Shown here: positions 1-64,000 of the stretch, piece after piece
Layout: every line of letters starts with the position of its first letter
Numbering within the stretch: position 1 is the first letter of the stretch
Source: Buchnera aphidicola (Schlechtendalia chinensis)
Lineage (GTDB): Bacteria; Pseudomonadota; Gammaproteobacteria; Enterobacterales; Enterobacteriaceae
Length of the DNA: 64,000 nucleotides
Reading direction: 5' to 3'
NCBI RefSeq assembly: GCF_001648115.1
Contig: NZ_CP011299.1
Coordinates: forward strand, 62,001 to 126,000
The notes under the pieces: model-generated
Told to the model about the DNA's origin: nothing
What the model saw: the letters and a program-made list of their open reading frames with translations, nothing else
The model's database searches: none
Program-made: the position numbers and the translations under genes

Positions 1-215
1 TCTGTAATACATAAACAAACAATTCCACTCCCGTATCGAATAGTTAACGCCATTTGTTTAATAGTCATAGTTTCTGCAGGAAAAACGAGGTCTCCTTCGT
101 TTTCTCTATTAGCATCATCTAAAACAATTACTCCATTTCCTAGTTTAAGGGATTTAATAGCATTTTCAATTCTTTTTTTTGAAGTTATAGAAAAAAAAGA
201 CTCGTATATTTTCAT
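1..215 (-). CDS. ribB: 3,4-dihydroxy-2-butanone-4-phosphate synthase, partial (3' end outside window)
   Basis: Converts ribulose 5-phosphate to the four-carbon precursor of the riboflavin xylene ring, in the cytoplasm. Reverse-strand translation from the ATG at 215 begins [19 protein letters not shown] and contains the family signature [16 protein letters not shown] near residues 33-48, whose acidic residues bind the catalytic metal, followed by [19 protein letters not shown]. Only about 71 residues are in the window, against roughly 217 in E. coli; the gene runs off the left edge. It is divergent from cca. I see no FMN riboswitch-like element in the 212 bp upstream. With ribE at 53377 it shows that riboflavin synthesis is retained. 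Identity is firm. Confidence 0.93.
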
Positions 216-427
216 TTTATATCCTTTTATAGAATAGAATTAATATTTAACAGAGAAATTAATAAGTATAGTTTAACGGCTACTTGGATATATTTTAATA
301 TACTATGATATTAGTTTAAAACAAATGTTTCTGATATTTTTATCAGTAAGTCATTATTTATAGTTTTTAAGGTTAATGTTTAACAGTTCTTTTAATTCTA
401 CGAAGTAATATACAAAGGACAATTATT

Positions 428-1681
428 ATGAAAATATATTTAGTAGGAGGTGCTGTACGAGACGAATTACTGAATGTTCCAATTAAAGATAGAGATTGGG
501 TAGTTATTGGAGCTACTCCAAAAATGCTGTTAAACTTAAATTTTAGAAAGGTAGGTAAAGATTTTCCTGTTTTCTTGCATCCTATTAGTAAAGAAGAATA
601 TTCTTTAGCGAGGATTGAGAGGAAATGTGGTTTTGGATATACAGGTTTTAAAACCAATTATTGCAAAACAGTGACCTTGAAAGAAGATTTAAAACGTAGA
701 GACTTGACAATTAATGCTATAGCAAAAGATAAAAATGGAAATTATATTGATTTCTTCAACGGTTTAGAAGATCTTAGAAATAGAACTTTTCGACATGTTT
801 CTTTGGCTTTTTGCGAAGATCCTTTAAGAATTTTTAGAGTGGCGAGATTTTCTGCAGCTTTTAATCATTTTGGTTTCAGGATTGCATCAGAAACCATGAA
901 ATTAATGATTAATATGGCGAATAGTAAAGAGTTGTTATATTTAACTAAAGATAGGATTTGGAAAGAAACGGAGAAAGCATTTAATACTTCTAACCCTCAT
1001 GTATATTTTCAAATTTTATATAATTGTAATGTTTTGTATATTATATTTCCTGAAATTAATTTAGTATATCAGAATCAGTTTTTTAATATTAATAAAACTT
1101 TTCAAGCAGTATATTTTAAATTTAATTTTTCTATGGAAGTCGCCAAGGTTTCGAAATTAAGTAATGAATTAGATATTAAATTTGCTTATATATGCGGAAT
1201 TATTTGTTATTTTAAAATATTTAATATTGATTTTTTTTCTTTAGAAGTTCAAATTAATTATTCAAAAGAGTTAGTCGAGAAATTTTGTAATCGTTTATGC
1301 GTTCCGTCGAAGATTAAAAATTTGTCTGTTATTTTTTCTAAATATTTTAAATTTTTGAGTGTAATTCATTTACAATCTTCGAAAAATATTGTTGTTTTTT
1401 TAAACAATGTGGATGCGTGGAGAAAACCTGATAGGATATACAAATTATCTACGTTAATTGATTTATATATGTTATGTTTTATGAATGTGAATATTTCCAA
1501 TGTGTTTCAAGGAACTTTCTTAAAAAATGTGTTTGAAGTTTCTCAAAATATTTCTACTAAATGTATTATAAATTCGGGATTTTCAGGAATTGAAGTGCGT
1601 TTTGAATTAACTCGTTTGAGAATAATTAAAATTGATAGGTGGAGAAATTTATATCATAATTTAAAAGTAACACAAAAATAG
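428..1681 (+). CDS. cca: CCA-adding tRNA nucleotidyltransferase
   Basis: Adds or repairs the 3'-terminal CCA of tRNAs using CTP and ATP. The 417-residue product (E. coli about 412) has the class II nucleotidyltransferase head: GGAVRD at 7-12, the metal-binding DRD at 21-23, RRDLTINAIA at 90-99 and the nucleotide-reading DPLRIFRVARF at 131-141. The C-terminal half is recognisable through NVDAWRKPDR and GFSGIEVRFELTRLRI. The HD phosphohydrolase motif of E. coli Cca (LCHDLGKG) is replaced by ICGIICYF at residues 255-262, so the HD activity is probably lost. The 3' end overlaps the convergent uppP by 21 bp. All four tRNA genes in the window lack encoded CCA, so this enzyme is needed for their maturation. 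Confidence 0.95.
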   Translation: MKIYLVGGAVRDELLNVPIKDRDWVVIGATPKMLLNLNFRKVGKDFPVFLHPISKEEYSLARIERKCGFGYTGFKTNYCKTVTLKEDLKRRDLTINAIAKDKNGNYIDFFNGLEDLRNRTFRHVSLAFCEDPLRIFRVARFSAAFNHFGFRIASETMKLMINMANSKELLYLTKDRIWKETEKAFNTSNPHVYFQILYNCNVLYIIFPEINLVYQNQFFNINKTFQAVYFKFNFSMEVAKVSKLSNELDIKFAYICGIICYFKIFNIDFFSLEVQINYSKELVEKFCNRLCVPSKIKNLSVIFSKYFKFLSVIHLQSSKNIVVFLNNVDAWRKPDRIYKLSTLIDLYMLCFMNVNISNVFQGTFLKNVFEVSQNISTKCIINSGFSGIEVRFELTRLRIIKIDRWRNLYHNLKVTQK

Positions 1682-2506
1682 GTAGATCATCAGAGATAAT
1701 GCCAATCTATATATTATAAATGGTATAAAAGAACAAGTTTCAATAATTTTAAAAAATTTTTTTACACATATTTTAGATGTAAGAAAAGCAGAAGAAAATC
1801 CTATTAAAAAAATGGGTGTATTATGTAATGTTATAGTTTGATAACTATTAATTACGTCGAAAATTGTTTCTCCAAAGAAAATTGGAATAGATATAATAAA
1901 TGAAAATTGTGATGCTATACGTTGATTAAGACCTATTAAAATTCCTATAGAAATAGTAGAACATGATCTTGAGAAACCTGGTAATACAGCTAAACATTGA
2001 AATAATCCTATAATAAATGATTTAAAGATATTTATGTTCTTATTTTTATATTTTGTTGTTCTTTTAAATATTTCAGATGCTGTTAGTAAGGCAGAACCAA
2101 ATATTAATGATAGACATATATTCTTATAACTGAATAAAATTTTTATGTATTTATGAAAGCATAGTCCTATTATCGACGCTGGAAGAATTCCAAAAAATAC
2201 ATGATACTGTGAAAATTTATCATTGATTATATTTTTTTGTTTAATATTTATTATAGAGAAAAGCATTTTAACAAATGTACTTTTAAAATACAAAAATATA
2301 GATAATGATGTTCCAAATTGCATAAACGTATTCAGAATATTTGATTCATTTTGTGCTATTTTAAAGATTTTAGAACATAAAATTATATGGCTAGTCGATG
2401 ATATAGGAAAAAATTCAGTAATACCTTCGATAATACCAAGTACAATAGTGATTAAAATTTTTTGAATATTTAAAGTGAATAAATTCATACTGTTTCTATA
2501 ATACAT
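1661..2506 (-). CDS. uppP: Undecaprenyl-diphosphatase (BacA/UppP)
   Basis: An integral inner-membrane phosphatase that recycles undecaprenyl pyrophosphate to the monophosphate carrier for peptidoglycan synthesis. The 281-residue product (E. coli 273) carries both family signatures: the Glu-rich EGITEFFPISSTSH block near residues 22-35 and PGFSRSCSTIS near 175-185, with about seven or eight hydrophobic segments between and after. It is on the minus strand downstream of crr, separated by a strong hairpin, and its 3' end overlaps cca. Its presence suggests that this lineage still cycles the lipid carrier and hence still makes some cell wall. Confidence 0.93.
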   Translation of the reverse strand: MYYRNSMNLFTLNIQKILITIVLGIIEGITEFFPISSTSHIILCSKIFKIAQNESNILNTFMQFGTSLSIFLYFKSTFVKMLFSIINIKQKNIINDKFSQYHVFFGILPASIIGLCFHKYIKILFSYKNICLSLIFGSALLTASEIFKRTTKYKNKNINIFKSFIIGLFQCLAVLPGFSRSCSTISIGILIGLNQRIASQFSFIISIPIFFGETIFDVINSYQTITLHNTPIFLIGFSSAFLTSKICVKKFFKIIETCSFIPFIIYRLALSLMIYLFLCYF

Positions 2507-2536
2507 GTAGGGAGTATTTTTTAAAATTGTTTGTAA

Positions 2537-2569
2537 AGGTAAAACGGATGGTGATGTACCGTTTTACCT
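2537..2569 (-). terminator. Hairpin between crr and uppP, likely terminator of the pts operon
   Basis: A perfect 11-bp stem (AGGTAAAACGG with CCGTTTTACCT) closes an 11-nt loop just past the crr stop codon. Its GC content is unusual for this AT-rich spacer. On the minus strand it is followed by only a weakly T-rich stretch, so it could be a terminator or an mRNA 3'-end stabiliser. Confidence 0.6.
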
Positions 2570-2576
2570 AAAAATT

Positions 2577-3083
2577 TTATCTATTTACGGAAAATATTAT
2601 ATTTTTTCCTGCAATTACTGTACCTGATTTTTTATATATTTTTTTGAACGTTTCTATATTAGATATTACTATGGGTGTTAATATAGATTTTGATGTTTTT
2701 TTAAGTAGAGTTAAATCAAGACTAATGATTGGGTCTCCAATTTTTACGATTTGATTTTCTTTAGCAATTTTTTTAAATCCAACACCTTTTAGTTTGACTG
2801 TATCTATACCAAAATGAACGAATAATTCAATATTGTTTTTATTTGATTTGATTGAAAATGCATGTAATGTTTTAAATATCTTTCCAATAACGCCATCAAT
2901 TGGAGATAATATAATATTACTATTTGGTAAAATAGCTACTCCATCTCCTACTATTTTTTCCGAAAATACAATGTCTGGAACTTGTTCTAAACTGACTATT
3001 ACTCCAGATAATGGGGCAAAAATGTTTATCATTTTTTTAGATGCAGATTTTTTATTTTTAAAAAAATTGGAAAATAAATTCAT
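2577..3083 (-). CDS. crr: PTS glucose-type enzyme IIA (EIIA-Glc)
   Basis: A soluble phosphocarrier that takes phosphate from HPr and passes it to the EIIB domain of the glucose permease. The 168-residue protein matches the family length (169). It shows the core with His74 in TLHAF and the phosphorylatable His90 in [10 protein letters not shown], equivalent to E. coli His75 and His90. The N-terminal tail is rich in basic residues, as in E. coli. It follows ptsI by 27 bp in the reversed ptsH-ptsI-crr order and is probably co-transcribed. With adenylate cyclase control usually absent in Buchnera, its role here is likely sugar uptake only (inference). Confidence 0.96.
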
Positions 3084-3110
3084 ACTTTTTCCTATTTACG
3101 ATTCTTTCTA

Positions 3111-4829
3111 TTAACTATTTTTTGAAAAATCGTTAATAACATTTATTATTTTTTTTGATGTTGATTGTGATAAAACATCTTTTGCTAATTTTTTTGCATC
3201 TAAAAAGTTTGTTTTTCGAATTATTCTTTTTACTTTTGGGATATTTGGTGCACTCATACTAAATTCATCTAAGCCCATTCCGAGTAATAACGCTGTTGCT
3301 TTTTCATTTCCAGCTAATTCTCCGCACATTCCAATCCATTTTCCAGCTTGGTGAGAAGTGTTTATAACTTGTTGAATCAGACGTAATACAGAAGGGCACA
3401 TTGGATCGTATAATTTTGAAATTAAGTCATTTCCTCGATCAACAGCTAAGGTGTATTGTGTTAGATCGTTACTACCAATGCTAAAAAAGTTCACTTCTTT
3501 TGCTAAATGGTTGGCTATTATAGCAGATGCTGGAGTTTCTATCATAATACCTATTTCTATTTCTGAATTGAACGGTATATTTTTGTTTTCAAGTATAATT
3601 TTTAATTTTTCTATTTCTTCTTTTAAGTATTGGATTTCTTCTACAGAAATAATCATTGGAAACATTATTTTTAGTTTTCCAAAAGCTGATGCTCGTAATA
3701 TTGCAGTTAATTGTGTATGTAAAATTTCCTTTTTGTCCATGCATATACGAATTGCTCGCCAACCTAAAAATGGATTGTCTTCCTTAGGGACATTCATATA
3801 CGATAGATTTTTATCACCACCTATGTCCATAGTTCTTATAATTACAGATTTTTCTTGCATTTTTTCTGCAACTGTTTTGTACACGTTAAATTGTTCATCT
3901 TCTGTAGGAAAAGAGTTTCGGTTCATAAATAAAAATTCTGTTCGATAAAGTCCTATGCATTCAGCTCCATTTTTCTTTGCATTCATAACGTCTTGAATTG
4001 TTCCTACATTTGCTCCAAGTTTTACTTGATGACCGTCAATTGTAATTGCATATAAATTTTTTAGTTGTGTTAAATCGTTTTTTTCTAGTTCATATTTTTT
4101 TTTTAACGTTTTAATTTCATGTATTTTTTCTAATTTTGGATTTATGAATATAGCATTATTGATGCCGTCTAATATTATATAATCGTTATTATTTACTTTT
4201 TGTGTAATATTTCCAGTACCAACAATCGCAGGTATTTCTAGAGAACGAGCGATTATAGAAGTATGAGATGTTTGACCACCTAGATCTGTAACAAATCCCA
4301 AAACTTTGTTTATTTTTATTTGGGCTGTTTCCGAAGGAGTCAAGTCTTTAGCTATTAAAATTACAGGATATTGAATATGATTGAGGTCAATAATATTTAA
4401 ATTTAATATGTTTCTAATTAGTCTATTACCGATATCTTTTATGTCAATTGCTCTATTACGTAAATATTCGTCATTTAATTTTTCTAAAACTTTATATTGT
4501 GTTTCTACTACTATTTGAGTTGCATATTCTGCTGATATTTTTTTTTCTTGAATTAAAAAAAATATTTCTTTTCCTAATTCTTCATCTTCTATTAGCATGA
4601 TGTGACTTTCGAAAATGTCTTTTTTATTGTTGTTTAACGTTTTTTCTATTTGTGATTTAATGTTTTTAAGTTGAGTTATAGTTTTTTGTTTTCCTTGTAT
4701 AAACTTTTTAATTTCTTTTTTAATGTTTTCATCTTTAATTTTATTTTTGTTAATAAAAATTTTTTCTTCTACTAATAGTAATGCATTTCCAAAAGCAATT
4801 CCTGGAGATGCTAAAATTCCTGAAATCAT
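3111..4829 (-). CDS. ptsI: PTS enzyme I (phosphoenolpyruvate-protein phosphotransferase)
   Basis: Starts the PTS phosphorelay by transferring phosphate from PEP to HPr. The 572-residue product (E. coli 575) has the N-terminal phosphohistidine domain with active-site His189 in [21 protein letters not shown]. The C-terminal PEP-binding TIM barrel has [20 protein letters not shown] and [15 protein letters not shown], and the active-site Cys in GMCGELAG. The coding strand contains an intact run of ten A (4095-4104) read in frame as KKK, a useful control for the broken poly(A) tracts elsewhere. It lies 159 bp downstream of ptsH, with a hairpin in the gap, and 27 bp upstream of crr. Confidence 0.97.
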
Positions 4830-4917
4830 AATATTACCCTTAACATAACAATATGTTATATTTTATGATAGTAATTTGTTGGTCTCAGGTAATATTATAT
4901 TAGTTAACGTATGTTAT

Positions 4918-4941
4918 CCGGAAGTAATGTTGTACTTCCGG
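4918..4941 (-). promoter_or_regulatory. Hairpin in the ptsH-ptsI spacer
   Basis: A perfect 9-bp inverted repeat (CCGGAAGTA with TACTTCCGG) around a 6-nt loop sits in the 159-bp gap between ptsH and ptsI. It has no T-tract on the minus strand. It may protect the ptsH transcript or attenuate read-through, giving more HPr than enzyme I as is usual in the E. coli operon (inference). Confidence 0.5.
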
Positions 4942-4988
4942 TACAATTATACTGTAAATAATATTTAATATTTTAAGACACAAATTTT

Positions 4989-5246
4989 TTATTTGAGTTT
5001 TTTGATAAATTTTTCTAAGTTTTCTACTGCTATTTTTTCATCTTCACCACTAGCTGAGATAGTAATTAAACTATTTTTTACTAAACCTAACGTTTGTAGT
5101 TTAAACAAACTTTTTGCATTTACGGATTTTCCATTAGAAATAATGTGTATCTCTGACACAAACTTTTTAGCTTCTTTTACAAAAAGTGCAGCTGGTCGAG
5201 TGTGTAATCCATGGGGATTAGTAATTGTAATTTCTTTTTGAAACAT
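4989..5246 (-). CDS. ptsH: PTS phosphocarrier protein HPr
   Basis: A small phosphocarrier between enzyme I and the EIIA proteins. The 85-residue product equals the E. coli length. It has the catalytic His15 in [11 protein letters not shown] and the conserved Ser46 in [12 protein letters not shown], followed by the SASGEDE region and a C-terminal helix. The start ATG is preceded by an AGGAAAG-type ribosome site. It is the first gene of the minus-strand ptsH-ptsI-crr cluster. Upstream lies a gene-free region where enterobacteria carry cysK. Confidence 0.97.
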
Positions 5247-8640
<3,394 letters not shown>

Positions 8641-8657
8641 ATTGTTTTTGTTTTATT

Positions 8658-8730
8658 TGGGTCGTGCAGGATTTGAACCTGCGACCAATTGATTAAAAGT
8701 CAACTGCTCTACCAACTGAGCTAACGACCC
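8658..8730 (-). tRNA. lysV: tRNA-Lys (UUU)
   Basis: The reverse strand folds into a complete 73-nt cloverleaf: acceptor GGGTCGT with ACGACCC, D arm with AGTTGGTA, anticodon loop CTTTTAA giving UUU, and a T arm with TTCGAAT. The discriminator is A and the 3' CCA is not encoded. The sequence is essentially that of E. coli lysV as I recall it. Its pairing with tRNA-Val(UAC) beside gltX matches the E. coli valU-lysV locus. Confidence 0.97.
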
Positions 8731-8746
8731 TTAAAAACAAAAAATT

Positions 8747-8819
8747 TGGGTGATGACGGAATTGAACCGCCGACCTTCTCCGTGTAAAGGAGAAGCTCTA
8801 CCAACTGAGCTAATCACCC
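8747..8819 (-). tRNA. valU: tRNA-Val (UAC)
   Basis: The reverse strand gives a standard 73-nt cloverleaf: acceptor GGGTGAT with ATCACCC, anticodon stem TCTCC/GGAGA region with anticodon TAC, and T loop TTCAATT. The discriminator is A and CCA is not encoded. It lies 16 nt upstream of tRNA-Lys and is probably co-transcribed with it. Confidence 0.96.
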
Positions 8820-8938
8820 TTATAAACACTATTGTAAAGAATAGAAATATAGAGTCAATCTTTTTTTTTATAAAATTTATTTTTTTATTTTTAAAGATTA
8901 TATTTTTTATAAAATCGTTTAAAAAAATTGAGAATAAT

Positions 8939-10342
8939 ATGAATATTGTAACAAGATTTGCTCCGAGTCCTACAGGTTGTTTTCATATTGGAAGTGCACG
9001 TACTGCTTTATATGCATGGTTATTTGCTAGAAGTAATAATGGAAAATTTATTTTACGGATTGAAGATACAGATTCCAAACGTTATAAAGAAGGTTCAACG
9101 TTAGGAATATTACGAGATTTGAAATGGTTGGGTTTAAATTGGGATGAAGGTCCGTATTTTCAAAGTGCTAAATTTGAATATTATAAAGATATTATTCAAT
9201 CAATGCTTAAATCAGGATTAGCATATAAATGTTATTGTACTGAAGTTAGATTGGATTTATTAAGGAAGAAACAATTGTCTTCAGGAGAAAAACCTAAATA
9301 TGATCGAAAATGTAGAATTTTTTTAAAAGATTATAAAAGTGATTCTCGATATGTAGTACGGTTTTGTAATCCTATTAATGGAACTGTGTCTTTTTTTGAT
9401 GAAATAAGAGGAAAAATATCATTTAAAAATGAAGAATTGGATGATGTTATTATTCAAAGAACTAATGGACTTCCTACGTATAATTTCTGTGCAGCAGTAG
9501 ATGATCGTGATATGAAAATTACACATGTAATTAGAGGTGAAGATCATATTAATAATACACCGAGACAAATCAATTTGTTAGAAGCATTGGGTTCAAAGAT
9601 TCCTATTTATGCACACGTATCTATGATTTTAAAAAAAAATGGAGAAAAATTGTCAAAAAGAAAGAAAGTAATTGGAATATCAGATTATAGATTACAAGGC
9701 TATTTACCAGAATCTTTATTAAATTATATTGTTCGATTAGGGTGGTCAAATGGGAATCAAGAAATTTTCAGTATTGACGACATGATAAAATTATTTACGT
9801 TAAAAGGAATTAACAAATCTCCTAGTCGTTTTGATATAAATAAATTATTATGGTTAAATCGATTTTATATAAAAAGTTTACCTCACAATCGTATCATTGA
9901 ACATCTGAAATATCAATTCAAAAAAAAGAGCGTTAATTATTTAAATGGTTTAAATTTATCTGAACTTATACAATTAGTTGGTACTCGTTATAGCACTTTG
10001 CAAGACATGGTTAATTTTTCTCATTATTTTTATAAAGATCATATTATATATAATATAGATTCTGCTAAAAAGTATTTGGTAAAATCTTCTGTTGTTTTTT
10101 TAAAAAGTATCTATAGTAGAATTTTAAGTTTAGAAACGTGGACTGTAGAAGAAATATTAATAGCAATACGTTCATTAGTTAGTGAATCAAACGTGGATTC
10201 TAATGAGGTTTTTATGCCAATTCGTGTAGCTATTACTGGTGATATTATATCTCCCAGCATTCATATTGTTATTTATGGAATTGGGAAATCGCGATTTTTG
10301 TTAAGAATTGAATCTGCATTGTCGTATATTAGTAGTAGCTAA
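8939..10342 (+). CDS. gltX: Glutamyl-tRNA synthetase
   Basis: A class I synthetase charging tRNA-Glu. From the ATG at 8939 the product is 467 residues (E. coli 471). It starts MNIVTRFAPSPTGCFHIGSA, with the HIGH-type motif HIGS, and carries the KMSKS-type motif KLSKR in the GEKLSKRKKVIG segment. The open frame extends upstream to 8750, but that part overlaps the antisense tRNA-Val gene and is not family sequence, so 8939 is the start. It lacks the Cys/His zinc cluster of some relatives in full form, though CYCTE is present. A run of nine A at 9631-9639 is in frame. The flanking tRNA genes match E. coli. Confidence 0.97.
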   Translation: MNIVTRFAPSPTGCFHIGSARTALYAWLFARSNNGKFILRIEDTDSKRYKEGSTLGILRDLKWLGLNWDEGPYFQSAKFEYYKDIIQSMLKSGLAYKCYCTEVRLDLLRKKQLSSGEKPKYDRKCRIFLKDYKSDSRYVVRFCNPINGTVSFFDEIRGKISFKNEELDDVIIQRTNGLPTYNFCAAVDDRDMKITHVIRGEDHINNTPRQINLLEALGSKIPIYAHVSMILKKNGEKLSKRKKVIGISDYRLQGYLPESLLNYIVRLGWSNGNQEIFSIDDMIKLFTLKGINKSPSRFDINKLLWLNRFYIKSLPHNRIIEHLKYQFKKKSVNYLNGLNLSELIQLVGTRYSTLQDMVNFSHYFYKDHIIYNIDSAKKYLVKSSVVFLKSIYSRILSLETWTVEEILIAIRSLVSESNVDSNEVFMPIRVAITGDIISPSIHIVIYGIGKSRFLLRIESALSYISSS

Positions 10343-10505
10343 TTTTAAGTTTTTTAATTGTTAGTGAAACATTATTATTTCAAATTTATTTATGATTTTT
10401 TTTTGAATGAGGTTTTTTATATTAAATATCTAAATTTATATAAAGATATAAATTATATGTAATATAATTTTCTTTGTATATTAAAAAAATTTTTTGAAAA
10501 AATAA

Positions 10506-10578
10506 GGGGTTATAGCTCAATTGGTAGAGCGTTTGCATGGCATGCAAAAGGTTAGCGGTTCGATTCCGCTTAACTCCA
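10506..10578 (+). tRNA. alaX: tRNA-Ala (GGC)
   Basis: A 73-nt cloverleaf with acceptor GGGGTTA/TAACTCC (one G-U pair, third from the end), a D arm with AATTGGTA, anticodon stem TTTGC/GCAAA-type with loop reading GGC, and T loop TTCGATT. The discriminator is A and CCA is not encoded. tRNA-Ala(GGC) genes also sit beside gltX in E. coli (alaX/alaW). Confidence 0.96.
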
Positions 10579-10883
10579 AATATAGTTTTAAAATTTTTAA
10601 AATTTATTTTTCTAATTTTAGTTATTTTATATGCATAATAAAATTTTGAAAATTTTATTTTAGATAATTTAATAGTTTTACATTTTTTTAAAAAATAGTT
10701 TATTTTTCAGTTAAAATAGCATATTGATAATACTTTTAGAAATTTTTATAGAAATATGTTGTATTTTTATAATTGAAATTATCTTTTTTTTAATGTACAT
10801 GTTTAAAGAAATTGAAGTTCTAATATATTAAATGTTAAATTGCTAGACATTTAATATATTAGTAATGCTAAAAGATCAAAGAA
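10579..10883. other. Intergenic spacer tRNA-Ala to fliE, nothing recognised
   Basis: 305 bp of AT-rich sequence. A near-palindrome TTAAATATATTAG-type repeat around 10826-10862 (matching ATATATTAAAT on the left) could fold into an AT-only hairpin at the fliE 3' end, but it is not strong enough to call a terminator. Confidence 0.4.
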
Positions 10884-11198
10884 TTAAACTTGGACATTAG
10901 ATATTTCGTGATATCCTTCTAAAACTTTGTCTTTAATTTGAGTCATAGTTTCTGTTTCTAGTAAAGATTTTTGTAGATTTATTAACAGTTCACTTAAAGT
11001 TATAGGTTTTGTTTCTTCTAATTCAACTTTTTTAGGTTTTTCTTCTGTTTCTTTTTGATTGAAGTTAAGTATATTAAATTTATCTTTTACATAATTTACA
11101 AATTTTTTTGGTATATCTTCTGGATGTTTGCTTATATCCATTAAAGCACCAAGTGCAGTTAGTATGTTAATACTATCTTTCATAGTGTCAATAAACAT
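10884..11198 (-). CDS. fliE: Flagellar hook-basal body protein FliE
   Basis: FliE links the MS ring to the proximal rod. Starting at the ATG at 11198 gives 104 residues, exactly the E. coli length. This start has a strong Shine-Dalgarno GGAGGA 5-10 nt upstream; the open frame extends 12 codons further but without a ribosome site. The identity rests on the C-terminal third: LSELLINLQKSL and the ending KVLEGYHEISNVQV align with the E. coli VMTDMQKAS and KLVAAYQEVMSMQV. The middle is Lys/Glu-rich and unlike E. coli. It is divergent from fliF, as in enterobacteria, with 197 bp between that must hold both promoters. Confidence 0.85.
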   Translation of the reverse strand: MFIDTMKDSINILTALGALMDISKHPEDIPKKFVNYVKDKFNILNFNQKETEEKPKKVELEETKPITLSELLINLQKSLLETETMTQIKDKVLEGYHEISNVQV

Positions 11199-11395
11199 GT
11201 TTTCCTCCAAAAAAAAAATAACGCTACTATACAAATTTTAAAATAAGTTTCAATAGAGTAAAATATATAATATTTAAAAACATTTTTTATTTATTCTATT
11301 GTAAAAAGTGGTATTAATGATTATTGTCGTATAGTAAGTGTATTTAGTCAATACATAATAATAAATTATATGTAGCTTTTATAAGGTAATAATTT

Positions 11396-13069
11396 ATGAA
11401 TGTTGGTTTTAAAGATAATTCGAGCTTGAAAGAACAAAATAAAAAGAATCGTTTTTTTTCTTATTTTTCATTTGATTTCCGTACTATTTTTATAATAGTA
11501 CTAGTATTATTAATTATTACATTTTTCACTTTTTTGTTTAAATCATCTAATTATCAGATTCTTTACAAAAATTTATCTAATGAGGACGAAAAGTTAGTTG
11601 TTTCTCAATTAACTCGTATGAATATTCCTTTTAAGTTTAGTGACAATCATGCAAATTTATTAGTTCCAGAAAGTCAATTTCAAAAGGCGCAAATTAATTT
11701 GTCTAACCAAGGATTGCCTAAAGGTAATAGTATTGGATTCGAATTATTAGATCAGGAAAAGTTCGGAATTAGTCAATTTAATGAACAAATAAATTATCAA
11801 AGAGCATTAGAAGGAGAATTATCGAGAAGTATTCAGAAATTAAATAATATTAAAACAGCTAGAGTACATATATCGTTGCCAAAGCCTTCTTTATTTATTC
11901 AGGAGAATAAACTGCCATCAGTTTCTGTAATTTTAGGAATAAAAGATGGTTTAAATATTGATTCAGGTCAAATTAATGCAATTTTACATATGGTGTCTGG
12001 AAGTATATCTGGATTGTCTGTTGATAATATTACTATTATTGATCAAGAAGGAAGGTTATTAAATAGTAATGATTCTTTTGATAGTAATATTAATAGTGTA
12101 AAACTTAAATATTACAACTTAATTGAAGATCATTATAAACAAAGAATTGAGAATATATTAGTTCCATTAGTTGGATTAAATAATGTGCATGCGCAAGTTA
12201 CTGCTCAAATTAATTTTGATATAAAAGATAAAACAGAAGAAACGTATAAACCAAATTATAATAATAGTGAAAAATCAATTAGATCTCATCACAATAGTAG
12301 CACTACTGAACTTAATGAGAAATATGTAGACAATTCTGTTTCTCCTGAATCTTTTTCTGAAAAATTGCAAAATTTTTCTCATAAGTTATCTTCTAGCTCA
12401 AATAATTTAAACGAAAATTCTTCTAAAAAGTTACAATTAGATAATTTTTCTAAAAAAAATTTTAACAATGCATTAACATTACCGAAATCTAGTGTTAATC
12501 AAGATTATATAGTGAACTATGAGCTTGACCATATGGTTTCTCATAGTAAATTACAAATAGGTGATGTTAAACGTTTGTCAGCTGCAGTAGTAATAAATTA
12601 CGTTCGTAATAACGATGGAAAATTTGTATCTTTAAATTCGCATCAAATTAAAAAAATTGAAAATTTAATTCGAGAATCGATTGGATTTTCTTCAAAAAGA
12701 GGGGACACTATTTCTATAGTGAATGCATTGTTTGTAAAGCCCTCAATTCAAATGGATAGATATGTTTCTTTTTGGAATAAACCGGTATTTTTAAGTGATT
12801 TTTTAAAATATGGATTGATGTGTGTGTGTGTAACAATAATACTGTATTTATTATATAGAACATTATTTTTAAAAAAAATAATAATGCAATCTAAAATAGA
12901 TGATTTAGTTCGCAATGATACATTAGAAGATAAACAAAAAACTTTTAACGCAGAATTTAAAAATTCAGAAGATCTTTTTAAAAAAAAGGGATTCAGTAAT
13001 TTGTTCAAAAATGATCCACACATTATAGCTGCGATTATTAGAAAATGGATGGGTGGTGATAAAAAATGA
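11396..13069 (+). CDS. fliF: Flagellar MS-ring protein FliF
   Basis: Builds the membrane-embedded MS ring that houses the export gate. It has 557 residues (E. coli 552). A first membrane helix lies near residues 28-48 (TIFIIVLVLLIITFFTFLF). The conserved ring-building region includes NQGLPKGNSIGFELLDQEKFGISQFNEQINYQRALEGEL, split over about residues 101-142. A low-complexity Ser/Asn/Lys periplasmic linker spans about 290-370, and a second membrane helix about 469-489. The C-terminal FliG-binding tail ends DPHIIAAIIRKWMGGDKK, close to the enterobacterial consensus. The last 4 bp overlap fliG. It heads the fliFGHIJK operon. Confidence 0.96.
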   Translation: MNVGFKDNSSLKEQNKKNRFFSYFSFDFRTIFIIVLVLLIITFFTFLFKSSNYQILYKNLSNEDEKLVVSQLTRMNIPFKFSDNHANLLVPESQFQKAQINLSNQGLPKGNSIGFELLDQEKFGISQFNEQINYQRALEGELSRSIQKLNNIKTARVHISLPKPSLFIQENKLPSVSVILGIKDGLNIDSGQINAILHMVSGSISGLSVDNITIIDQEGRLLNSNDSFDSNINSVKLKYYNLIEDHYKQRIENILVPLVGLNNVHAQVTAQINFDIKDKTEETYKPNYNNSEKSIRSHHNSSTTELNEKYVDNSVSPESFSEKLQNFSHKLSSSSNNLNENSSKKLQLDNFSKKNFNNALTLPKSSVNQDYIVNYELDHMVSHSKLQIGDVKRLSAAVVINYVRNNDGKFVSLNSHQIKKIENLIRESIGFSSKRGDTISIVNALFVKPSIQMDRYVSFWNKPVFLSDFLKYGLMCVCVTIILYLLYRTLFLKKIIMQSKIDDLVRNDTLEDKQKTFNAEFKNSEDLFKKKGFSNLFKNDPHIIAAIIRKWMGGDKK

Positions 13070-14019
13070 TGCATTTAGATGGTATTAAAAAGAGTGCAAT
13101 TTTATTAATTACTATTGGGATAGATCGAGCAACTGAAGTTTTAAAAGAGTTATCTTTTTTAGAAATTCAAGATTTAATTGCATGTATGTTGAATTTAAGT
13201 AAAATTCCTAGTTCTTATGTAGATCAGGTTATATCGGAATATGATAATTATGTTTCTTTAGATAATAGTTCTATTGCTATGGTCAATAAAAATTATGTCG
13301 TTTCTCTTTCTAAAAAAGTTTTAGGAGATGAAATAGCAAATAATTTTTTAAATGAAGTTAAGGACAATAAAGACATTTTTTATGGAATTGAACAATTAAA
13401 TAAGATTAGTCCTAAAAACATTTTTTATTTAATAAAAAATGAGCATCCTCAAGTTATTGCAACAATATTAATTTATTTAGATCGTAGTAAAGTAGTAGAA
13501 ATTTTGTCTTTTTTCGAAGATAGGCTAGAGCTAGAAATAATTTCGAGAATAGCTAATTTTACTAGTTTGCAAAAATCTGGAAAAAAAGAATTTATTAAAA
13601 TAATTAATGATTTATTAAAGAAAAATAAAGAAGTATCGTTTAAAAAAAATGGGATTAAAACTGTTATAGAATTACTAAAGTTAATGACATATGACCGAGA
13701 AAAACATATTATAGGTCGGATTGAGAAATTTAATCAGAAATTAGCAAATATTATTAAATCTGAGTCATTTATTTTTGAGAATATAGTAAATTTAGATGAT
13801 TCTTATATTAAACGTTTAATTAAAGAAACAACATTAGATGAATTGTCAATAGCCATAACTTCATCTAGTGCGTTGTTAAAAGAAAAAATTTTTAAAAACT
13901 TATCGAAAAAAGATTCTGATTATGTTCGTGGTTTGTTTCCTAAAAATTCTTCTATATCAGAAGATATTGTTAGAGAGAAACGAAATAATTTGTTAATTAT
14001 TGTTAAAAGTTTTTTGTAA
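13066..14019 (+). CDS. fliG: Flagellar rotor/switch protein FliG, motor-defective type
   Basis: Couples the MS ring to the C ring. It has 317 residues (E. coli 331). The N-terminal FliF-binding part (DGIKKSAILLITIGIDRATEVLKEL) and the middle EHPQVIA motif (KNEHPQVIATILIYLD) are kept. In the C-terminal domain the charged residues E. coli uses against the stator align to Thr265 (K264), Lys282 (R281), Gly289 (D288), Leu290 (D289) and Ser298 (R297), and the last ~15 residues are missing. The protein therefore probably scaffolds the ring without producing torque. It overlaps fliF by 4 bp (ATGA) and is followed by fliH. Confidence 0.94.
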   Translation: MMHLDGIKKSAILLITIGIDRATEVLKELSFLEIQDLIACMLNLSKIPSSYVDQVISEYDNYVSLDNSSIAMVNKNYVVSLSKKVLGDEIANNFLNEVKDNKDIFYGIEQLNKISPKNIFYLIKNEHPQVIATILIYLDRSKVVEILSFFEDRLELEIISRIANFTSLQKSGKKEFIKIINDLLKKNKEVSFKKNGIKTVIELLKLMTYDREKHIIGRIEKFNQKLANIIKSESFIFENIVNLDDSYIKRLIKETTLDELSIAITSSSALLKEKIFKNLSKKDSDYVRGLFPKNSSISEDIVREKRNNLLIIVKSFL

Positions 14020-14056
14020 TTAGAACTTTATTAAAATTTAGAATATGGGAGTATTC

Positions 14057-14755
14057 ATGTTTCAATTTGCATCTGAAACAATATGGGAAAAATGGTATCC
14101 TGAAGATTTAGAAATAAGTAATTATAGTGTTTTTAACAATAGTTCCGAAAGTATGGAGGATGTTAAGAGTAGTAAAAAAAATTTAAAAATAGATATGCAA
14201 GCTGAAAAAAACAAATTTGAAGAAAGTTCGAGAATGCATTTGAAAAACCAAAATGGTTATAAAGAAGGATTCTGTAAGGGGGAAAAAGAAGGATTTGTTT
14301 CAGGATTTAAAAAAGCATTGTTGGATTTTAATCAAAAAAATAACTTTATATTAGCTCAAACGAATCAGTTTTTATTAGGTTTTCAAAAATCATTAGCAAT
14401 TTTAGATGATGTTATTGCATCTCGATTAATGCATTTAGTTCTAAATATTTCGAAAAAAGTTGTAGAAAACTCATCATTGAAAAATGACGAAAAATTATTA
14501 AATAAAATTAAAAAAATGTTCAAAGATGAAGTAGTAACTTTTGATAATCTTCAGTTGTTGGTGCATCCTGATGACAAAAAAATAGTTGAAGACTATTTCG
14601 AAAAGATGTTTATAAAATATGGATGGAAAATATTTAGTGATTCAAAAGTTTCTAGAGGAGGATGTATAATTTATTCAGGAAATTCTATATTAGATTCAAC
14701 TGTTTCTGGCCGTTGGACTGAATTGTGCAGATTAGTATTAAAAAAGGGAGAATAA
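14057..14755 (+). CDS. fliH: Flagellar export ATPase regulator FliH
   Basis: Binds the FliI ATPase and docks it at the export gate. The ATG at 14057 is preceded by GGGAG at 14047-14051, so it is preferred over the ATG at 14045, which overlaps that site. The product is 232 residues (E. coli about 228). N-terminal WEKWYPEDLE matches the E. coli WKTWTPDDL. Then come glycine-rich repeats of the GxxxG type (GYKEGFCKGEKEGFVSGF), the IASRLMHL helix, HPDD (LLVHPDDKKIV) and the C-terminal RGGCIIYSG and GRWTELCRL segments. Its TAA shares an A with the fliI start (TAATG), indicating translational coupling. Confidence 0.92.
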   Translation: MFQFASETIWEKWYPEDLEISNYSVFNNSSESMEDVKSSKKNLKIDMQAEKNKFEESSRMHLKNQNGYKEGFCKGEKEGFVSGFKKALLDFNQKNNFILAQTNQFLLGFQKSLAILDDVIASRLMHLVLNISKKVVENSSLKNDEKLLNKIKKMFKDEVVTFDNLQLLVHPDDKKIVEDYFEKMFIKYGWKIFSDSKVSRGGCIIYSGNSILDSTVSGRWTELCRLVLKKGE

Positions 14756-16116
14756 TGAATTTACGAATAAAAAAGTGGACTGAACAATTGTCGATTTTTG
14801 AAAAGAAAGTGAAAAATTTTCCAAATATAATACGTTATGGCCGACTAGTAGGATTTAATGGATCTATTTTAGAGGTGAGTGGGTTAAAATTGTCTGTTGG
14901 ATCTATATGTTTTATAGAAAGGGCAACAAATGTTAGTTATGAAGATGATATCGAAGCTGAAGTTATAGGTTTTAAGAATGATATATTATTTTTAATGCCT
15001 TTAAAAAATATAGATAACATTGTTTCTGGCGCTTTAGTACGGCCTAAAATGTTAGATGGTAATCATTTTTTTTTCAATACATTTCCGGTATATACGGGAA
15101 TGTTGGGAAGAGTGTTGGATAGTACTGGAAAACCTTTAGATAATTTAAAAGCAATTGATAAAAAACATAGAAAAGAGTTATCTTATTCAATTATTAACCC
15201 ATTGCATCGTAGTCCCATTACGGACGTTTTAGATACTGGAATTCGCACTATAAATGCACTTTTAACTATTGGAAGGGGTCAAAGAATTGGTCTATTTTCT
15301 CAATCTGGTTTAGGGAAAAGTGTATTGCTTGGCATGATGACTAAATATACTGAAGCTGATGTAGTCGTATTAGGATTGGTAGGAGAACGTGGACGAGAAG
15401 TTAAAGAATTTATTGAAACTATTCTTACTGAAGAAGCTCGAAAAAAGTCAGTAGTAGTGGCATCTCCTGCTGAATTTTCACCATTATTGAAAGTTCAAGG
15501 AGCTCATTATGCTGTTCGAATTGCTGAACATTTTCGTGACAAAAATTTTCATGTATTGTTGATAATGGATTCTTTAACTCGTTATGCTATGGCTTATCGT
15601 GAGATAGCTCTATCTATAGGGGAATTGCCTGCTACTAAAGGTTATCCTCCTTCTGTTTTTTCTAAAATGTTTTCTTTAATAGAACGTTCGGGGAACGGAA
15701 GGGAAAATTGTGGTTCTATCACTGCTTTCTATACAATTTTAACAGAAGAAGAAAAGTATGATCCTGTTGCAGATTCTGCACGATCTATTTTAGATGGTCA
15801 TATTGTGTTATCTAGGAAATATGCTGAATCTGGTCATTATCCTGCTATTAATATTGAGGCATCTATTAGTAGAGTAATGTCGAAAATAATTGATTCCGAT
15901 CATGCTGCCAAAGCTCGTGATTTAAAAAAATTATTATCGTGTTATCAACGTAATCGTGATTTAATTAATGTAGGAGCATATGTTTCGGGTACGAATAAAG
16001 AATTAGATATAGCAATTTCTTTATTTCCAAAATTGGAAAAATTCTTACAACAAGGTATGCATGAAAAAAGTACATTTCGTGAATCTAAAAAAGCTTTATA
16101 TGATTTATTAAAATGA
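14755..16116 (+). CDS. fliI: Flagellum-specific export ATPase FliI
   Basis: An F1-beta-like ATPase that energises export through the flagellar type III apparatus. From the ATG at 14755 (Shine-Dalgarno GGGAG just upstream) it has 453 residues (E. coli 457). The upstream in-frame start at 14725 lies inside fliH and is not supported. The Walker A segment is SQSGLGKS at 182-189; the first position is Ser where the family has Ala/Gly. Also present are GERGREVKEFI, the Walker B strand VLLIMDSLTRYAMAYRE and the GELPATKGYPPSVFSKM block. Conservation is the highest of the flagellar genes here, suggesting active selection for export. Confidence 0.97.
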   Translation: MNLRIKKWTEQLSIFEKKVKNFPNIIRYGRLVGFNGSILEVSGLKLSVGSICFIERATNVSYEDDIEAEVIGFKNDILFLMPLKNIDNIVSGALVRPKMLDGNHFFFNTFPVYTGMLGRVLDSTGKPLDNLKAIDKKHRKELSYSIINPLHRSPITDVLDTGIRTINALLTIGRGQRIGLFSQSGLGKSVLLGMMTKYTEADVVVLGLVGERGREVKEFIETILTEEARKKSVVVASPAEFSPLLKVQGAHYAVRIAEHFRDKNFHVLLIMDSLTRYAMAYREIALSIGELPATKGYPPSVFSKMFSLIERSGNGRENCGSITAFYTILTEEEKYDPVADSARSILDGHIVLSRKYAESGHYPAINIEASISRVMSKIIDSDHAAKARDLKKLLSCYQRNRDLINVGAYVSGTNKELDIAISLFPKLEKFLQQGMHEKSTFRESKKALYDLLK

Positions 16117-16132
16117 TAGGAAATAAAAATAT

Positions 16133-16575
16133 ATGTTTAAGAATAAGACAATAATTAATTTGCTGAAAAATATAGATAAAAAAAAAATCAAAAGTTATCT
16201 CTTATATTGAAAACTATAATTTTGAATAAGGACAAAATTCAAGATCGAGTTGATATATTGTCAAAATATAAAGAAGAATATTTGTCTAAGTTGAATGTTA
16301 AAGTATCTGATGGAATTTTTGGTTTTGAATTAAAAAATTATGATTATTTTATTACATCATTAATCCATGATATAAGTAATCAAATAGAAGCAATAAAAAA
16401 ATTTGAGAAACAGTATAAAACGTATTTTTTATTGTGGAGAGATAATCAATATAGATTAAAAATTTGGGAAATAATGTCTAAAAAGTTATTAAATTATGAT
16501 TTTATGATGTTGCAATTAGAAGAACAAAATCAAATTGATGAATATGTTCAAAAATCTTGTTTTAAAAGGAGATAA
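16133..16575 (+). CDS. fliJ: Flagellar export chaperone/ATPase stalk FliJ, frame interrupted at poly(A)
   Basis: FliJ inserts in the FliI ring and assists substrate delivery. The ATG at 16133, 16 bp after fliI, opens a frame (MFKNKTIINLLKNIDKKK) that meets TGA at 16208-16210. The rest of FliJ continues in another frame: YKEEYLSKLNVKVSDGIFGF, then LLWRDNQYRLKIWE and DEYVQKSCFKRR, matching E. coli YQNEYRNNLNSDMSAGI, NSWREKKQRLQAWQ and DEFAQRAAMRK. The switch lies at ten A (16178-16187). Adding one A restores 147 residues, the E. coli length. A shorter 122-residue protein could begin at TTG 16207, but that would drop the conserved N-terminal helix. Confidence 0.85.
16178..16187 (+). repeat. A10 homopolymer, frameshift site in fliJ
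   Basis: Ten consecutive A on the coding strand after codon GAT. The frame upstream and the frame downstream differ by one; an 11-A version would join them. Confidence 0.9.
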
Positions 16576-16587
16576 ATTTTTATTGTT

Positions 16588-17794
16588 ATGTCAAATACTA
16601 TAAATATAGATTCGAATATTTCGTATACTATAAACGAGCGCAATTTTAATAAATGGTTTTCTAAAAAAGATAGCGAACTTTTTTTAAAAATTTTAAATAA
16701 AAGTTTAATTGTAAAAAAAAATAATATTGAAATGTATAGTACAAATAAGGACAATATAATAAAGATTTTTTCTGATACTTTTTCATTAGTTGATAAAATT
16801 CGCAGGAAAAATATTTTTTTTGAAAATAAAAAAAAAACCTTTGATCTTGCCACGTTCTTATGATTTTATTAAAAATAATATATTCTATATAAAACATGTA
16901 GAAAAATTTTTAAAATCAGAAAAATTGTCTAAAATTCTTATAATTGATAATTATATAAAAAAATATTGCTTGGCGTTTTTAAATGACAGTAAAATTAAGA
17001 ATAATTGTATAATTTTAGATATGTTCCGTAGGAATTTTAAATTTTTTCGTTCTTTAAATCCTTTTTTAAAACATAATATAAAAAATGTATCTCCAAAATT
17101 TTTTAATCTTATAAATTTTAATAGTAATTTTTTTAAATTAAAAGATAAAATTCTTCAATTATTTTTGAATATTAAATCTGGAATAGTTTTAAATAATTCT
17201 TTAAAAAATAAAATACATTATAAAGAATGTATTAATTCAATAATAAATTTTTTACATCCAACATATGCGTTTATAGATATTTTTGGAATTAATAATAAAA
17301 TTTTTTTTAAAAAGTTAAGTAGTTTTTTATTTCATAATAATAGTTCCAATTTGATTCATGGAAATTGGATGAAAGCTGTTCAAAACCAGCTATTGACGTT
17401 CTTTTTAAATAGTAAAAAAAATGTAGAATTTTTTTTAAGTCCACAATATTTAGGGCGTTTATTTATACGTTTAAAATTAAAAAGAAAGAAATCAATTCAA
17501 TTAAATGTAATGTCTGATAATAAAATTGTCAGAAAAGCTTTAAGATCTAACGTTAATAATTTTCGAAATACTATCTTCAAAGTTGGAATTAAGTTGGAAA
17601 ACATTACTATTACAAATAATAAAAATGTTAGAGAAGCAAGTGTACTTGAAAATAGTCAAAATTTTCGAAATAATGTAATAGATAATGTTTTTCATATTAT
17701 AAATAAAAACGTGTGTAAAAATTTTTATGGATCCTGTTTTTCAGAATTGCATTTTTTTCCTGAGCATAAAAGTGTTATTAATTTTTACATTTGA
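16588..17794 (+). CDS. fliK: Flagellar hook-length control protein FliK, frame interrupted at poly(A)
   Basis: FliK measures hook length and switches export specificity. The frame from ATG 16588, 12 bp after fliJ, gives MSNTINIDSNISYTINERNF and continues to ENKKK before ending at 16863. The adjoining frame continues PLILPRSYDFIKN and carries the diagnostic C-terminal domain near residues 255-345: WMKAVQNQLLTFFL, FFLSPQYLGRLFIRLKLK and a VRKALRSNVNNFRNTIFKVG segment. The junction is a run of ten A at 16828-16837. Losing one A (or gaining two) joins the halves into about 401 residues (E. coli 375). The middle is low-complexity Lys/Asn/Phe, as expected for this fast-evolving protein. Confidence 0.82.
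16828..16837 (+). repeat. A10 homopolymer, frameshift site in fliK
   Basis: Ten consecutive A where the N-terminal frame of fliK must pass to the frame encoding the C-terminal domain; nine or twelve A would give one continuous frame. Confidence 0.88.
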
Positions 17795-17936
17795 TTTAAA
17801 ATGATAGTACTTTTAAAATTTTTAAAGAAGTTAAATTAATTGTTATGTCTAATAATGTTCTTGTTAGTTTAAAATAAAATTGATATTTTATGTTTTTAAC
17901 TCTTTTTTAGATTAATATTAGTTTTAAGGTATTTTA

Positions 17937-18878
17937 ATGACAAATAATGTTATTTTTAAAGTTAAAAAGAACAATTCAATAAATAATATTGAAAGAAAGT
18001 CAAAAATTTGTATTTATAATTCAGATTTTGATTATTTTACAGTTCGTGGAATAAATAGATCTTTAATGGAAATTTGTAATTTTTTTTCGAAACAAATTTC
18101 TTTAGATTTGTTTAATATTATAAATTATAAATTTAAGGTCAGATTACAAGACATTAAATTAGTCAAATATGATAGTTATAGAGAATGTCTTTTAAATTCA
18201 AAGTTTTCTAATTATTTTAATATTTCTTCTAACTTAGAAAAGGGAATAGTAAGTTTTTCAGATAATATAATATTTACTATTATAGACATTTTATTTGGAG
18301 GTTCTAACACTTGTCGTGTTTCTGAGAATTATGTATATGAATTAAACATGTCTGAACTTAACATTATGAAAAAGATATTAAAATCTGTTCAAAAGTCGTG
18401 TAGTTTGGCGTGGAAACAAACGTTGAATACAGATTTTGAAATTTTTAATTTTACATTAATATCAAAAAATAATTTTTCAAACGTTTTTTCTAAAAAAAAT
18501 GTTTTTTTATGTACTATTTTTAAAATACAATTTCATAATACATGTGGTTTTTTAAATATATATTTTCCTTGGAATTTTCTAAAAAATATTAAAAATCGAT
18601 TATTAAATAAAAATTTTAATAATAATAGTGAAAAAAAATTAAAAAAAATATCATCCAAAGTTATTTATGATATAAAAATTGATTTAGATGTTCATTTAGT
18701 AAATTTTTCATTATCGTTACCTGAAATATTAGCATTAAAGACAGGAGATATTATTCCTATAAGTACTCCAGAAGATGATATTATTGCTTATTCCAACGAT
18801 ATACCTTTATTAATAGGAAAATATAAAATTTATAAAAAGAAACATGCTTTTCTCATGAAAAATTTTTTTAATAAATAA
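17937..18878 (+). CDS. fliM: Flagellar switch protein FliM
   Basis: A C-ring subunit joining FliG to FliN. It has 313 residues (E. coli 334). The CheC-like middle domain is recognisable: FTVRGINRSLMEICNFFSKQ, FSDNIIFTIIDILFGG and LNIMKKILKSVQKSCSLAWK. The C-terminal SpoA-like domain has LSLPEILALKTGDIIPISTPED. The N-terminal CheY-binding peptide of E. coli (SQAEIDALL) is absent; here the start reads MTNNVIFKVKKNNSINNIE. A 142-bp gap separates it from fliK, so it may have its own promoter, as fliL is also missing between them. The start ATG is the only plausible one. Confidence 0.92.
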   Translation: MTNNVIFKVKKNNSINNIERKSKICIYNSDFDYFTVRGINRSLMEICNFFSKQISLDLFNIINYKFKVRLQDIKLVKYDSYRECLLNSKFSNYFNISSNLEKGIVSFSDNIIFTIIDILFGGSNTCRVSENYVYELNMSELNIMKKILKSVQKSCSLAWKQTLNTDFEIFNFTLISKNNFSNVFSKKNVFLCTIFKIQFHNTCGFLNIYFPWNFLKNIKNRLLNKNFNNNSEKKLKKISSKVIYDIKIDLDVHLVNFSLSLPEILALKTGDIIPISTPEDDIIAYSNDIPLLIGKYKIYKKKHAFLMKNFFNK

Positions 18879-18905
18879 TTAGGTATCTATTGCTAAGGAA
18901 CATAA

Positions 18906-19295
18906 ATGACTAACAAAAATAATGCAGATGACAATAAAAATAATGAAATTATTAATACAGTAAATGTAGATCTAAATAAAAAAATAGATAAGAAAGGTAT
19001 TAGTGAAGTAGCTTTAGAAAAAGTTAAAAAAAAATATAAAAATATAAATTTTCTTGTTAATGTTCCTATTAACATTAAAATTGAATTAGGAACTTTAAAA
19101 TTGAAAATAAAGGATTTACTTAATTTAAGTACGGATTCGGTGTTAACTTTAGACAAATATTCAGGAGAACCTTTAAATATATTAGTAAATGAGAGTATAA
19201 TTGCAAAGGGAGAATTAGTTATTGTAGAAGAAAGGTATGGTATTAGGATTACTGATATTATAGATAATTCAAATAGTTCGAACTGTTTGAACTAA
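18906..19295 (+). CDS. fliN: Flagellar switch protein FliN
   Basis: The basal C-ring subunit, which also docks FliH. It has 129 residues (E. coli 137). The C-terminal SpoA domain is clear from about residue 50: FLVNVPINIKIELGTLKLKI, LLNLSTDSVLTLDKYSGEPL, NILVNESIIAKGELVIVEE and YGIRITDII. The N-terminal third is a charged, low-complexity linker. The ATG at 18906 follows AAGGAAC by a few nucleotides. It lies 27 bp after fliM and 27 bp before fliO, in one transcription unit. Confidence 0.95.
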   Translation: MTNKNNADDNKNNEIINTVNVDLNKKIDKKGISEVALEKVKKKYKNINFLVNVPINIKIELGTLKLKIKDLLNLSTDSVLTLDKYSGEPLNILVNESIIAKGELVIVEERYGIRITDIIDNSNSSNCLN

Positions 19296-19322
19296 TTATT
19301 TAAAAATCATGAGAAATTATTT

Positions 19323-19691
19323 GTGTATACTACATTTTCATCTAACTTTTTAAGAACATTATTTTCGCAATATGGAATGTTGTTTTTTAAAATAGTAACA
19401 GTTATTTTAATATTTTTTTGGGTAATTAGAAAAATTATTCTTGAAAAGAAAATAATTAATAGTTCATCGATTAGTATTGTAGAAAAAATTCCGATAGGAT
19501 CTAGTGAAAATATTATTATTATAAATTTAAAAGAAGTAAGATTGGTTTTAGGTGTTACTTCAAAAAATATTTCTCTTTTATATACATTATCGCCTAAAAA
19601 AGAACAAAGTAAAAAAACATTGTTAGTTAAAGCTGTTAAAATCGATGATGCAATAAAACAGTTTGCTAAACGCATTGGAATAAAAAAATGA
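19323..19691 (+). CDS. fliO: Flagellar export protein FliO
   Basis: A small bitopic membrane protein that helps assemble the FliP export-gate ring. It has 122 residues (E. coli about 121), with a GTG start at 19323. One membrane helix lies near residues 19-36 ([18 protein letters not shown]). The cytoplasmic part has [19 protein letters not shown] and [16 protein letters not shown], which correspond to the family pattern of a VGxxE/RLVLGVT-like core. Position between fliN and fliP is the strongest support. The end overlaps fliP by 4 bp (ATGA). The ribosome site is weak (GAGAA about 10 nt upstream). Confidence 0.85.
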
Positions 19692-20422
19692 TTTATCAAA
19701 CAATATCACTATTTTTGCTATTATTATTTTGTCCTGAAGTACATGCTGAAGTATCTAATTTATTTAGTAGCACATTACTAGATGGGGGTCAAAATTGGTC
19801 TCTTCCATTACAGATGTTAATATTTATTGCATCATTAACTTTTATTGTTCCAGTTATTTTAATGATGACAAGTTTTTCTAGAATTATTATTGTATTTGGT
19901 TTGTTGCGTAATGCCTTGGGGACTCCTTATTCTCCTCCCAATCAAATTTTATTAGGTTTGTCTCTTTTTTTGACTTTTTTTATTATGTCTCCAGTGTTTG
20001 ATAAAATTTATAAAGATGCATATTTGCCATTTAGCGAAGATAAGATTAAAATGGATGTAGCTATTAAAAGGGGAATTAAGCCTTTGCATAATTTTATGAT
20101 TAAGCAAACTCGTGAAAATGATTTAGTTTTTTTTTCAAAGTTAGCAAAAATTTCTAATTATTCTAAAAAAGAAGATGTGCCGATGCGAGTATTATTGCCA
20201 TCTTTTGTTACTAGTGAGTTGAAAACAGCTTTTCAAATTGGATTTACTATTTTTATACCTTTTTTAATAATTGACTTAGTAGTTGCTAGTGTTTTAATGG
20301 CATTGGGTATGATGATGGTTCCTCCTTCAACTATTTCGTTACCATTTAAATTAATGTTATTTGTTTTAGTAGATGGTTGGCAATTACTTATTACCTCTTT
20401 AACTCAAAGTTTTTTTAATTAA
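19688..20422 (+). CDS. fliP: Flagellar export gate protein FliP
   Basis: The core subunit of the membrane export gate. It has 244 residues (E. coli 245). A cleavable-type signal peptide is visible ([20 protein letters not shown]). It is followed by the highly conserved [40 protein letters not shown] and [19 protein letters not shown] blocks, a periplasmic loop, and the terminal helices with [19 protein letters not shown]. Conservation is strong through all membrane segments. It overlaps fliO by 4 bp and precedes fliQ by 68 bp. Confidence 0.97.
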
Positions 20423-20490
20423 GTTTTAAAGTTTAGATATTGCATTTAATAGTAAGTACTTTTAAAGTATTTAAAATATTAAGGAAATGT

Positions 20491-20760
20491 ATGACAGTGG
20501 AATCTGTAATGACTATTTTTCATGAGGCTATAAAAATTTCTTTAATGCTTGCTTCACCTTTATTGATATCCGCATTATGTAGTGGATTAATTATTAGCAT
20601 TTTACAAGCTTCTACTCAAATTAATGAACAAACATTATCATTTATTCCAAAAATTATTACAGTCTTATTATCTATTGTTGTTTTTGGGCCATGGATGTTA
20701 ACTTTAATTGTAGATTACACTCGGTCTTTATTTAACAATTTGTCTTTAATAACTAATTAA
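20491..20760 (+). CDS. fliQ: Flagellar export gate protein FliQ
   Basis: A two-helix subunit of the FliPQR export gate. Starting at ATG 20491 (MTVESVMTIFHEAIKISLML) it has 89 residues, equal to E. coli, whose protein begins MTPESVMMMGTEAMK. A longer in-frame extension to 20440 is non-homologous. AAGGAAA lies just upstream as ribosome site. The helices and the conserved loop TQINEQTLSFIPKI are evident, followed by the GPWMLTLIVDYTRSLF end. It shares one base with fliR (TAATG). Confidence 0.96.
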   Translation: MTVESVMTIFHEAIKISLMLASPLLISALCSGLIISILQASTQINEQTLSFIPKIITVLLSIVVFGPWMLTLIVDYTRSLFNNLSLITN

Positions 20761-21533
20761 TGATAACTTTTAATATAAATGATTTAATTTCTTTTTTTTA
20801 TAATTTTTTCTATATTTCAATTCGAATTTTATCTTTTTCTTTATCTGCTCCATTGTTAGGAGATAAGTCAATTCCAAAGAAAATGAAAGTTTTTGTTTCA
20901 TTCATTATGAGTTGGTTTTTTATGCTTATTCTTCCTGTAGTAAACATTGATTTGTTTTCTACTGATGGATTTTTAATATTGGTTGAACAAGTTTTAATTG
21001 GTACACTCTTAGGGTTTTCTATGCAGTTAGTATTTTCTGCTATAAAAATAGCGAGTGAAGTTATTAGTTTTCAAATGGGTTTATCATTTTCATCTTTTTT
21101 GGATTGGAATACTCGTTCTAATACACCTATATTATCTCGCTTTTTTTATACGTTTTTGATATTACTTTTTTTAGAATCTAATGGTCATATTTGGATGATT
21201 TCAGCATTGATTGATACTTTTCATAAAATTCCAATACGAAAATTTGAACTAAATTTGAATATGTTTCTTAAAATTGTTATATATTCGAAATTTATTTTCA
21301 TAGATAGTTTTATAATTATGCTTCCAATTATGATAGTGCAGTTGATTTTGAATATTTCAATGGGAATTTTAAATAGAATTTCTTCTCAAATTTCTATTTT
21401 CTCTGTTGGATTTACTGTTACATTGATAGTAGGAATGTATACTTTATTTTTATTTGTTCCAATAGTTCCAAAAATTTATAATAACATATTTGATCGTTTG
21501 ACATTTTTATTGTCTTTTTTACTAATATCATGA
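20760..21533 (+). CDS. fliR: Flagellar export gate protein FliR
   Basis: A membrane subunit that caps the FliPQR gate. It has 257 residues (E. coli 261). It shows about six hydrophobic segments, with the conserved RILSFSLSAPLLGDKSIPKK near the N-terminus, GTLLGFSMQLVFSAIKIASE and FQMGLSFSSFLDWNTRSNTP in the middle, and LNISMGILNRISSQISIFSV and FTVTLIVGMYTLFLFVP toward the end. It is the last gene of the flagellar run. flhB and flhA are not in the window. A bidirectional terminator-like inverted repeat follows at 21755. Confidence 0.96.
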   Translation: MITFNINDLISFFYNFFYISIRILSFSLSAPLLGDKSIPKKMKVFVSFIMSWFFMLILPVVNIDLFSTDGFLILVEQVLIGTLLGFSMQLVFSAIKIASEVISFQMGLSFSSFLDWNTRSNTPILSRFFYTFLILLFLESNGHIWMISALIDTFHKIPIRKFELNLNMFLKIVIYSKFIFIDSFIIMLPIMIVQLILNISMGILNRISSQISIFSVGFTVTLIVGMYTLFLFVPIVPKIYNNIFDRLTFLLSFLLIS

Positions 21534-21754
21534 AATTCTAGCCAATATTATTATAGATGTGAAGGTATAGTCCTATTTTAATAAAAATGATTAATTTTAG
21601 CTATAAGAAGTACTAAAAAATTTCTATTTGATTTATAATTTTAAAATTTTATAAGAGGAATTTCGTTCTTTTTATTTAATTGATCTTTTTTCTGAATGGA
21701 GATTTTAATTTTCTTGGTAACATATATACAAATTTTTTAAATAAAAATTTAATT

Positions 21755-21805
21755 CTATAAAATGCTAATCTAAATTTTTGAAATGGTATAGTTAGCATTT
21801 TATAG
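21755..21805. terminator. Long inverted repeat between convergent fliR and rpmG
   Basis: A perfect 14-bp stem, CTATAAAATGCTAA with TTAGCATTTTATAG, encloses a 23-nt loop. T-rich sequence follows on both sides (TTTTAAAATTC on plus, AATTAAATTTTT on minus). Its place between two converging transcription units suggests a bidirectional terminator. Confidence 0.6.
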
Positions 21806-21841
21806 TTTTAAAATTCTTGAAAACATTTTTTAAAAAATAAG

Positions 21842-22009
21842 TTATTTTATTTTGTGCTCTAGGTATAATACGTGTTTTTTGACAATTGGATCGTATTTTT
21901 TTAGTTTTAGTTTTTGGGTTTGAGATTTTTTGTTTTTAGTTGTAGTATAATAATGTTTACTACCTGATGAAGATACTAATTTTATTTTGTTTCTGGAATT
22001 TTTTGCCAT
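21842..22009 (-). CDS. rpmG: 50S ribosomal protein L33
   Basis: A 55-residue ribosomal protein of the large subunit, found by translating the reverse strand from the ATG at 22009 ([20 protein letters not shown]). Further motifs are [20 protein letters not shown] and [15 protein letters not shown]. Length and sequence match E. coli L33 ([20 protein letters not shown]). It lacks the four-Cys ribbon, like the E. coli form. It lies 10 bp downstream of rpmB on the same strand, the ancestral rpmB-rpmG operon. Confidence 0.97.
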
Positions 22010-22019
22010 TTTTTATTCT

Positions 22020-22253
22020 CTATTTCTTTTTATTTATCAGTTTTTGGTCTAAAATAGTATCTAATCCTATTTTATCTATGCATCGCATTCCTTTTGCGGA
22101 TACTCTTAAAAGTATAAATTTTTTTGTTTTTACATTCCAAAATTTATGAAAATGTAAATTTGGAAGAAATTTTCTTTTATTAGCATTCATAGCATGGGAT
22201 CGATAATTTCCAGTCATCGGTTTTTTTCCAGTAATTTGACATATTTTTGACAT
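22020..22253 (-). CDS. rpmB: 50S ribosomal protein L28
   Basis: A large-subunit protein of 77 residues (E. coli 78). It starts [20 protein letters not shown], then [39 protein letters not shown] and a Lys-rich tail. All are close to the enterobacterial sequence. It is the first gene of the minus-strand rpmB-rpmG pair and is divergent from tamB, with 188 bp between. The genes usually flanking this operon in E. coli (radC, mutM, coaD) are not here, so a rearrangement has placed it next to tamB. Confidence 0.97.
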
Positions 22254-22441
22254 AGTTTGAAATTATCCTATATGTTATTAATAAAATTTATTTTCGAAAA
22301 TATTTTCTTAAAAATGTGCTTAAGGCATTATCATAAAATTGTTTTAAATTTTTATTTGATGTATAACATTTGATTATGTTTTGTACTTTAATTTAATATT
22401 TAAAAATTATAGATTAAATTTTGTTGATAGGACTTACTTCA

Positions 22442-25177
22442 ATGGTTTTTTTAAAAAAGTTTTTGATATCTATAATTTTGTTATGTTTATTTTTCTTATT
22501 TAGTTTAATATTCTTAATTTATAGCCATGTTGGATTAAATATTGCGTGCTATTTAGTAAATCATTATATACCAGAATTGAAAATAAAGAAGTCTATAGGT
22601 AGATTAAATAATTTTGTTTTAAAAGATGTAAGCTATTATTCTAACGATAAATGCATTCTTATTAAAGAACTGTATATAGAAATGAGTTTTAATTTTTTAA
22701 AAAATTTTTATGTTAATGTGAATAATTTGTTACTTAAAAAGTGTAGTATAAAAATTTTTTGTAATTCTTTTAAAAAAATTAGTAAAAAAGAGTCGCTTTT
22801 TAATTTAAAAATTTTTTCTTTTTTAAACTTTCCTATTAAATTTAAAAATACAAAATTTAGTGATATATCTTTTTCTATTAATAGTCTTTTATTAACACTA
22901 GATTATGGTATTGGGGAATATTACTGGAACGGGAAAAAGTTAGAATGTTTACATAGCAAAGTTGATAATATTTATGTTAAAGAATGTACAATAAAAAATG
23001 TAAAAGAAAAATTACATAATAAAATTATAGTGAACAAAAATTTTAATTTTAAGAAAGAAATTAATTATTATTTAAATTATTTAAGAAAAAGTAATTTTAG
23101 AATTCCTATTTTTTTTGATATAAAAAATTTTTACAGTGATAACATTTATTTTTTTAATAAATGCAAAACTAGATTTTCACAATGTTTTTTAAATTTTACA
23201 CTCGATAATGATAAAATAGATATAAAAAAACTTCATATTTTAAGTCGTTATTTTAAAATTGACATTTTTGGGGTTTACAATTTTTGCAAAGATTTTTATT
23301 TTAATTTTTTTTTAAATTGTGTTTATTTTAAACATGATCGAAGTAAAGAACATATTCATGCTAATATTCATGGGTTTTTATTAAAAAATTTGAGTATAGA
23401 TTTAAATTTTCATGGTTTTATAAAGTCTAGAATATATATAAAATTTTTCTTTAAAAATAAAAGTTCTAATTTATGTTCAAAATTATTGATTCCATTTTTT
23501 ATCATAAAAAATGATCATAAAATTATTTTTTCTTTAAAAAGTACTATAATTCAAGTGTTAGGAAATTTAGAAAATTATCATTATTCTTTAAATACTATTA
23601 TAGATATAAAATCATTAATTCCAGTACATCTATATATTTTAGGAAGAGGTAATCATTCTTGTATATTTTTTGAAAAAATAAAATATGTTTTTATGAAAAA
23701 TGCAATAACTTCCAAAAATTTATTAAATTTTTTTAACAAAAAACGATTAAATTATTCGACATTGGTAGATGGAAGAAATAATGATTTTGACATAAAATTT
23801 TTGTTAGAAAATGTCATACATGTTTTTTCTAATTTTAAAGAAAGGTATGATGTATTTTTTGATATAAAATTTTTGTATAAGTATGGTGTTTTTAAAAATT
23901 TAAACATTAGATCAAAATCTCATTTCTTTGAAATTTGTAATCGATGGATAATTTCTACAATTAATAAAGTTTTAAAGAAAAAGAACTTTTCTTCGATTAA
24001 TAGATTTCAGCGAGAAAGTAATATAGACGTTTTTTTTAAATTAAAAAGTGTGAATAATGTTTACTCTAATTTTTTAGTAAACATTAATGGGAATGTTTCT
24101 ATTGAAAATAAAAATGATGATTATAAGATTACAATAAAAATTTTGGGAAATCACTTGATTTCAAAATTCTTTAACATTTCTAATTTTTCAATAATGTTTA
24201 AAAAAAATAATTCTCACATGGTTACAGTGAATTTATCAGTCAAAGATTTTACTATTTTAAATTTCTATATTTCTTCTTTTTGTCTTAAATTTAATAATTA
24301 TAAAATTAGACATAATTTTTATTTAAATGTTTTAAGAAATAGTCATATTTTTACATTATGTTTAAACGGGAAATATAACACATTATCAAAATTGTGGATT
24401 GAAGAAATAAATAGCGTATATTTTTCTGTGCCATTATTTAATATAAGTTTAAAAAAAATATTTTTAATATTTTATAAAAACGATATTACTAGTAATTTTT
24501 ATATATTTTCGTTTTTAAATGATTTTTTATTTACAAAAACGTTGACATATTTGACTAAAAACACCATTAATATTATCAATACTAATGTAGTAGAAAAAGC
24601 AATTTTTTTTCTAAATAATTTGCAATCTTTTTACAGATTTAAAAAACCTTTTACATGCGAAGTTAAATGTATTCTATATAATTTTGGTGATTTTAAAAAA
24701 TGGACATTAAAATGGAATTTTGAAATTAAAAATGAAAATGAAAAAAGTGAATTTTTTTTTGGATTATTGAAATTTTATAGAGTTGACGAAACAATATTTT
24801 TTTTAGGTAGCTTTGAATTTGAAAATGTTACAATATCTCTTTTAAAATTTTTATCAGAAAATTTCAGAATTTTGTCAGGAAAATTTTATGGAACATTAGA
24901 AATGAATGATATATGTAGTTTTAAGTTTTTTTGTGATTTATTAATTAAAAATCTTTTAATTAATGGTTTTTTTAATATAAACAATTTACATATTAGTAAT
25001 ATAGTATTTTTAACTAATTTCGACGATACTTTTTTTAAGAGTTTTACTATTACTCAAAATTGGTATAACTTTATATTTAATTTTAAATTTTTACAATTTT
25101 GTTCTTTAAAAAATAAATTAGGACAATTTTTTATTATTAAAGTTTTTCGAATGCCGTTTTATAGGATCAATTTTTAA
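22442..25177 (+). CDS. tamB: TamB-like AsmA-family envelope protein, shortened
   Basis: TamB spans the periplasm and bridges inner and outer membrane for lipid transport or outer-membrane protein assembly. From the ATG at 22442 the product is 911 residues, against 1259 in E. coli. The N-terminus shows a signal-anchor (FLKKFLISIILLCLFFLFSL) followed by YSHVGLNIACYLVNHYIPEL and the IGRLNNFVLKDVSYY, ELYIEMSFNF, NNLLLKKCSIKI pattern that parallels E. coli TamB. The remainder is a Phe/Asn/Lys-rich beta-repeat sequence that has diverged greatly. The C-terminal DUF490-type end is not obvious. No tamA lies upstream, where E. coli has it. Confidence 0.78.
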   Translation: MVFLKKFLISIILLCLFFLFSLIFLIYSHVGLNIACYLVNHYIPELKIKKSIGRLNNFVLKDVSYYSNDKCILIKELYIEMSFNFLKNFYVNVNNLLLKKCSIKIFCNSFKKISKKESLFNLKIFSFLNFPIKFKNTKFSDISFSINSLLLTLDYGIGEYYWNGKKLECLHSKVDNIYVKECTIKNVKEKLHNKIIVNKNFNFKKEINYYLNYLRKSNFRIPIFFDIKNFYSDNIYFFNKCKTRFSQCFLNFTLDNDKIDIKKLHILSRYFKIDIFGVYNFCKDFYFNFFLNCVYFKHDRSKEHIHANIHGFLLKNLSIDLNFHGFIKSRIYIKFFFKNKSSNLCSKLLIPFFIIKNDHKIIFSLKSTIIQVLGNLENYHYSLNTIIDIKSLIPVHLYILGRGNHSCIFFEKIKYVFMKNAITSKNLLNFFNKKRLNYSTLVDGRNNDFDIKFLLENVIHVFSNFKERYDVFFDIKFLYKYGVFKNLNIRSKSHFFEICNRWIISTINKVLKKKNFSSINRFQRESNIDVFFKLKSVNNVYSNFLVNINGNVSIENKNDDYKITIKILGNHLISKFFNISNFSIMFKKNNSHMVTVNLSVKDFTILNFYISSFCLKFNNYKIRHNFYLNVLRNSHIFTLCLNGKYNTLSKLWIEEINSVYFSVPLFNISLKKIFLIFYKNDITSNFYIFSFLNDFLFTKTLTYLTKNTINIINTNVVEKAIFFLNNLQSFYRFKKPFTCEVKCILYNFGDFKKWTLKWNFEIKNENEKSEFFFGLLKFYRVDETIFFLGSFEFENVTISLLKFLSENFRILSGKFYGTLEMNDICSFKFFCDLLIKNLLINGFFNINNLHISNIVFLTNFDDTFFKSFTITQNWYNFIFNFKFLQFCSLKNKLGQFFIIKVFRMPFYRINF

Positions 25178-25376
25178 TATTTAAAATAAAATAAATCTTT
25201 ATTTTTATTTCATGATAGTAGAATTTAAACAAAATAGTATAATTTCTTTTTTAAACTTAATATATTTTTTTTTATTAATTTTAATTTTTTTATTTTTGAA
25301 ACTTATTTGTCGATATATTTTATATATTTATTTTTTATTAAATATAGTTTATAACATTTTTTAAAATTTATTTTTA

Positions 25377-25898
25377 TTATTTACTTTTTAACGATGACAT
25401 AATTTCTTGGTAAGCTTTTTCTTTATTTTCCCATCCAATAATTTTAGTCCATTTGTTTTTTTCTAAATCTTTGTAATGTTTAAAAAAATGCACAATCTGT
25501 GTTTTTAAAAAATTTGAAACGTCATTTATATCTTTTATATATGAATACTCTTGGCAAATATTTGCGTTAGGAACAGCTATAATTTTATTGTCTTCTCCTG
25601 ACTCATCTATCATGTTTAAAATTCCTATTGGCCTGCACTGTATTACTGAATTTGGTATTAAGGGATATGGGGTGTGTACTAGAACATCTGTAGGATCTTT
25701 ATCTTTAGATAAAGTTTGGTTAATAAATCCATAATTACAAGGATAAAACATAGAAGTCATAATAAACCTATCGACAAACAAAACTCCTAAACTTTTGTTC
25801 ATTTCATATTTTACTGGATTAGAATTCGATGAAATTTCAATTATTACATTTATATCATATGGAATGTTGTTTCCTGGAGAAATTTTTTTTGTATTCAT
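25377..25898 (-). CDS. ppa: Inorganic pyrophosphatase
   Basis: Hydrolyses pyrophosphate to drive biosynthetic reactions. It has 173 residues (E. coli 176), on the minus strand. Conserved blocks include IEISSNSNPVKYEMNKS, DRFIMTSMFYPCNYGFI with the active-site Tyr, the metal-binding DKDPTDVLVHTPYPL and the DESGEDNKIIAVP segment, then a C-terminal HFFKHYKDLEKNKWTKI helix. The gene is convergent with tamB and divergent from pmbA, so it is transcribed alone. The start is preceded by AAGGAAA. Confidence 0.97.
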   Translation of the reverse strand: MNTKKISPGNNIPYDINVIIEISSNSNPVKYEMNKSLGVLFVDRFIMTSMFYPCNYGFINQTLSKDKDPTDVLVHTPYPLIPNSVIQCRPIGILNMIDESGEDNKIIAVPNANICQEYSYIKDINDVSNFLKTQIVHFFKHYKDLEKNKWTKIIGWENKEKAYQEIMSSLKSK

Positions 25899-26024
25899 TT
25901 TATTTCCTTTTATGCATTAAATTTAGATTATTTTAATTTTTATATTTTTATGAAAATTTTATTTTTTTTTCTTTTAGTGTACTATAACAAATAATTTAAG
26001 ATAATAATATGAAAAGCAATAAAT

Positions 26025-27365
26025 ATGAAATTTGACTATGAATTTAAAGAAAAACAATTTAAAAATGTTATTATATATATACTAAATTTAGTTTCTACGT
26101 ATTCGGCAACTGCTGAAGTATTAATTTCTTATAAATCAAGTGTTGATCTTAACATGAGAAATAAAAAAATTGATTATGTTAAGTTTAGCGATGACAATTT
26201 TATAACTATTACAGTATACAAAAGTCGAAGAAAGAGTACAGTTTCTTCGTCTGATTTTTCTATTTCTTCATTAAAGAAATCTATTGATCGCGCAATGGAT
26301 ATTATTAATTATGTATCTTGTGATTTACTTTCTGGTTTACCTGACGTTGCATTATTAGCTATTGGAAATTTAAAAAATCTTAATTTATATCATTATTGGA
26401 AATGGGATTTAAATTATGCTTATGATTTGACATTATTATCAGAATCAGAGGCTTTTAAGGTAGATAAGAGAATTGTAAATACAGAAGGATCTACGTTTAA
26501 TAGTTGTATAAGTATAAATGTTTTTGGAAACAGTCATGGAATGTTAGAAAGTTATAATACTACTTCATATTTTATGTCTAGTTGTATGATTGCTAAAGAT
26601 AAACATGATATGCAAAGAGATATGTCTTATACAATTGCTAGAAATATTAATGATTTAACATCACCAAAACTTTTGGGTATAACAAGTTCTAATCGGGCTA
26701 TATCTAGGTTGAATTCTAAAAAGTTATCATCTGTGAAAAGTCCGATTATTTTTTCTTCAGAATTATCTTCTGAGTTTTTTTCATATCTAATACAAGCTAT
26801 TGATGGTCACAACGTTTACAAGAAATCAACATTTTTATTAAATAGTTTAGAAAAACGAATTTTTCCTAATTGGTTAAATATTCAAGAAGATCCTCATATT
26901 GTAAAAGGATTGGGATCTAAATGTTTTGATTTAGAAGGTGTACGGACGTCATCAAGAATGATAGTAGAAAATGGAATATTAAAAACATGGCTGTTAGATA
27001 ATTATTCTTCTAAAAGGATAGGATTAGTTAATACTGCTAATTCCGGGGGAATTCATAATTGGTTAATACTAGGTTTTTCAGAAATGAATTTGAAAATGTT
27101 GTTGGAACTTATGAATACAGGAATTCTAATAACAGAATTATTAGGAAATGGTTTAAATGTAAGCACTGGAGATTATTCGTGTGGAGCAGTAGGATTTTGG
27201 ATAGAACATGGTATTGTCAAATATCCTGTAAGCGAAATTACAATTTCTGGAAATTTAAAAGACATGTTTCAAAATATTGTATCTATAGGAAATGATATCG
27301 ATACACGACATAAAATATTATCGGGATCAATTTTATTATCTTCTATACAAATATCAGGTTTATAA
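26025..27365 (+). CDS. pmbA: Metalloprotease-like protein PmbA/TldE
   Basis: The subunit that pairs with TldD to form a zinc-dependent protease acting on unfolded or small peptides. It has 446 residues (E. coli 450). Family segments include SYKSSVDLNMRNKKIDYVKF near the N-terminus, SSDFSISSLKKSIDRAMDI, ESEAFKVDKRIVNTEGSTFN, FSSELSSEFFSYLIQAIDGH and a C-terminal NTANSGGIHNWL, STGDYSCGAVGFWIEHGIV and YPVSEITISGNLKDMF run. The zinc ligands reside in TldD, which is not in the window. It stands alone on the plus strand. Confidence 0.95.
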   Translation: MKFDYEFKEKQFKNVIIYILNLVSTYSATAEVLISYKSSVDLNMRNKKIDYVKFSDDNFITITVYKSRRKSTVSSSDFSISSLKKSIDRAMDIINYVSCDLLSGLPDVALLAIGNLKNLNLYHYWKWDLNYAYDLTLLSESEAFKVDKRIVNTEGSTFNSCISINVFGNSHGMLESYNTTSYFMSSCMIAKDKHDMQRDMSYTIARNINDLTSPKLLGITSSNRAISRLNSKKLSSVKSPIIFSSELSSEFFSYLIQAIDGHNVYKKSTFLLNSLEKRIFPNWLNIQEDPHIVKGLGSKCFDLEGVRTSSRMIVENGILKTWLLDNYSSKRIGLVNTANSGGIHNWLILGFSEMNLKMLLELMNTGILITELLGNGLNVSTGDYSCGAVGFWIEHGIVKYPVSEITISGNLKDMFQNIVSIGNDIDTRHKILSGSILLSSIQISGL

Positions 27366-27510
27366 AAATGAAAATTTTGTATCATGATTAAAAGAATTTT
27401 GTAAAAGTAATTTTTACGAATTTTATATTTTGATTTCGATAATTTTCGAGTGTATAAAGTTTTTTATTATAAAACTTTTTTTTTAAAAAGTTAAATTTGA
27501 ATTATTTAAT

Positions 27511-27872
27511 AAAAGTTAACCTATAAGCCGGATTCTGTATTAGACAGTCATTTATCTAGAATAATAATTACTTATTATTTCAAGCAGCCTACCCGAGTAT
27601 TATGTATAAGGGCAAAAATATATTAATTCTCTATTTGGCCTTGCTCCAGGTGGAGTTTACTTAGCCATACTAGTTACCCAGTATGCGGTGAGCTCTTACC
27701 TCGCCTTTTCATCCTTGCTTCTGAACTTATTCGTGAAGAAGCGGTTATTTTCTGTTGCACTGGTCGTAAGCTTATGCTCCCCAGATGTTATCTGGCACCT
27801 TGTATTTGCCCTGCGGAGTCCGGACTTTCCTCTCCTATTTTTGAAATAGCAGCGACTGTCTGGTTAACTTTT
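27511..27872 (-). ncRNA. rnpB: RNase P RNA (M1 RNA)
   Basis: The catalytic RNA that trims tRNA 5' leaders. The reverse strand, about 362 nt, begins AAAAGTTAACCAGACAG and ends GGTTAACTTTT, pairing as helix P1. Universally conserved elements are visible: GAGGAAAGTCCGGACTCC (P4 5' side), GGGTAGGCTGCTTGA, TAAACTCCACC, and the 3' P4 partner with ATCCGGCTTATAGG. Length fits the type A class (E. coli 377). It lies 21 bp downstream of rsmI on the same strand; exact ends are by P1 pairing. Its GC content is far above that of the neighbours, as expected for a structured RNA. Confidence 0.96.
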
Positions 27873-27893
27873 ATTAAAATTTATAGCTATTTT

Positions 27894-28738
27894 TTAATGT
27901 GTAGTGTGTTTGTATAACATATTTTTAGATGCTTTGTGCAATTGAGCTGTGACTTTTATAGCTGTTTTTAATGGTAAATGAGATTGTAGTATTTGTAAAG
28001 TTTTTAAAACTTTTTTAGATAAATATGATTTTGTTTTTATTTGATATCCTGAAATAATTATAGTTATTTCTCCTTTCATTTTTATTGTATTATTGTTAAG
28101 CCATAATAATATATTTTTTGATGTGTCTCTTCGGATGAGTTCCCATTTTTTAGTTAATTCTTTTGCTAAAAAAATCTTTCTATCGCATCCTAGTTCTTTA
28201 ACTATATCTTTAATACTAGAAATTATTCTGTGGGGGGTTTCATAAATTATAATAGTTCGATTTTCTTGTTTTAAACTACTTAATAATTTGCGTCGAGAAT
28301 TGCTTTTGGATGGTAGAAAACCTTCATAGCAAAATTTACTTGTGGATAATCCTGAAGCGCTCAAAGCTGTAATAGCTGCACATGGTCCTGGTAAAGGAAC
28401 AATGTGTATTTCAAATTGATGGCAATAATTAATTAAAATTTTCCCCGGATCGTTAATTACTGGAGTTCCAGCATCAGAAACTAATGCAACGTTTTCTCCA
28501 TTTTTCAATTTTATGAGTAATTTTTTACTTTTATTTTTTTCGTTATATTTATTTAGAGATATAATTTTTGTAGAAATTTCATAATTTTTTGTCAATATCT
28601 TAGTTCGATTTATATTTTCTCCTGCAATTACGTTTACTTTTTTCAGAATTGAAAGTGCACGAATAGTAATGTCAGTTAAATTTCCAATAGGAGTAGGAAC
28701 AATATATAATATTCCTTTTTTTTTATCGAATTTTTCAT
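27894..28738 (-). CDS. rsmI: 16S rRNA 2'-O-ribose C1402 methyltransferase RsmI, frame interrupted at poly(A)
   Basis: Methylates the ribose of C1402 in 16S rRNA with S-adenosylmethionine. The core from about 28714 reads GILYIVPTPIGNLTDITIRA, then ENVALVSDAGTPVINDPG, VPLPGPCAAITALSASGLS and FCYEGFLPSKSNSRRK, very close to E. coli RsmI. No ATG opens this frame. The ATG at 28738 reads MKNSIKKK in another frame into nine A (T9 at 28716-28724 on plus). One extra A joins the two, giving about 281 residues (E. coli 286). A 233-residue form from TTG 28595 would lose the SAM-site PTPIGNL motif, so it would not be functional. Confidence 0.85.
28716..28724 (-). repeat. A9 homopolymer (minus strand), frameshift site in rsmI
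   Basis: Nine T on the plus strand, nine A on the coding strand, between the only nearby ATG and the conserved YIVPTPIGNL segment. Ten A would make one frame. Confidence 0.85.
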
Positions 28739-29053
28739 AATTTTCTTGATATTAAACTTATAAGGTAAATGAGAACAATTTTACTATTTTAAAATTAGTT
28801 TGTAGTTTTTTAAAAATAATTTAGAAATTTAAATTTTTAAAATTATAAATGTGAATTTAGAGTTTGTACTATTTTTAAAATGATTTGATATTTTTTTTCT
28901 AAACTTTTTGAGTTTTTTAATATTTAGTGATAAATTTTTCGTCATCATACATAAAATATTATTTTAATTTTAATAATACTATTTAATAAAATTGTTTTAT
29001 ACAACTTTTTGATAAGTATTGTAATTTCAAAGTTAAATAGCAGAGGTACTGAA
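28739..29053. other. Divergent intergenic spacer rsmI-fabB
   Basis: 315 bp of AT-rich DNA between divergent genes, so it must hold both promoters; I cannot pick out unambiguous -35/-10 boxes in this composition. The only clear element is the fabB ribosome site AGAGG at 29042-29046. Confidence 0.5.
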
Positions 29054-30273
29054 GTGAAGAGAGTAGTAATTACTGGATTAGGAATAATTTCTAGCATTGG
29101 TAACAATAAAATGGAAGTACTTTCTTCTTTATTGGATACTAAATCAGGGATTTCGTTTTCAGAAGAAATGAAAAATTTTGGATTACGTAGTCATGTACAT
29201 GGAAATATAAAACTAGAAATATCTCAATGTATAAATCGTAAAATGATGAGATTTATGAATGATGCATCAATATATTCTCATTTATCCATGGAAGAAGCTA
29301 TTAAAGATGCTAATTTAACACCTAAAATGTATCAAAATAATCCTAGAGTAGGTATAATTGTCGGTTCTAGCTCTGGATCACCGAAATATCAATTTAATGG
29401 TATTAAATTTATGGAGCGTCGGGGATTGCGTTCAGTTAGTCCATATACAGTGATTCAATCTATGACTTCTAATATATCAGCATGTTTAGCAACTTCTTTT
29501 AAAATACATGGAATTAATTATTCTATCAGTTCGGCGTGTTCTAGCTCAGCTCATTGTATAGGTAATGCAATGCTATTGATACAATTAGGACAGCAAGATA
29601 TTATATTTGCTGGAGGAGGAGAAGAAATTAGTAAAGAATTGGCATGTGCATTTGATGCACTAGGAGCGTTGTCAACTAATTTTAATTTAAGTCCTTTATC
29701 ATCGTCTAGAGCATTTGACTATTATAGGGATGGATTTGTTATTTCAGGAGGTTCTGGAATAGTAATTATGGAAGAGTTGAATTCTGCATTATCTAGATCT
29801 TCTCATATATACGCGGAAATTGTTGGATATGGTACATCTTCTGATGGGTACAATATGGTCGTTCCTTCTGAAGATGGTGCGATTAGATGTATGAATTTAG
29901 CTATCAATAAAATTAGCAAAAAATCTATTGATTATTTAAATGCACATGGAACATCTACTAAAATAGGTGATTTAGTAGAATTAAATGCTATTAAAAAAGT
30001 TTTTTATGATGTTTGTATGCCTGTAGTTTCGTCAACTAAATCTATTACTGGACATGCGTTAGGTGCATCAGGTGTTCAAGAAATAATATATAGTTTGTTA
30101 ATGCTTGAAAACGATTTCTTAGTTCCTAGTATTAATATTACTAAACTAGATTCTGCAGCAGAAGATTGTAATATTTTGATCAATTCTGTAAAAAAAAAAA
30201 TTCTGTAATTATGTCGAATAGTTTTGGCTTCGGAGGTACGAATGTTTCTTTAATTTTAAGAAAATATTGTTAA
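29054..30273 (+). CDS. fabB: 3-oxoacyl-[acyl-carrier-protein] synthase I (FabB), frame interrupted at poly(A)
   Basis: Condenses malonyl-ACP with acyl-ACP in fatty acid elongation. The GTG at 29054 (ribosome site AGAGG 8 nt upstream) gives MKRVVITGLGIISSIGNN. The nucleophile is Cys162 in SISSACSSSAHC; the catalytic histidines are in NAHGTSTKIGD and SITGHALGASG. The frame stops at 30208 after a run of eleven A (30190-30200). The missing C-terminus, VIMSNSFGFGGTNVSLILRK, follows immediately in another frame, to TAA at 30271-30273. Twelve A would give 406 residues and an ungapped fit to E. coli FabB (406). Without correction the GFGGTN active-site loop is lost. Confidence 0.95.
30190..30200 (+). 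repeat. A11 homopolymer, frameshift site in fabB
   Basis: Eleven A on the coding strand. The upstream frame reads KKKIL then stop; with one more A it reads KKKNSVIMSNSF and joins the conserved C-terminus. Confidence 0.95.
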
Positions 30274-30629
30274 TACGTAATAAATATTAAACTCTTTAGA
30301 TGCAATCTTTGATGCATTCAATAATACGTATATTTAAAAAGTAAAAAATCAAAATGATGCATATTAGTTTCAAATCTTTAGAGACCTTTTATTTAACATA
30401 AGCATCAAGTTTTTTACATTAATTTAGTATTTTAAAAGTTATAATCTTAAAAAAGATATTTTTATATAGCTCATTAATAAAATTTCTAGAAGTTTATTTT
30501 TTATTAATATTTGTTGTGGTGTATTAAATTTTTTGTAGACATAAAGTTTTTGTTTTTTTAGATAGTATGCTATTTTCTAATAACTAGAAGTAGATTATAA
30601 AATTTTATATTTTAAAAGGAATATAAACG
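30274..30629. other. Intergenic spacer fabB-talA, nothing recognised
   Basis: 356 bp, AT-rich. GATGCA-containing words recur (about 30300-30315, 30354-30362 and around 30400) without forming a convincing stem and T-tract. The talA ribosome site AAAAGGA lies at 30614-30620. Confidence 0.45.
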
Positions 30630-31583
30630 TTGAATCAATTAGAATCGTTAAAAAAGTATAGCAAAGTCGTAGTAGATAGTGGAGATATTAATTTAATTCG
30701 AAAGTATCTTCCTGAGGATGCTACTACTAATCCATCTCTTGTTTTAAAAGCGATCGTTTCGCCTGAGAATGAAATTATTGTTAGAGAATCAATAACTTAT
30801 GCAAAGAAAAAAGGAGGTACATATGACTTTCAATTATTAAATGCTGTAGATAAAATTTCTGTAATATTAGGAAAGAAAATTTTAGAAGTTATTTCTGGAA
30901 GAGTTTCTACCGAGATTGATGCACATTTATCGTTTAATACTGATTTGTGTATTGAAAGATCAAAAAAAATTATTTCTATGTATGAAGAGGAAGGAATACA
31001 TAGATCTAAAATATTAATTAAATTAGCTGCTACTTGGGAGTGCATTAAAGCTTCAGAAGAGTTAAAAAATTTTGATATTGATTGTAACCTAACATTGTTG
31101 TTTTCTTTTGCGCAAGCAAGGGCATGTGCTGAAGCAGGGGTATTTTTAATTTCTCCATTTGTAGGCAGAATTTACGATTGGTATAAATCTAAATTATTAA
31201 TAAAAGAATATTTAGCTCAAGAGGACCCTGGAGTGCAATCTGTGCGAAATATATATAATTATTATAAAAAACATGGATATAAAACTATCATTATGGGGGC
31301 TAGTTTTAGAAATATTGAACAAGTTTTAGAATTGTCTGGTTGTGATTGTTTAACTATTTCTCCTAATTTGTTGGAGAAATTGCAATGTAATGAAAGTGTT
31401 GTTGTACAAAAGTTATATAGTTCTTGCAATGTTGCAAAAAAACCTATAAGTATTTTGTCTCAAAGTGATTTTTCTTGGTTACATAATACAGAACCTATGG
31501 CTGTAGAAAAGTTATCTGAAGGAATACGTCAATTTAGTCACGATCAAAAGGAATTAGAAGCGATTATTAGAAATAAAATGTAA
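30630..31583 (+). CDS. talA: Transaldolase
   Basis: Transfers dihydroxyacetone between sugar phosphates in the non-oxidative pentose phosphate pathway. It has 317 residues (E. coli TalA 316, TalB 317). It starts at TTG 30630, which aligns exactly with the E. coli start (MNQLESLKKYSKVVVDSGDI) and has AAAAGGA at a good distance; no ATG is available. DATTNPSLVLKA, the Schiff-base Lys131 in KILIKLAATWE, CNLTLLFSFAQARACAEAG and FISPFVGRIYDW-type segments are all present. It precedes tkt on the same strand, as talA-tktB in E. coli. Confidence 0.96.
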   Translation: MNQLESLKKYSKVVVDSGDINLIRKYLPEDATTNPSLVLKAIVSPENEIIVRESITYAKKKGGTYDFQLLNAVDKISVILGKKILEVISGRVSTEIDAHLSFNTDLCIERSKKIISMYEEEGIHRSKILIKLAATWECIKASEELKNFDIDCNLTLLFSFAQARACAEAGVFLISPFVGRIYDWYKSKLLIKEYLAQEDPGVQSVRNIYNYYKKHGYKTIIMGASFRNIEQVLELSGCDCLTISPNLLEKLQCNESVVVQKLYSSCNVAKKPISILSQSDFSWLHNTEPMAVEKLSEGIRQFSHDQKELEAIIRNKM

Positions 31584-31680
31584 CTAGTATTTTTACAGTT
31601 TTTTATTTATTAGATGTATTTATTTAAACATTTAAATAATTTTGTTTTTTATTAATTATATTTCTTTTTTGGAGATAATT

Positions 31681-33684
31681 ATGTTTTCAAGAAAACGCTT
31701 GGCTAATGCTTTGAGAGTGTTAAGTATTGATTCGGTTCAGAAAGCAAAATCTGGACACCCAGGAATGCCAATGGGAATGGCTGATATTTCTGAAGTTTTA
31801 TGGAGAGATTTTTTAAAACATAATCCGAGCAATCCGTCATGGGAAAATAGAGACCGTTTTGTTCTTTCTAATGGTCATGGATCTATTTTATTATATAGTT
31901 TATTACATTTAACAGGATATGATATATCAATTAAAGAGTTAAAAAATTTTAGAAAATTACATTCGAAAACTCCAGGTCATCCTGAAGTAGGATATACACC
32001 AGGAGTTGAAATTACTACTGGTCCGTTGGGACAAGGATTAGCTTCTGCAGTAGGAATGGCAATTGCTGAACGAACTTTAGGAGAAACTTTTAATAAACCT
32101 GATTATCATATAGTAGATCATTATACTTGGGTTTTTGTTGGAGATGGTTGCTTAATGGAAGGAATTTCTCATGAGGTTTGTTCGTTAGCTGGCACTTTAA
32201 AATTAGGAAAGCTGATTGTATTTTATGACAGCAATGGAATATCAATTGATGGCAATATAGATAGTTGGTTTACAGATGATACTAGAAAAAGGTTTAAGTC
32301 TTATAATTGGCACGTAGTATCAAATATAGATGGGCATGATTCTAATGCTATTTCTTGTGCAATAAAAGAATCTATGCTTGTGACAGACAAACCTTCTTTA
32401 ATAATTTGTAAAACTGTAATTGGCTTTGGATCGCCTAATAAATCAGGTACAAAAGATATACACGGGTCACCGTTAGGCGAATTAGAAATTAGTTTAACTA
32501 GAAAACAATTAAAGTGGGATTTTCCTCCTTTCTTTGTACCTCAAGATATTTACGAGAGTTGGAATTTTTTAGTACAAGGACAATTATTAGAAAATAAGTG
32601 GAAAAGTATATTTTTTAAATATGAACAAGAGTATCCAGATTTAGCTAAAGAATATCAAAGGCGTATAAATCGTATTAAACCAGATATATGGGAAATAGAT
32701 TTTAATAAATTTGTTCATAATTTGTGCAAAAATAGTAAAAATATAGCTACTAGAGTTGCTTCTCAAAATGTTTTAGAATTCTTTGGTTCTATATTGCCGG
32801 AAATGATTGGGGGATCTGCTGATTTAGCTCCGAGTAATCTTAGTATGTGGTCTGGTTCTAAACCAATCAGTAGTTGTTTATTTGGAAATTATATTCATTA
32901 CGGAGTTCGTGAGTTTGGAATGACTGCTATTGCAAATGGATTATTTCACCATGGCGGATTTATTCCTTATACTTCTACTTTTTTAGTGTTTACTGATTAT
33001 GCTAAAAATGCTATCCGAATGGCTGCTTTGATGAAAACACAACATATTTTTATTTATACTCATGATTCTATAGGAGTTGGAGAAGATGGTCCTACACATC
33101 AACCTATAGAACAATTATCTACACTTCGTTTGATTCCTAATGTAAATGTATGGAGACCTTGTGATCAGATAGAAACGGCAGTTGCATGGAAGTCAGCACT
33201 TGATAATAAATATGGACCTACGGCACTTGTTTTATCTCGTCAAAATTTATTTCAAATTTTTAGAAATAAAGTAAAATTAGATGAAATTTTCCGAGGTGGG
33301 TATATTTTGAGAGAAAACGATAGTAATCGAGATCTTAATGCTATTATCATTTCAACGGGTTCAGAAATTAGCCTTTCTCTTAATGTTTATGAAAATTTAA
33401 TAAAAATGGGTTATCATATCAGATTAGTTTCTATGCCATCTACTAGTATTTTTGATAAACAAGAAGATTGTTACAAACAGTCTATTTTACCTAAGTTAGT
33501 AACTAATCGTATTTCTATCGAAGCAGGAGTATCTGATTATTGGTATAAATATGTAGGATTAAATGGTATAGTTGTTGGAGTAGATTCTTTTGGGGATTCG
33601 GCTTCTTCTGAAGAATTGTTTAAAAAATTTGGATTTAGTGTTGATAGTATCGTAAATCGTATAGTTAATTTGATAAATTCTTAA
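31681..33684 (+). CDS. tktB: Transketolase
   Basis: A thiamine-diphosphate enzyme moving two-carbon units in the pentose phosphate pathway; it also supplies erythrose 4-phosphate for aromatic amino acids. The ATG at 31681 (GGAGATAATT upstream) gives 667 residues, equal to TktB of E. coli. Motifs include [42 protein letters not shown], the ThDP-binding [12 protein letters not shown], and [15 protein letters not shown]. The symbol follows gene order beside talA; by sequence it is simply the transketolase of the cell. The open frame upstream to 31642 is not homologous. Confidence 0.95.
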
Positions 33685-33821
33685 GTTTAATTTTTTTATG
33701 AATTATAATATTTTAAAATGATTTTTTTTTGATTGGCTTGAGTAATTTCCATTGTATTTTTTTTTATAGCATTATAGAGTTTTTAATTAATTTTAAAAAT
33801 TATAGACATATCTCGTGCGTT

Positions 33822-33840
33822 TTAGAATCATTGATTCTAA
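33822..33840. terminator. Palindrome upstream of dapE, possible tkt terminator
   Basis: TTAGAATCA and TGATTCTAA form a 9-bp inverted repeat around a single T, followed by CATTATTTTT. It sits 138 bp after tkt and 24 bp before the dapE start. The stem is AT-rich, and an operator-like palindrome for dapE is equally possible. Confidence 0.35.
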
Positions 33841-33864
33841 CATTATTTTTAAGGAATGTTAGTA

Positions 33865-34989
33865 ATGTGTCCAGTAATACGATTAGCTAAACAACTTATT
33901 TCGATTCCTTCAATTAGTCCATTAGACTTAGGATGTCAAAAGATAATACTAGATCGATTGATTAAAATAGGATTTTCTATAGAACAAATGAATTATCGTG
34001 ATATAAATAATATTTGGGCTTATAAAGGAAGTGGAACTACGTTAGCTTTTGCAGGACATACTGATGTTGTTCATCCGGGGGATGAAAATGGCTGGAAGTT
34101 TCCTCCGTTTTTTCCTGTTGTACATGATGGATATTTATTCGGTCGTGGTTCGGCTGATATGAAAGGTGCGCTTTCAGCTATGATTATTGCTGTTGAAAAT
34201 TTTGTTATGAAATATCCTAATCATTCTGGAAGAATTGCTTTTTTAATTACTTCTGATGAAGAATCAAAAGCAATAAATGGTACAAAGAGAATAGTTAAAA
34301 ATTTAATGTTGAGGAAAGAAAACATTGAATATTGTGTAGTAGGAGAACCATCTAGTGTTGCGTTGTTAGGAGATGTTATAAAAAATGGTAGACGTGGTTC
34401 TTTAACCGCATGTTTGTATATTTATGGGGTACAAGGTCACATTGCATATGCACGTTTATCTGATAATCCTATTCACGAAGTATTACCTTTTCTTTCAAAT
34501 TTAGTATCTATTAATTGGGACAATGGTAATAAATTTTTCCCCCCTACTAGCTTGCAAATATATGAAATTCAATCTGGAATTGGATGTAATAATATGACAC
34601 CAGACAGACTATTGGTTAAGTTTAATTTGCGATTTAGTAACGTTATTACTTCATGTAGCATTAAAAAAAGAATTGAAAAATTGCTGATAGATTTTGGTTT
34701 AAAATATAAAATAGATTGGGAGTTATCTGGCACTCCATTTATTACTAAATCTGGATTATTAATAGATGTAGTTAAAGACATTATTATTAAAAAGTGTGGA
34801 ATTTCTCCTAAGTTATTAACTACCGGAGGTACGTCTGATGGACGTTTCGTTTATAGAATGGGTTCTCAAATACTAGAGCTGGGACTTGTTAATAAAACTA
34901 TACATCAATTAAATGAATGTACAAAAGTTTCAGATTTAAAATTATTAAGCGAAATATATGAATGCATTATTGAAAAGTTATTACTATAA
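33865..34989 (+). CDS. dapE: Succinyl-diaminopimelate desuccinylase
   Basis: A zinc hydrolase that makes LL-diaminopimelate for lysine and peptidoglycan. The ATG at 33865 (MCPVIRLAKQLISIPSISP) is chosen because AAGGA lies 9 nt upstream and E. coli starts MSCPVIEL; an ATG three codons earlier abuts that site. The product is 374 residues (E. coli 375). Metal and catalytic motifs are AFAGHTDVVHPGD, FGRGSADMKGALSAM, TSDEESKAINGT, VVGEPSS and GTSDGRFV. It serves with dapA, which lies 280 bp away on the opposite strand. Confidence 0.96.
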   Translation: MCPVIRLAKQLISIPSISPLDLGCQKIILDRLIKIGFSIEQMNYRDINNIWAYKGSGTTLAFAGHTDVVHPGDENGWKFPPFFPVVHDGYLFGRGSADMKGALSAMIIAVENFVMKYPNHSGRIAFLITSDEESKAINGTKRIVKNLMLRKENIEYCVVGEPSSVALLGDVIKNGRRGSLTACLYIYGVQGHIAYARLSDNPIHEVLPFLSNLVSINWDNGNKFFPPTSLQIYEIQSGIGCNNMTPDRLLVKFNLRFSNVITSCSIKKRIEKLLIDFGLKYKIDWELSGTPFITKSGLLIDVVKDIIIKKCGISPKLLTTGGTSDGRFVYRMGSQILELGLVNKTIHQLNECTKVSDLKLLSEIYECIIEKLLL

Positions 34990-35268
34990 ATTGATATATA
35001 AGAAACATGCATTTTGAAAATGTATGTTAAGTTCGCAATGTTTGAAATAACAGAGCATCGATTCTTTAATACCCTGTTTTTAGATTTTCTATCAGTTTTG
35101 TTATCTTTCTGCTATTTTTATGACTCATATGTTTGAATTATTTTATATTATATTAATGTTAAATGTATTATTGATACGAAGTAAATATATTTAGGTATTT
35201 TTTTAAATTTTTGTCTTTTAACTATATATTGTATTCTTTAGTAATATTTTAAATAAAATATTTTATGT

Positions 35269-36147
35269 TTAAGGAATATTAAAAACTTTTAAAGACTTTT
35301 CTAAAATTAAACGCACTTTTCGTGAAATAGGAGTTAATGGTAGACGTAGAGTATCTGTTTTAATTAAACCCATCTTTTTTGCTATCCATTTTACAGGAAT
35401 AGGATTTGGTTCTTTAAATAGGTTATGATGTAATGACATTAAATTATCATTTAATATTCTGGCAGATTCAAAATCGTTACTTAAAGCAAAATTGCATATT
35501 TTAGTCATTTCTTGTGCCGCTATATTAGCAGTAACTGATATTACTCCTTGACCGCCTAATTGCATGAAGTCTAATGCTGTAGCATCATCTCCACTAATTA
35601 ATAAAAAATTTTCGTGTACTAGTCTTTTGATCTTTTGGACTCTAGATAAATCTCCTGTTGCTTCTTTTACGCCTATAATGTTATGAAATTTAGAGAGTTT
35701 AACGATTGTTTTAGGCATTAAATCACATCCAGTTCTTATAGGCACATTATACAGAATTTGGGGTAAATCTGTGTTCTTTGCAATGGCTTTGAAATGTTCG
35801 TATAATCCTTTTTGCGTAGGTCTATTATAGTAAGGAGTTACCGTTAAGCATGCGGATACTCCTGATGATTTAAATTTTTTAGTTAGAAGGATAGCTTCTG
35901 ATGTTGCATTTGATCCTGTTCCGGCTATAATTGGAATTCTTTTCTTAGACATTTTCACTGAAAGCATGACTACTTCGATGTGTTCTTCTTGGCTTAAAGT
36001 TGCTGATTCTCCAGTTGTTCCAACAGACACAATTGCTTTTGTTCCGCTTGTAATATGATATTGTATTAGTTTTTTTAAACTATTTTGGCAAATGTTGCCT
36101 CTTTTGTCCATTGGTGTTATGAGTGCAACTATGCTTCCTTTAAACAT
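35269..36147 (-). CDS. dapA: 4-hydroxy-tetrahydrodipicolinate synthase
   Basis: Condenses pyruvate with aspartate semialdehyde at the first committed step to lysine. It has 292 residues, the E. coli length, on the minus strand. Active-site residues are at the E. coli positions: Thr44 and Thr45 in [11 protein letters not shown], Tyr133 in [10 protein letters not shown] and the Schiff-base Lys161 in [10 protein letters not shown]. The SGDDAT and VISVTANIA segments follow. It is transcribed alone, convergent with dapE. The family enzyme is lysine-inhibited in E. coli; I did not verify the inhibitor-site residues. Confidence 0.97.
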
Positions 36148-36347
36148 TGTTTGTTTCTCTTATAAATAAATTATTTGTAGTATGTTTGATAGATATTTTA
36201 CTACATATATTTCAAACAAAGTGATTAACTTTTTATTGAGTATAGTTTCATCTTTTTAAAGTTTTTTAAAGAATTTTATGATATTATTTAGTTTTTTAAA
36301 AGTATTTCTCAGATTTAAAAGTTATTTTTTATTTTTTGATATTTTAA

Positions 36348-37412
36348 TTATAACTTTCCACATTGTGCTCTGTATCTTAATAAGTGATCCATGATTGTTA
36401 TAGCCATCATAGATTCTGCTATTGGAACAGCTCTCAATCCTACGCAAGGGTCATGTCTTCCCAAAGTAATAATGTCATTTTCTTTTCCATCGTGGTCAAT
36501 AGTTTTTCCAACTTTTTTAATACTAGACGTTGGTTTTAATGCTATTTTTGCAACAATTTTTTCTCCGTTGCTTATTCCACCTAGTATTCCTCCTGAGTGA
36601 TTACTAGAAAAACCATTTTTTGTCATTTCGTCGCGGTTTTGACTTCCTTTTTGATTAATAACTGAAAATCCATCTCCAATTTCTACACCTTTAACAGCGT
36701 TTATACTCATTAATCCATGTGCTAAATCAGCATCCAATCTATCAAATACAGGTTCTCCTAATCCTATAGGAACTTTTTCAGCTATTATTACAATTTTAGC
36801 TCCGATAGAATCTCCTTCTTTTTTTAAAGTTCTTATGAGTTTTTCTATCTTAGACAGTTTGGTAACGTCTGGACAGAAAAATGGATTTTTTTCAACTTCG
36901 TCCCAAGTTTCTAGTTTACAAAAAATATTTCCAATTTGTTCTAAATATCCACGAATGAGAATTCCATAATTCAAATAGAGATACTTTTTTGCTATAGCTC
37001 CAGCAGCAACTCGCATGACTGTTTCGCGTGCAGACGATCTTCCACCACCTCTTGGATCTCGAATTCCATATTTTTTTTGATAAGTATAATCTGCATGTCC
37101 TGGTCTAAACAAAGTTTGTATGTTTGTATAGTCATTTGGTCTTTGATCAGTATTATGTGTAATTAGTCCAATACTAGTTCCTGTTGTGATACCTTGAAAA
37201 GTTCCAGATAATATAATTACGCGATCTAGTTCAGAGCGTGGAGTAGTATATTTAGATTTTCCAGGACGTCGTCTGTCTAGTTCTTTTTGTAAATCAAGTT
37301 CTGTAATTTTCATTCCTGGTGGCGTTCCATCAATAATACATCCTAATGATAATCCATGGGATTCACCAAATGTTGTCACTTGAAAAAGTTTTCCGATAGT
37401 ATTTCCAGACAT
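36348..37412 (-). CDS. aroC: Chorismate synthase
   Basis: The final shikimate-pathway step, giving chorismate, with reduced FMN as cofactor. It has 354 residues (E. coli 361). It carries all three family signatures: [18 protein letters not shown] near the N-terminus, [20 protein letters not shown] near residue 110-135, and [17 protein letters not shown] near the end. The minus-strand gene lies 200 bp upstream of dapA and is divergent from smrB. The position beside smrB matches E. coli, though prmB, which lies between them there, is gone. Confidence 0.97.
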
Positions 37413-37738
37413 TGTATTTCCTTAGTACTTTGATGATAGTTTATAATAGAGACATTAAAATTGAGATATAATAGAAAATTTTTTCTTGAAAATATTAGTT
37501 TAAATATATTTTAAAGTATATCAATTTTACAAAAAATATGTTTTTTATTTGTAAAATAATCATTGAAAATATTATAAATAATTTTTCTAATTTTATTGTA
37601 ACATTGTAAAATTGTGTATTTTCATAATTTTTAAATTTTTAAAAGTTAATAATAGTACAAAAGTTTTCTAAAATTTTTACTTCAAGTTAAATGCTTAGTT
37701 GAAATTATAGAAACTTATTAAAACGGTAATTTATAAAA
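37413..37738. other. Divergent intergenic spacer aroC-smrB
   Basis: 326 bp, AT-rich. In E. coli prmB occupies this place; I see no remnant of it. It must contain promoters for both flanking genes. Confidence 0.45.
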
Positions 37739-38272
37739 ATGAATAAGAAAAAATTGTTATTTTCTGAGGAAATAGGTTTGTTTTATAAGAAATTTAGTAA
37801 CGTTCGGAAAATAGAACAAGATACTATTTTTCATTCTAGGTATTATAAGCATAAAAAAAATATAAAGTTTAAAAAAAATGCTTTTGAAAAAGACGCTCAT
37901 TGTCATTATTTTTCTTGTAATAAATCTAGAACTTTAGTAAATACTAATCCAATTTGCTATATTCGGAACAGTAGTTATTCTCATGAGTTAAAAAAACTTA
38001 AAATAGGTGTATATAATCCAGATATTATTTTAGATTTACATGGTTTAACTCAGTATCAAGCGAAAAGAAAGTTAGGTGAATTGATTTATATTTGTTACAA
38101 AGAAAAATTTTTTTGCGCTAACGTTATTTGTGGACATGGTAAAAATATTCTAAAACAGCAAATACCTTTATGGTTGTCAAAACATCCTGATATCATAGCT
38201 TTCCACCAAGCACCTAAAATGTTTGGAAGCGATGCTGCAATTCTTATTTTAATTGATATCAAAATTGATTAA
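37739..38272 (+). CDS. smrB: Smr-domain ribosome rescue endonuclease SmrB
   Basis: A nuclease that cleaves mRNA between collided ribosomes in E. coli. It has 177 residues (E. coli 183). The Smr domain occupies the C-terminal half: ILDLHGLTQYQAKRKLGELI with the LDLHG motif, then ICGHGKNILKQQIPLWL with the GHGK motif, and FHQAPKMFGSDAAILILI at the end. The N-terminal part is a basic, poorly conserved extension that contacts the ribosome in E. coli. It stands alone between divergent aroC and the his operon. Confidence 0.9.
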   Translation: MNKKKLLFSEEIGLFYKKFSNVRKIEQDTIFHSRYYKHKKNIKFKKNAFEKDAHCHYFSCNKSRTLVNTNPICYIRNSSYSHELKKLKIGVYNPDIILDLHGLTQYQAKRKLGELIYICYKEKFFCANVICGHGKNILKQQIPLWLSKHPDIIAFHQAPKMFGSDAAILILIDIKID

Positions 38273-38811
38273 TTTTCATGAGATGTTCTTGAAAGACTTA
38301 AATTTAACTTTATAGAAATTTTACATTTATTAAAAATATAAGAAATGTAACATTTATGTATTTTAAAACTGTTAATTTTTAAAAAATATTTTTGAATATT
38401 TTATGTTAAACAAAATTTTTCTAAAATATTTTGCATGTTTATAAAAGTATTTTTAATAAAATTTATGCGAAGTTACTAAATTTTTAATTTTTTTTGAAAC
38501 TGTTTTAGAATTATGTATAAATATTCATAAAATTGTACTTTAATATATATATAAATTTAACATTCTTATAATTTCTTTTGAGGATGTTTCTTAAACGTTA
38601 CTATGTTAATAAGAATATATATTTTTATAATTTTAAATGTTCAATAAACAAATTTTAGAAGAAAAGTTTTTAAAATTATTTATTTTATTTTGCTATAATA
38701 TAAATAAGTTACATTTAAAACAGTTTTTATAAACGTTTATAATAAATTGTGAGAATAAATTTATGTATTTCAAGCATATAAGTATATTATAAATTTGTGA
38801 AAGGACTAAAC
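38273..38811. other. 539-bp spacer upstream of the his operon
   Basis: A long AT-rich leader region. I looked for a short peptide with a run of His codons and for a terminator/antiterminator pair, as in the enterobacterial his attenuator, and saw neither. The hisG ribosome site AAAGGA lies at 38800-38805. The promoter is presumably in the last 200 bp, but no boxes stand out. Confidence 0.5.
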
Positions 38812-39711
38812 ATGATTCATAATAATCGATTGCGGATAGTCATGCAAAAAACTGGAAGATTAAGTAATGATTCGAAAGATTTGCTTGCTCGTTGTGGTAT
38901 TAAAATTAATTTATATAAAAAGAAATTAATTGCTTTTTCTGAAAATATGCCAATAGATATCATATGTGTTCGTGACGATGATATACCTGGATTAATTATG
39001 GACGGTATTGTAGATGTAGGAATCATTGGAGAAAATGTTTTAGAAGAAGAAGTTCTCAGCCGACAATTGCGATCTGATAACATAGACTACATAAAATTGA
39101 AACGTTTAGATTTTGGAACCTGTCGTTTGTCTTTAGCAATACCTTTAGATAAAACGTACAAAGATATTTCTTGTTTAAATAATTCTAGAATAGCTACGTC
39201 TTATCCGCATTTACTAAAAAAATATTTTGATAAAAATAATATTACATTTAAATCTTGTATGTTAAATGGATCAGTAGAAGTTGCTCCTCGCGCAGGATTG
39301 TCTGATGCTATATGTGATTTAGTTTCCACTGGAGCAACTTTAGAAGCTAATGGGTTACGAGAAGTTCAAGTAATATTTCGATCTAAAGCTTGTTTAATTT
39401 GCAAAGTTGGTGATATTTCTTCTGAAAAAAGAAACGTTCTTAATACATTATTAACACGTATTCAAGGAGTTATTAAAGCTAGAGAGTCGAAATATATTAT
39501 GCTGCATGCGCCTATTAAAAGATTAGAAGAAGTAGTGCAGTTATTACATGGTGCCGAACGTCCTACTATTTTAAAGTTAGCTGGAGATAATACTCGAGTA
39601 GCTATGCATATGGTTAGCAGCGAAACGTTGTTTTGGGAGACTATGGAGAAACTAAAATTGCTAGGAGCTAGTTCTATTTTAGTATTACCGATTGAAAAAA
39701 TGATGGAGTAA
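38812..39711 (+). CDS. hisG: ATP phosphoribosyltransferase
   Basis: The first and normally feedback-inhibited step of histidine synthesis. Starting at ATG 38812 gives 299 residues, the E. coli length; an upstream GTG at 38797 overlaps the ribosome site. Conserved blocks: [65 protein letters not shown] and the PRPP-binding SGxxxE-type [14 protein letters not shown]. The C-terminal regulatory domain (long form) is present, so histidine feedback may persist. It heads the his operon. Confidence 0.97.
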
Positions 39712-39715
39712 TTGT

Positions 39716-41029
39716 ATGCATAATATTTTAGAAGTAATTTATTGGAATAAGTGTAGTTATGAAAAGAAAGAAAAAATATTGTCCCGACCTATTATAAGCA
39801 ATCGCTTTCTTATTCGAAATAAAGTAAAAGAAATCATTTCCAACGTTAAATCTTTCGGTGATCGAGCATTATATAATTATACAAATGTTTTTGATAATAT
39901 TAATTTGAAAAATATTCGAGTGAGTGAAGAAGATATTGTTAGTTCGCATCTACATGTTAGCAAAGAATTAAAACTTGCTGTTGAAGTAGCTTTTAAAAAT
40001 ATTAAAAAATTTCATTCTAAACAGAATGTGGGATCGTTTAATTTAAAAGTTCAAGACAATATTTATTGTCAACAAATAATACGCCCTATTGAATCTATTG
40101 GATTGTATATTCCAAATGGTTCAGCTCCTCTGTTATCTACTGTATTAATGTTAGCCATTCCAGCTAATATCGCAGGATGTAAAAGAATTATGCTGTGTTC
40201 CCCGCCTCCTATTATGAATGAGATCTTATACGCTTGTAAAATATGTGAAATTAAAGATGTTTTCCAAATTGGCGGTGCTCAAGCGATAGCAGCTTTAGGT
40301 TGTGGTACTGAAACAATTCCAAAAGTTAATAAAATTTTTGGTCCAGGAAATGCATATGTAACAGAAGCAAAATTGCAAATAAACCAATCTTCATATGATA
40401 TTGGAATTGACATTCTTGCTGGACCGTCTGAAGTTTTGATCATTGCAGATTCTAAAGCTAATCCTGAATTTATTGCATCTGATTTACTATCTCAATCAGA
40501 ACATGATATAAATTCTCAGGTAATGTTAGTAACATATGATATTAACTTAGGAAAATCTGTTTTAAAAAAAATTCGTGAACAAATAAAAAATTTATCAAGA
40601 TATGAAATTATCATGCAATCTCTTAAAAATAGCAAGATAATAATTTCAAAAGATTTACTAGAATGTTTTGATATATCTAATCGTTATGCTCCTGAACATT
40701 TAATGATTCAATGTGAAAATTCGCAGCATTTTTTGAAATATGTTTTGAATGCTGGATCTATCTTTTTAGGTCGTTGGTCTCCTGTAGCTGGAGGTGATTA
40801 TGCTACTGGGACTAATCATGTTTTGCCAACTTATGGTAGTTCTAATGTATATTCTGGGTTAAGTCTTATTGATTTTCAAAAAAGAATTACGGTTCAAAAA
40901 TTGAATAAAAAGGGACTTCAAGACATTTCTTCTACTATTATATCTTTGTCAAAAATAGAACAGTTAGACGCTCATAGAAACTCAATTACGATTAGATTAT
41001 CTTCATGTTTAAATGAGATTAAAAAATGA
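39716..41029 (+). CDS. hisD: Histidinol dehydrogenase
   Basis: Oxidises L-histidinol to histidine in two NAD-dependent steps, with zinc. It has 437 residues (E. coli 434). Visible motifs: [69 protein letters not shown], the [14 protein letters not shown] block with zinc/catalytic residues, and [11 protein letters not shown]. It starts 4 bp after hisG and overlaps hisC by 4 bp. Confidence 0.97.
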
Positions 41030-42105
41030 ATATCAAACAATTAGTTCGGAAAAATATACAGGAATTGCAGCCATATCAATCGGCGAGAACAATAGGGGGA
41101 AAAGGAGATATATGGTTAAATGCGAACGAATGTCCTACTTTTAATCGATTAAAATTAGAAAACATATTTTTAAATCGTTATCCAGAATGTCAACCTAGAG
41201 AATTATTGTTACGTTATTCTTCTTACATAGGACTTGATAAAAAAAATATATTAATAACACGTGGTTCTGATGAAGCTATTGAATTATTAATAAAAACTTT
41301 CTGTGAACCTCAATGTGATAGAATTGTTTTTTGTCCTCCTACTTACGATATGTACAATGTTAGCGCAAATATTATGGGTGTTGAATGTCTCCAAATTCCA
41401 TTATTAAATCATTCTTGGCAGTTAGATCTTAAAGTAATCAAAAAGTGTATTAATAATTTTAAATTGATTTATTTATGTAATCCTAATAATCCTACAGGAA
41501 GTTTAATAAATTTTAGAGATGTATTAGCTTTATTAAAAATGACTTATGGAAAATCATTGGTTATAATTGATGAAGCATATATTGAATTTTCTCCAATGAA
41601 TAGCTTAGTAAATTTGATAAGTCAATATTCTAATTTAGTAGTATTACGTACGTTATCTAAAGCATTTTCTCTCGCAGGGTTGCGTTGCGGATTTGTTTTA
41701 GCAAATTTCAGCGTGATAAAATTTTTATTAAAGGTTATAAATCCTTATCCTATTTCTACTCCTACTTCTAGTATAGCTATTCAATTTTTAAGTAATATAA
41801 ATATAAGTAAAATGCAAGATAGAGTTTTTAGTTTGATTTTAAATCGTTGTTGGCTTATAAATGAATTAAAATTAATATCAAACTGTATAGATCATATATT
41901 TTACAGCGCATCAAATTATGTTTTAGTTCGTTTTCGTAATTCTAACAAAGTATTTCATGAGTTATCAAATCAAGGAATCATTGTTAGAGATCAAAGCAAA
42001 AAAATAAACTTAAAAAATTGCATAAGAATATCTATAGGAACTAGTCAAGAATGTTTAAAAGTTATTCATGCTATTCGAAAAATTGATTGTTTATATGTTA
42101 ATTAA
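41026..42105 (+). CDS. hisC: Histidinol-phosphate aminotransferase
   Basis: A PLP enzyme that makes histidinol phosphate from imidazole acetol phosphate. It has 359 residues (E. coli 356). Motifs include [47 protein letters not shown] and the cofactor lysine in [16 protein letters not shown]. In small symbionts this enzyme often covers other aminotransferase steps too, but nothing in the sequence proves that here. It is translationally coupled to hisD (ATGA overlap) and followed by hisB after 9 bp. Confidence 0.97.
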
Positions 42106-42114
42106 GGAAGTTAT

Positions 42115-43182
42115 ATGAATAATAATATTTTATTTATTGATCGTGATGGAACGTTAATTTCAGAACCTTCTAATAATTTTCAAATTGATAATATAAACAA
42201 ATTGGTTTTTGAAAAAAATGTAATTTCTACTCTAGTTGAGCTTAAAAATTTTGGTTATACCTTTGTTATGGTCACAAATCAAGATGGATTAGGTTCAAAG
42301 AATTTTCCATTGTCTAACTTTTCTATTCCGCATCAGTTTATGATAAGTGTATTTTTATCTCAAGGTATAACATTCGAAGACATTTTAATCTGTCCACATA
42401 TAGAAACAGACAATTGTAATTGTCGTAAGCCGAAAACTGGAATGGTAAAACGCTGGTTATGTGATAATAAATTAAATAAAAGAAGTAGTTATGTTATTGG
42501 AGATCGTAACTCGGATATGGAATTAGCAAAAAATATGGGATTATCCGGTTTAAAGTATGGGAAACATGGGTATACATGGGATGCTATTAAAGTTAAATTA
42601 ACAAAAGATGAAAGATATTCTTGTATTGTAAGAAACACGAGAGAAACTCGCATTAAGATAGAAACATGGTTAGATCAAACAGGAAATAATTTTATTGACA
42701 CTAAATTATGTTTCTTTAATCATATGCTGGATCAAATAGCTTTTCATAGCAATATAAAAGTTAAAATAGTTTCTGACGGAGATATTGGTGTAGATGATCA
42801 TCATACAGTAGAAGATGTCGGAATAGTTTTAGGGAAAGCGTTAAATAAAGCATTAGGTAGAAAAATAGGATTAAATAGATTTGGTTTTATGTTACCAATG
42901 GATGAAAGTGTTGGATATTGCTTGTTAGATATTTCTGGTCGTCCTTTTCTAAAATTTGAATCTCGTTTTAAATTTCAATATTTAGGAGATATGAGTACAG
43001 AAATGATAGAACATTTTTTTAGATCTCTTGCTTTTTCTATGAAAGCCACTTTGCATTTAAAAAGCACAGGTGAGAATGATCATCATCGTGCTGAAAGTTT
43101 ATTCAAAGCTTTTGGGCGATCTCTCAGACAGGCTATTCATGTTAGTGGATCAATTTTACCTAGTTCTAAAGGAACATTATAA
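42115..43182 (+). CDS. hisB: Bifunctional histidinol-phosphatase / imidazoleglycerol-phosphate dehydratase
   Basis: The enterobacterial fused enzyme, 355 residues as in E. coli. The N-terminal HAD phosphatase shows FIDRDGTLI (Asp9 and Asp11 region), [10 protein letters not shown] and the zinc-binding [18 protein letters not shown], then [15 protein letters not shown]. The C-terminal dehydratase from about residue 165 shows [20 protein letters not shown] and [20 protein letters not shown] with the metal-binding His pairs. The stop codon shares its last base with the hisH start. Confidence 0.97.
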
Positions 43183-43772
43183 TGAGTGTTGTTATTATAA
43201 ATACTGGTTGTGCTAATTTATCTTCTGTAAAATATGCTATTCATAGATTAGGGTACAATCCGGTAATTAGTACTTCTAGAAGAGAAATATTAAGATCTAA
43301 AAAAATATTTTTTCCAGGTGTAGGAACGGCACATTCAGCTATGCATGCGTTAAAGAAACTAAACTTGTTAAATATTATTAAAGATGTTCAACAGCCGTTT
43401 TTAGGAATTTGTCTGGGAATGCAACTTTTAGGTTCGTATAGTGAAGAATCTCAAGGAATGCATACGCTAGATATTATTAATTTTCCTGTTTGTGCTTTAA
43501 AGTCTGAAAAATTCCCAGTTCCTCATAACGGATGGAATAACGTAGAAGTATGTAAAAACAATATATTATTTAATGGCATTAAGAACAATAGCAAGTTTTA
43601 CTTTTTGCACAGTTATGTTGTGCATGTTAATGAATATACTATAGCAAAAACAGCGTACAATATTTGTTTTAGCGCCGCTGTAAATAAAGATAATTTTTTT
43701 GGAGTGCAATTTCATCCAGAGAAATCCGGAGAATTAGGTTTAATACTTTTAAAAAATTTTTTGGAGATATAA
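43182..43772 (+). CDS. hisH: Imidazole glycerol phosphate synthase, glutamine amidotransferase subunit
   Basis: Releases ammonia from glutamine and channels it to HisF. It has 196 residues, the E. coli length. The class I amidotransferase triad is complete: Cys77 in [12 protein letters not shown], His178 and Glu180 in VQFHPEKSG. The oxyanion strand reads [12 protein letters not shown]. It is coupled to hisB by the TAATG overlap and ends 2 bp before hisA. Confidence 0.97.
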
Positions 43773-43774
43773 TA

Positions 43775-44512
43775 TTGATTATACCATCTATAGATTTGAT
43801 TGGTGGAAAGATTGTAAGATTGTATAAGGGAAAATATAATTTTAAAACCTTTTATAAATATTGCATACAAGATATTTTATTAAGTTATTATTCACAAGGT
43901 GCTTCTATTATGCATTTGGTTGACCTTGATGGAGCTTTAAATCCTTATAATAAACAAATTGATATTATTAAGTCCCTAATTTCTGATTCTAATTTTGAAT
44001 TTCAGATAGGCGGTGGAATAAGAGACAATAAAGATATAGAATTGTTAATGTCGTTAGGTGCAAAGAGAGTAGTAATTGGATCTTCAGCTATACATACTCC
44101 AGAAAGAGTTAAAAGTTGGTTAGAAAAATATGGAGGCGAACGTATTGTATTGGCGCTAGACTTAAAAATTTCAAACAATTCATACAATGAAGTGGTAATT
44201 GATGCATGGAAAAAATCTTCTGGAATTAGTATAGAACAATTAATTGATAAATTTTCTTTATCAGGATTAAAACATGTTTTATGTACTGATACATCTAAAG
44301 ATGGAACTTTATTAGGTCCTAACATTGATTTGTATAAGTATCTTTCTAGTTCATTTAGTCATATTAATTTTCAGTCTTCTGGTGGAATAGGATCTTTAAA
44401 AAATATAATATCTATTAAAAAGTCTGGAGTGCATAGTGTAATTATTGGCAGAGCTTTACTGGAAAAGAAGTTTAGTTTAACAGAGGCTATCAAATGTTGG
44501 CAAAGCGTATAA
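43775..44512 (+). CDS. hisA: ProFAR isomerase (phosphoribosylformimino-AICAR-P isomerase)
   Basis: A TIM-barrel enzyme performing an Amadori rearrangement in histidine synthesis. It has 245 residues, the E. coli length. The start is TTG at 43775, aligned with E. coli ([20 protein letters not shown]), with GGAGAT upstream; no ATG fits. The catalytic Asp8 in PSIDLIGG and the second Asp in [14 protein letters not shown] are present, with phosphate-binding GGGIRD and SSGGIGSL loops. Its 3' end overlaps hisF by 19 bp. Confidence 0.97.
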
Positions 44513-45270
44513 TTCCATGTCTAGATGTACGATTAGGATTAGTAGTTAAGGGACAACAGTTTAAAGATCATGCGATTGTAGGAGATATAGTTCCATTAGC
44601 ACAATATTATACTAGTCAGGGAGCTGATGAATTAGTATTCTATGATATAGAAGCATCTTCTAATAATGTGTTATTAGACAAAAAGTGGATTACAAAAATA
44701 GCAGAAGTAATCAATATTCCGTTTTGTGTTGCAGGAGGAATTAAAACTCTCAATGATGTCAAAAGTATTTTATCTTTTGGCGCAGATAAGATTTCTATTA
44801 ATTCTCCAGCATTGTCAGATCCATATTTAATTAGCCGAATTTCTGAGAATTTTGGTACACAGTGTGTAGTAGTAGGAATAGATTCATGGTTTGATGCGGC
44901 GAGTAATAGTTACCAAGTATGTCAATATACTGGAAATGAAAAAAAAATGATCAAAACGAAATGGTGTACTTTGGATTGGGTAAAAGAAGTACAAAAATTA
45001 GGTGCAGGAGAAATTGTATTAAATGTTATGAATCAAGATGGTATGCGAAACGGATATGATATAAAACAATTAAAAATGATTAGAAAAGAATGTTACGTTC
45101 CATTAATTGCTTCTGGAGGTGCGGGAACACTGAATCATTTTTATGATGTTTTTTATGAGTCTGAAGTAGACGGTGCGTTAGCTGCTTCTGTATTTCATAA
45201 ACGTGAAATAAATATAAAAGAACTTAAAAATTTTTTAATTATGAAAGGTATAAATATTAGAAAATGCTGA
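44494..45270 (+). CDS. hisF: Imidazole glycerol phosphate synthase, cyclase subunit
   Basis: Closes the imidazole ring and releases AICAR, using ammonia delivered by HisH. It has 258 residues, as in E. coli. Catalytic Asp11 lies in [15 protein letters not shown] and the second Asp in [14 protein letters not shown]. Phosphate loops are [13 protein letters not shown] and [10 protein letters not shown]. It overlaps hisA upstream by 19 bp and hisI downstream by 7 bp, so the late his genes are tightly packed. Confidence 0.97.
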
Positions 45271-45893
45271 AAATAATAGATGTTGATAACATAGATTGGA
45301 AAAAAGTTAATAATATGCTTCCTGTTATAATACAGCACAGTATTTCAAATGAAGTTCTAATGCATGGATTTATGGATAAAAGTGCTTTTAAAGAAACACA
45401 AAAGAAAAATTATGTTACTTTTTATTCACGTACAAAAAAGAGACTATGGACAAAAGGAGAAACATCTGGAAACTATCTAAAAGTTGTAAACATGTTTCTT
45501 GATTGTGACAAAGATGTATTATTAATTTTAGTAATTTCAGAAGGTAATACATGTCATTTAAATTATTCTAATTGTTTTAAATCAGTTCAGTCAAATTTAA
45601 CTTTTTTTTATCATTTCGAAAAATTGTTAGAATCTAAAAAAGTAAACTTTTCTAATGCTTCTTATACTTCTCGTTTACATAGTATGGGAATAAATAGAAT
45701 ATCTCAAAAAGTTGGTGAAGAAGCAATAGAAACAGTAATTGCTGCTATAAAAAAAGATAGAAAAGAATTGATCGAAGAAGCTTCCGATTTAATGTATCAC
45801 TTTTTAGTGTTGCTACATCACTGTGATCTAGATTTTTCATCGATTATTACTAATTTAAAAGAGAGAAAAAATTATAACGATTGTTTAGATTAG
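45264..45893 (+). CDS. hisI: Bifunctional phosphoribosyl-AMP cyclohydrolase / phosphoribosyl-ATP pyrophosphatase
   Basis: The fused HisI-HisE enzyme for steps two and three of histidine synthesis. It has 209 residues (E. coli 203). The N-terminal cyclohydrolase has [40 protein letters not shown], the metal-binding DCDKD and the [12 protein letters not shown] cysteines. The C-terminal pyrophosphatase has the [16 protein letters not shown] helix and [14 protein letters not shown]. It is the last gene of hisGDCBHAFI, so the pathway is complete. A hairpin follows about 10 bp downstream. Confidence 0.96.
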
Positions 45894-45903
45894 ATAAGTT
45901 TTT

Positions 45904-45943
45904 TAATATATAGTTTTTTTAACTATCAAATATATTATTTTTT
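45904..45943 (+). terminator. Probable terminator of the his operon
   Basis: An imperfect AT-rich stem (AATATATAGTT with AACTATCAAATATATT, three-base bulge) around a T-rich loop, followed by ATTTTTTG. Placement 11 bp after hisI supports termination, but the stem is weak. Confidence 0.4.
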
Positions 45944-45981
45944 GTATTTAACTTAATGTTTTTAAAGTTAGGAATAGAAAA

Positions 45982-47388
45982 ATGACAAAAAATCAGGTTG
46001 GTGTTTTAGGAATGGCAGTTATGGGTCGTAATTTAGCTTTAAATATAGCACGTAACAAGTACACTGTTTCAGTGTTTAATCGTTCACCTGAAATTACTAA
46101 AAGATTTATTACAAATAATACTTATAAAAACATATTTCCGTTTTTTTCTATTGAAGATTTTGTTAGATCTTTAAAAACACCTAGATGTATTTTTTTAATG
46201 ATAAAATCAGGATTAGCTATTGATAAAGTAATTTTGTCTATGAAAAAATTTTTGAAAAAAGGAGACATTATTATTGATGGTGGGAATACTTTTTATAAAG
46301 ACACTATTCGTCGAAATAATGAATTGTTCAAAGATGGATTGAATTTGATAGGTGCAGGAATTTCAGGAGGTGAAAAAGGTGCGTTATATGGTCCTTCTAT
46401 TATGCCTGGAGGTCAAAAAGAAGTTTATGATTTTATTGCCCCTTTATTTGAAAAAATCTCTGCAAAATTTGAAGGACAACCGTGTGTAAGTTATATTGGA
46501 ACAGATGGATCAGGACATTATGTTAAAATGGTTCATAATGGTATCGAATATGGCGACATGCAATTAATAGCAGAATCTTACTTTTTGATGAAACATTTAT
46601 TCAATATGAGTAATAAAGAATTGTCTGATATATTTTCGAAATGGAATCAAGGAGAATTAAATAGTTATTTACTTTCAATTACTGTAGACATTTTAGTTAA
46701 AAAAGACAATATTGGAAATTGCATATTAGATTATATTTTAGATGAAGCTAGCAATAAAGGTACAGGAAAGTGGGCTACAAAAAGTGCGTTAGACCTTAAT
46801 GAACCTCTAACTTTGATTACTGCATCAGTTTTTTTCCGATATTTATCGTCTTTAAAATCACAACGCTTGTTAGCATCAAAGTTATTGTTTGGACCTAAGT
46901 ATCATAGTATATCAAATGATAAATTAGATTTAGTTGAACAAATTAGACAAGCTTTATATTTGGGCAAGGTAATTTCCTATTCTCAGGGATTTTCTCAATT
47001 AAATAGTGCTTCTAAAAAGTATAATTGGAAGTTTCAATATTCAGAGATAGCTAGAATATTTCAATCTGGATGTATTATTAGAGCAAAGCTTTTAAAAAAT
47101 ATAAGTCAAGAATATTTGAGAAATAAAAATATTGTTAATTTATTATTGACATCTTATTTTTCAGACATTGCAAATAACTATCAAAATTCGTTGCGACGTG
47201 TAGTTTCTATTGCTGTAAAGCTTGGAATTCCAGTACCTGCATTGTCTTCTGCAATTTCGTATTTTGATTGTTATAGAACTTCTTTTTTACCTGCGAATCT
47301 AATTCAGGCTCAAAGAGATTATTTTGGAGCGCATACGTACAAGCGTATTGATAATTCTAAGTACTTTCACACTTCTTGGAATGAATAA
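45982..47388 (+). CDS. gnd: 6-phosphogluconate dehydrogenase, decarboxylating
   Basis: The oxidative pentose phosphate enzyme giving ribulose 5-phosphate, CO2 and NADPH. It has 468 residues, as in E. coli. The N-terminal Rossmann motif is [18 protein letters not shown]. Substrate-binding blocks are [58 protein letters not shown] and [19 protein letters not shown]. The C-terminal part has [12 protein letters not shown]. Together with talA and tkt it keeps the pentose phosphate pathway, and ribulose 5-phosphate also feeds RibB. The position after his is the E. coli order. Confidence 0.97.
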
Positions 47389-47662
47389 TATTTTTAAAAT
47401 TATAATGTTTCATATTATGATTTGTAATAATTTATGTTTGTACATTAATTTTAATTAAGACGATTCTAAAATTTATTATAATTTTAGCGTAATATTTCGA
47501 AAGATTATATATCTTTTTTAAAAAATTATATGTTTTGAGATTTTTATTTTTTTAGCACTTTAAATAAGAAATAAAAATTGAATCGCTATATAAAGTGAAA
47601 TATTTTATTTAAATATTTTTTATTTTTTTATGTTTTCAAAATATATTATAGGATTATTTAAA

Positions 47663-48242
47663 ATGATATTAAGTGATAAAGACATTGAATTATGGTTAAA
47701 AAAAAAAATTGTTTATTATTCCTTCTCCGAGTACTGAGTTAATTCATGGAGTGACTGTTGACGTGCGTTTAGGTAATCAATTTTATACTTTTCGAACAAA
47801 TAGGAACAGATACATTGATTTAAGTAAATCTAAACATTATACATCTATGATGTTAAAAAAAATAATGAATAAAAAAAAAGTTTTATCAGATAGTGATAAG
47901 TTTTTTTTGAGACCTCAGTCTTTAGTATTAGCAATGACTTTTGAAAAAATTATTATGCCGAATAATTTAGTAGGATGGATAGATGGACGTTCTTCTTTAG
48001 CACGATTAGGATTGATGATTCATGCTACTTCACAGCGTATAGATCCAGGTTGGAATGGTAACATTGTATTGGAGTTTTTTAATTCTAGTAACGTTACATT
48101 GTCATTATGCCCAGGGATGTTGATAGGGGCTCTCAGTTTTGAAACATTATCTAGTCCATCGTTAAGACCATATAATACTAGAAGAAATTCTAAGTATTTA
48201 GGCCAAAACGAAGTAATATTAAGTAAGATATACGAGGATTAA
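47663..48242 (+). CDS. dcd: dCTP deaminase, frame interrupted at poly(A)
   Basis: Converts dCTP to dUTP for thymidylate synthesis. The ATG at 47663 opens MILSDKDIELWLKKK, which aligns with E. coli MRLCDRDIEAWLDEG, then hits eleven A (47698-47708) and stops out of frame at TGA near 47736. The conserved remainder follows in another frame: IIPSPSTELIHGVTVDVRLG, FFLRPQSLVLAMTFEK, VGWIDGRSSLARLGLM, RIDPGWNGNIVLEF and PGMLIGALSFE. Removing one A gives 192 residues and adding two gives 193 (E. coli 193). Without correction the N-terminal strand of the trimer would be missing. Confidence 0.92.
47698..47708 (+). repeat. A11 homopolymer, frameshift site in dcd
   Basis: Eleven A directly after the TGGTT of codons Trp-Leu. 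The conserved N-terminal start and the IIPSPSTE continuation are in different frames that only ten or thirteen A would join. Confidence 0.92.
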
Positions 48243-48549
48243 AAAATAATTATATTGTATAACTTGTTTGTATTTAAATCTTTTTGTATTATTATGAATT
48301 TTTTATATAAATATAAATATATTACATGGAAACGTTATTTATTCACTTTTATAATTTTTTTAAAAACTATGAAATTGTTCTATTTAAAAGATTAAATATT
48401 AACGGAAAATCATTTTTTAATATAATTTAGATACATAATTTTTTATTTTTTTAAAACATTTATTTTCAATAAAACGTAGCTAATATAATGTTTCTATGTT
48501 ATTAAATATTAAATATTAAATCTTAAAAAATAATATATAATTTTATTTT
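48243..48549. other. Intergenic spacer dcd-metG, nothing recognised
   Basis: 307 bp of AT-rich DNA with short tandem-like TTAAATATTAAATATTAAATC words at about 48502-48522. In E. coli udk and asmA lie beside dcd and mrp lies beside metG; no remnant of these is readable here. Confidence 0.45.
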
Positions 48550-50178
48550 ATGAAAAAAAAGATCTTAGTCACTTGTGCTTTTCCGTATGCTAATGGACCA
48601 ATTCATATTGGACATATTTTAGAGCACATCCAAGCCGATATTTGGGTTCGTTACAAAAAAATGCGAGGCTATGAAGTATGGTTTATTTGTGCGGATGATG
48701 CACATGGTACTCCCATTATGTTACAGTCAAAGAAACTTAAAAAAGATCCTGAAAAGTTTATAATTTCTATTTATAAAGAACATGTTAAAGATTTTTTAAA
48801 CTTTAATATAAGTTATGACAATTATTATTCTACACATAGTCCAGAAAATAATTTTTTTTTAAAAAAGATATATAATTGTTTGAAAGATAAAGGATTAATT
48901 AAAACAAAAGTAATATCTCAATTTTTTGATCGTAAAGAAAATATGTTCTTGCCAGATCGTTTTGTAAGGGGTTTATGTCCCGTTTGTTTTTCTGAAGAGC
49001 AATATGGTGATCATTGTGAAAAATGTGGGAGAACATATTCTTCTACCGAATTAGTTAGTCCAAAATCTGTTTTATCGGGAATACAACCAGTTTTAAGAGA
49101 TTCATTACATTTTTTCTTTGATCTTCCTCATTTTAGCCCCATGTTAAAATCTTGGATTTCTTCTGGAGTATTAGAAAATTCTATTGTTAACAAAGTTATG
49201 GAGTGGTTTATACATGGATTAAAAGAATGGGATATTTCTAGAGATGGTCCGTATTTTGGTTTTAACATTCCTGGTTTTTCAGACAAATATTTTTATGTTT
49301 GGTTAGATGCTCCTGTTGGATATATAAGTACATTTAAAAATTTGTGCGATAAAAAAGATAGTTTAGTGTTTGATGAATTTTGGAATGCAGATTCGAAACA
49401 TGAACTATATCATTTTATTGGAAAAGATATAGTGTATTTTCATAGTTTATTTTGGCCAGCTATATTAGAAGGTAGTGGTTTTCGAAAGCCTACGAAGATT
49501 TTTGTCCATGGACATGTTACTATTAATGGTTCTAAAATTTCTAAATCTAAAGGATTAATGATATCAGCAGATAATTGGTTTAAAAACTTAGATTCGGATA
49601 GTTTAAGATATTATTATTTTACTAAAATTTCGTCAAAAGTACAAGATATTGAAGTCAACAGTGACATTTTTATACAACAATTTAATACCAACGTTGTTAA
49701 TAAAATAGTTAATTTAGCATCTAGAATTTCACGTTTTATATCTTTTTATTTTAATTGTTATTTGTCTAAAAATCTTGATAATCAAATTTTATATGATTCT
49801 TTTGTAAATAGTACTAAAAAAATAGAATTCTTTTTAGAAAAATGCGAATTTAGTTCAGCAAATCTTCTTATTATGAAATTTGCAAATATTGCTAATAGTT
49901 ATATTGATGAAAAGAAGCCTTGGGTTATGGCAAAGAACATTAATGATCGCGATAATCTTCATAACGTGTGTACGACAGGTATAAATTTTTTTAGGATATT
50001 AATCATATGGTTAAAATCTGTTATGCCTGATTTAGCTAAAAAAGTTGAATTTTTTTTAAATTCAAAGTTAACTTGGAATAGTATTTATATTCCACTTTTA
50101 GATCATAAAATTTCTATTTTTAAACCATTGTATAAAAAAATTAAAAGATCTCAATTAGACTTTTTAAATATTAGATAA
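48550..50178 (+). CDS. metG: Methionyl-tRNA synthetase
   Basis: A class I synthetase for elongator and initiator tRNA-Met. It has 542 residues against 677 in E. coli. The HIGH motif is in ANGPIHIGHILEH, the zinc knuckle is CPVCFSEEQYGDHCEKCG, the DAPVGYIS loop is present, and the KMSKS motif appears as KISKSKG. The anticodon-binding helix region has ANSYIDEKKPWVMAK. The protein ends soon after this domain and lacks the C-terminal dimerisation (tRNA-binding) domain of E. coli, as monomeric forms do. It is convergent with tilS, with 71 bp between. Confidence 0.97.
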   Translation: MKKKILVTCAFPYANGPIHIGHILEHIQADIWVRYKKMRGYEVWFICADDAHGTPIMLQSKKLKKDPEKFIISIYKEHVKDFLNFNISYDNYYSTHSPENNFFLKKIYNCLKDKGLIKTKVISQFFDRKENMFLPDRFVRGLCPVCFSEEQYGDHCEKCGRTYSSTELVSPKSVLSGIQPVLRDSLHFFFDLPHFSPMLKSWISSGVLENSIVNKVMEWFIHGLKEWDISRDGPYFGFNIPGFSDKYFYVWLDAPVGYISTFKNLCDKKDSLVFDEFWNADSKHELYHFIGKDIVYFHSLFWPAILEGSGFRKPTKIFVHGHVTINGSKISKSKGLMISADNWFKNLDSDSLRYYYFTKISSKVQDIEVNSDIFIQQFNTNVVNKIVNLASRISRFISFYFNCYLSKNLDNQILYDSFVNSTKKIEFFLEKCEFSSANLLIMKFANIANSYIDEKKPWVMAKNINDRDNLHNVCTTGINFFRILIIWLKSVMPDLAKKVEFFLNSKLTWNSIYIPLLDHKISIFKPLYKKIKRSQLDFLNIR

Positions 50179-50249
50179 AGAGTATTGTAATTTTTTAAAA
50201 TATTTTGCTTAATTTTATAAGAAAATTTATATTTTTGTTTTCGAATTTT

Positions 50250-51554
50250 TTAGTATTTGTTTTGTATCCAAGACAGTTTCCATTCTTTTATATTTGTATG
50301 ACATTTTTTTTTAGACACGACAAAAACTCCTAACGCGCTTATTAATTCATTGTTATAAAATAGTAAAGGAATTTTATTTCGGTTCCATGGAGCAATTCCG
50401 TGATCTTGCCATATTTTCTTAATAGGTTTTCGCATCGAGTTTCCTTGAATTAAAATTTTCCCAGATGTTTGAAAACGGATGTTGATTAGTTCATTTGGTT
50501 TTGGCAAAGGGAGTATAGTTCCAAATTTATTTTGTGTAATACATCCTAAATTATGAGGTAGTTTTAAACTAATCATGGGTTTGTACCACATGATAATCAA
50601 ATTTTTTATGCAAGGAATAATTTTTATTAAATGCAAATTACTTTTATATCGTTTTACTTCGTAATCTCCGATTTTAATCTTTGCTTTAGAATCTTTTTTG
50701 GATAAGATTATTTCATAGTATATTTTTTTTACAACTTTATGTGAGGGAATTATATAACTGTTTGATTTTATCCACGTTCTTAACAAAGAGTATATGGTGT
50801 CCGGAAGTAATTTTTCAAAGTTTTCAATATCTAAGATTGAGCTTAATATAAGATATTTATCAAGATTATTTTTTAAAATAGGATCTAGAATTTTTTTTTC
50901 TTTTTTTAAAATAAAAGAACTTTTTGCACAATTTTTTATAAAACTTGGCCATCTTTTTGTAAGAAGTGGTAAAATTTTATGTCTTATGAAATTTCTATCA
51001 TGTTTAACATCGTAATTACTTTCATCTTCTATCCAGTTCACATTATTTTTTTTTATCCAATTCTCGATTTTTGATCGTGGTGTTTTTAATAGTGGTCTTA
51101 CAATAAGTTGTTTTCCGAATAATTTGCTTTCATATGGTATTCCGCTTAATCCTGTTATTCCACTTCCTCTTTTTAAAGCTAATAAGAAAGTTTCACACTG
51201 ATCGTTCAAGTTATGTGCTGTTAAAATTATCTCTTTTTGGAATACTTGTTCATATATTTTTTTATAACGTTCTAATCGAGCAGACGCTTCTATTCCTATT
51301 TTATTTTCTTTTACTTTTATTTTTTTAATTATTAATGGAATGTTGTGCTTTTTACACACGTCATAACAATGTTTACTCCATTTTCCCGAATTTTTGTTTA
51401 ATTGATGGTTGATGTGGATTGCTCGGAACTTTAATTTTGGATTATTGTCTTTTATTCTTAATAGTTTAAAAAATAAAAAAGTTGAATCTAAACCTCCGCT
51501 ATATGACAGTAAAAACGAAAGATTTTTTGTTTTTTTTATATATGTTTCGATCAT
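50250..51554 (-). CDS. tilS: tRNA(Ile) lysidine synthetase
   Basis: Converts C34 of the CAU-anticodon tRNA-Ile to lysidine, so that AUA is read as isoleucine; this matters greatly in an AT-rich genome full of AUA. It has 434 residues (E. coli 432). The ATP-binding SGGLDST motif is at residues 19-25. HINHQLNKNSGKWSKHC, TAHNLNDQCETFLLALKRG, GLSGIPYES and NYDVKHDRNFIRH follow. The C-terminal domain is present (PIKKIWQDHGIAPWNRNKIP). The gene contains an intact nine-A run (50891-50899 on plus). It is upstream-flanked by tRNA-Val(GAC). Confidence 0.95.
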   Translation of the reverse strand: MIETYIKKTKNLSFLLSYSGGLDSTFLFFKLLRIKDNNPKLKFRAIHINHQLNKNSGKWSKHCYDVCKKHNIPLIIKKIKVKENKIGIEASARLERYKKIYEQVFQKEIILTAHNLNDQCETFLLALKRGSGITGLSGIPYESKLFGKQLIVRPLLKTPRSKIENWIKKNNVNWIEDESNYDVKHDRNFIRHKILPLLTKRWPSFIKNCAKSSFILKKEKKILDPILKNNLDKYLILSSILDIENFEKLLPDTIYSLLRTWIKSNSYIIPSHKVVKKIYYEIILSKKDSKAKIKIGDYEVKRYKSNLHLIKIIPCIKNLIIMWYKPMISLKLPHNLGCITQNKFGTILPLPKPNELINIRFQTSGKILIQGNSMRKPIKKIWQDHGIAPWNRNKIPLLFYNNELISALGVFVVSKKKCHTNIKEWKLSWIQNKY

Positions 51555-51603
51555 TAGGATTTAATTTTTTCAAAATTTTAAAATTAACTATTTTAAAAAT
51601 TTA

Positions 51604-51676
51604 TGTGTCTGAGTGGATTTGAACCACTGACTTCCACCTTGTCGTGGTGGCACTCTACCAACTGAGTTACAGACAC
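51604..51676 (-). tRNA. valV: tRNA-Val (GAC), with C at position 33
   Basis: The reverse strand folds as a full 73-nt cloverleaf: acceptor GTGTCTG/CAGACAC, D stem ACTC/GAGT with loop AGTTGGTA, anticodon stem CCACC/GGTGG, T stem AGTGG/CCACT with loop TTCAAAT, and discriminator A. No CCA is encoded. The anticodon loop is ACGACAA, so the anticodon is GAC, but position 33 is C, not the near-universal U. The location beside mdtK matches valV/valW in E. coli, whose loop is TTGACAT. With tRNA-Val(UAC) also present, a weakened GAC reader may be tolerated. Confidence 0.88.
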
Positions 51677-51743
51677 AAAAAAATATATAAACTAATATTA
51701 TATTTAGTTTTTTTTATTTGCAATATAAATTTTTATTAAAACA

Positions 51744-53105
51744 CTAATTTTTACATATTTTCGATATAGTACAAAGAGATAATATTCTATAAAAAGTCAT
51801 CATTGATGATGCAACTAGTGAAATAAAGATTCCAATCCAAAAGCCTGTTGCTCCTATTCTTGGTATGATAGTGTCGGTTAATGCTAACAAGTATCCGATA
51901 GGAAAACCTAGAATCCAGTAAGATATACATGTAATTATAAAGATCATACGAGTATCTTGATAACTTCTTAAAATTCCGTTTCCTATAATTTGAAAAAAAT
52001 CAAAAGTTTGATATGCTGCTGCGATTAGCATTATTTCTTTTGTTTTTTTTATAATATTTGTGTTTTTGGAATATAAAGAAATTATATCGTTACAAAATAT
52101 AAAAATAATTATTGATATTATAGTAGATAAAATTAGTCCTATAGTTTGTGATGATATAACAATAGTAGAGATTTTTTTTGAGTTATTTTTACCTAAGTAG
52201 AACCCAATTCGAATACTGGCTGCTGTTCCTATTGAGAGTGGAAGAACAAAGATAAATGAACTAACATTCAAAACAATTTGATGTGCTATGATTTGATTAA
52301 TATTTAAAGATGCTATTAATAATGTTATTAGAGTAAATAATGAAACTTCGAAAAATAATGATAAGGCAATTGGCAGTCCTATTTTTGATAAATTTTTAAT
52401 AATTTTCAAGTTGGGTAAATATGTATAGTTTTTTATGCAATTTTTTTTTAAAGTTGAAAAACTGTTTTTAGTTATTTTTTTCATTAATAAAAACATGAAC
52501 CAATATATTATTATTGTAGAGAGAGCACATCCTAGATGTTTAAAATGAGGTAGTAGTATTTGTTTTTGTACTAATAAATAGTTTATTGTTATGTTTGAAA
52601 TAAGTCCTATTATTCCTACTATCATAGCTGGTTTAGGTTTGGACAATCCTTCACATTGATTTTGTATTACTTGGAAGTAGAGATAGCCTGGAGTACTCCA
52701 TAGCAACGTTCTGATATAACTAATACTTTTCTGTTCTATTACCGGATTAACGTTGTTTGTTATATTGATAATATAGTGAGAATTCCAAAGAATTATCATA
52801 ATTATTATTGCAATTATCGTTGCTATCCAGTATGCATTTATAACTTGATTGTGAATTTCATGTTTTTTACCTGAACCATTCATATATGATATTGCAGGTA
52901 CTAAAGATGATAGTAATCCATGCCCAAACAAAATGATTGGATACCAAATTGATATTCCGATTGAAATAGCAGCGATGTCAGTGTCACTTAGAGATTGTAC
53001 TACAGTATTGTTCACTAATCCGATACTAATTTGTGATATTTGTGCTAACATAATAGGGGCAATTATTTTAAACAAGTTTTTCATTTCTATTAAATATTTT
53101 TTCAT
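51744..53105 (-). CDS. mdtK: MATE-family multidrug/sodium antiporter
   Basis: A twelve-helix inner-membrane exporter driven by Na+ or H+. It has 453 residues (E. coli MdtK/NorM 457). It matches E. coli in IAPIMLAQISQISIGLVNNT, IAAISIGISIWYPIILFGHG, SYMNGSGKKHEIHNQV and YLYFQVIQNQCEGLSKPKP. Two repeats of six helices are evident, and GTAASIRIGFYLGKN-type sequence marks the second half. The minus-strand gene is divergent from ribE, as in E. coli. Retention of a drug-efflux family protein in a tiny genome suggests a physiological solute or cofactor export role (inference). Confidence 0.94.
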   Translation of the reverse strand: MKKYLIEMKNLFKIIAPIMLAQISQISIGLVNNTVVQSLSDTDIAAISIGISIWYPIILFGHGLLSSLVPAISYMNGSGKKHEIHNQVINAYWIATIIAIIIMIILWNSHYIINITNNVNPVIEQKSISYIRTLLWSTPGYLYFQVIQNQCEGLSKPKPAMIVGIIGLISNITINYLLVQKQILLPHFKHLGCALSTIIIYWFMFLLMKKITKNSFSTLKKNCIKNYTYLPNLKIIKNLSKIGLPIALSLFFEVSLFTLITLLIASLNINQIIAHQIVLNVSSFIFVLPLSIGTAASIRIGFYLGKNNSKKISTIVISSQTIGLILSTIISIIIFIFCNDIISLYSKNTNIIKKTKEIMLIAAAYQTFDFFQIIGNGILRSYQDTRMIFIITCISYWILGFPIGYLLALTDTIIPRIGATGFWIGIFISLVASSMMTFYRILSLCTISKICKN

Positions 53106-53376
53106 TTCTAACCTTTTATATTATGAAAGCTTTTCGCGATAAAAAGTTAAAGATTTAATAATAAGACATGTTATTTAAAAGTTTTCGATTTTTTAAAGCT
53201 GTATTTCATGCTTTCTATTATAATTGTGTTTATTTTCAATTTTTTTTGAGTTAAAGTAAGTATACGTTTTTTTTATATGGAAGTAGTTAATATTAATTAA
53301 ATGTAATTTAAAGTATTTTTTAGTAAAGTTTTAGGCTTAAAAAAATGTTTTTGTATTATATGACATTAGGAATTAT

Positions 53377-53985
53377 ATGTTTACTGGAATTATTCAAGAT
53401 ATTGCAAAGATAATACGGATAAGAAAATTTGATAATTTTATTAAATGGGTCTTACAATTTGATAAAATTAGTACTAAAACGTTATTATTAGGATCCTCTA
53501 TATCATGTAATGGATGCTGTTTGACTATTAATGAAATTGAAAATAATACAGTAAGTGTTGATCTTGTTCAAGAAACTCTAAAATTAACAAATTTTATAAA
53601 CTTTGTCGAGAATCAAGAAATTAATATTGAAAGATCTGTAAAATTTGGAGGAGAAATTGGAGGTCATTTAGTATCTGGACATGTCATGACGACTGCAAAG
53701 ATTTCAAAAATTGTTGTTTCTAATTATAATAAGGAAATATGGGTAAAATTAGATAACTTTTTTTTTATGAAATATATTTTTTACAAAGGTTTTATATGCA
53801 TTGATGGAATAAGTTTAACAGTTGGAAATATTAATAAAAACGTATTTTGTGTATCTTTAATTCCAGAAACATTGTCTCATACTACTATTGGAAAAAAAAG
53901 ACTTGGAGATTTTGTCAACATAGAAATTGATTATCTTACTAAAGTGATAGTAGATAGTACAAATCGATTAATTTCAAATATTTAA
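53377..53985 (+). CDS. ribE: Riboflavin synthase alpha subunit
   Basis: Dismutates two lumazine molecules to give riboflavin. It has 202 residues (E. coli 213; the gene is called ribC in some E. coli maps). It has the N-terminal MFTGIIQ signature and two lumazine-binding repeats: the first with SCNGCCLTINEIENNTVSVD, the second with FICIDGISLTVGNINKNVFC. The linker reads GGEIGGHLVSGHVMT, and the end has GDFVNIEIDYLTKV. It is divergent from mdtK and upstream of the rnf cluster, and works with ribB at the left edge. Confidence 0.96.
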   Translation: MFTGIIQDIAKIIRIRKFDNFIKWVLQFDKISTKTLLLGSSISCNGCCLTINEIENNTVSVDLVQETLKLTNFINFVENQEINIERSVKFGGEIGGHLVSGHVMTTAKISKIVVSNYNKEIWVKLDNFFFMKYIFYKGFICIDGISLTVGNINKNVFCVSLIPETLSHTTIGKKRLGDFVNIEIDYLTKVIVDSTNRLISNI

Positions 53986-54118
53986 TGAAAATATTTTAGA
54001 TATATGTATTATAAAAGAGTAATATAAAAGTTTTTAGTATTTTCCTGGATTCGCGAGAAGTTTTTAGATGTTTATTTTTTTGGAATTTAAAATTTAAAAT
54101 TTAGGTGTATATTAAACT

Positions 54119-54697
54119 GTGAATTATTTTTCATTTTTTTTAAGTAATATTTTAGTAAACAATTTAGTTTTGACACAATTTTTAGGATTATGTCCGTTTA
54201 TGGGGACGTCCAAAAAGTTTGTTTCTGCAATGGGGTTAGGATGTGCTACTGTTTTTGTAATAACGTGTACATCAATTATTATTTATTTAATTAATTCTCA
54301 TGTCTTAGTACTGTTAAATTTAGAATGTTTAAGAATTATGACTTATATGTTGATAATTTCAGTTAGTGTGCAAATTGTTGAAATAATAATGAGAAAAGTT
54401 AGTCCTGTTTTGTATAGGTTATTAGGTATATATTTATCCTTAATAACTAGTAATTGTTCAGTATTAGCTATACCTTTATTAAGTTTGCATTTAAATTTTA
54501 GTTTTTTTGAATCATTTTTATACGGGTTAAGTTCTTCTATTGGATTTCTTTTGATTTTAGTTATTTTTTCTAGTATAAGAGAACGTTTATCTTTGTCTGA
54601 CGTTCCTATTCTATTTAGAGGAAACCCGATTGCTTTAATTACGGCTAGTTTGATGTCTGTTGCGTTTATGGGATTTAGTGGCTTAGTAAAAACATGA
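54119..54697 (+). CDS. rnfA: Rnf/Rsx electron transport complex subunit A
   Basis: A membrane subunit of the ion-translocating Rnf complex that links NADH and ferredoxin. It has 192 residues (E. coli RsxA 193), starting at GTG 54119, which aligns with the E. coli start; the ribosome site is weak. Conserved: [40 protein letters not shown] with a conserved iron-binding Cys, [20 protein letters not shown] and [15 protein letters not shown]. Six membrane helices. It overlaps rnfB by 4 bp and starts rnfABCDGE. Confidence 0.96.
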
Positions 54698-55215
54698 TTT
54701 TTTTTTTATATTCTATACTTTTTTTTAGCGCTTTGAGCGTTTGTTTAGGATTTATAGTAAATTTTGTAACATATAGATTTCATATAGATGCTGATCCTAT
54801 AATAGAAAAAATTGATGAACTTCTTCCTCAAACACAATGTGCACAATGTGATTATCCTGGGTGTTACTCTTATGCTGTTGCAATTGTGGAAAAAAATGAA
54901 AAAATAGATAAATGTATTCCTGGTGGAAATGAAACAGTTTTAAAAATTGCAAATTTGTTAAATGATGATACGTTGCAGTATGATAATTTAAATTCTTCTG
55001 GAGATACTTTTTTTAAAACAGCTGTAATTGATGAAGAAAATTGTGTTGGTTGTTCTAAATGTAGACTAATTTGCCCTGTAGACGCTATAATAGGAACTTA
55101 TAACTTTACGCATACAGTTGTTAAAAATATGTGTACTGGTTGCAATTTATGCATTTCTTTATGTCCTACTAATTGTATTAGAGAAAAAATAACATACAAT
55201 GAAAATTTTCACTAA
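54694..55215 (+). CDS. rnfB: Rnf/Rsx electron transport complex iron-sulfur subunit B
   Basis: Carries electrons between ferredoxin and the membrane part of Rnf. It has 173 residues (E. coli RsxB 192). An N-terminal membrane helix ([19 protein letters not shown]) precedes the 4Fe-4S binding pattern [20 protein letters not shown] with CIPGG. Two ferredoxin motifs follow: [12 protein letters not shown] and [12 protein letters not shown]. All cluster cysteines appear present. It overlaps rnfA by 4 bp and rnfC by 17 bp. Confidence 0.96.
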
Positions 55216-56835
55216 CTTTTTTAATAAGTGTGGTAATTTAGCTAATAAAGTTATAAAACTATATTTTAATTGTATTAAAACAATATTTTCCCCCAAAAAA
55301 ATGAATGATTTTTATGGAGGAATACATTGTAATTCTATGAAAAATAGCTCATGTTTTTCTAAATTAAGTTATATTCCTCTTCCAGAAACGTTCACTGTTT
55401 TAATAGATCAAGAATTAGTTTCAAAAAAAAAATTGTAGTATATATAGGACAAATAGTCTTTCGTGGTCAAGTTTTAGCCTTAGGTAACGACGATATTGCT
55501 CCAATTCATTCTCCTACGTCTGGTACAATTTCTAGTATTTCTAAAAATAAGTTTAATTTTTATTCAGGGAAATATTTTGGTGTTATTGTTATTAAATCTG
55601 ACGGAAGAGATGCGTGGGGTCATCGAGTTTTTAGAAAAAATTATAAAGATATTAGTATTAATACATTTATTAAATTAATTTATGATCATGGAATTATTGG
55701 ATTAGGAGGTTCTGGATTTTTATCTTCTAAAAAGATAGAATTTTCTATTGGAAAAGTACATACTTTGCTAATAAATGCTGCTGAAAGTGAACCTTATGTT
55801 CAATCAGATGATTGTTTAATGCAAAATTTTTATAAAGAAATAGCTGAGGGATGTCAAATTATTGCATGTATTTTAAAAATTGAAAGCGTTGTAATCGCTA
55901 TAGAAGATGATAAGAAATTAGCATTTATCAAGATTAAAAATGCAATTAAATCGTTTCCTAATTTCAAAATACGAAAAATAAAAAATAAATACCCTTCAGG
56001 GAGTAGTAAACAATTAATCAAAACTTTATTTAACAAAGAAGTCCCGTTAGGAAAACGTTCAATAAGTTTAGGGATACTTATATTTAATGTTTCTACTATT
56101 TTTTATATTAAAAGAGCAATTTTAAATAGCGAACCATTAATAGAAAGGATTATAACTCTTTCAGATGCGCAGCTGTTGTATCAAAAAAATGTTTTAGTTA
56201 GAATAGGTACTCCAATTAGCTACATATTATCAAAGTTTAATATTAAAAATTCTTCTATCATTTTAGGTGGACCGATAACTGGATTCATTATTGATGATTT
56301 GAATTTTCCAATTTTAAAAACTACTAGTAGCATTTTGAAATTCAAATCGGATTTTGTGGAAAATTTATTAGAACTTCCATGTATTCGTTGTACAGCTTGT
56401 TCTAAAGCGTGTCCAATGCGATTATTACCGGAACAGTTATATTTTTATAGTAAGTCTTTTGATCATGAAAAATCAAAAAGATATCATATTAATGAATGCA
56501 TTGAATGTGGAGTATGCGAACAAGTATGTCCGAGTAACATTCCTCTCTTAACGTATTTTAAAAAAGAGAAATTAGAATTAAAGAAATTAGAGTTTCAGAA
56601 TGATATGTCTAAGAAATTTAAGAAATTGTTTATGCTACGTCAACGTAGAGTGCATGCTTCAGGATTGATTAATGAAAATATTATATATTCTAACAATGTT
56701 ATAAAAGAAAAAAGAAACGATAGTATTAGACATAAAGTTTGTGAATCTAATTCTTTTTTAAATTCCCAACATATAATGAAAATAAAACTTGAGTCTGCAA
56801 TAAATAGAGCTAAATTAAAAAGAAATATTAAGTAA
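55199..56835 (+). CDS. rnfC: Rnf/Rsx electron transport complex subunit C, frame interrupted at poly(A)
   Basis: The NADH-side, FMN- and Fe-S-containing subunit. The ATG at 55199 gives [29 protein letters not shown] and [19 protein letters not shown], then stops at 55438 just after ten A (55423-55432). The next part continues in another frame: [51 protein letters not shown] and [14 protein letters not shown]. The two 4Fe-4S motifs are [12 protein letters not shown] and [12 protein letters not shown]. One extra A makes about 545 residues. E. coli RsxC is 740, but its excess is a C-terminal Ala-rich tail absent here. Confidence 0.92.
55423..55432 (+). repeat. A10 homopolymer, frameshift site in rnfC
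   Basis: Ten A on the coding strand; the frame before reads SKKKL-stop, and with eleven A it reads [11 protein letters not shown] and continues through the conserved barrel-sandwich and NADH-binding domains. Confidence 0.93.
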
Positions 56836-56893
56836 TTATTATTTACTAATGGTAATGTTGTAACTTAATGAAATTACAATATTAAGAAAAGTT

Positions 56894-57955
56894 ATGAATT
56901 ATAGGTATACTAAAATTAGTGATATATATTTTTGTAGAAGTACTAATAATATTATGTTGTTAGTGATATTGTCTATTCTTCCTGGAATAATAGTAGAATT
57001 TTATTATTTTCGAGTAGCAATTTTAATACAGATTTTTTTATCTGTTTTTTCGTCAATAATCTTTGAAATAATTTTTTTAAAGTTGCGAAAGAAAATATTA
57101 AAATTTAATTCTTGTGATATATCTTCAGCAATGTTAACTGGAATTTTATTAGGACTTAGTTTACCTATTTTTTCGCCATGGTGGATATCTATTATAGGTT
57201 CTTTTTTTGCAATTGTTGTAGCTAAGCAATTATATGGAGGGTTAGGTAACAATGTATTTAATCCTGCAATGTCAGGATATGCAATATTATTAGTTTCTTT
57301 CCCTGTGGTAATGACTAATTGGACTTTTCAAAATAATTTGGGATTTGCGAGTGTTCTAAATTTTAAAGACGTTATATCAATTATTTTTTTTACTAATTTG
57401 GAAGACTATTACGGAACGTTTTTAAAATTTTTTGAGATGTCTAATTTTATGACTCAAGTTACTCCTTTAGAACAGATAAGAATACGTAATAAGAGTGTTG
57501 TATTTAACGTAGATTCGTTTACTTCTTTCTTAGATAGTATTTGTTTTTATCGTCATTGGATAATTATTAATTTTAGTTTTTTGATAGGTGGACTATTTTT
57601 GTTGATAAAGAGGATTATTTGTTGGAGAATACCATTTGGTATTCTATCAGTTTTATTTGTTTTTTATTCGATCGATTTTTTTTATTTTGGATCTACGAAA
57701 ATTTTTCCATTAGTACAGTTATTTTTAGGTAGTACTATGATTGGAGCTTTTTATATTGCAACAGACCCTGTAACTACTTCAGTTACTAAATTAGGACGCA
57801 TAATATTAGGATTTTTTATCGGAATTTTAATTTGGGTTATTAGGAGTTTTGGTGGATATCCTGATGCGATATCATTTTCGATATTGTTATCTAATTCTAT
57901 TGTCCCGTTAATAGATTATTATACTCCACCTCGGATTTATGGCAAAGTGAAATAA
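56894..57955 (+). CDS. rnfD: Rnf/Rsx electron transport complex subunit D
   Basis: A membrane subunit with covalently bound FMN. It has 353 residues (E. coli RsxD 352) and about nine or ten helices. Family blocks: SSAMLTGILLGLSLP, AKQLYGGLGNNVFNPAMSGY, the FMN-attachment region QVTPLEQIR with the threonine kept, ISFLIGGLFLLIKRII-like helix, FLGSTMIGAFYIATDPVTTS and FGGYPDAISFSILLSNSIVP. It shares its final base with the rnfG start. Confidence 0.95.
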   Translation: MNYRYTKISDIYFCRSTNNIMLLVILSILPGIIVEFYYFRVAILIQIFLSVFSSIIFEIIFLKLRKKILKFNSCDISSAMLTGILLGLSLPIFSPWWISIIGSFFAIVVAKQLYGGLGNNVFNPAMSGYAILLVSFPVVMTNWTFQNNLGFASVLNFKDVISIIFFTNLEDYYGTFLKFFEMSNFMTQVTPLEQIRIRNKSVVFNVDSFTSFLDSICFYRHWIIINFSFLIGGLFLLIKRIICWRIPFGILSVLFVFYSIDFFYFGSTKIFPLVQLFLGSTMIGAFYIATDPVTTSVTKLGRIILGFFIGILIWVIRSFGGYPDAISFSILLSNSIVPLIDYYTPPRIYGKVK

Positions 57956-58590
57956 TGACTTTTTTAAATAGAAATAATTTTTCTATATTAATATTATTTG
58001 TTGCTTCTATTATTACATCAGGTAGTGTAATTTTAGTGTATGCATTTACTAAACCTAAAATAATTTCTCAACAAGAAAATTATCAAAAAATGGTTTTAAA
58101 TTTTGTTATTCCTCAAAAACTTCTTCTAGGAACTCAAACTTCATGTTATACAATAAATAACATTTTGTTGGGAGATAACGAAAATCATCAGTTTTGGATG
58201 ATTAAAAAGAACAACGTTTTGAAAGCTTTAATTTTTAAAGTAGTAGCTCCGGATGGATATTCAGGTGATATAAAAATAATCATATCTTTGAATCCGAATA
58301 AAAAGATATTAGGCGTTCGTATATTAGATCATCATGAAACTCCGGGATTAGGAGATAAGATTGATGTTAGAATTTCAAATTGGATTACTAAATTTTCAGG
58401 TATCACTGTTTTGGGATTAAATGATCCTAAATTCTCTTTAAAGAAATATGGTGGTAGTATTGATCAGTTTGCAGGAGCTACTATTACTCCATTAGCGGTA
58501 ATTAATGCAATTAAACGTACTGTAAATTTAACACAAAAGTTAATATTTAACAGCTCAAACTTTAAACGTTGTGATTTTAATCATGAATAA
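57955..58590 (+). CDS. rnfG: Rnf/Rsx electron transport complex subunit G
   Basis: A periplasm-facing flavoprotein with covalent FMN on a threonine. It has 211 residues (E. coli RsxG 206). A single N-terminal membrane helix (ILILFVASIITSGSVILVYA) is followed by the conserved APDGYSGDIKIIISLNPN, VRILDHHETPGLGDKID, and the flavinylation signature DQFAGATITPLAVINAIK, where the Thr of the GAT-I-T motif is present. It overlaps rnfD by one base and rnfE by 8 bp. Confidence 0.95.
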   Translation: MTFLNRNNFSILILFVASIITSGSVILVYAFTKPKIISQQENYQKMVLNFVIPQKLLLGTQTSCYTINNILLGDNENHQFWMIKKNNVLKALIFKVVAPDGYSGDIKIIISLNPNKKILGVRILDHHETPGLGDKIDVRISNWITKFSGITVLGLNDPKFSLKKYGGSIDQFAGATITPLAVINAIKRTVNLTQKLIFNSSNFKRCDFNHE

Positions 58591-59287
58591 TGTTATTAAA
58601 ACTTTTTGTTGTGGAGTATGGACACAAAATTCTTCGTTAGTACAATTATTAGGATTGTGTCCTATTCTTGCGATTACTACAAATATTACTAGCGCATTGG
58701 GTTTAGGTATAATTACAACATGTGTTTTAGTTATTACAAATGTTATTATATCAATATTTAAATTTTGGATACCAAAAAATATTCGTATTCCTATTTATAT
58801 AATGGTTATTAGTTCTGTGGTTAGTTGTTTTGATATGTTAATACATGCATATTCATTAAGTTTATATCAATCTTTAGGAATTTTTATTCCTTTGATTATT
58901 ACTAATTGTGTTATATGTGGAAGAGCTGATTTTGTTGCTATAAATAGTTCTGTGTTAGTATCTTTTTTAGATGGATTATTTGTAGGATTAGGATCAACGT
59001 TAGCAATATTTTTTATCGGGTTAGTTAGAGAATTATTTGGTAGTGGGACATTATTTTTTGGTATTGAAAATTTATTTGGATCTTGGTCTAAAATTCTTTA
59101 TGTAAAAATAATTAAAGTTGATTATGTTATGTTGTTTTTTTTGTATCCAGCTGGTGCTTTTATGGTTTTAGGATTTATTTTAGCTGGAAAAAATTTTATA
59201 GATAAAAAAATAAATTTTAATAATTATAATCATTGTTCTAAAAAATCTAAATTACAATTTGAAAAAAATGAGAAATTTAAATCTTAA
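58583..59287 (+). CDS. rnfE: Rnf/Rsx electron transport complex subunit E
   Basis: A six-helix membrane subunit homologous to RnfA. The ATG at 58583, inside the rnfG end, gives 234 residues (E. coli RsxE 231), with MNNVIKTFCCGVWTQNSSLV matching the E. coli start. NSSLVQLLGLCPILAITTN, SLYQSLGIFIPLIITNCVIC, LVRELFGSGTLFFG and YPAGAFMVLGFILAGKNFID are conserved. A four-codon upstream extension to 58571 is possible but unlikely. It overlaps nth by 20 bp, as nth follows rsxE in E. coli. Confidence 0.94.
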   Translation: MNNVIKTFCCGVWTQNSSLVQLLGLCPILAITTNITSALGLGIITTCVLVITNVIISIFKFWIPKNIRIPIYIMVISSVVSCFDMLIHAYSLSLYQSLGIFIPLIITNCVICGRADFVAINSSVLVSFLDGLFVGLGSTLAIFFIGLVRELFGSGTLFFGIENLFGSWSKILYVKIIKVDYVMLFFLYPAGAFMVLGFILAGKNFIDKKINFNNYNHCSKKSKLQFEKNEKFKS

Positions 59288-59909
59288 TAGATTAAATAGA
59301 ATTTTAATTATTTTTTCTAAGATTAATCCTAAACCAAAAATAGAGCTAACATTTTCTTCAGATTTTGAGTTGTTAATTTCGGTAATATTGTCAGCACAGT
59401 CGACTGATCGTATGGTAAACATAGTTACTAAAAATTTATACAAACATACAAACACTCCAAAGTCTTTTTTGCTTCTTGGGGTAGATAATCTAAAGGATCT
59501 AATAAAGTCACTAGGTTTATTTAATAAAAAATCGCGTAATATCATTCAAACTTGTAGTATTTTAATAAATAAGTTTCATGGTAAAATACCGAACAATATG
59601 TTTGATTTACTTTCTTTGCCTGGAGTTGGAAGAAAAACTGCAAATATAATTTTAAATAGCATTTTTAAAAAAAATACAATTGCAGTAGACACTCATGTTT
59701 TTAGAGTATGTAATAGAATAGGATTTGTGAAAGAGAAAAGAATTTTAAATATGGAAAAGAAATTATTTGACATTGTTCCTGAAAAATTTAAGTTTCATTT
59801 TCATAATTGGTTTGTTTTGCATGGTCGCTATGTGTGTAAATCTAAACATCCGAAATGTTCTTTATGCATAATTAAAAATTACTGTGAATTTAAATATAAA
59901 AACTTTTAA
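59268..59909 (+). CDS. nth: Endonuclease III
   Basis: A DNA glycosylase/AP lyase that removes oxidised pyrimidines. The ATG at 59268 gives 213 residues (E. coli 211); a TTG three codons earlier is an alternative. The helix-hairpin-helix is LPGVGRKTANIILN with the catalytic Lys in GRKTA, and the catalytic Asp lies in IAVDTHVFRVCNRIG. The C-terminal 4Fe-4S cluster motif CKSKHPKCSLCIIKNYC keeps four cysteines with the family spacing. It is translationally coupled to rnfE and may use Rnf-derived electrons only indirectly. Confidence 0.97.
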   Translation: MRNLNLNRLNRILIIFSKINPKPKIELTFSSDFELLISVILSAQSTDRMVNIVTKNLYKHTNTPKSFLLLGVDNLKDLIKSLGLFNKKSRNIIQTCSILINKFHGKIPNNMFDLLSLPGVGRKTANIILNSIFKKNTIAVDTHVFRVCNRIGFVKEKRILNMEKKLFDIVPEKFKFHFHNWFVLHGRYVCKSKHPKCSLCIIKNYCEFKYKNF

Positions 59910-60193
59910 AATGAAATATTGTTTGAAATTTATATTTCGTATTATTTTTGAACGTTGTGATTTTATAAAAAAGTAAAAAAATCAAAAATATTTTTAGATA
60001 ATTTAATTTAAAATTTGTGTTAATAACAATGTATAGTTCGTATTATAAAATTAAGATTATAATAAAAATTATTTCGAACAAGTTTTTACGAACTTTGGCA
60101 CAATATATTAAAAATTTTTGTTGGTTTAATATTGACATAATAATATTATATTAACAACAATTATTGTATTTTGATGTAATAAAAGGATATTGA

Positions 60194-61468
60194 ATGCACA
60201 AAATTAACTTAATTAATGAGTTTAAAGTAAGAAATTTAATAGCACAAATTACAAATGAAAAAAAAATAATTCATGAAATTAATAACAAAAGCATTTCTTT
60301 GTATTGTGGTTTTGACGTAACTGCAGAAAGTTTGCATATAGGGCACATTTTGCCATTATTATGTTTAAAAAGGTTTCAAGAATTTGGTCATAAACCTATT
60401 GCTTTGATTGGTGGTGCGACTAGCTTAATTGGTGATCCTAGTTTTAAAACATCTGAAAGGAAATTAAATTCATTAGAATTAGTTAGTATTTGGAAAAATG
60501 CTATTATCGAACAAATATCTTTATTTCTAGATTTTAATATTCATAACAGTGGTAAAACAATTATAGATAATTATGAGTGGTTTAAAAATTTTTCTTTGTT
60601 AAAGTTTTTACGCATTGTTGGAAAAAATTTTTCTGTTAATAAAATGATTTCTAAAGATGCGGTTAAAAGAAGAATTAATCGTTTAGATTCAGGGATTTCA
60701 TTTACAGAATTTTCATATAATTTGTTACAAGCCTATGATTTTTCTATTTTATACCGTAAACATAACGTTATTTTACAGGTTGGAGGATCGGATCAGTGGG
60801 GGAATATTATATCTGGAATTGATTTGGTTCGAAGATTATATGGTAATGAAGTTTTTGGGTTAACACTTCCTCTTTTAGTTAAAAAAAACGGAATTAAATT
60901 TGGAAAAACAGAGAATAACACAATTTGGTTAGATAAAAATAAAACTAGTCCTTACAAGTTTTACCAATATTGGATTAATATTTCTGATTATGACATATGT
61001 AAGTTTTTAAGGTTTTTTACAAATTTAGATATTTTGAAAATAGATGATATAGAATCGTGTAACTCATATATAGAACTTAATAAATATAAGTTGTTTCTTG
61101 CAGAGTATTTAACTAAATTAGTTCATGGTGAGAATGGTGCTAAATCTGCTAAACGAATTTCTTCATATTTATTTCATAGTAACTTTGTAGATATAAAAAA
61201 AACGGATTTTTTTCAATTAGAACAGGATGGTATCCCTTCGGTGAAAATTTCAGGAATACGTGATTTGAAACAAGTGTTAGTTGATTCTTCTTTGTCCGTA
61301 TCTCGAACTCAGGCGAAAAATATGATTTTGGCTAATTCAATTGCTATTAATAATATAAAAAAAACTGATGATATGTATGTTATTTCAAAAAATGATATCC
61401 TTTATGGAAGATATACGTTGTTATCTAGAGGGAAGAAGAAATTTTGTTTGATATGTTGGGAGAATTAA
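60194..61468 (+). CDS. tyrS: Tyrosyl-tRNA synthetase
   Basis: A class I synthetase for tRNA-Tyr. It has 424 residues, the E. coli length. The HIGH motif lies in TAESLHIGHILPLLCLKRF, the binding-site block is LIGGATSLIGDPS, and LQVGGSDQWGNIISGIDLVR and the KMSKS-type KFGKTENNTIWL follow. The C-terminal S4-like domain has VDSSLSVSRTQAKNMI. AAAGGATATTG precedes the ATG. An in-frame nine-A run near 60258 is intact. It is convergent with sufA. Confidence 0.97.
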   Translation: MHKINLINEFKVRNLIAQITNEKKIIHEINNKSISLYCGFDVTAESLHIGHILPLLCLKRFQEFGHKPIALIGGATSLIGDPSFKTSERKLNSLELVSIWKNAIIEQISLFLDFNIHNSGKTIIDNYEWFKNFSLLKFLRIVGKNFSVNKMISKDAVKRRINRLDSGISFTEFSYNLLQAYDFSILYRKHNVILQVGGSDQWGNIISGIDLVRRLYGNEVFGLTLPLLVKKNGIKFGKTENNTIWLDKNKTSPYKFYQYWINISDYDICKFLRFFTNLDILKIDDIESCNSYIELNKYKLFLAEYLTKLVHGENGAKSAKRISSYLFHSNFVDIKKTDFFQLEQDGIPSVKISGIRDLKQVLVDSSLSVSRTQAKNMILANSIAINNIKKTDDMYVISKNDILYGRYTLLSRGKKKFCLICWEN

Positions 61469-61520
61469 ATTTTTTTCGAGTTTGAAGTGATCTTGAAAAT
61501 TTTTTTAGAATTTGTAATGT

Positions 61521-61847
61521 TTAAATGTTAAAACTTTCTCCACATCCACAGAAATCTTTAATTTTTTTGTTTTTAAATTTAAAATTATAATTTAATCCTT
61601 CTTTTTCAAAATCTATTTTTGTTCCGTTTAACATTAAAACATGTTTTGAATACGCCGAGATTATTATGTTACTGTTTGAAATTAGACAAACATCATTTTT
61701 ATCGATTGCTTTTATGAATTTCATATAGTATTTCATTCCAGCACATCCTGATTTCTTTATGCCTAATTTAATTCCAATTTTATTTTCTTTTTTCATTAAT
61801 TTTTGGATTTGTTGTATTGCCTTACAACTTATAGTTATATTTGTCAT
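61521..61847 (-). CDS. sufA: A-type iron-sulfur cluster carrier (SufA/IscA family)
   Basis: Holds and transfers Fe-S clusters to target proteins. It has 108 residues, on the minus strand. The three ligand cysteines are present: Cys35 in KKSGCAGMKYYMKF and Cys100 and Cys102 in DFCGCGESFNI; EGLNYNFKF also matches. By sequence it is about equally close to SufA and IscA. The position next to ydiK favours SufA (formerly ydiC), which lies near ydiK in E. coli. The rest of the suf operon is not here, so it stands as an orphan; the Rnf subunits and Nth are possible clients (inference). Confidence 0.85.
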   Translation of the reverse strand: MTNITISCKAIQQIQKLMKKENKIGIKLGIKKSGCAGMKYYMKFIKAIDKNDVCLISNSNIIISAYSKHVLMLNGTKIDFEKEGLNYNFKFKNKKIKDFCGCGESFNI

Positions 61848-62323
61848 ATTTTTTTGAGATAGTTTAAAATGGTTATTTTTTTTATGTTTTCTTTAAAAAA
61901 GTATATTTAATACATTTTAATAAAACAAGTTGAAAAATCATAATATAGTTATTAATGTTATTAAATTTTTTTAAAATTTTAAATTTTTTAAATGTTAATA
62001 TATTTTATTAATTAATGAAACATGAAAAATTAAATATTATGATGTTTTTTATTGTTAACGATTATATTAAATTTTTTGATTATATTCAATATATTTTAAT
62101 CGACGAAACATTCGTATTAATGTAATATAAGAATTATATGTACTATAATTATACTGTTATAGTATACATATACTTTTAAAGCGTTTTTAAGTTTATTATT
62201 TATGACAATTTTTTTTTAAGAAACATATTTAACTATATTCTATATAGTACATTTTTTAACAAATTTTTTGGACTATTATATGCATAAACTGCAGTTAAGA
62301 AAATATAAAGGTGTAGTATTTAT
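61848..62323. other. 476-bp divergent spacer sufA-ydiK
   Basis: AT-rich sequence with no recognisable gene. In E. coli this interval carries other genes of the ydi region, and I see no residue of them. Near 62148-62165 TATAGTATACATATAC-like words occur, which could be promoter elements of ydiK, but in this composition that is weak. Confidence 0.4.
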
Positions 62324-63439
62324 ATGCGAAATAAACGAGAAGGTATAGATTTTCCTCAAGCTATTTTTTCTCTAATATTTATTATAATTATGATATTTTC
62401 TAGTTTGTGGATTATGCGACCATTTTTTTTGGGGTTTGCATGGGCTAGTATGGTAGTAATAGCAACGTGGCCTATATTTTTAAAACTTAGATTTTTACTG
62501 TGGAATAGTAGAGTGTGTGCTGTTATAACAATGATTTCTATCTTGTTATTAATTTTTATTATTCCAATTTTTTGTTTAGTTAACAGTTTAATTGATAATA
62601 GTACATCAGTAATCAGTTGGTTAAGTTCAGAAAATTTAAGATTTCCAGATTTTTATTGGTTACAAGATATTCCTATTATCGGAGAAAAATTATTTTTAAG
62701 TTATCAGAAATTGTTAGACGAAGGTGGTGCTGAATTAATTACTAAAATACAACCTTATATGGGTAAAACTACTGAATTTTTTATTCTTCAAGTAGGTCAT
62801 TTTGGTAGATTTGTTATTCATTTAATTTTAATGTTAGTTTTTAGTTCTTTATTATATTGGAATGGTGAAAGAACAAAAAATATAATTAGACATTTTGCTA
62901 TTCGTTTAGGTTCTAATTCTGGAGATTCAGTTGTTTTATTAGCTGGTCAGGCTGTTAGGGCAGTAGCTTTAGGTGTCGTTGTTACAGCATTAGTTCAAGG
63001 TATTTTAGGAGGTATAGGATTAGCTGTTTCTGGTATTCCTTATTCTTCTTTACTAATGATATTGATAATTATTTTTTGTTTAGTTCAATTAGGTCCATTA
63101 CCTGTACTAATTCCAGCAATTGTATGGTTATATTGGAACGGTAACACTACTTGGGGAACAGTCTTGCTAGTATGGAGTTGTATAGTATGTGTTTTAGATC
63201 ATATATTACGTCCTATTCTTATACGTATGGGTGCTGATTTACCAACTGTATTAATTTTATCAGGAGTTATAGGTGGATTAATTGCATTTGGTATGATTGG
63301 TCTATTTGTTGGACCGGTAGTATTAGTTATATCATATCGTCTTATTTCTTCTTGGATGGATGAAATTCCAGCTCCGAGTTCTTTATCGAAAGAATCGAAA
63401 AAACATTTTTTATTAAAGAACAAAATTAAAAATAAGTAA
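62324..63439 (+). CDS. ydiK: AI-2E/PerM family transporter YdiK
   Basis: A predicted inner-membrane transporter of the AI-2E/PerM family; the substrate in this organism is unknown. It has 371 residues (E. coli YdiK 370). About seven or eight helices: a first pair near residues 12-50 with WIMRPFFLGFAWASMVVIAT, then FLLWNSRVCAVITMISILLL, a soluble insertion, and a conserved second half with AGQAVRAVALGVVVTALVQG, LAVSGIPYSS, QLGPLPVLIPAIVWLYW and GLIAFGMIGLFVGPVVLVIS. High conservation relative to neighbours suggests an important exporter or importer. Confidence 0.93.
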   Translation: MRNKREGIDFPQAIFSLIFIIIMIFSSLWIMRPFFLGFAWASMVVIATWPIFLKLRFLLWNSRVCAVITMISILLLIFIIPIFCLVNSLIDNSTSVISWLSSENLRFPDFYWLQDIPIIGEKLFLSYQKLLDEGGAELITKIQPYMGKTTEFFILQVGHFGRFVIHLILMLVFSSLLYWNGERTKNIIRHFAIRLGSNSGDSVVLLAGQAVRAVALGVVVTALVQGILGGIGLAVSGIPYSSLLMILIIIFCLVQLGPLPVLIPAIVWLYWNGNTTWGTVLLVWSCIVCVLDHILRPILIRMGADLPTVLILSGVIGGLIAFGMIGLFVGPVVLVISYRLISSWMDEIPAPSSLSKESKKHFLLKNKIKNK

Positions 63440-64000
63440 TAATCTGTATTATTTAGGACTATTTTGAGTATGTCTTTTTTAAAGATTAACTCATATTAGA
63501 AATATGAAACTATTTCTATTGGTTCTTGAAGTGTTTTTATAATTTATTAATGATTATTATTCATAATAAGAAAATTTTACATAATGTAAATTTAATAATA
63601 ATTATAATGAAATAGCGAAGTACTTGTAATATTCATGCGAATTAATATTAAATTTAGAGTTTATAACCATTTTAGAGTTACAATTTTTGTACGTTTTTTT
63701 GAAAATATATTTAAATATTACATATGTATATTTAAAATATTTTTAATTTTTTAAAAATATATGAGTTTTAGAAAATATGGTAGTTATAATAGTAAAATTT
63801 AATGGATTCAAAAATTTTTTATTATATATACATAACAATTTTACAATTATTTTCAATAAAAATGTTTTTAGAAACAAATTTATAGAAATGTTTTATACAG
63901 AATATTTTTTAATTATTGTTTTTATCTTTAACATGTACTGTTACAAAATTTATAACCAATATTTTTTTTAATAAAATTATTGTTTATATTGTATGTAAAG
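63440..64000. other. 561-bp region at right edge, nothing recognised
   Basis: AT-rich sequence. The one longer open frame (63777-63971, 64 codons) encodes only Phe/Ile/Asn/Lys low-complexity residues without a ribosome site, so I do not call it a gene. Confidence 0.45.

Follow-up and report, generated by a model that had tools for sequence, protein, structure and literature searches.

Apparently old and tolerated frameshifts at long A runs in a Buchnera clade, with putative rescue by transcriptional slippage

In Buchnera aphidicola of Schlechtendalia chinensis and in its relatives, genes broken at long runs of A appear to carry real and often old frameshifts while remaining in use, with RNA polymerase slippage putatively supplying their product. 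A probability of about 70% is assigned to this reading. Many of the lesions look old and tolerated in working genes because they recur at the same tracts in other species, the sequence beyond several of the shared ones is under purifying selection, and degenerate genes, by contrast, carry many scattered lesions. This suggests that frameshifted genes can persist for a very long time and still work, the cell probably miscopying the run often enough to obtain some correct protein. In the proposed mechanism, RNA polymerase would slip at stretches of roughly 9-12 A, giving an mRNA pool with a fraction of transcripts of another run length, from which some full-length protein could be made although the gene is out of frame in the DNA. 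Slippage would weaken selection against length changes at long A runs, and the runs would therefore drift out of frame and could stay that way; fliJ and nadD would be the cases in which this condition has reached complete or near-complete fixation across the clade. Transcriptional slippage is the best mechanism for these genes and is putative here. The slippage interpretation offered in an earlier note on this DNA is partly supported by lesions that are recurrent, unlike decay and followed by constrained sequence where they are shared, but the evidence is weaker for lesions seen only in this genome, which in the window are those of fabB and rsmI.

The window is a stretch of 64,000 nucleotides, in which six genes within one 41-kb span had been claimed each to be split at a single coding-strand run of A9 to A11. 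The runs lie where they were said to lie, the ORFs of relatives agree, and the direction of shift given for each gene matches the comparison with relatives. The ptsI run, used as an in-frame control, lies within an open frame (Table 1).

Table 1. Genes of the window split at long A runs, and the in-frame control.
Gene	Position	Strand	Run and consequence
fliJ	16133..16575	+	Divided by A10 16178-16187 into a 45-nt N part and a C part with 130 open codons
fliK	16588..17794	+	Split at A10 16828-16837
rsmI	27894..28738	-	A9 (T9 28716-28724) shortly after start codon
fabB	29009..30273	+	Split at A11 30190-30200, with the final ~25 residues in another frame
dcd	47663..48242	+	Split at A11 47698-47708 after ~13 codons
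rnfC	55199..56835	+	Split at A10 55423-55432
ptsI (name from the earlier note; control)	4095..4104 (T10)	-	A10 inside open 572-aa ORF

Domain searches identify the C parts of fliJ and fliK as Pfam FliJ and Flg_hook, and NCBIfam assigns the other products as 16S rRNA C1402 methyltransferase (RsmI), beta-ketoacyl-ACP synthase I (fabB), dCTP deaminase (dcd) and RsxC/RnfC (rnfC). Both parts of fliK are matched by a single ORF of the sister species G009. The frame change is placed at the tabulated run by ORFs of 2 source genomes for fliK, 7 for dcd and 8 for rnfC, and for fabB the two sides are shown to lie in different frames by ORFs from 10/10 source genomes. Conserved sequence on both sides of the run, claimed for all six genes, was found, with the correction that the run of rsmI is start-proximal, about 5 codons past the only nearby ATG. 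Upstream of its conserved part, back to the nearest stop, the rsmI frame contains no ATG, GTG, TTG, ATT or ATA.

Outside this span the same kind of lesion is common. Within 440,000 of the 607,835 bases (72% of the genome), 24 out-of-frame tracts in 23 genes were compiled by hand. Since 18 of the 24 fall elsewhere in the examined 440 kb, the reading of the 41-kb span as an island was ruled out; its six lesions are all present and are not special to it. The statement that lesions always lie in poly(A) likewise holds for the six window genes and fails genome-wide, mraY being split at a coding-strand T9, and among coding runs of length 9 the out-of-frame share is similar for A (5/151) and T (1/37), with only 2 coding T runs covered at lengths of at least 10. 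The counts by run length are corrected ones: the tract scan left out fliJ and ptsI and, with one gene half as reference, wrongly read the tracts of fliK, rsmI, ung and tusE and one of those in emtA as being in frame, and even the corrected out-of-frame counts may be too low where every reference is broken alike. Five scan hits (L027:6683, L028:1097, L042:10079, L091:14322 and L099:2454) were removed by hand as ORF-edge artefacts and short ORFs with at least two shifts by rule; the homopolymer run table contains edge artefacts.

A comparison of tract and frame with sister Buchnera, as proposed in the earlier note, shows many of the lesions to be shared between species at one and the same tract. 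fliJ is out of frame alike in 9/9 clade species, none of which has it in one frame; in each of them an N part of 45 nt is followed by a tract of 10 nt (A9G in G009, A10 elsewhere), and the 122 codons aligned downstream hold no stop or indel. In the outgroups G008 and G010, fliJ is in frame and without the tract. nadD has an A10 and the same out-of-frame state in 8/9 clade species and is in frame only in G003, the species with an interrupted tract. The ftsI lesion occurs at the same tract in 7/9 clade species and that of ispE in 6/9, and rnfC has the same A10 and the same split in this genome and its sister species G009. The lesions thus persist across species in fliJ, nadD, ispE, ftsI, rnfC and others, recurring at 56-76% protein identity without erosion, but not in fabB, which is undivided and in a single frame in 10/10 relatives. 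Poly(A) frameshift genes are a known kind; the probable novelty is that fliJ and nadD have become fixed in this state across the clade. As a tentative and rather doubtful extension, fliJ and nadD may be obligate frameshift genes, in which the A run, once a mutational hazard, would now act as a fixed site of decoding that keeps the dose of the product low, and in which the run could be lost only if the frame is restored at the same time, nadD of G003 being the example.

Out-of-frame tracts of this genome are kept in G009 more often than in-frame tracts (14/21 versus 48/191, p = 0.0002), and the same contrast is unclear in G005 (8/21 versus 42/191, p = 0.09). Tract retention as a signature was weakened once tract age was controlled, the nine-species contrast being non-significant (2.25 versus 1.58 of 4, p = 0.08).

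Beyond several of the shared lesions the genes show no further decay. In the closest pair, G004-G007, omega of the parts downstream of shared lesions is 0.13 in ispE, 0.07 in ftsI, 0.19 in murE and 0.28 in nadD; the 88 rows that lack a large shift give a median of 0.14 and a maximum of 0.39, two of them being the ispE and ftsI parts (86 rows, median 0.145 and maximum 0.39 when these are removed), and a dead segment of tamB reaches 1.13. The sequence past these four lesions is under purifying selection in this pair. Constraint on fliJ is weak there (0.47 over 131 codons), and the upstream part of murE has an omega of 1.23 over 61 codons. In the pair G000-G009, no stop occurs downstream in the genes that share a lesion (rnfC, murF, ackA, mraY and ribF), and their codon-position pattern resembles that of 263 intact genes.

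Single lesions at long A/T runs exceed chance. Among 927 gene-by-species cases (103 genes in nine clade species), 60/78 single lesions have an A/T run of at least 9 no more than 20 nt away, versus 3.3% of coding positions and 3/73 lesions of multi-lesion genes, and 14/15 non-tract single lesions lie within 60 residues of the query ORF end. The lesions therefore differ, as first proposed, from the scattered drift of dead genes: the clade's degenerate genes carry many scattered lesions, whereas the tract genes carry a single indel in a long run with both sides otherwise intact, apart from emtA of this genome and ftsI of G001, which have two lesions each. By hand count, 22/30 distinct tract-states fall in the class corrected by one extra nucleotide (p = 0.016), and 17/24 do so in this genome taken by itself, short of significance (p = 0.064). 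A mutation or calling bias toward shorter runs would also yield this direction.

This class is also the one that a ribosomal -1 shift on the A run would correct, joining the frames at an A AAA AAA slippery site with the mRNA unaltered. Every A run of at least 9 contains the slippery heptamer, and a shift on the same run would in most cases give an identical protein. Such frameshifting is nonetheless considered unlikely, as folding of fliJ from three species, of rnfC and of fabB gave no stimulatory structure after the tract better than shuffles in 5/5 sequences (z -0.60 to 0.85) and a -1 shift is unable to correct the 7/24 tracts of this genome in the other class. In dnaX, programmed frameshifting at an A-rich slippery site within the gene joins two frames. 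The present genes resemble it in such a site and in two frames to be joined, and differ from it in the lack of a stimulatory structure in the five folded sequences and in being many instead of one.

Homopolymer undercalling in the assemblies, with the true DNA in frame, would produce the bias toward short tracts and is indistinguishable from rescue by the omega test alone. It weighs most for private lesions such as that of fabB, for which a further record, of an almost identical protein, is also out of frame, but in the third frame; judged by frame, its tract is one shorter (or two longer) than the A11 found here, the in-frame length being one longer. Undercalling as a general explanation is improbable, given that fliJ in 9/9 and nadD in 8/8 tract-bearing species are out of frame alike and yet 45/61 A runs of at least 10 in this genome are in frame. 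This majority of in-frame runs also weighs against the main reading. The out-of-frame A10 of ribF, moreover, exceeds the in-frame A9 of four species, dcd is short in a second record too (130 aa versus 193 aa in relatives), and published Buchnera genomes are described as having 1-18 such frameshifts each (PMC3164680).

That the genes are recent pseudogenes heading for loss is very unlikely, though gene loss does occur in Buchnera and several private lesions (e.g., fabB, bioD, rsmC, pncB and recC) come without an age estimate. Recurrence without erosion speaks against it, as does the lack of pooled acceleration downstream of the lesions in 14 own-lesion genes (362 own versus 343 sister changes; 8319:6688 in 263 intact genes), although single genes vary (28:17 in rsmC, 54:38 in rnfC). 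Scattered lesions with relaxed selection characterize tamB in G004/G007 and rnfABC in G002, and not the tract genes. Tract length could also be mixed among the genome copies of one symbiont population, in-frame copies supplying the product. Buchnera is highly polyploid, and tract length differs between the two records of an almost identical FabB, but free mixing would not be expected to leave fliJ, nadD and ispE in a nearly uniform state from one species to the next, and this reading is scarcely probable. Re-initiation yielding two separate proteins that work as a split pair is highly improbable: downstream parts are long open frames, but in all nine species that of fliJ extends just 27 nt upstream of its aligned portion, and its possible TTG start in this genome is TTA in other species.

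Slippage rescue has precedents. Tamas et al. in 2008 and Wernegreen et al. in 2010 reportedly described genes of Buchnera and Blochmannia that are frameshifted at poly(A) runs and rescued by transcriptional slippage. Accounts of such genes (PMC3017870, PMC5009743, PMC3164680) include rescue with 12-50% corrected transcripts (PMC5009743). As far as these accounts go, the present genes are similar in having one homopolymer indel in an otherwise intact gene, some cross-species conservation and cell-wall genes among them. They differ in belonging to another Buchnera clade, in the larger number of tracts (24 within 72% of a single genome), in being known from DNA alone, and in that two of them are out of frame throughout the clade or in almost every species of it. 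Among Buchnera transcription errors, 151/157 insertions were reported in homopolymers, and insertions, the direction that would correct most of the tract-states counted here, dominate the measured slippage (PMC5574713). The same source describes one Buchnera error screen in which no frame-restoring transcription error was detected (PMC5574713), and this was counted against slippage rescue. In tssM1 of Citrobacter rodentium, also broken at an A11 run, a +1 change by transcriptional slippage of about 20-25% was demonstrated, according to the report, by tract interruption and RT-PCR product mass (PMC4256274), whereas slippage is putative for the present genes.

If the slippage reading is confirmed, gene-content studies that discard all frameshifted genes misjudge symbiont capabilities, and the nine-species set offers fliJ, nadD, ispE and ftsI as ready test genes. 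In one published case, murF, murC and/or murE were recorded as missing from Buchnera of the tribe Aphidini after a script removed frameshifted coding sequences, yet Buchnera of one such aphid is reported to label its cell wall (PMC9116674). Poly(A)-frameshifted yet working mur genes are one candidate explanation for this labelling.

Genes split at homopolymer tracts (runs of A or T) in the Buchnera of Schlechtendalia chinensis and its relatives do not look like dead genes. In a survey of 103 genes in nine species (927 cases), 836 cases carried no frameshift, 78 carried one, four carried two, and nine carried three or more. Of the 78 single lesions, 60 lie near an A/T run at least 9 long, against 3 of the 73 lesions in the nine degenerate cases (among them rnfC in genome G002 and tamB in both G004 and G007), a share close to the background of 3.3%. 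The contrast drawn in the earlier note, between scattered lesions in dead genes and one poly(A) lesion per split gene, is borne out.

The ten other genomes of the genus that were compared include the Buchnera of Schlechtendalia peitan, Nurudea yanoniella, Meitanaphis flavogallis, Chaetogeoica yunlongensis, and Baizongia pistaciae, hosts that we take to be gall aphids, making the present genome a gall-aphid Buchnera. In a tree of 21 proteins, its sister is the S. peitan symbiont (G009; 75% identity), and the closest pair is G004 and G007 (93%). Comparison of tract and frame in sister Buchnera, as the earlier note had proposed, revealed that many lesions recur at the same tract, whereas that of fabB is confined to the present lineage. 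The fliJ tract is out of frame in all nine species of the clade, with an N-terminal part of constant length (45 nt) and neither stops nor indels in the 122 codons aligned downstream; in the two outgroups (G008 and the Baizongia symbiont), fliJ is in frame and lacks the tract. The same tract is out of frame in 8/9 clade species for nadD, 7/9 for ftsI, and 6/9 for ispE, in six species for murF, four for ackA, and three for ribF, and the rnfC and mraY lesions are common to the present genome and its sister. Some shared lesions may reflect repeated breakage rather than one ancestral event, since the ackA and murF tracts differ in length between neighbor species. For fliJ and nadD, the out-of-frame state is most simply ancestral.

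Selection beyond the tracts was measured between G004 and G007 (dS ~0.2). Past the shared lesions, omega is 0.13 for ispE, 0.07 for ftsI, 0.19 for murE, and 0.28 for nadD, compared with a median of 0.14 (maximum 0.39) over 88 rows without a large shift and with 1.13 in a dead segment of tamB containing 19 stops. Constraint on fliJ is weaker (0.47 over 131 codons). Five genes with a lesion common to the present genome and its sister (rnfC, murF, ackA, mraY, and ribF) are 67-76% identical between the two, contain no stops downstream of it, and resemble 263 intact genes in codon-position pattern. The encoded protein matters, as these tests show, but they are silent on how the frame is restored, and miscalled tract lengths would give them the same outcome. 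The repetition of one state across genomes speaks against miscalling for fliJ and nadD. That argument is weaker for fabB, whose tract has a different length in another record (a 389,096-base contig), with two amino-acid differences between the FabB proteins by eye.

Of 30 distinct tract-states counted by hand in the nine species, 22 would be corrected by one added nucleotide (p 0.016), as would 17 of 24 tracts in the present genome (p 0.064). RNA polymerase slippage in Buchnera has been measured, with 151 of 157 insertions falling within homopolymers, but the same study detected no transcription error that restored a frame (PMC5574713). Corrected transcripts have been reported at 12-50% for cell-wall genes of aphid symbionts and one ant-symbiont gene (PMC5009743), and about 30% full-length is also cited (PMC5009743, PMC3017870). 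A ribosomal -1 shift at the A run could also join two frames, but folding of five sequences found no structure better than shuffles.

The present genome is a single contig of 607,835 bp, of which the window spans bases 62001-126000. By hand count over 440 kb, it has 24 out-of-frame tracts in 23 genes: ribF, ispE, ackA, mraY (T9), murF, ftsI, fabZ, emtA (two tracts), bioD, rsmC, pncB, ybeY, nadD, recC, fabB, dcd, rnfC, ung, tusE, murG (A8), fliJ, fliK, and rsmI. This is high, if criteria are comparable, against the 1 to 18 such frameshifts published per whole Buchnera genome (PMC3164680). The out-of-frame share grows with run length, from 5/151 at A9 to 16/61 at A10 or more. The A10 windows of the genome are split 75 to 28 between the strands, an imbalance that may come from gene orientation or strand skew. 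Two genes of the NAD pathway, nadD and pncB (loci L044 and L040), have lost their frame at an A10 run. Lesions are frequent in cell-wall genes: murE, murF, mraY, murG, and ftsI (loci L033/L034 and relatives) each have an out-of-frame homopolymer in at least two of nine species. Near-complete loss of this pathway is reported in sampled Eriosomatinae (PMC9116674), whereas mur genes, mraY, and ftsI are present in the gall-aphid Buchnera studied here.

Poly(A) frameshifts in retained genes are already known as a kind of system; the clade-wide out-of-frame state of fliJ and nadD is apparently the new part. None of fliJ, nadD, ispE, ftsI, and ackA occurs in the PMC3164680 main text, and fliJ and nadD are absent, supplements aside, among the matches listed for literature on Buchnera homopolymer or poly(A) frameshifts.

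For the six window genes described earlier as split at coding-strand poly(A) (fliJ, fliK, rsmI, fabB, dcd, and rnfC), the run positions held, in or beside ORFs, and the names are backed by Pfam and NCBIfam. Alignment of relatives' ORFs to the present DNA, with a frameshift-aware aligner written for this analysis, placed the two sides of the run in different frames in fabB, dcd, rnfC, and fliK; for fliJ and rsmI, the frames were taken directly from the DNA of those relatives in which the gene was found.

Coordinates of individual features in the window and in related genomes
Feature	Genome (locus)	Position	Observation
fabB tract	S. chinensis symbiont	window 30190-30200	
tamB-like gene	S. chinensis symbiont	window 22421-25174	open, 918 aa
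Probable fliO and fliP	S. chinensis symbiont	window 19359-20419	two frames
Counterpart of both frames	Baizongia symbiont, G010 (L065)	5533-6615	single open frame
rnfA, rnfB, rnfC region	G002 (L050)	17674-19751	degenerate
rsmI start	G002 (L049)		may likewise be out of frame at A run; alternative TTG start possible

The tamB-like protein of the present genome has no Pfam match at 0.01, and the second half of tamB carries 15-16 frameshifts in each of G004 and G007. The rnf genes were found in the other species, and Rnf is lost in one lineage, that of G002.
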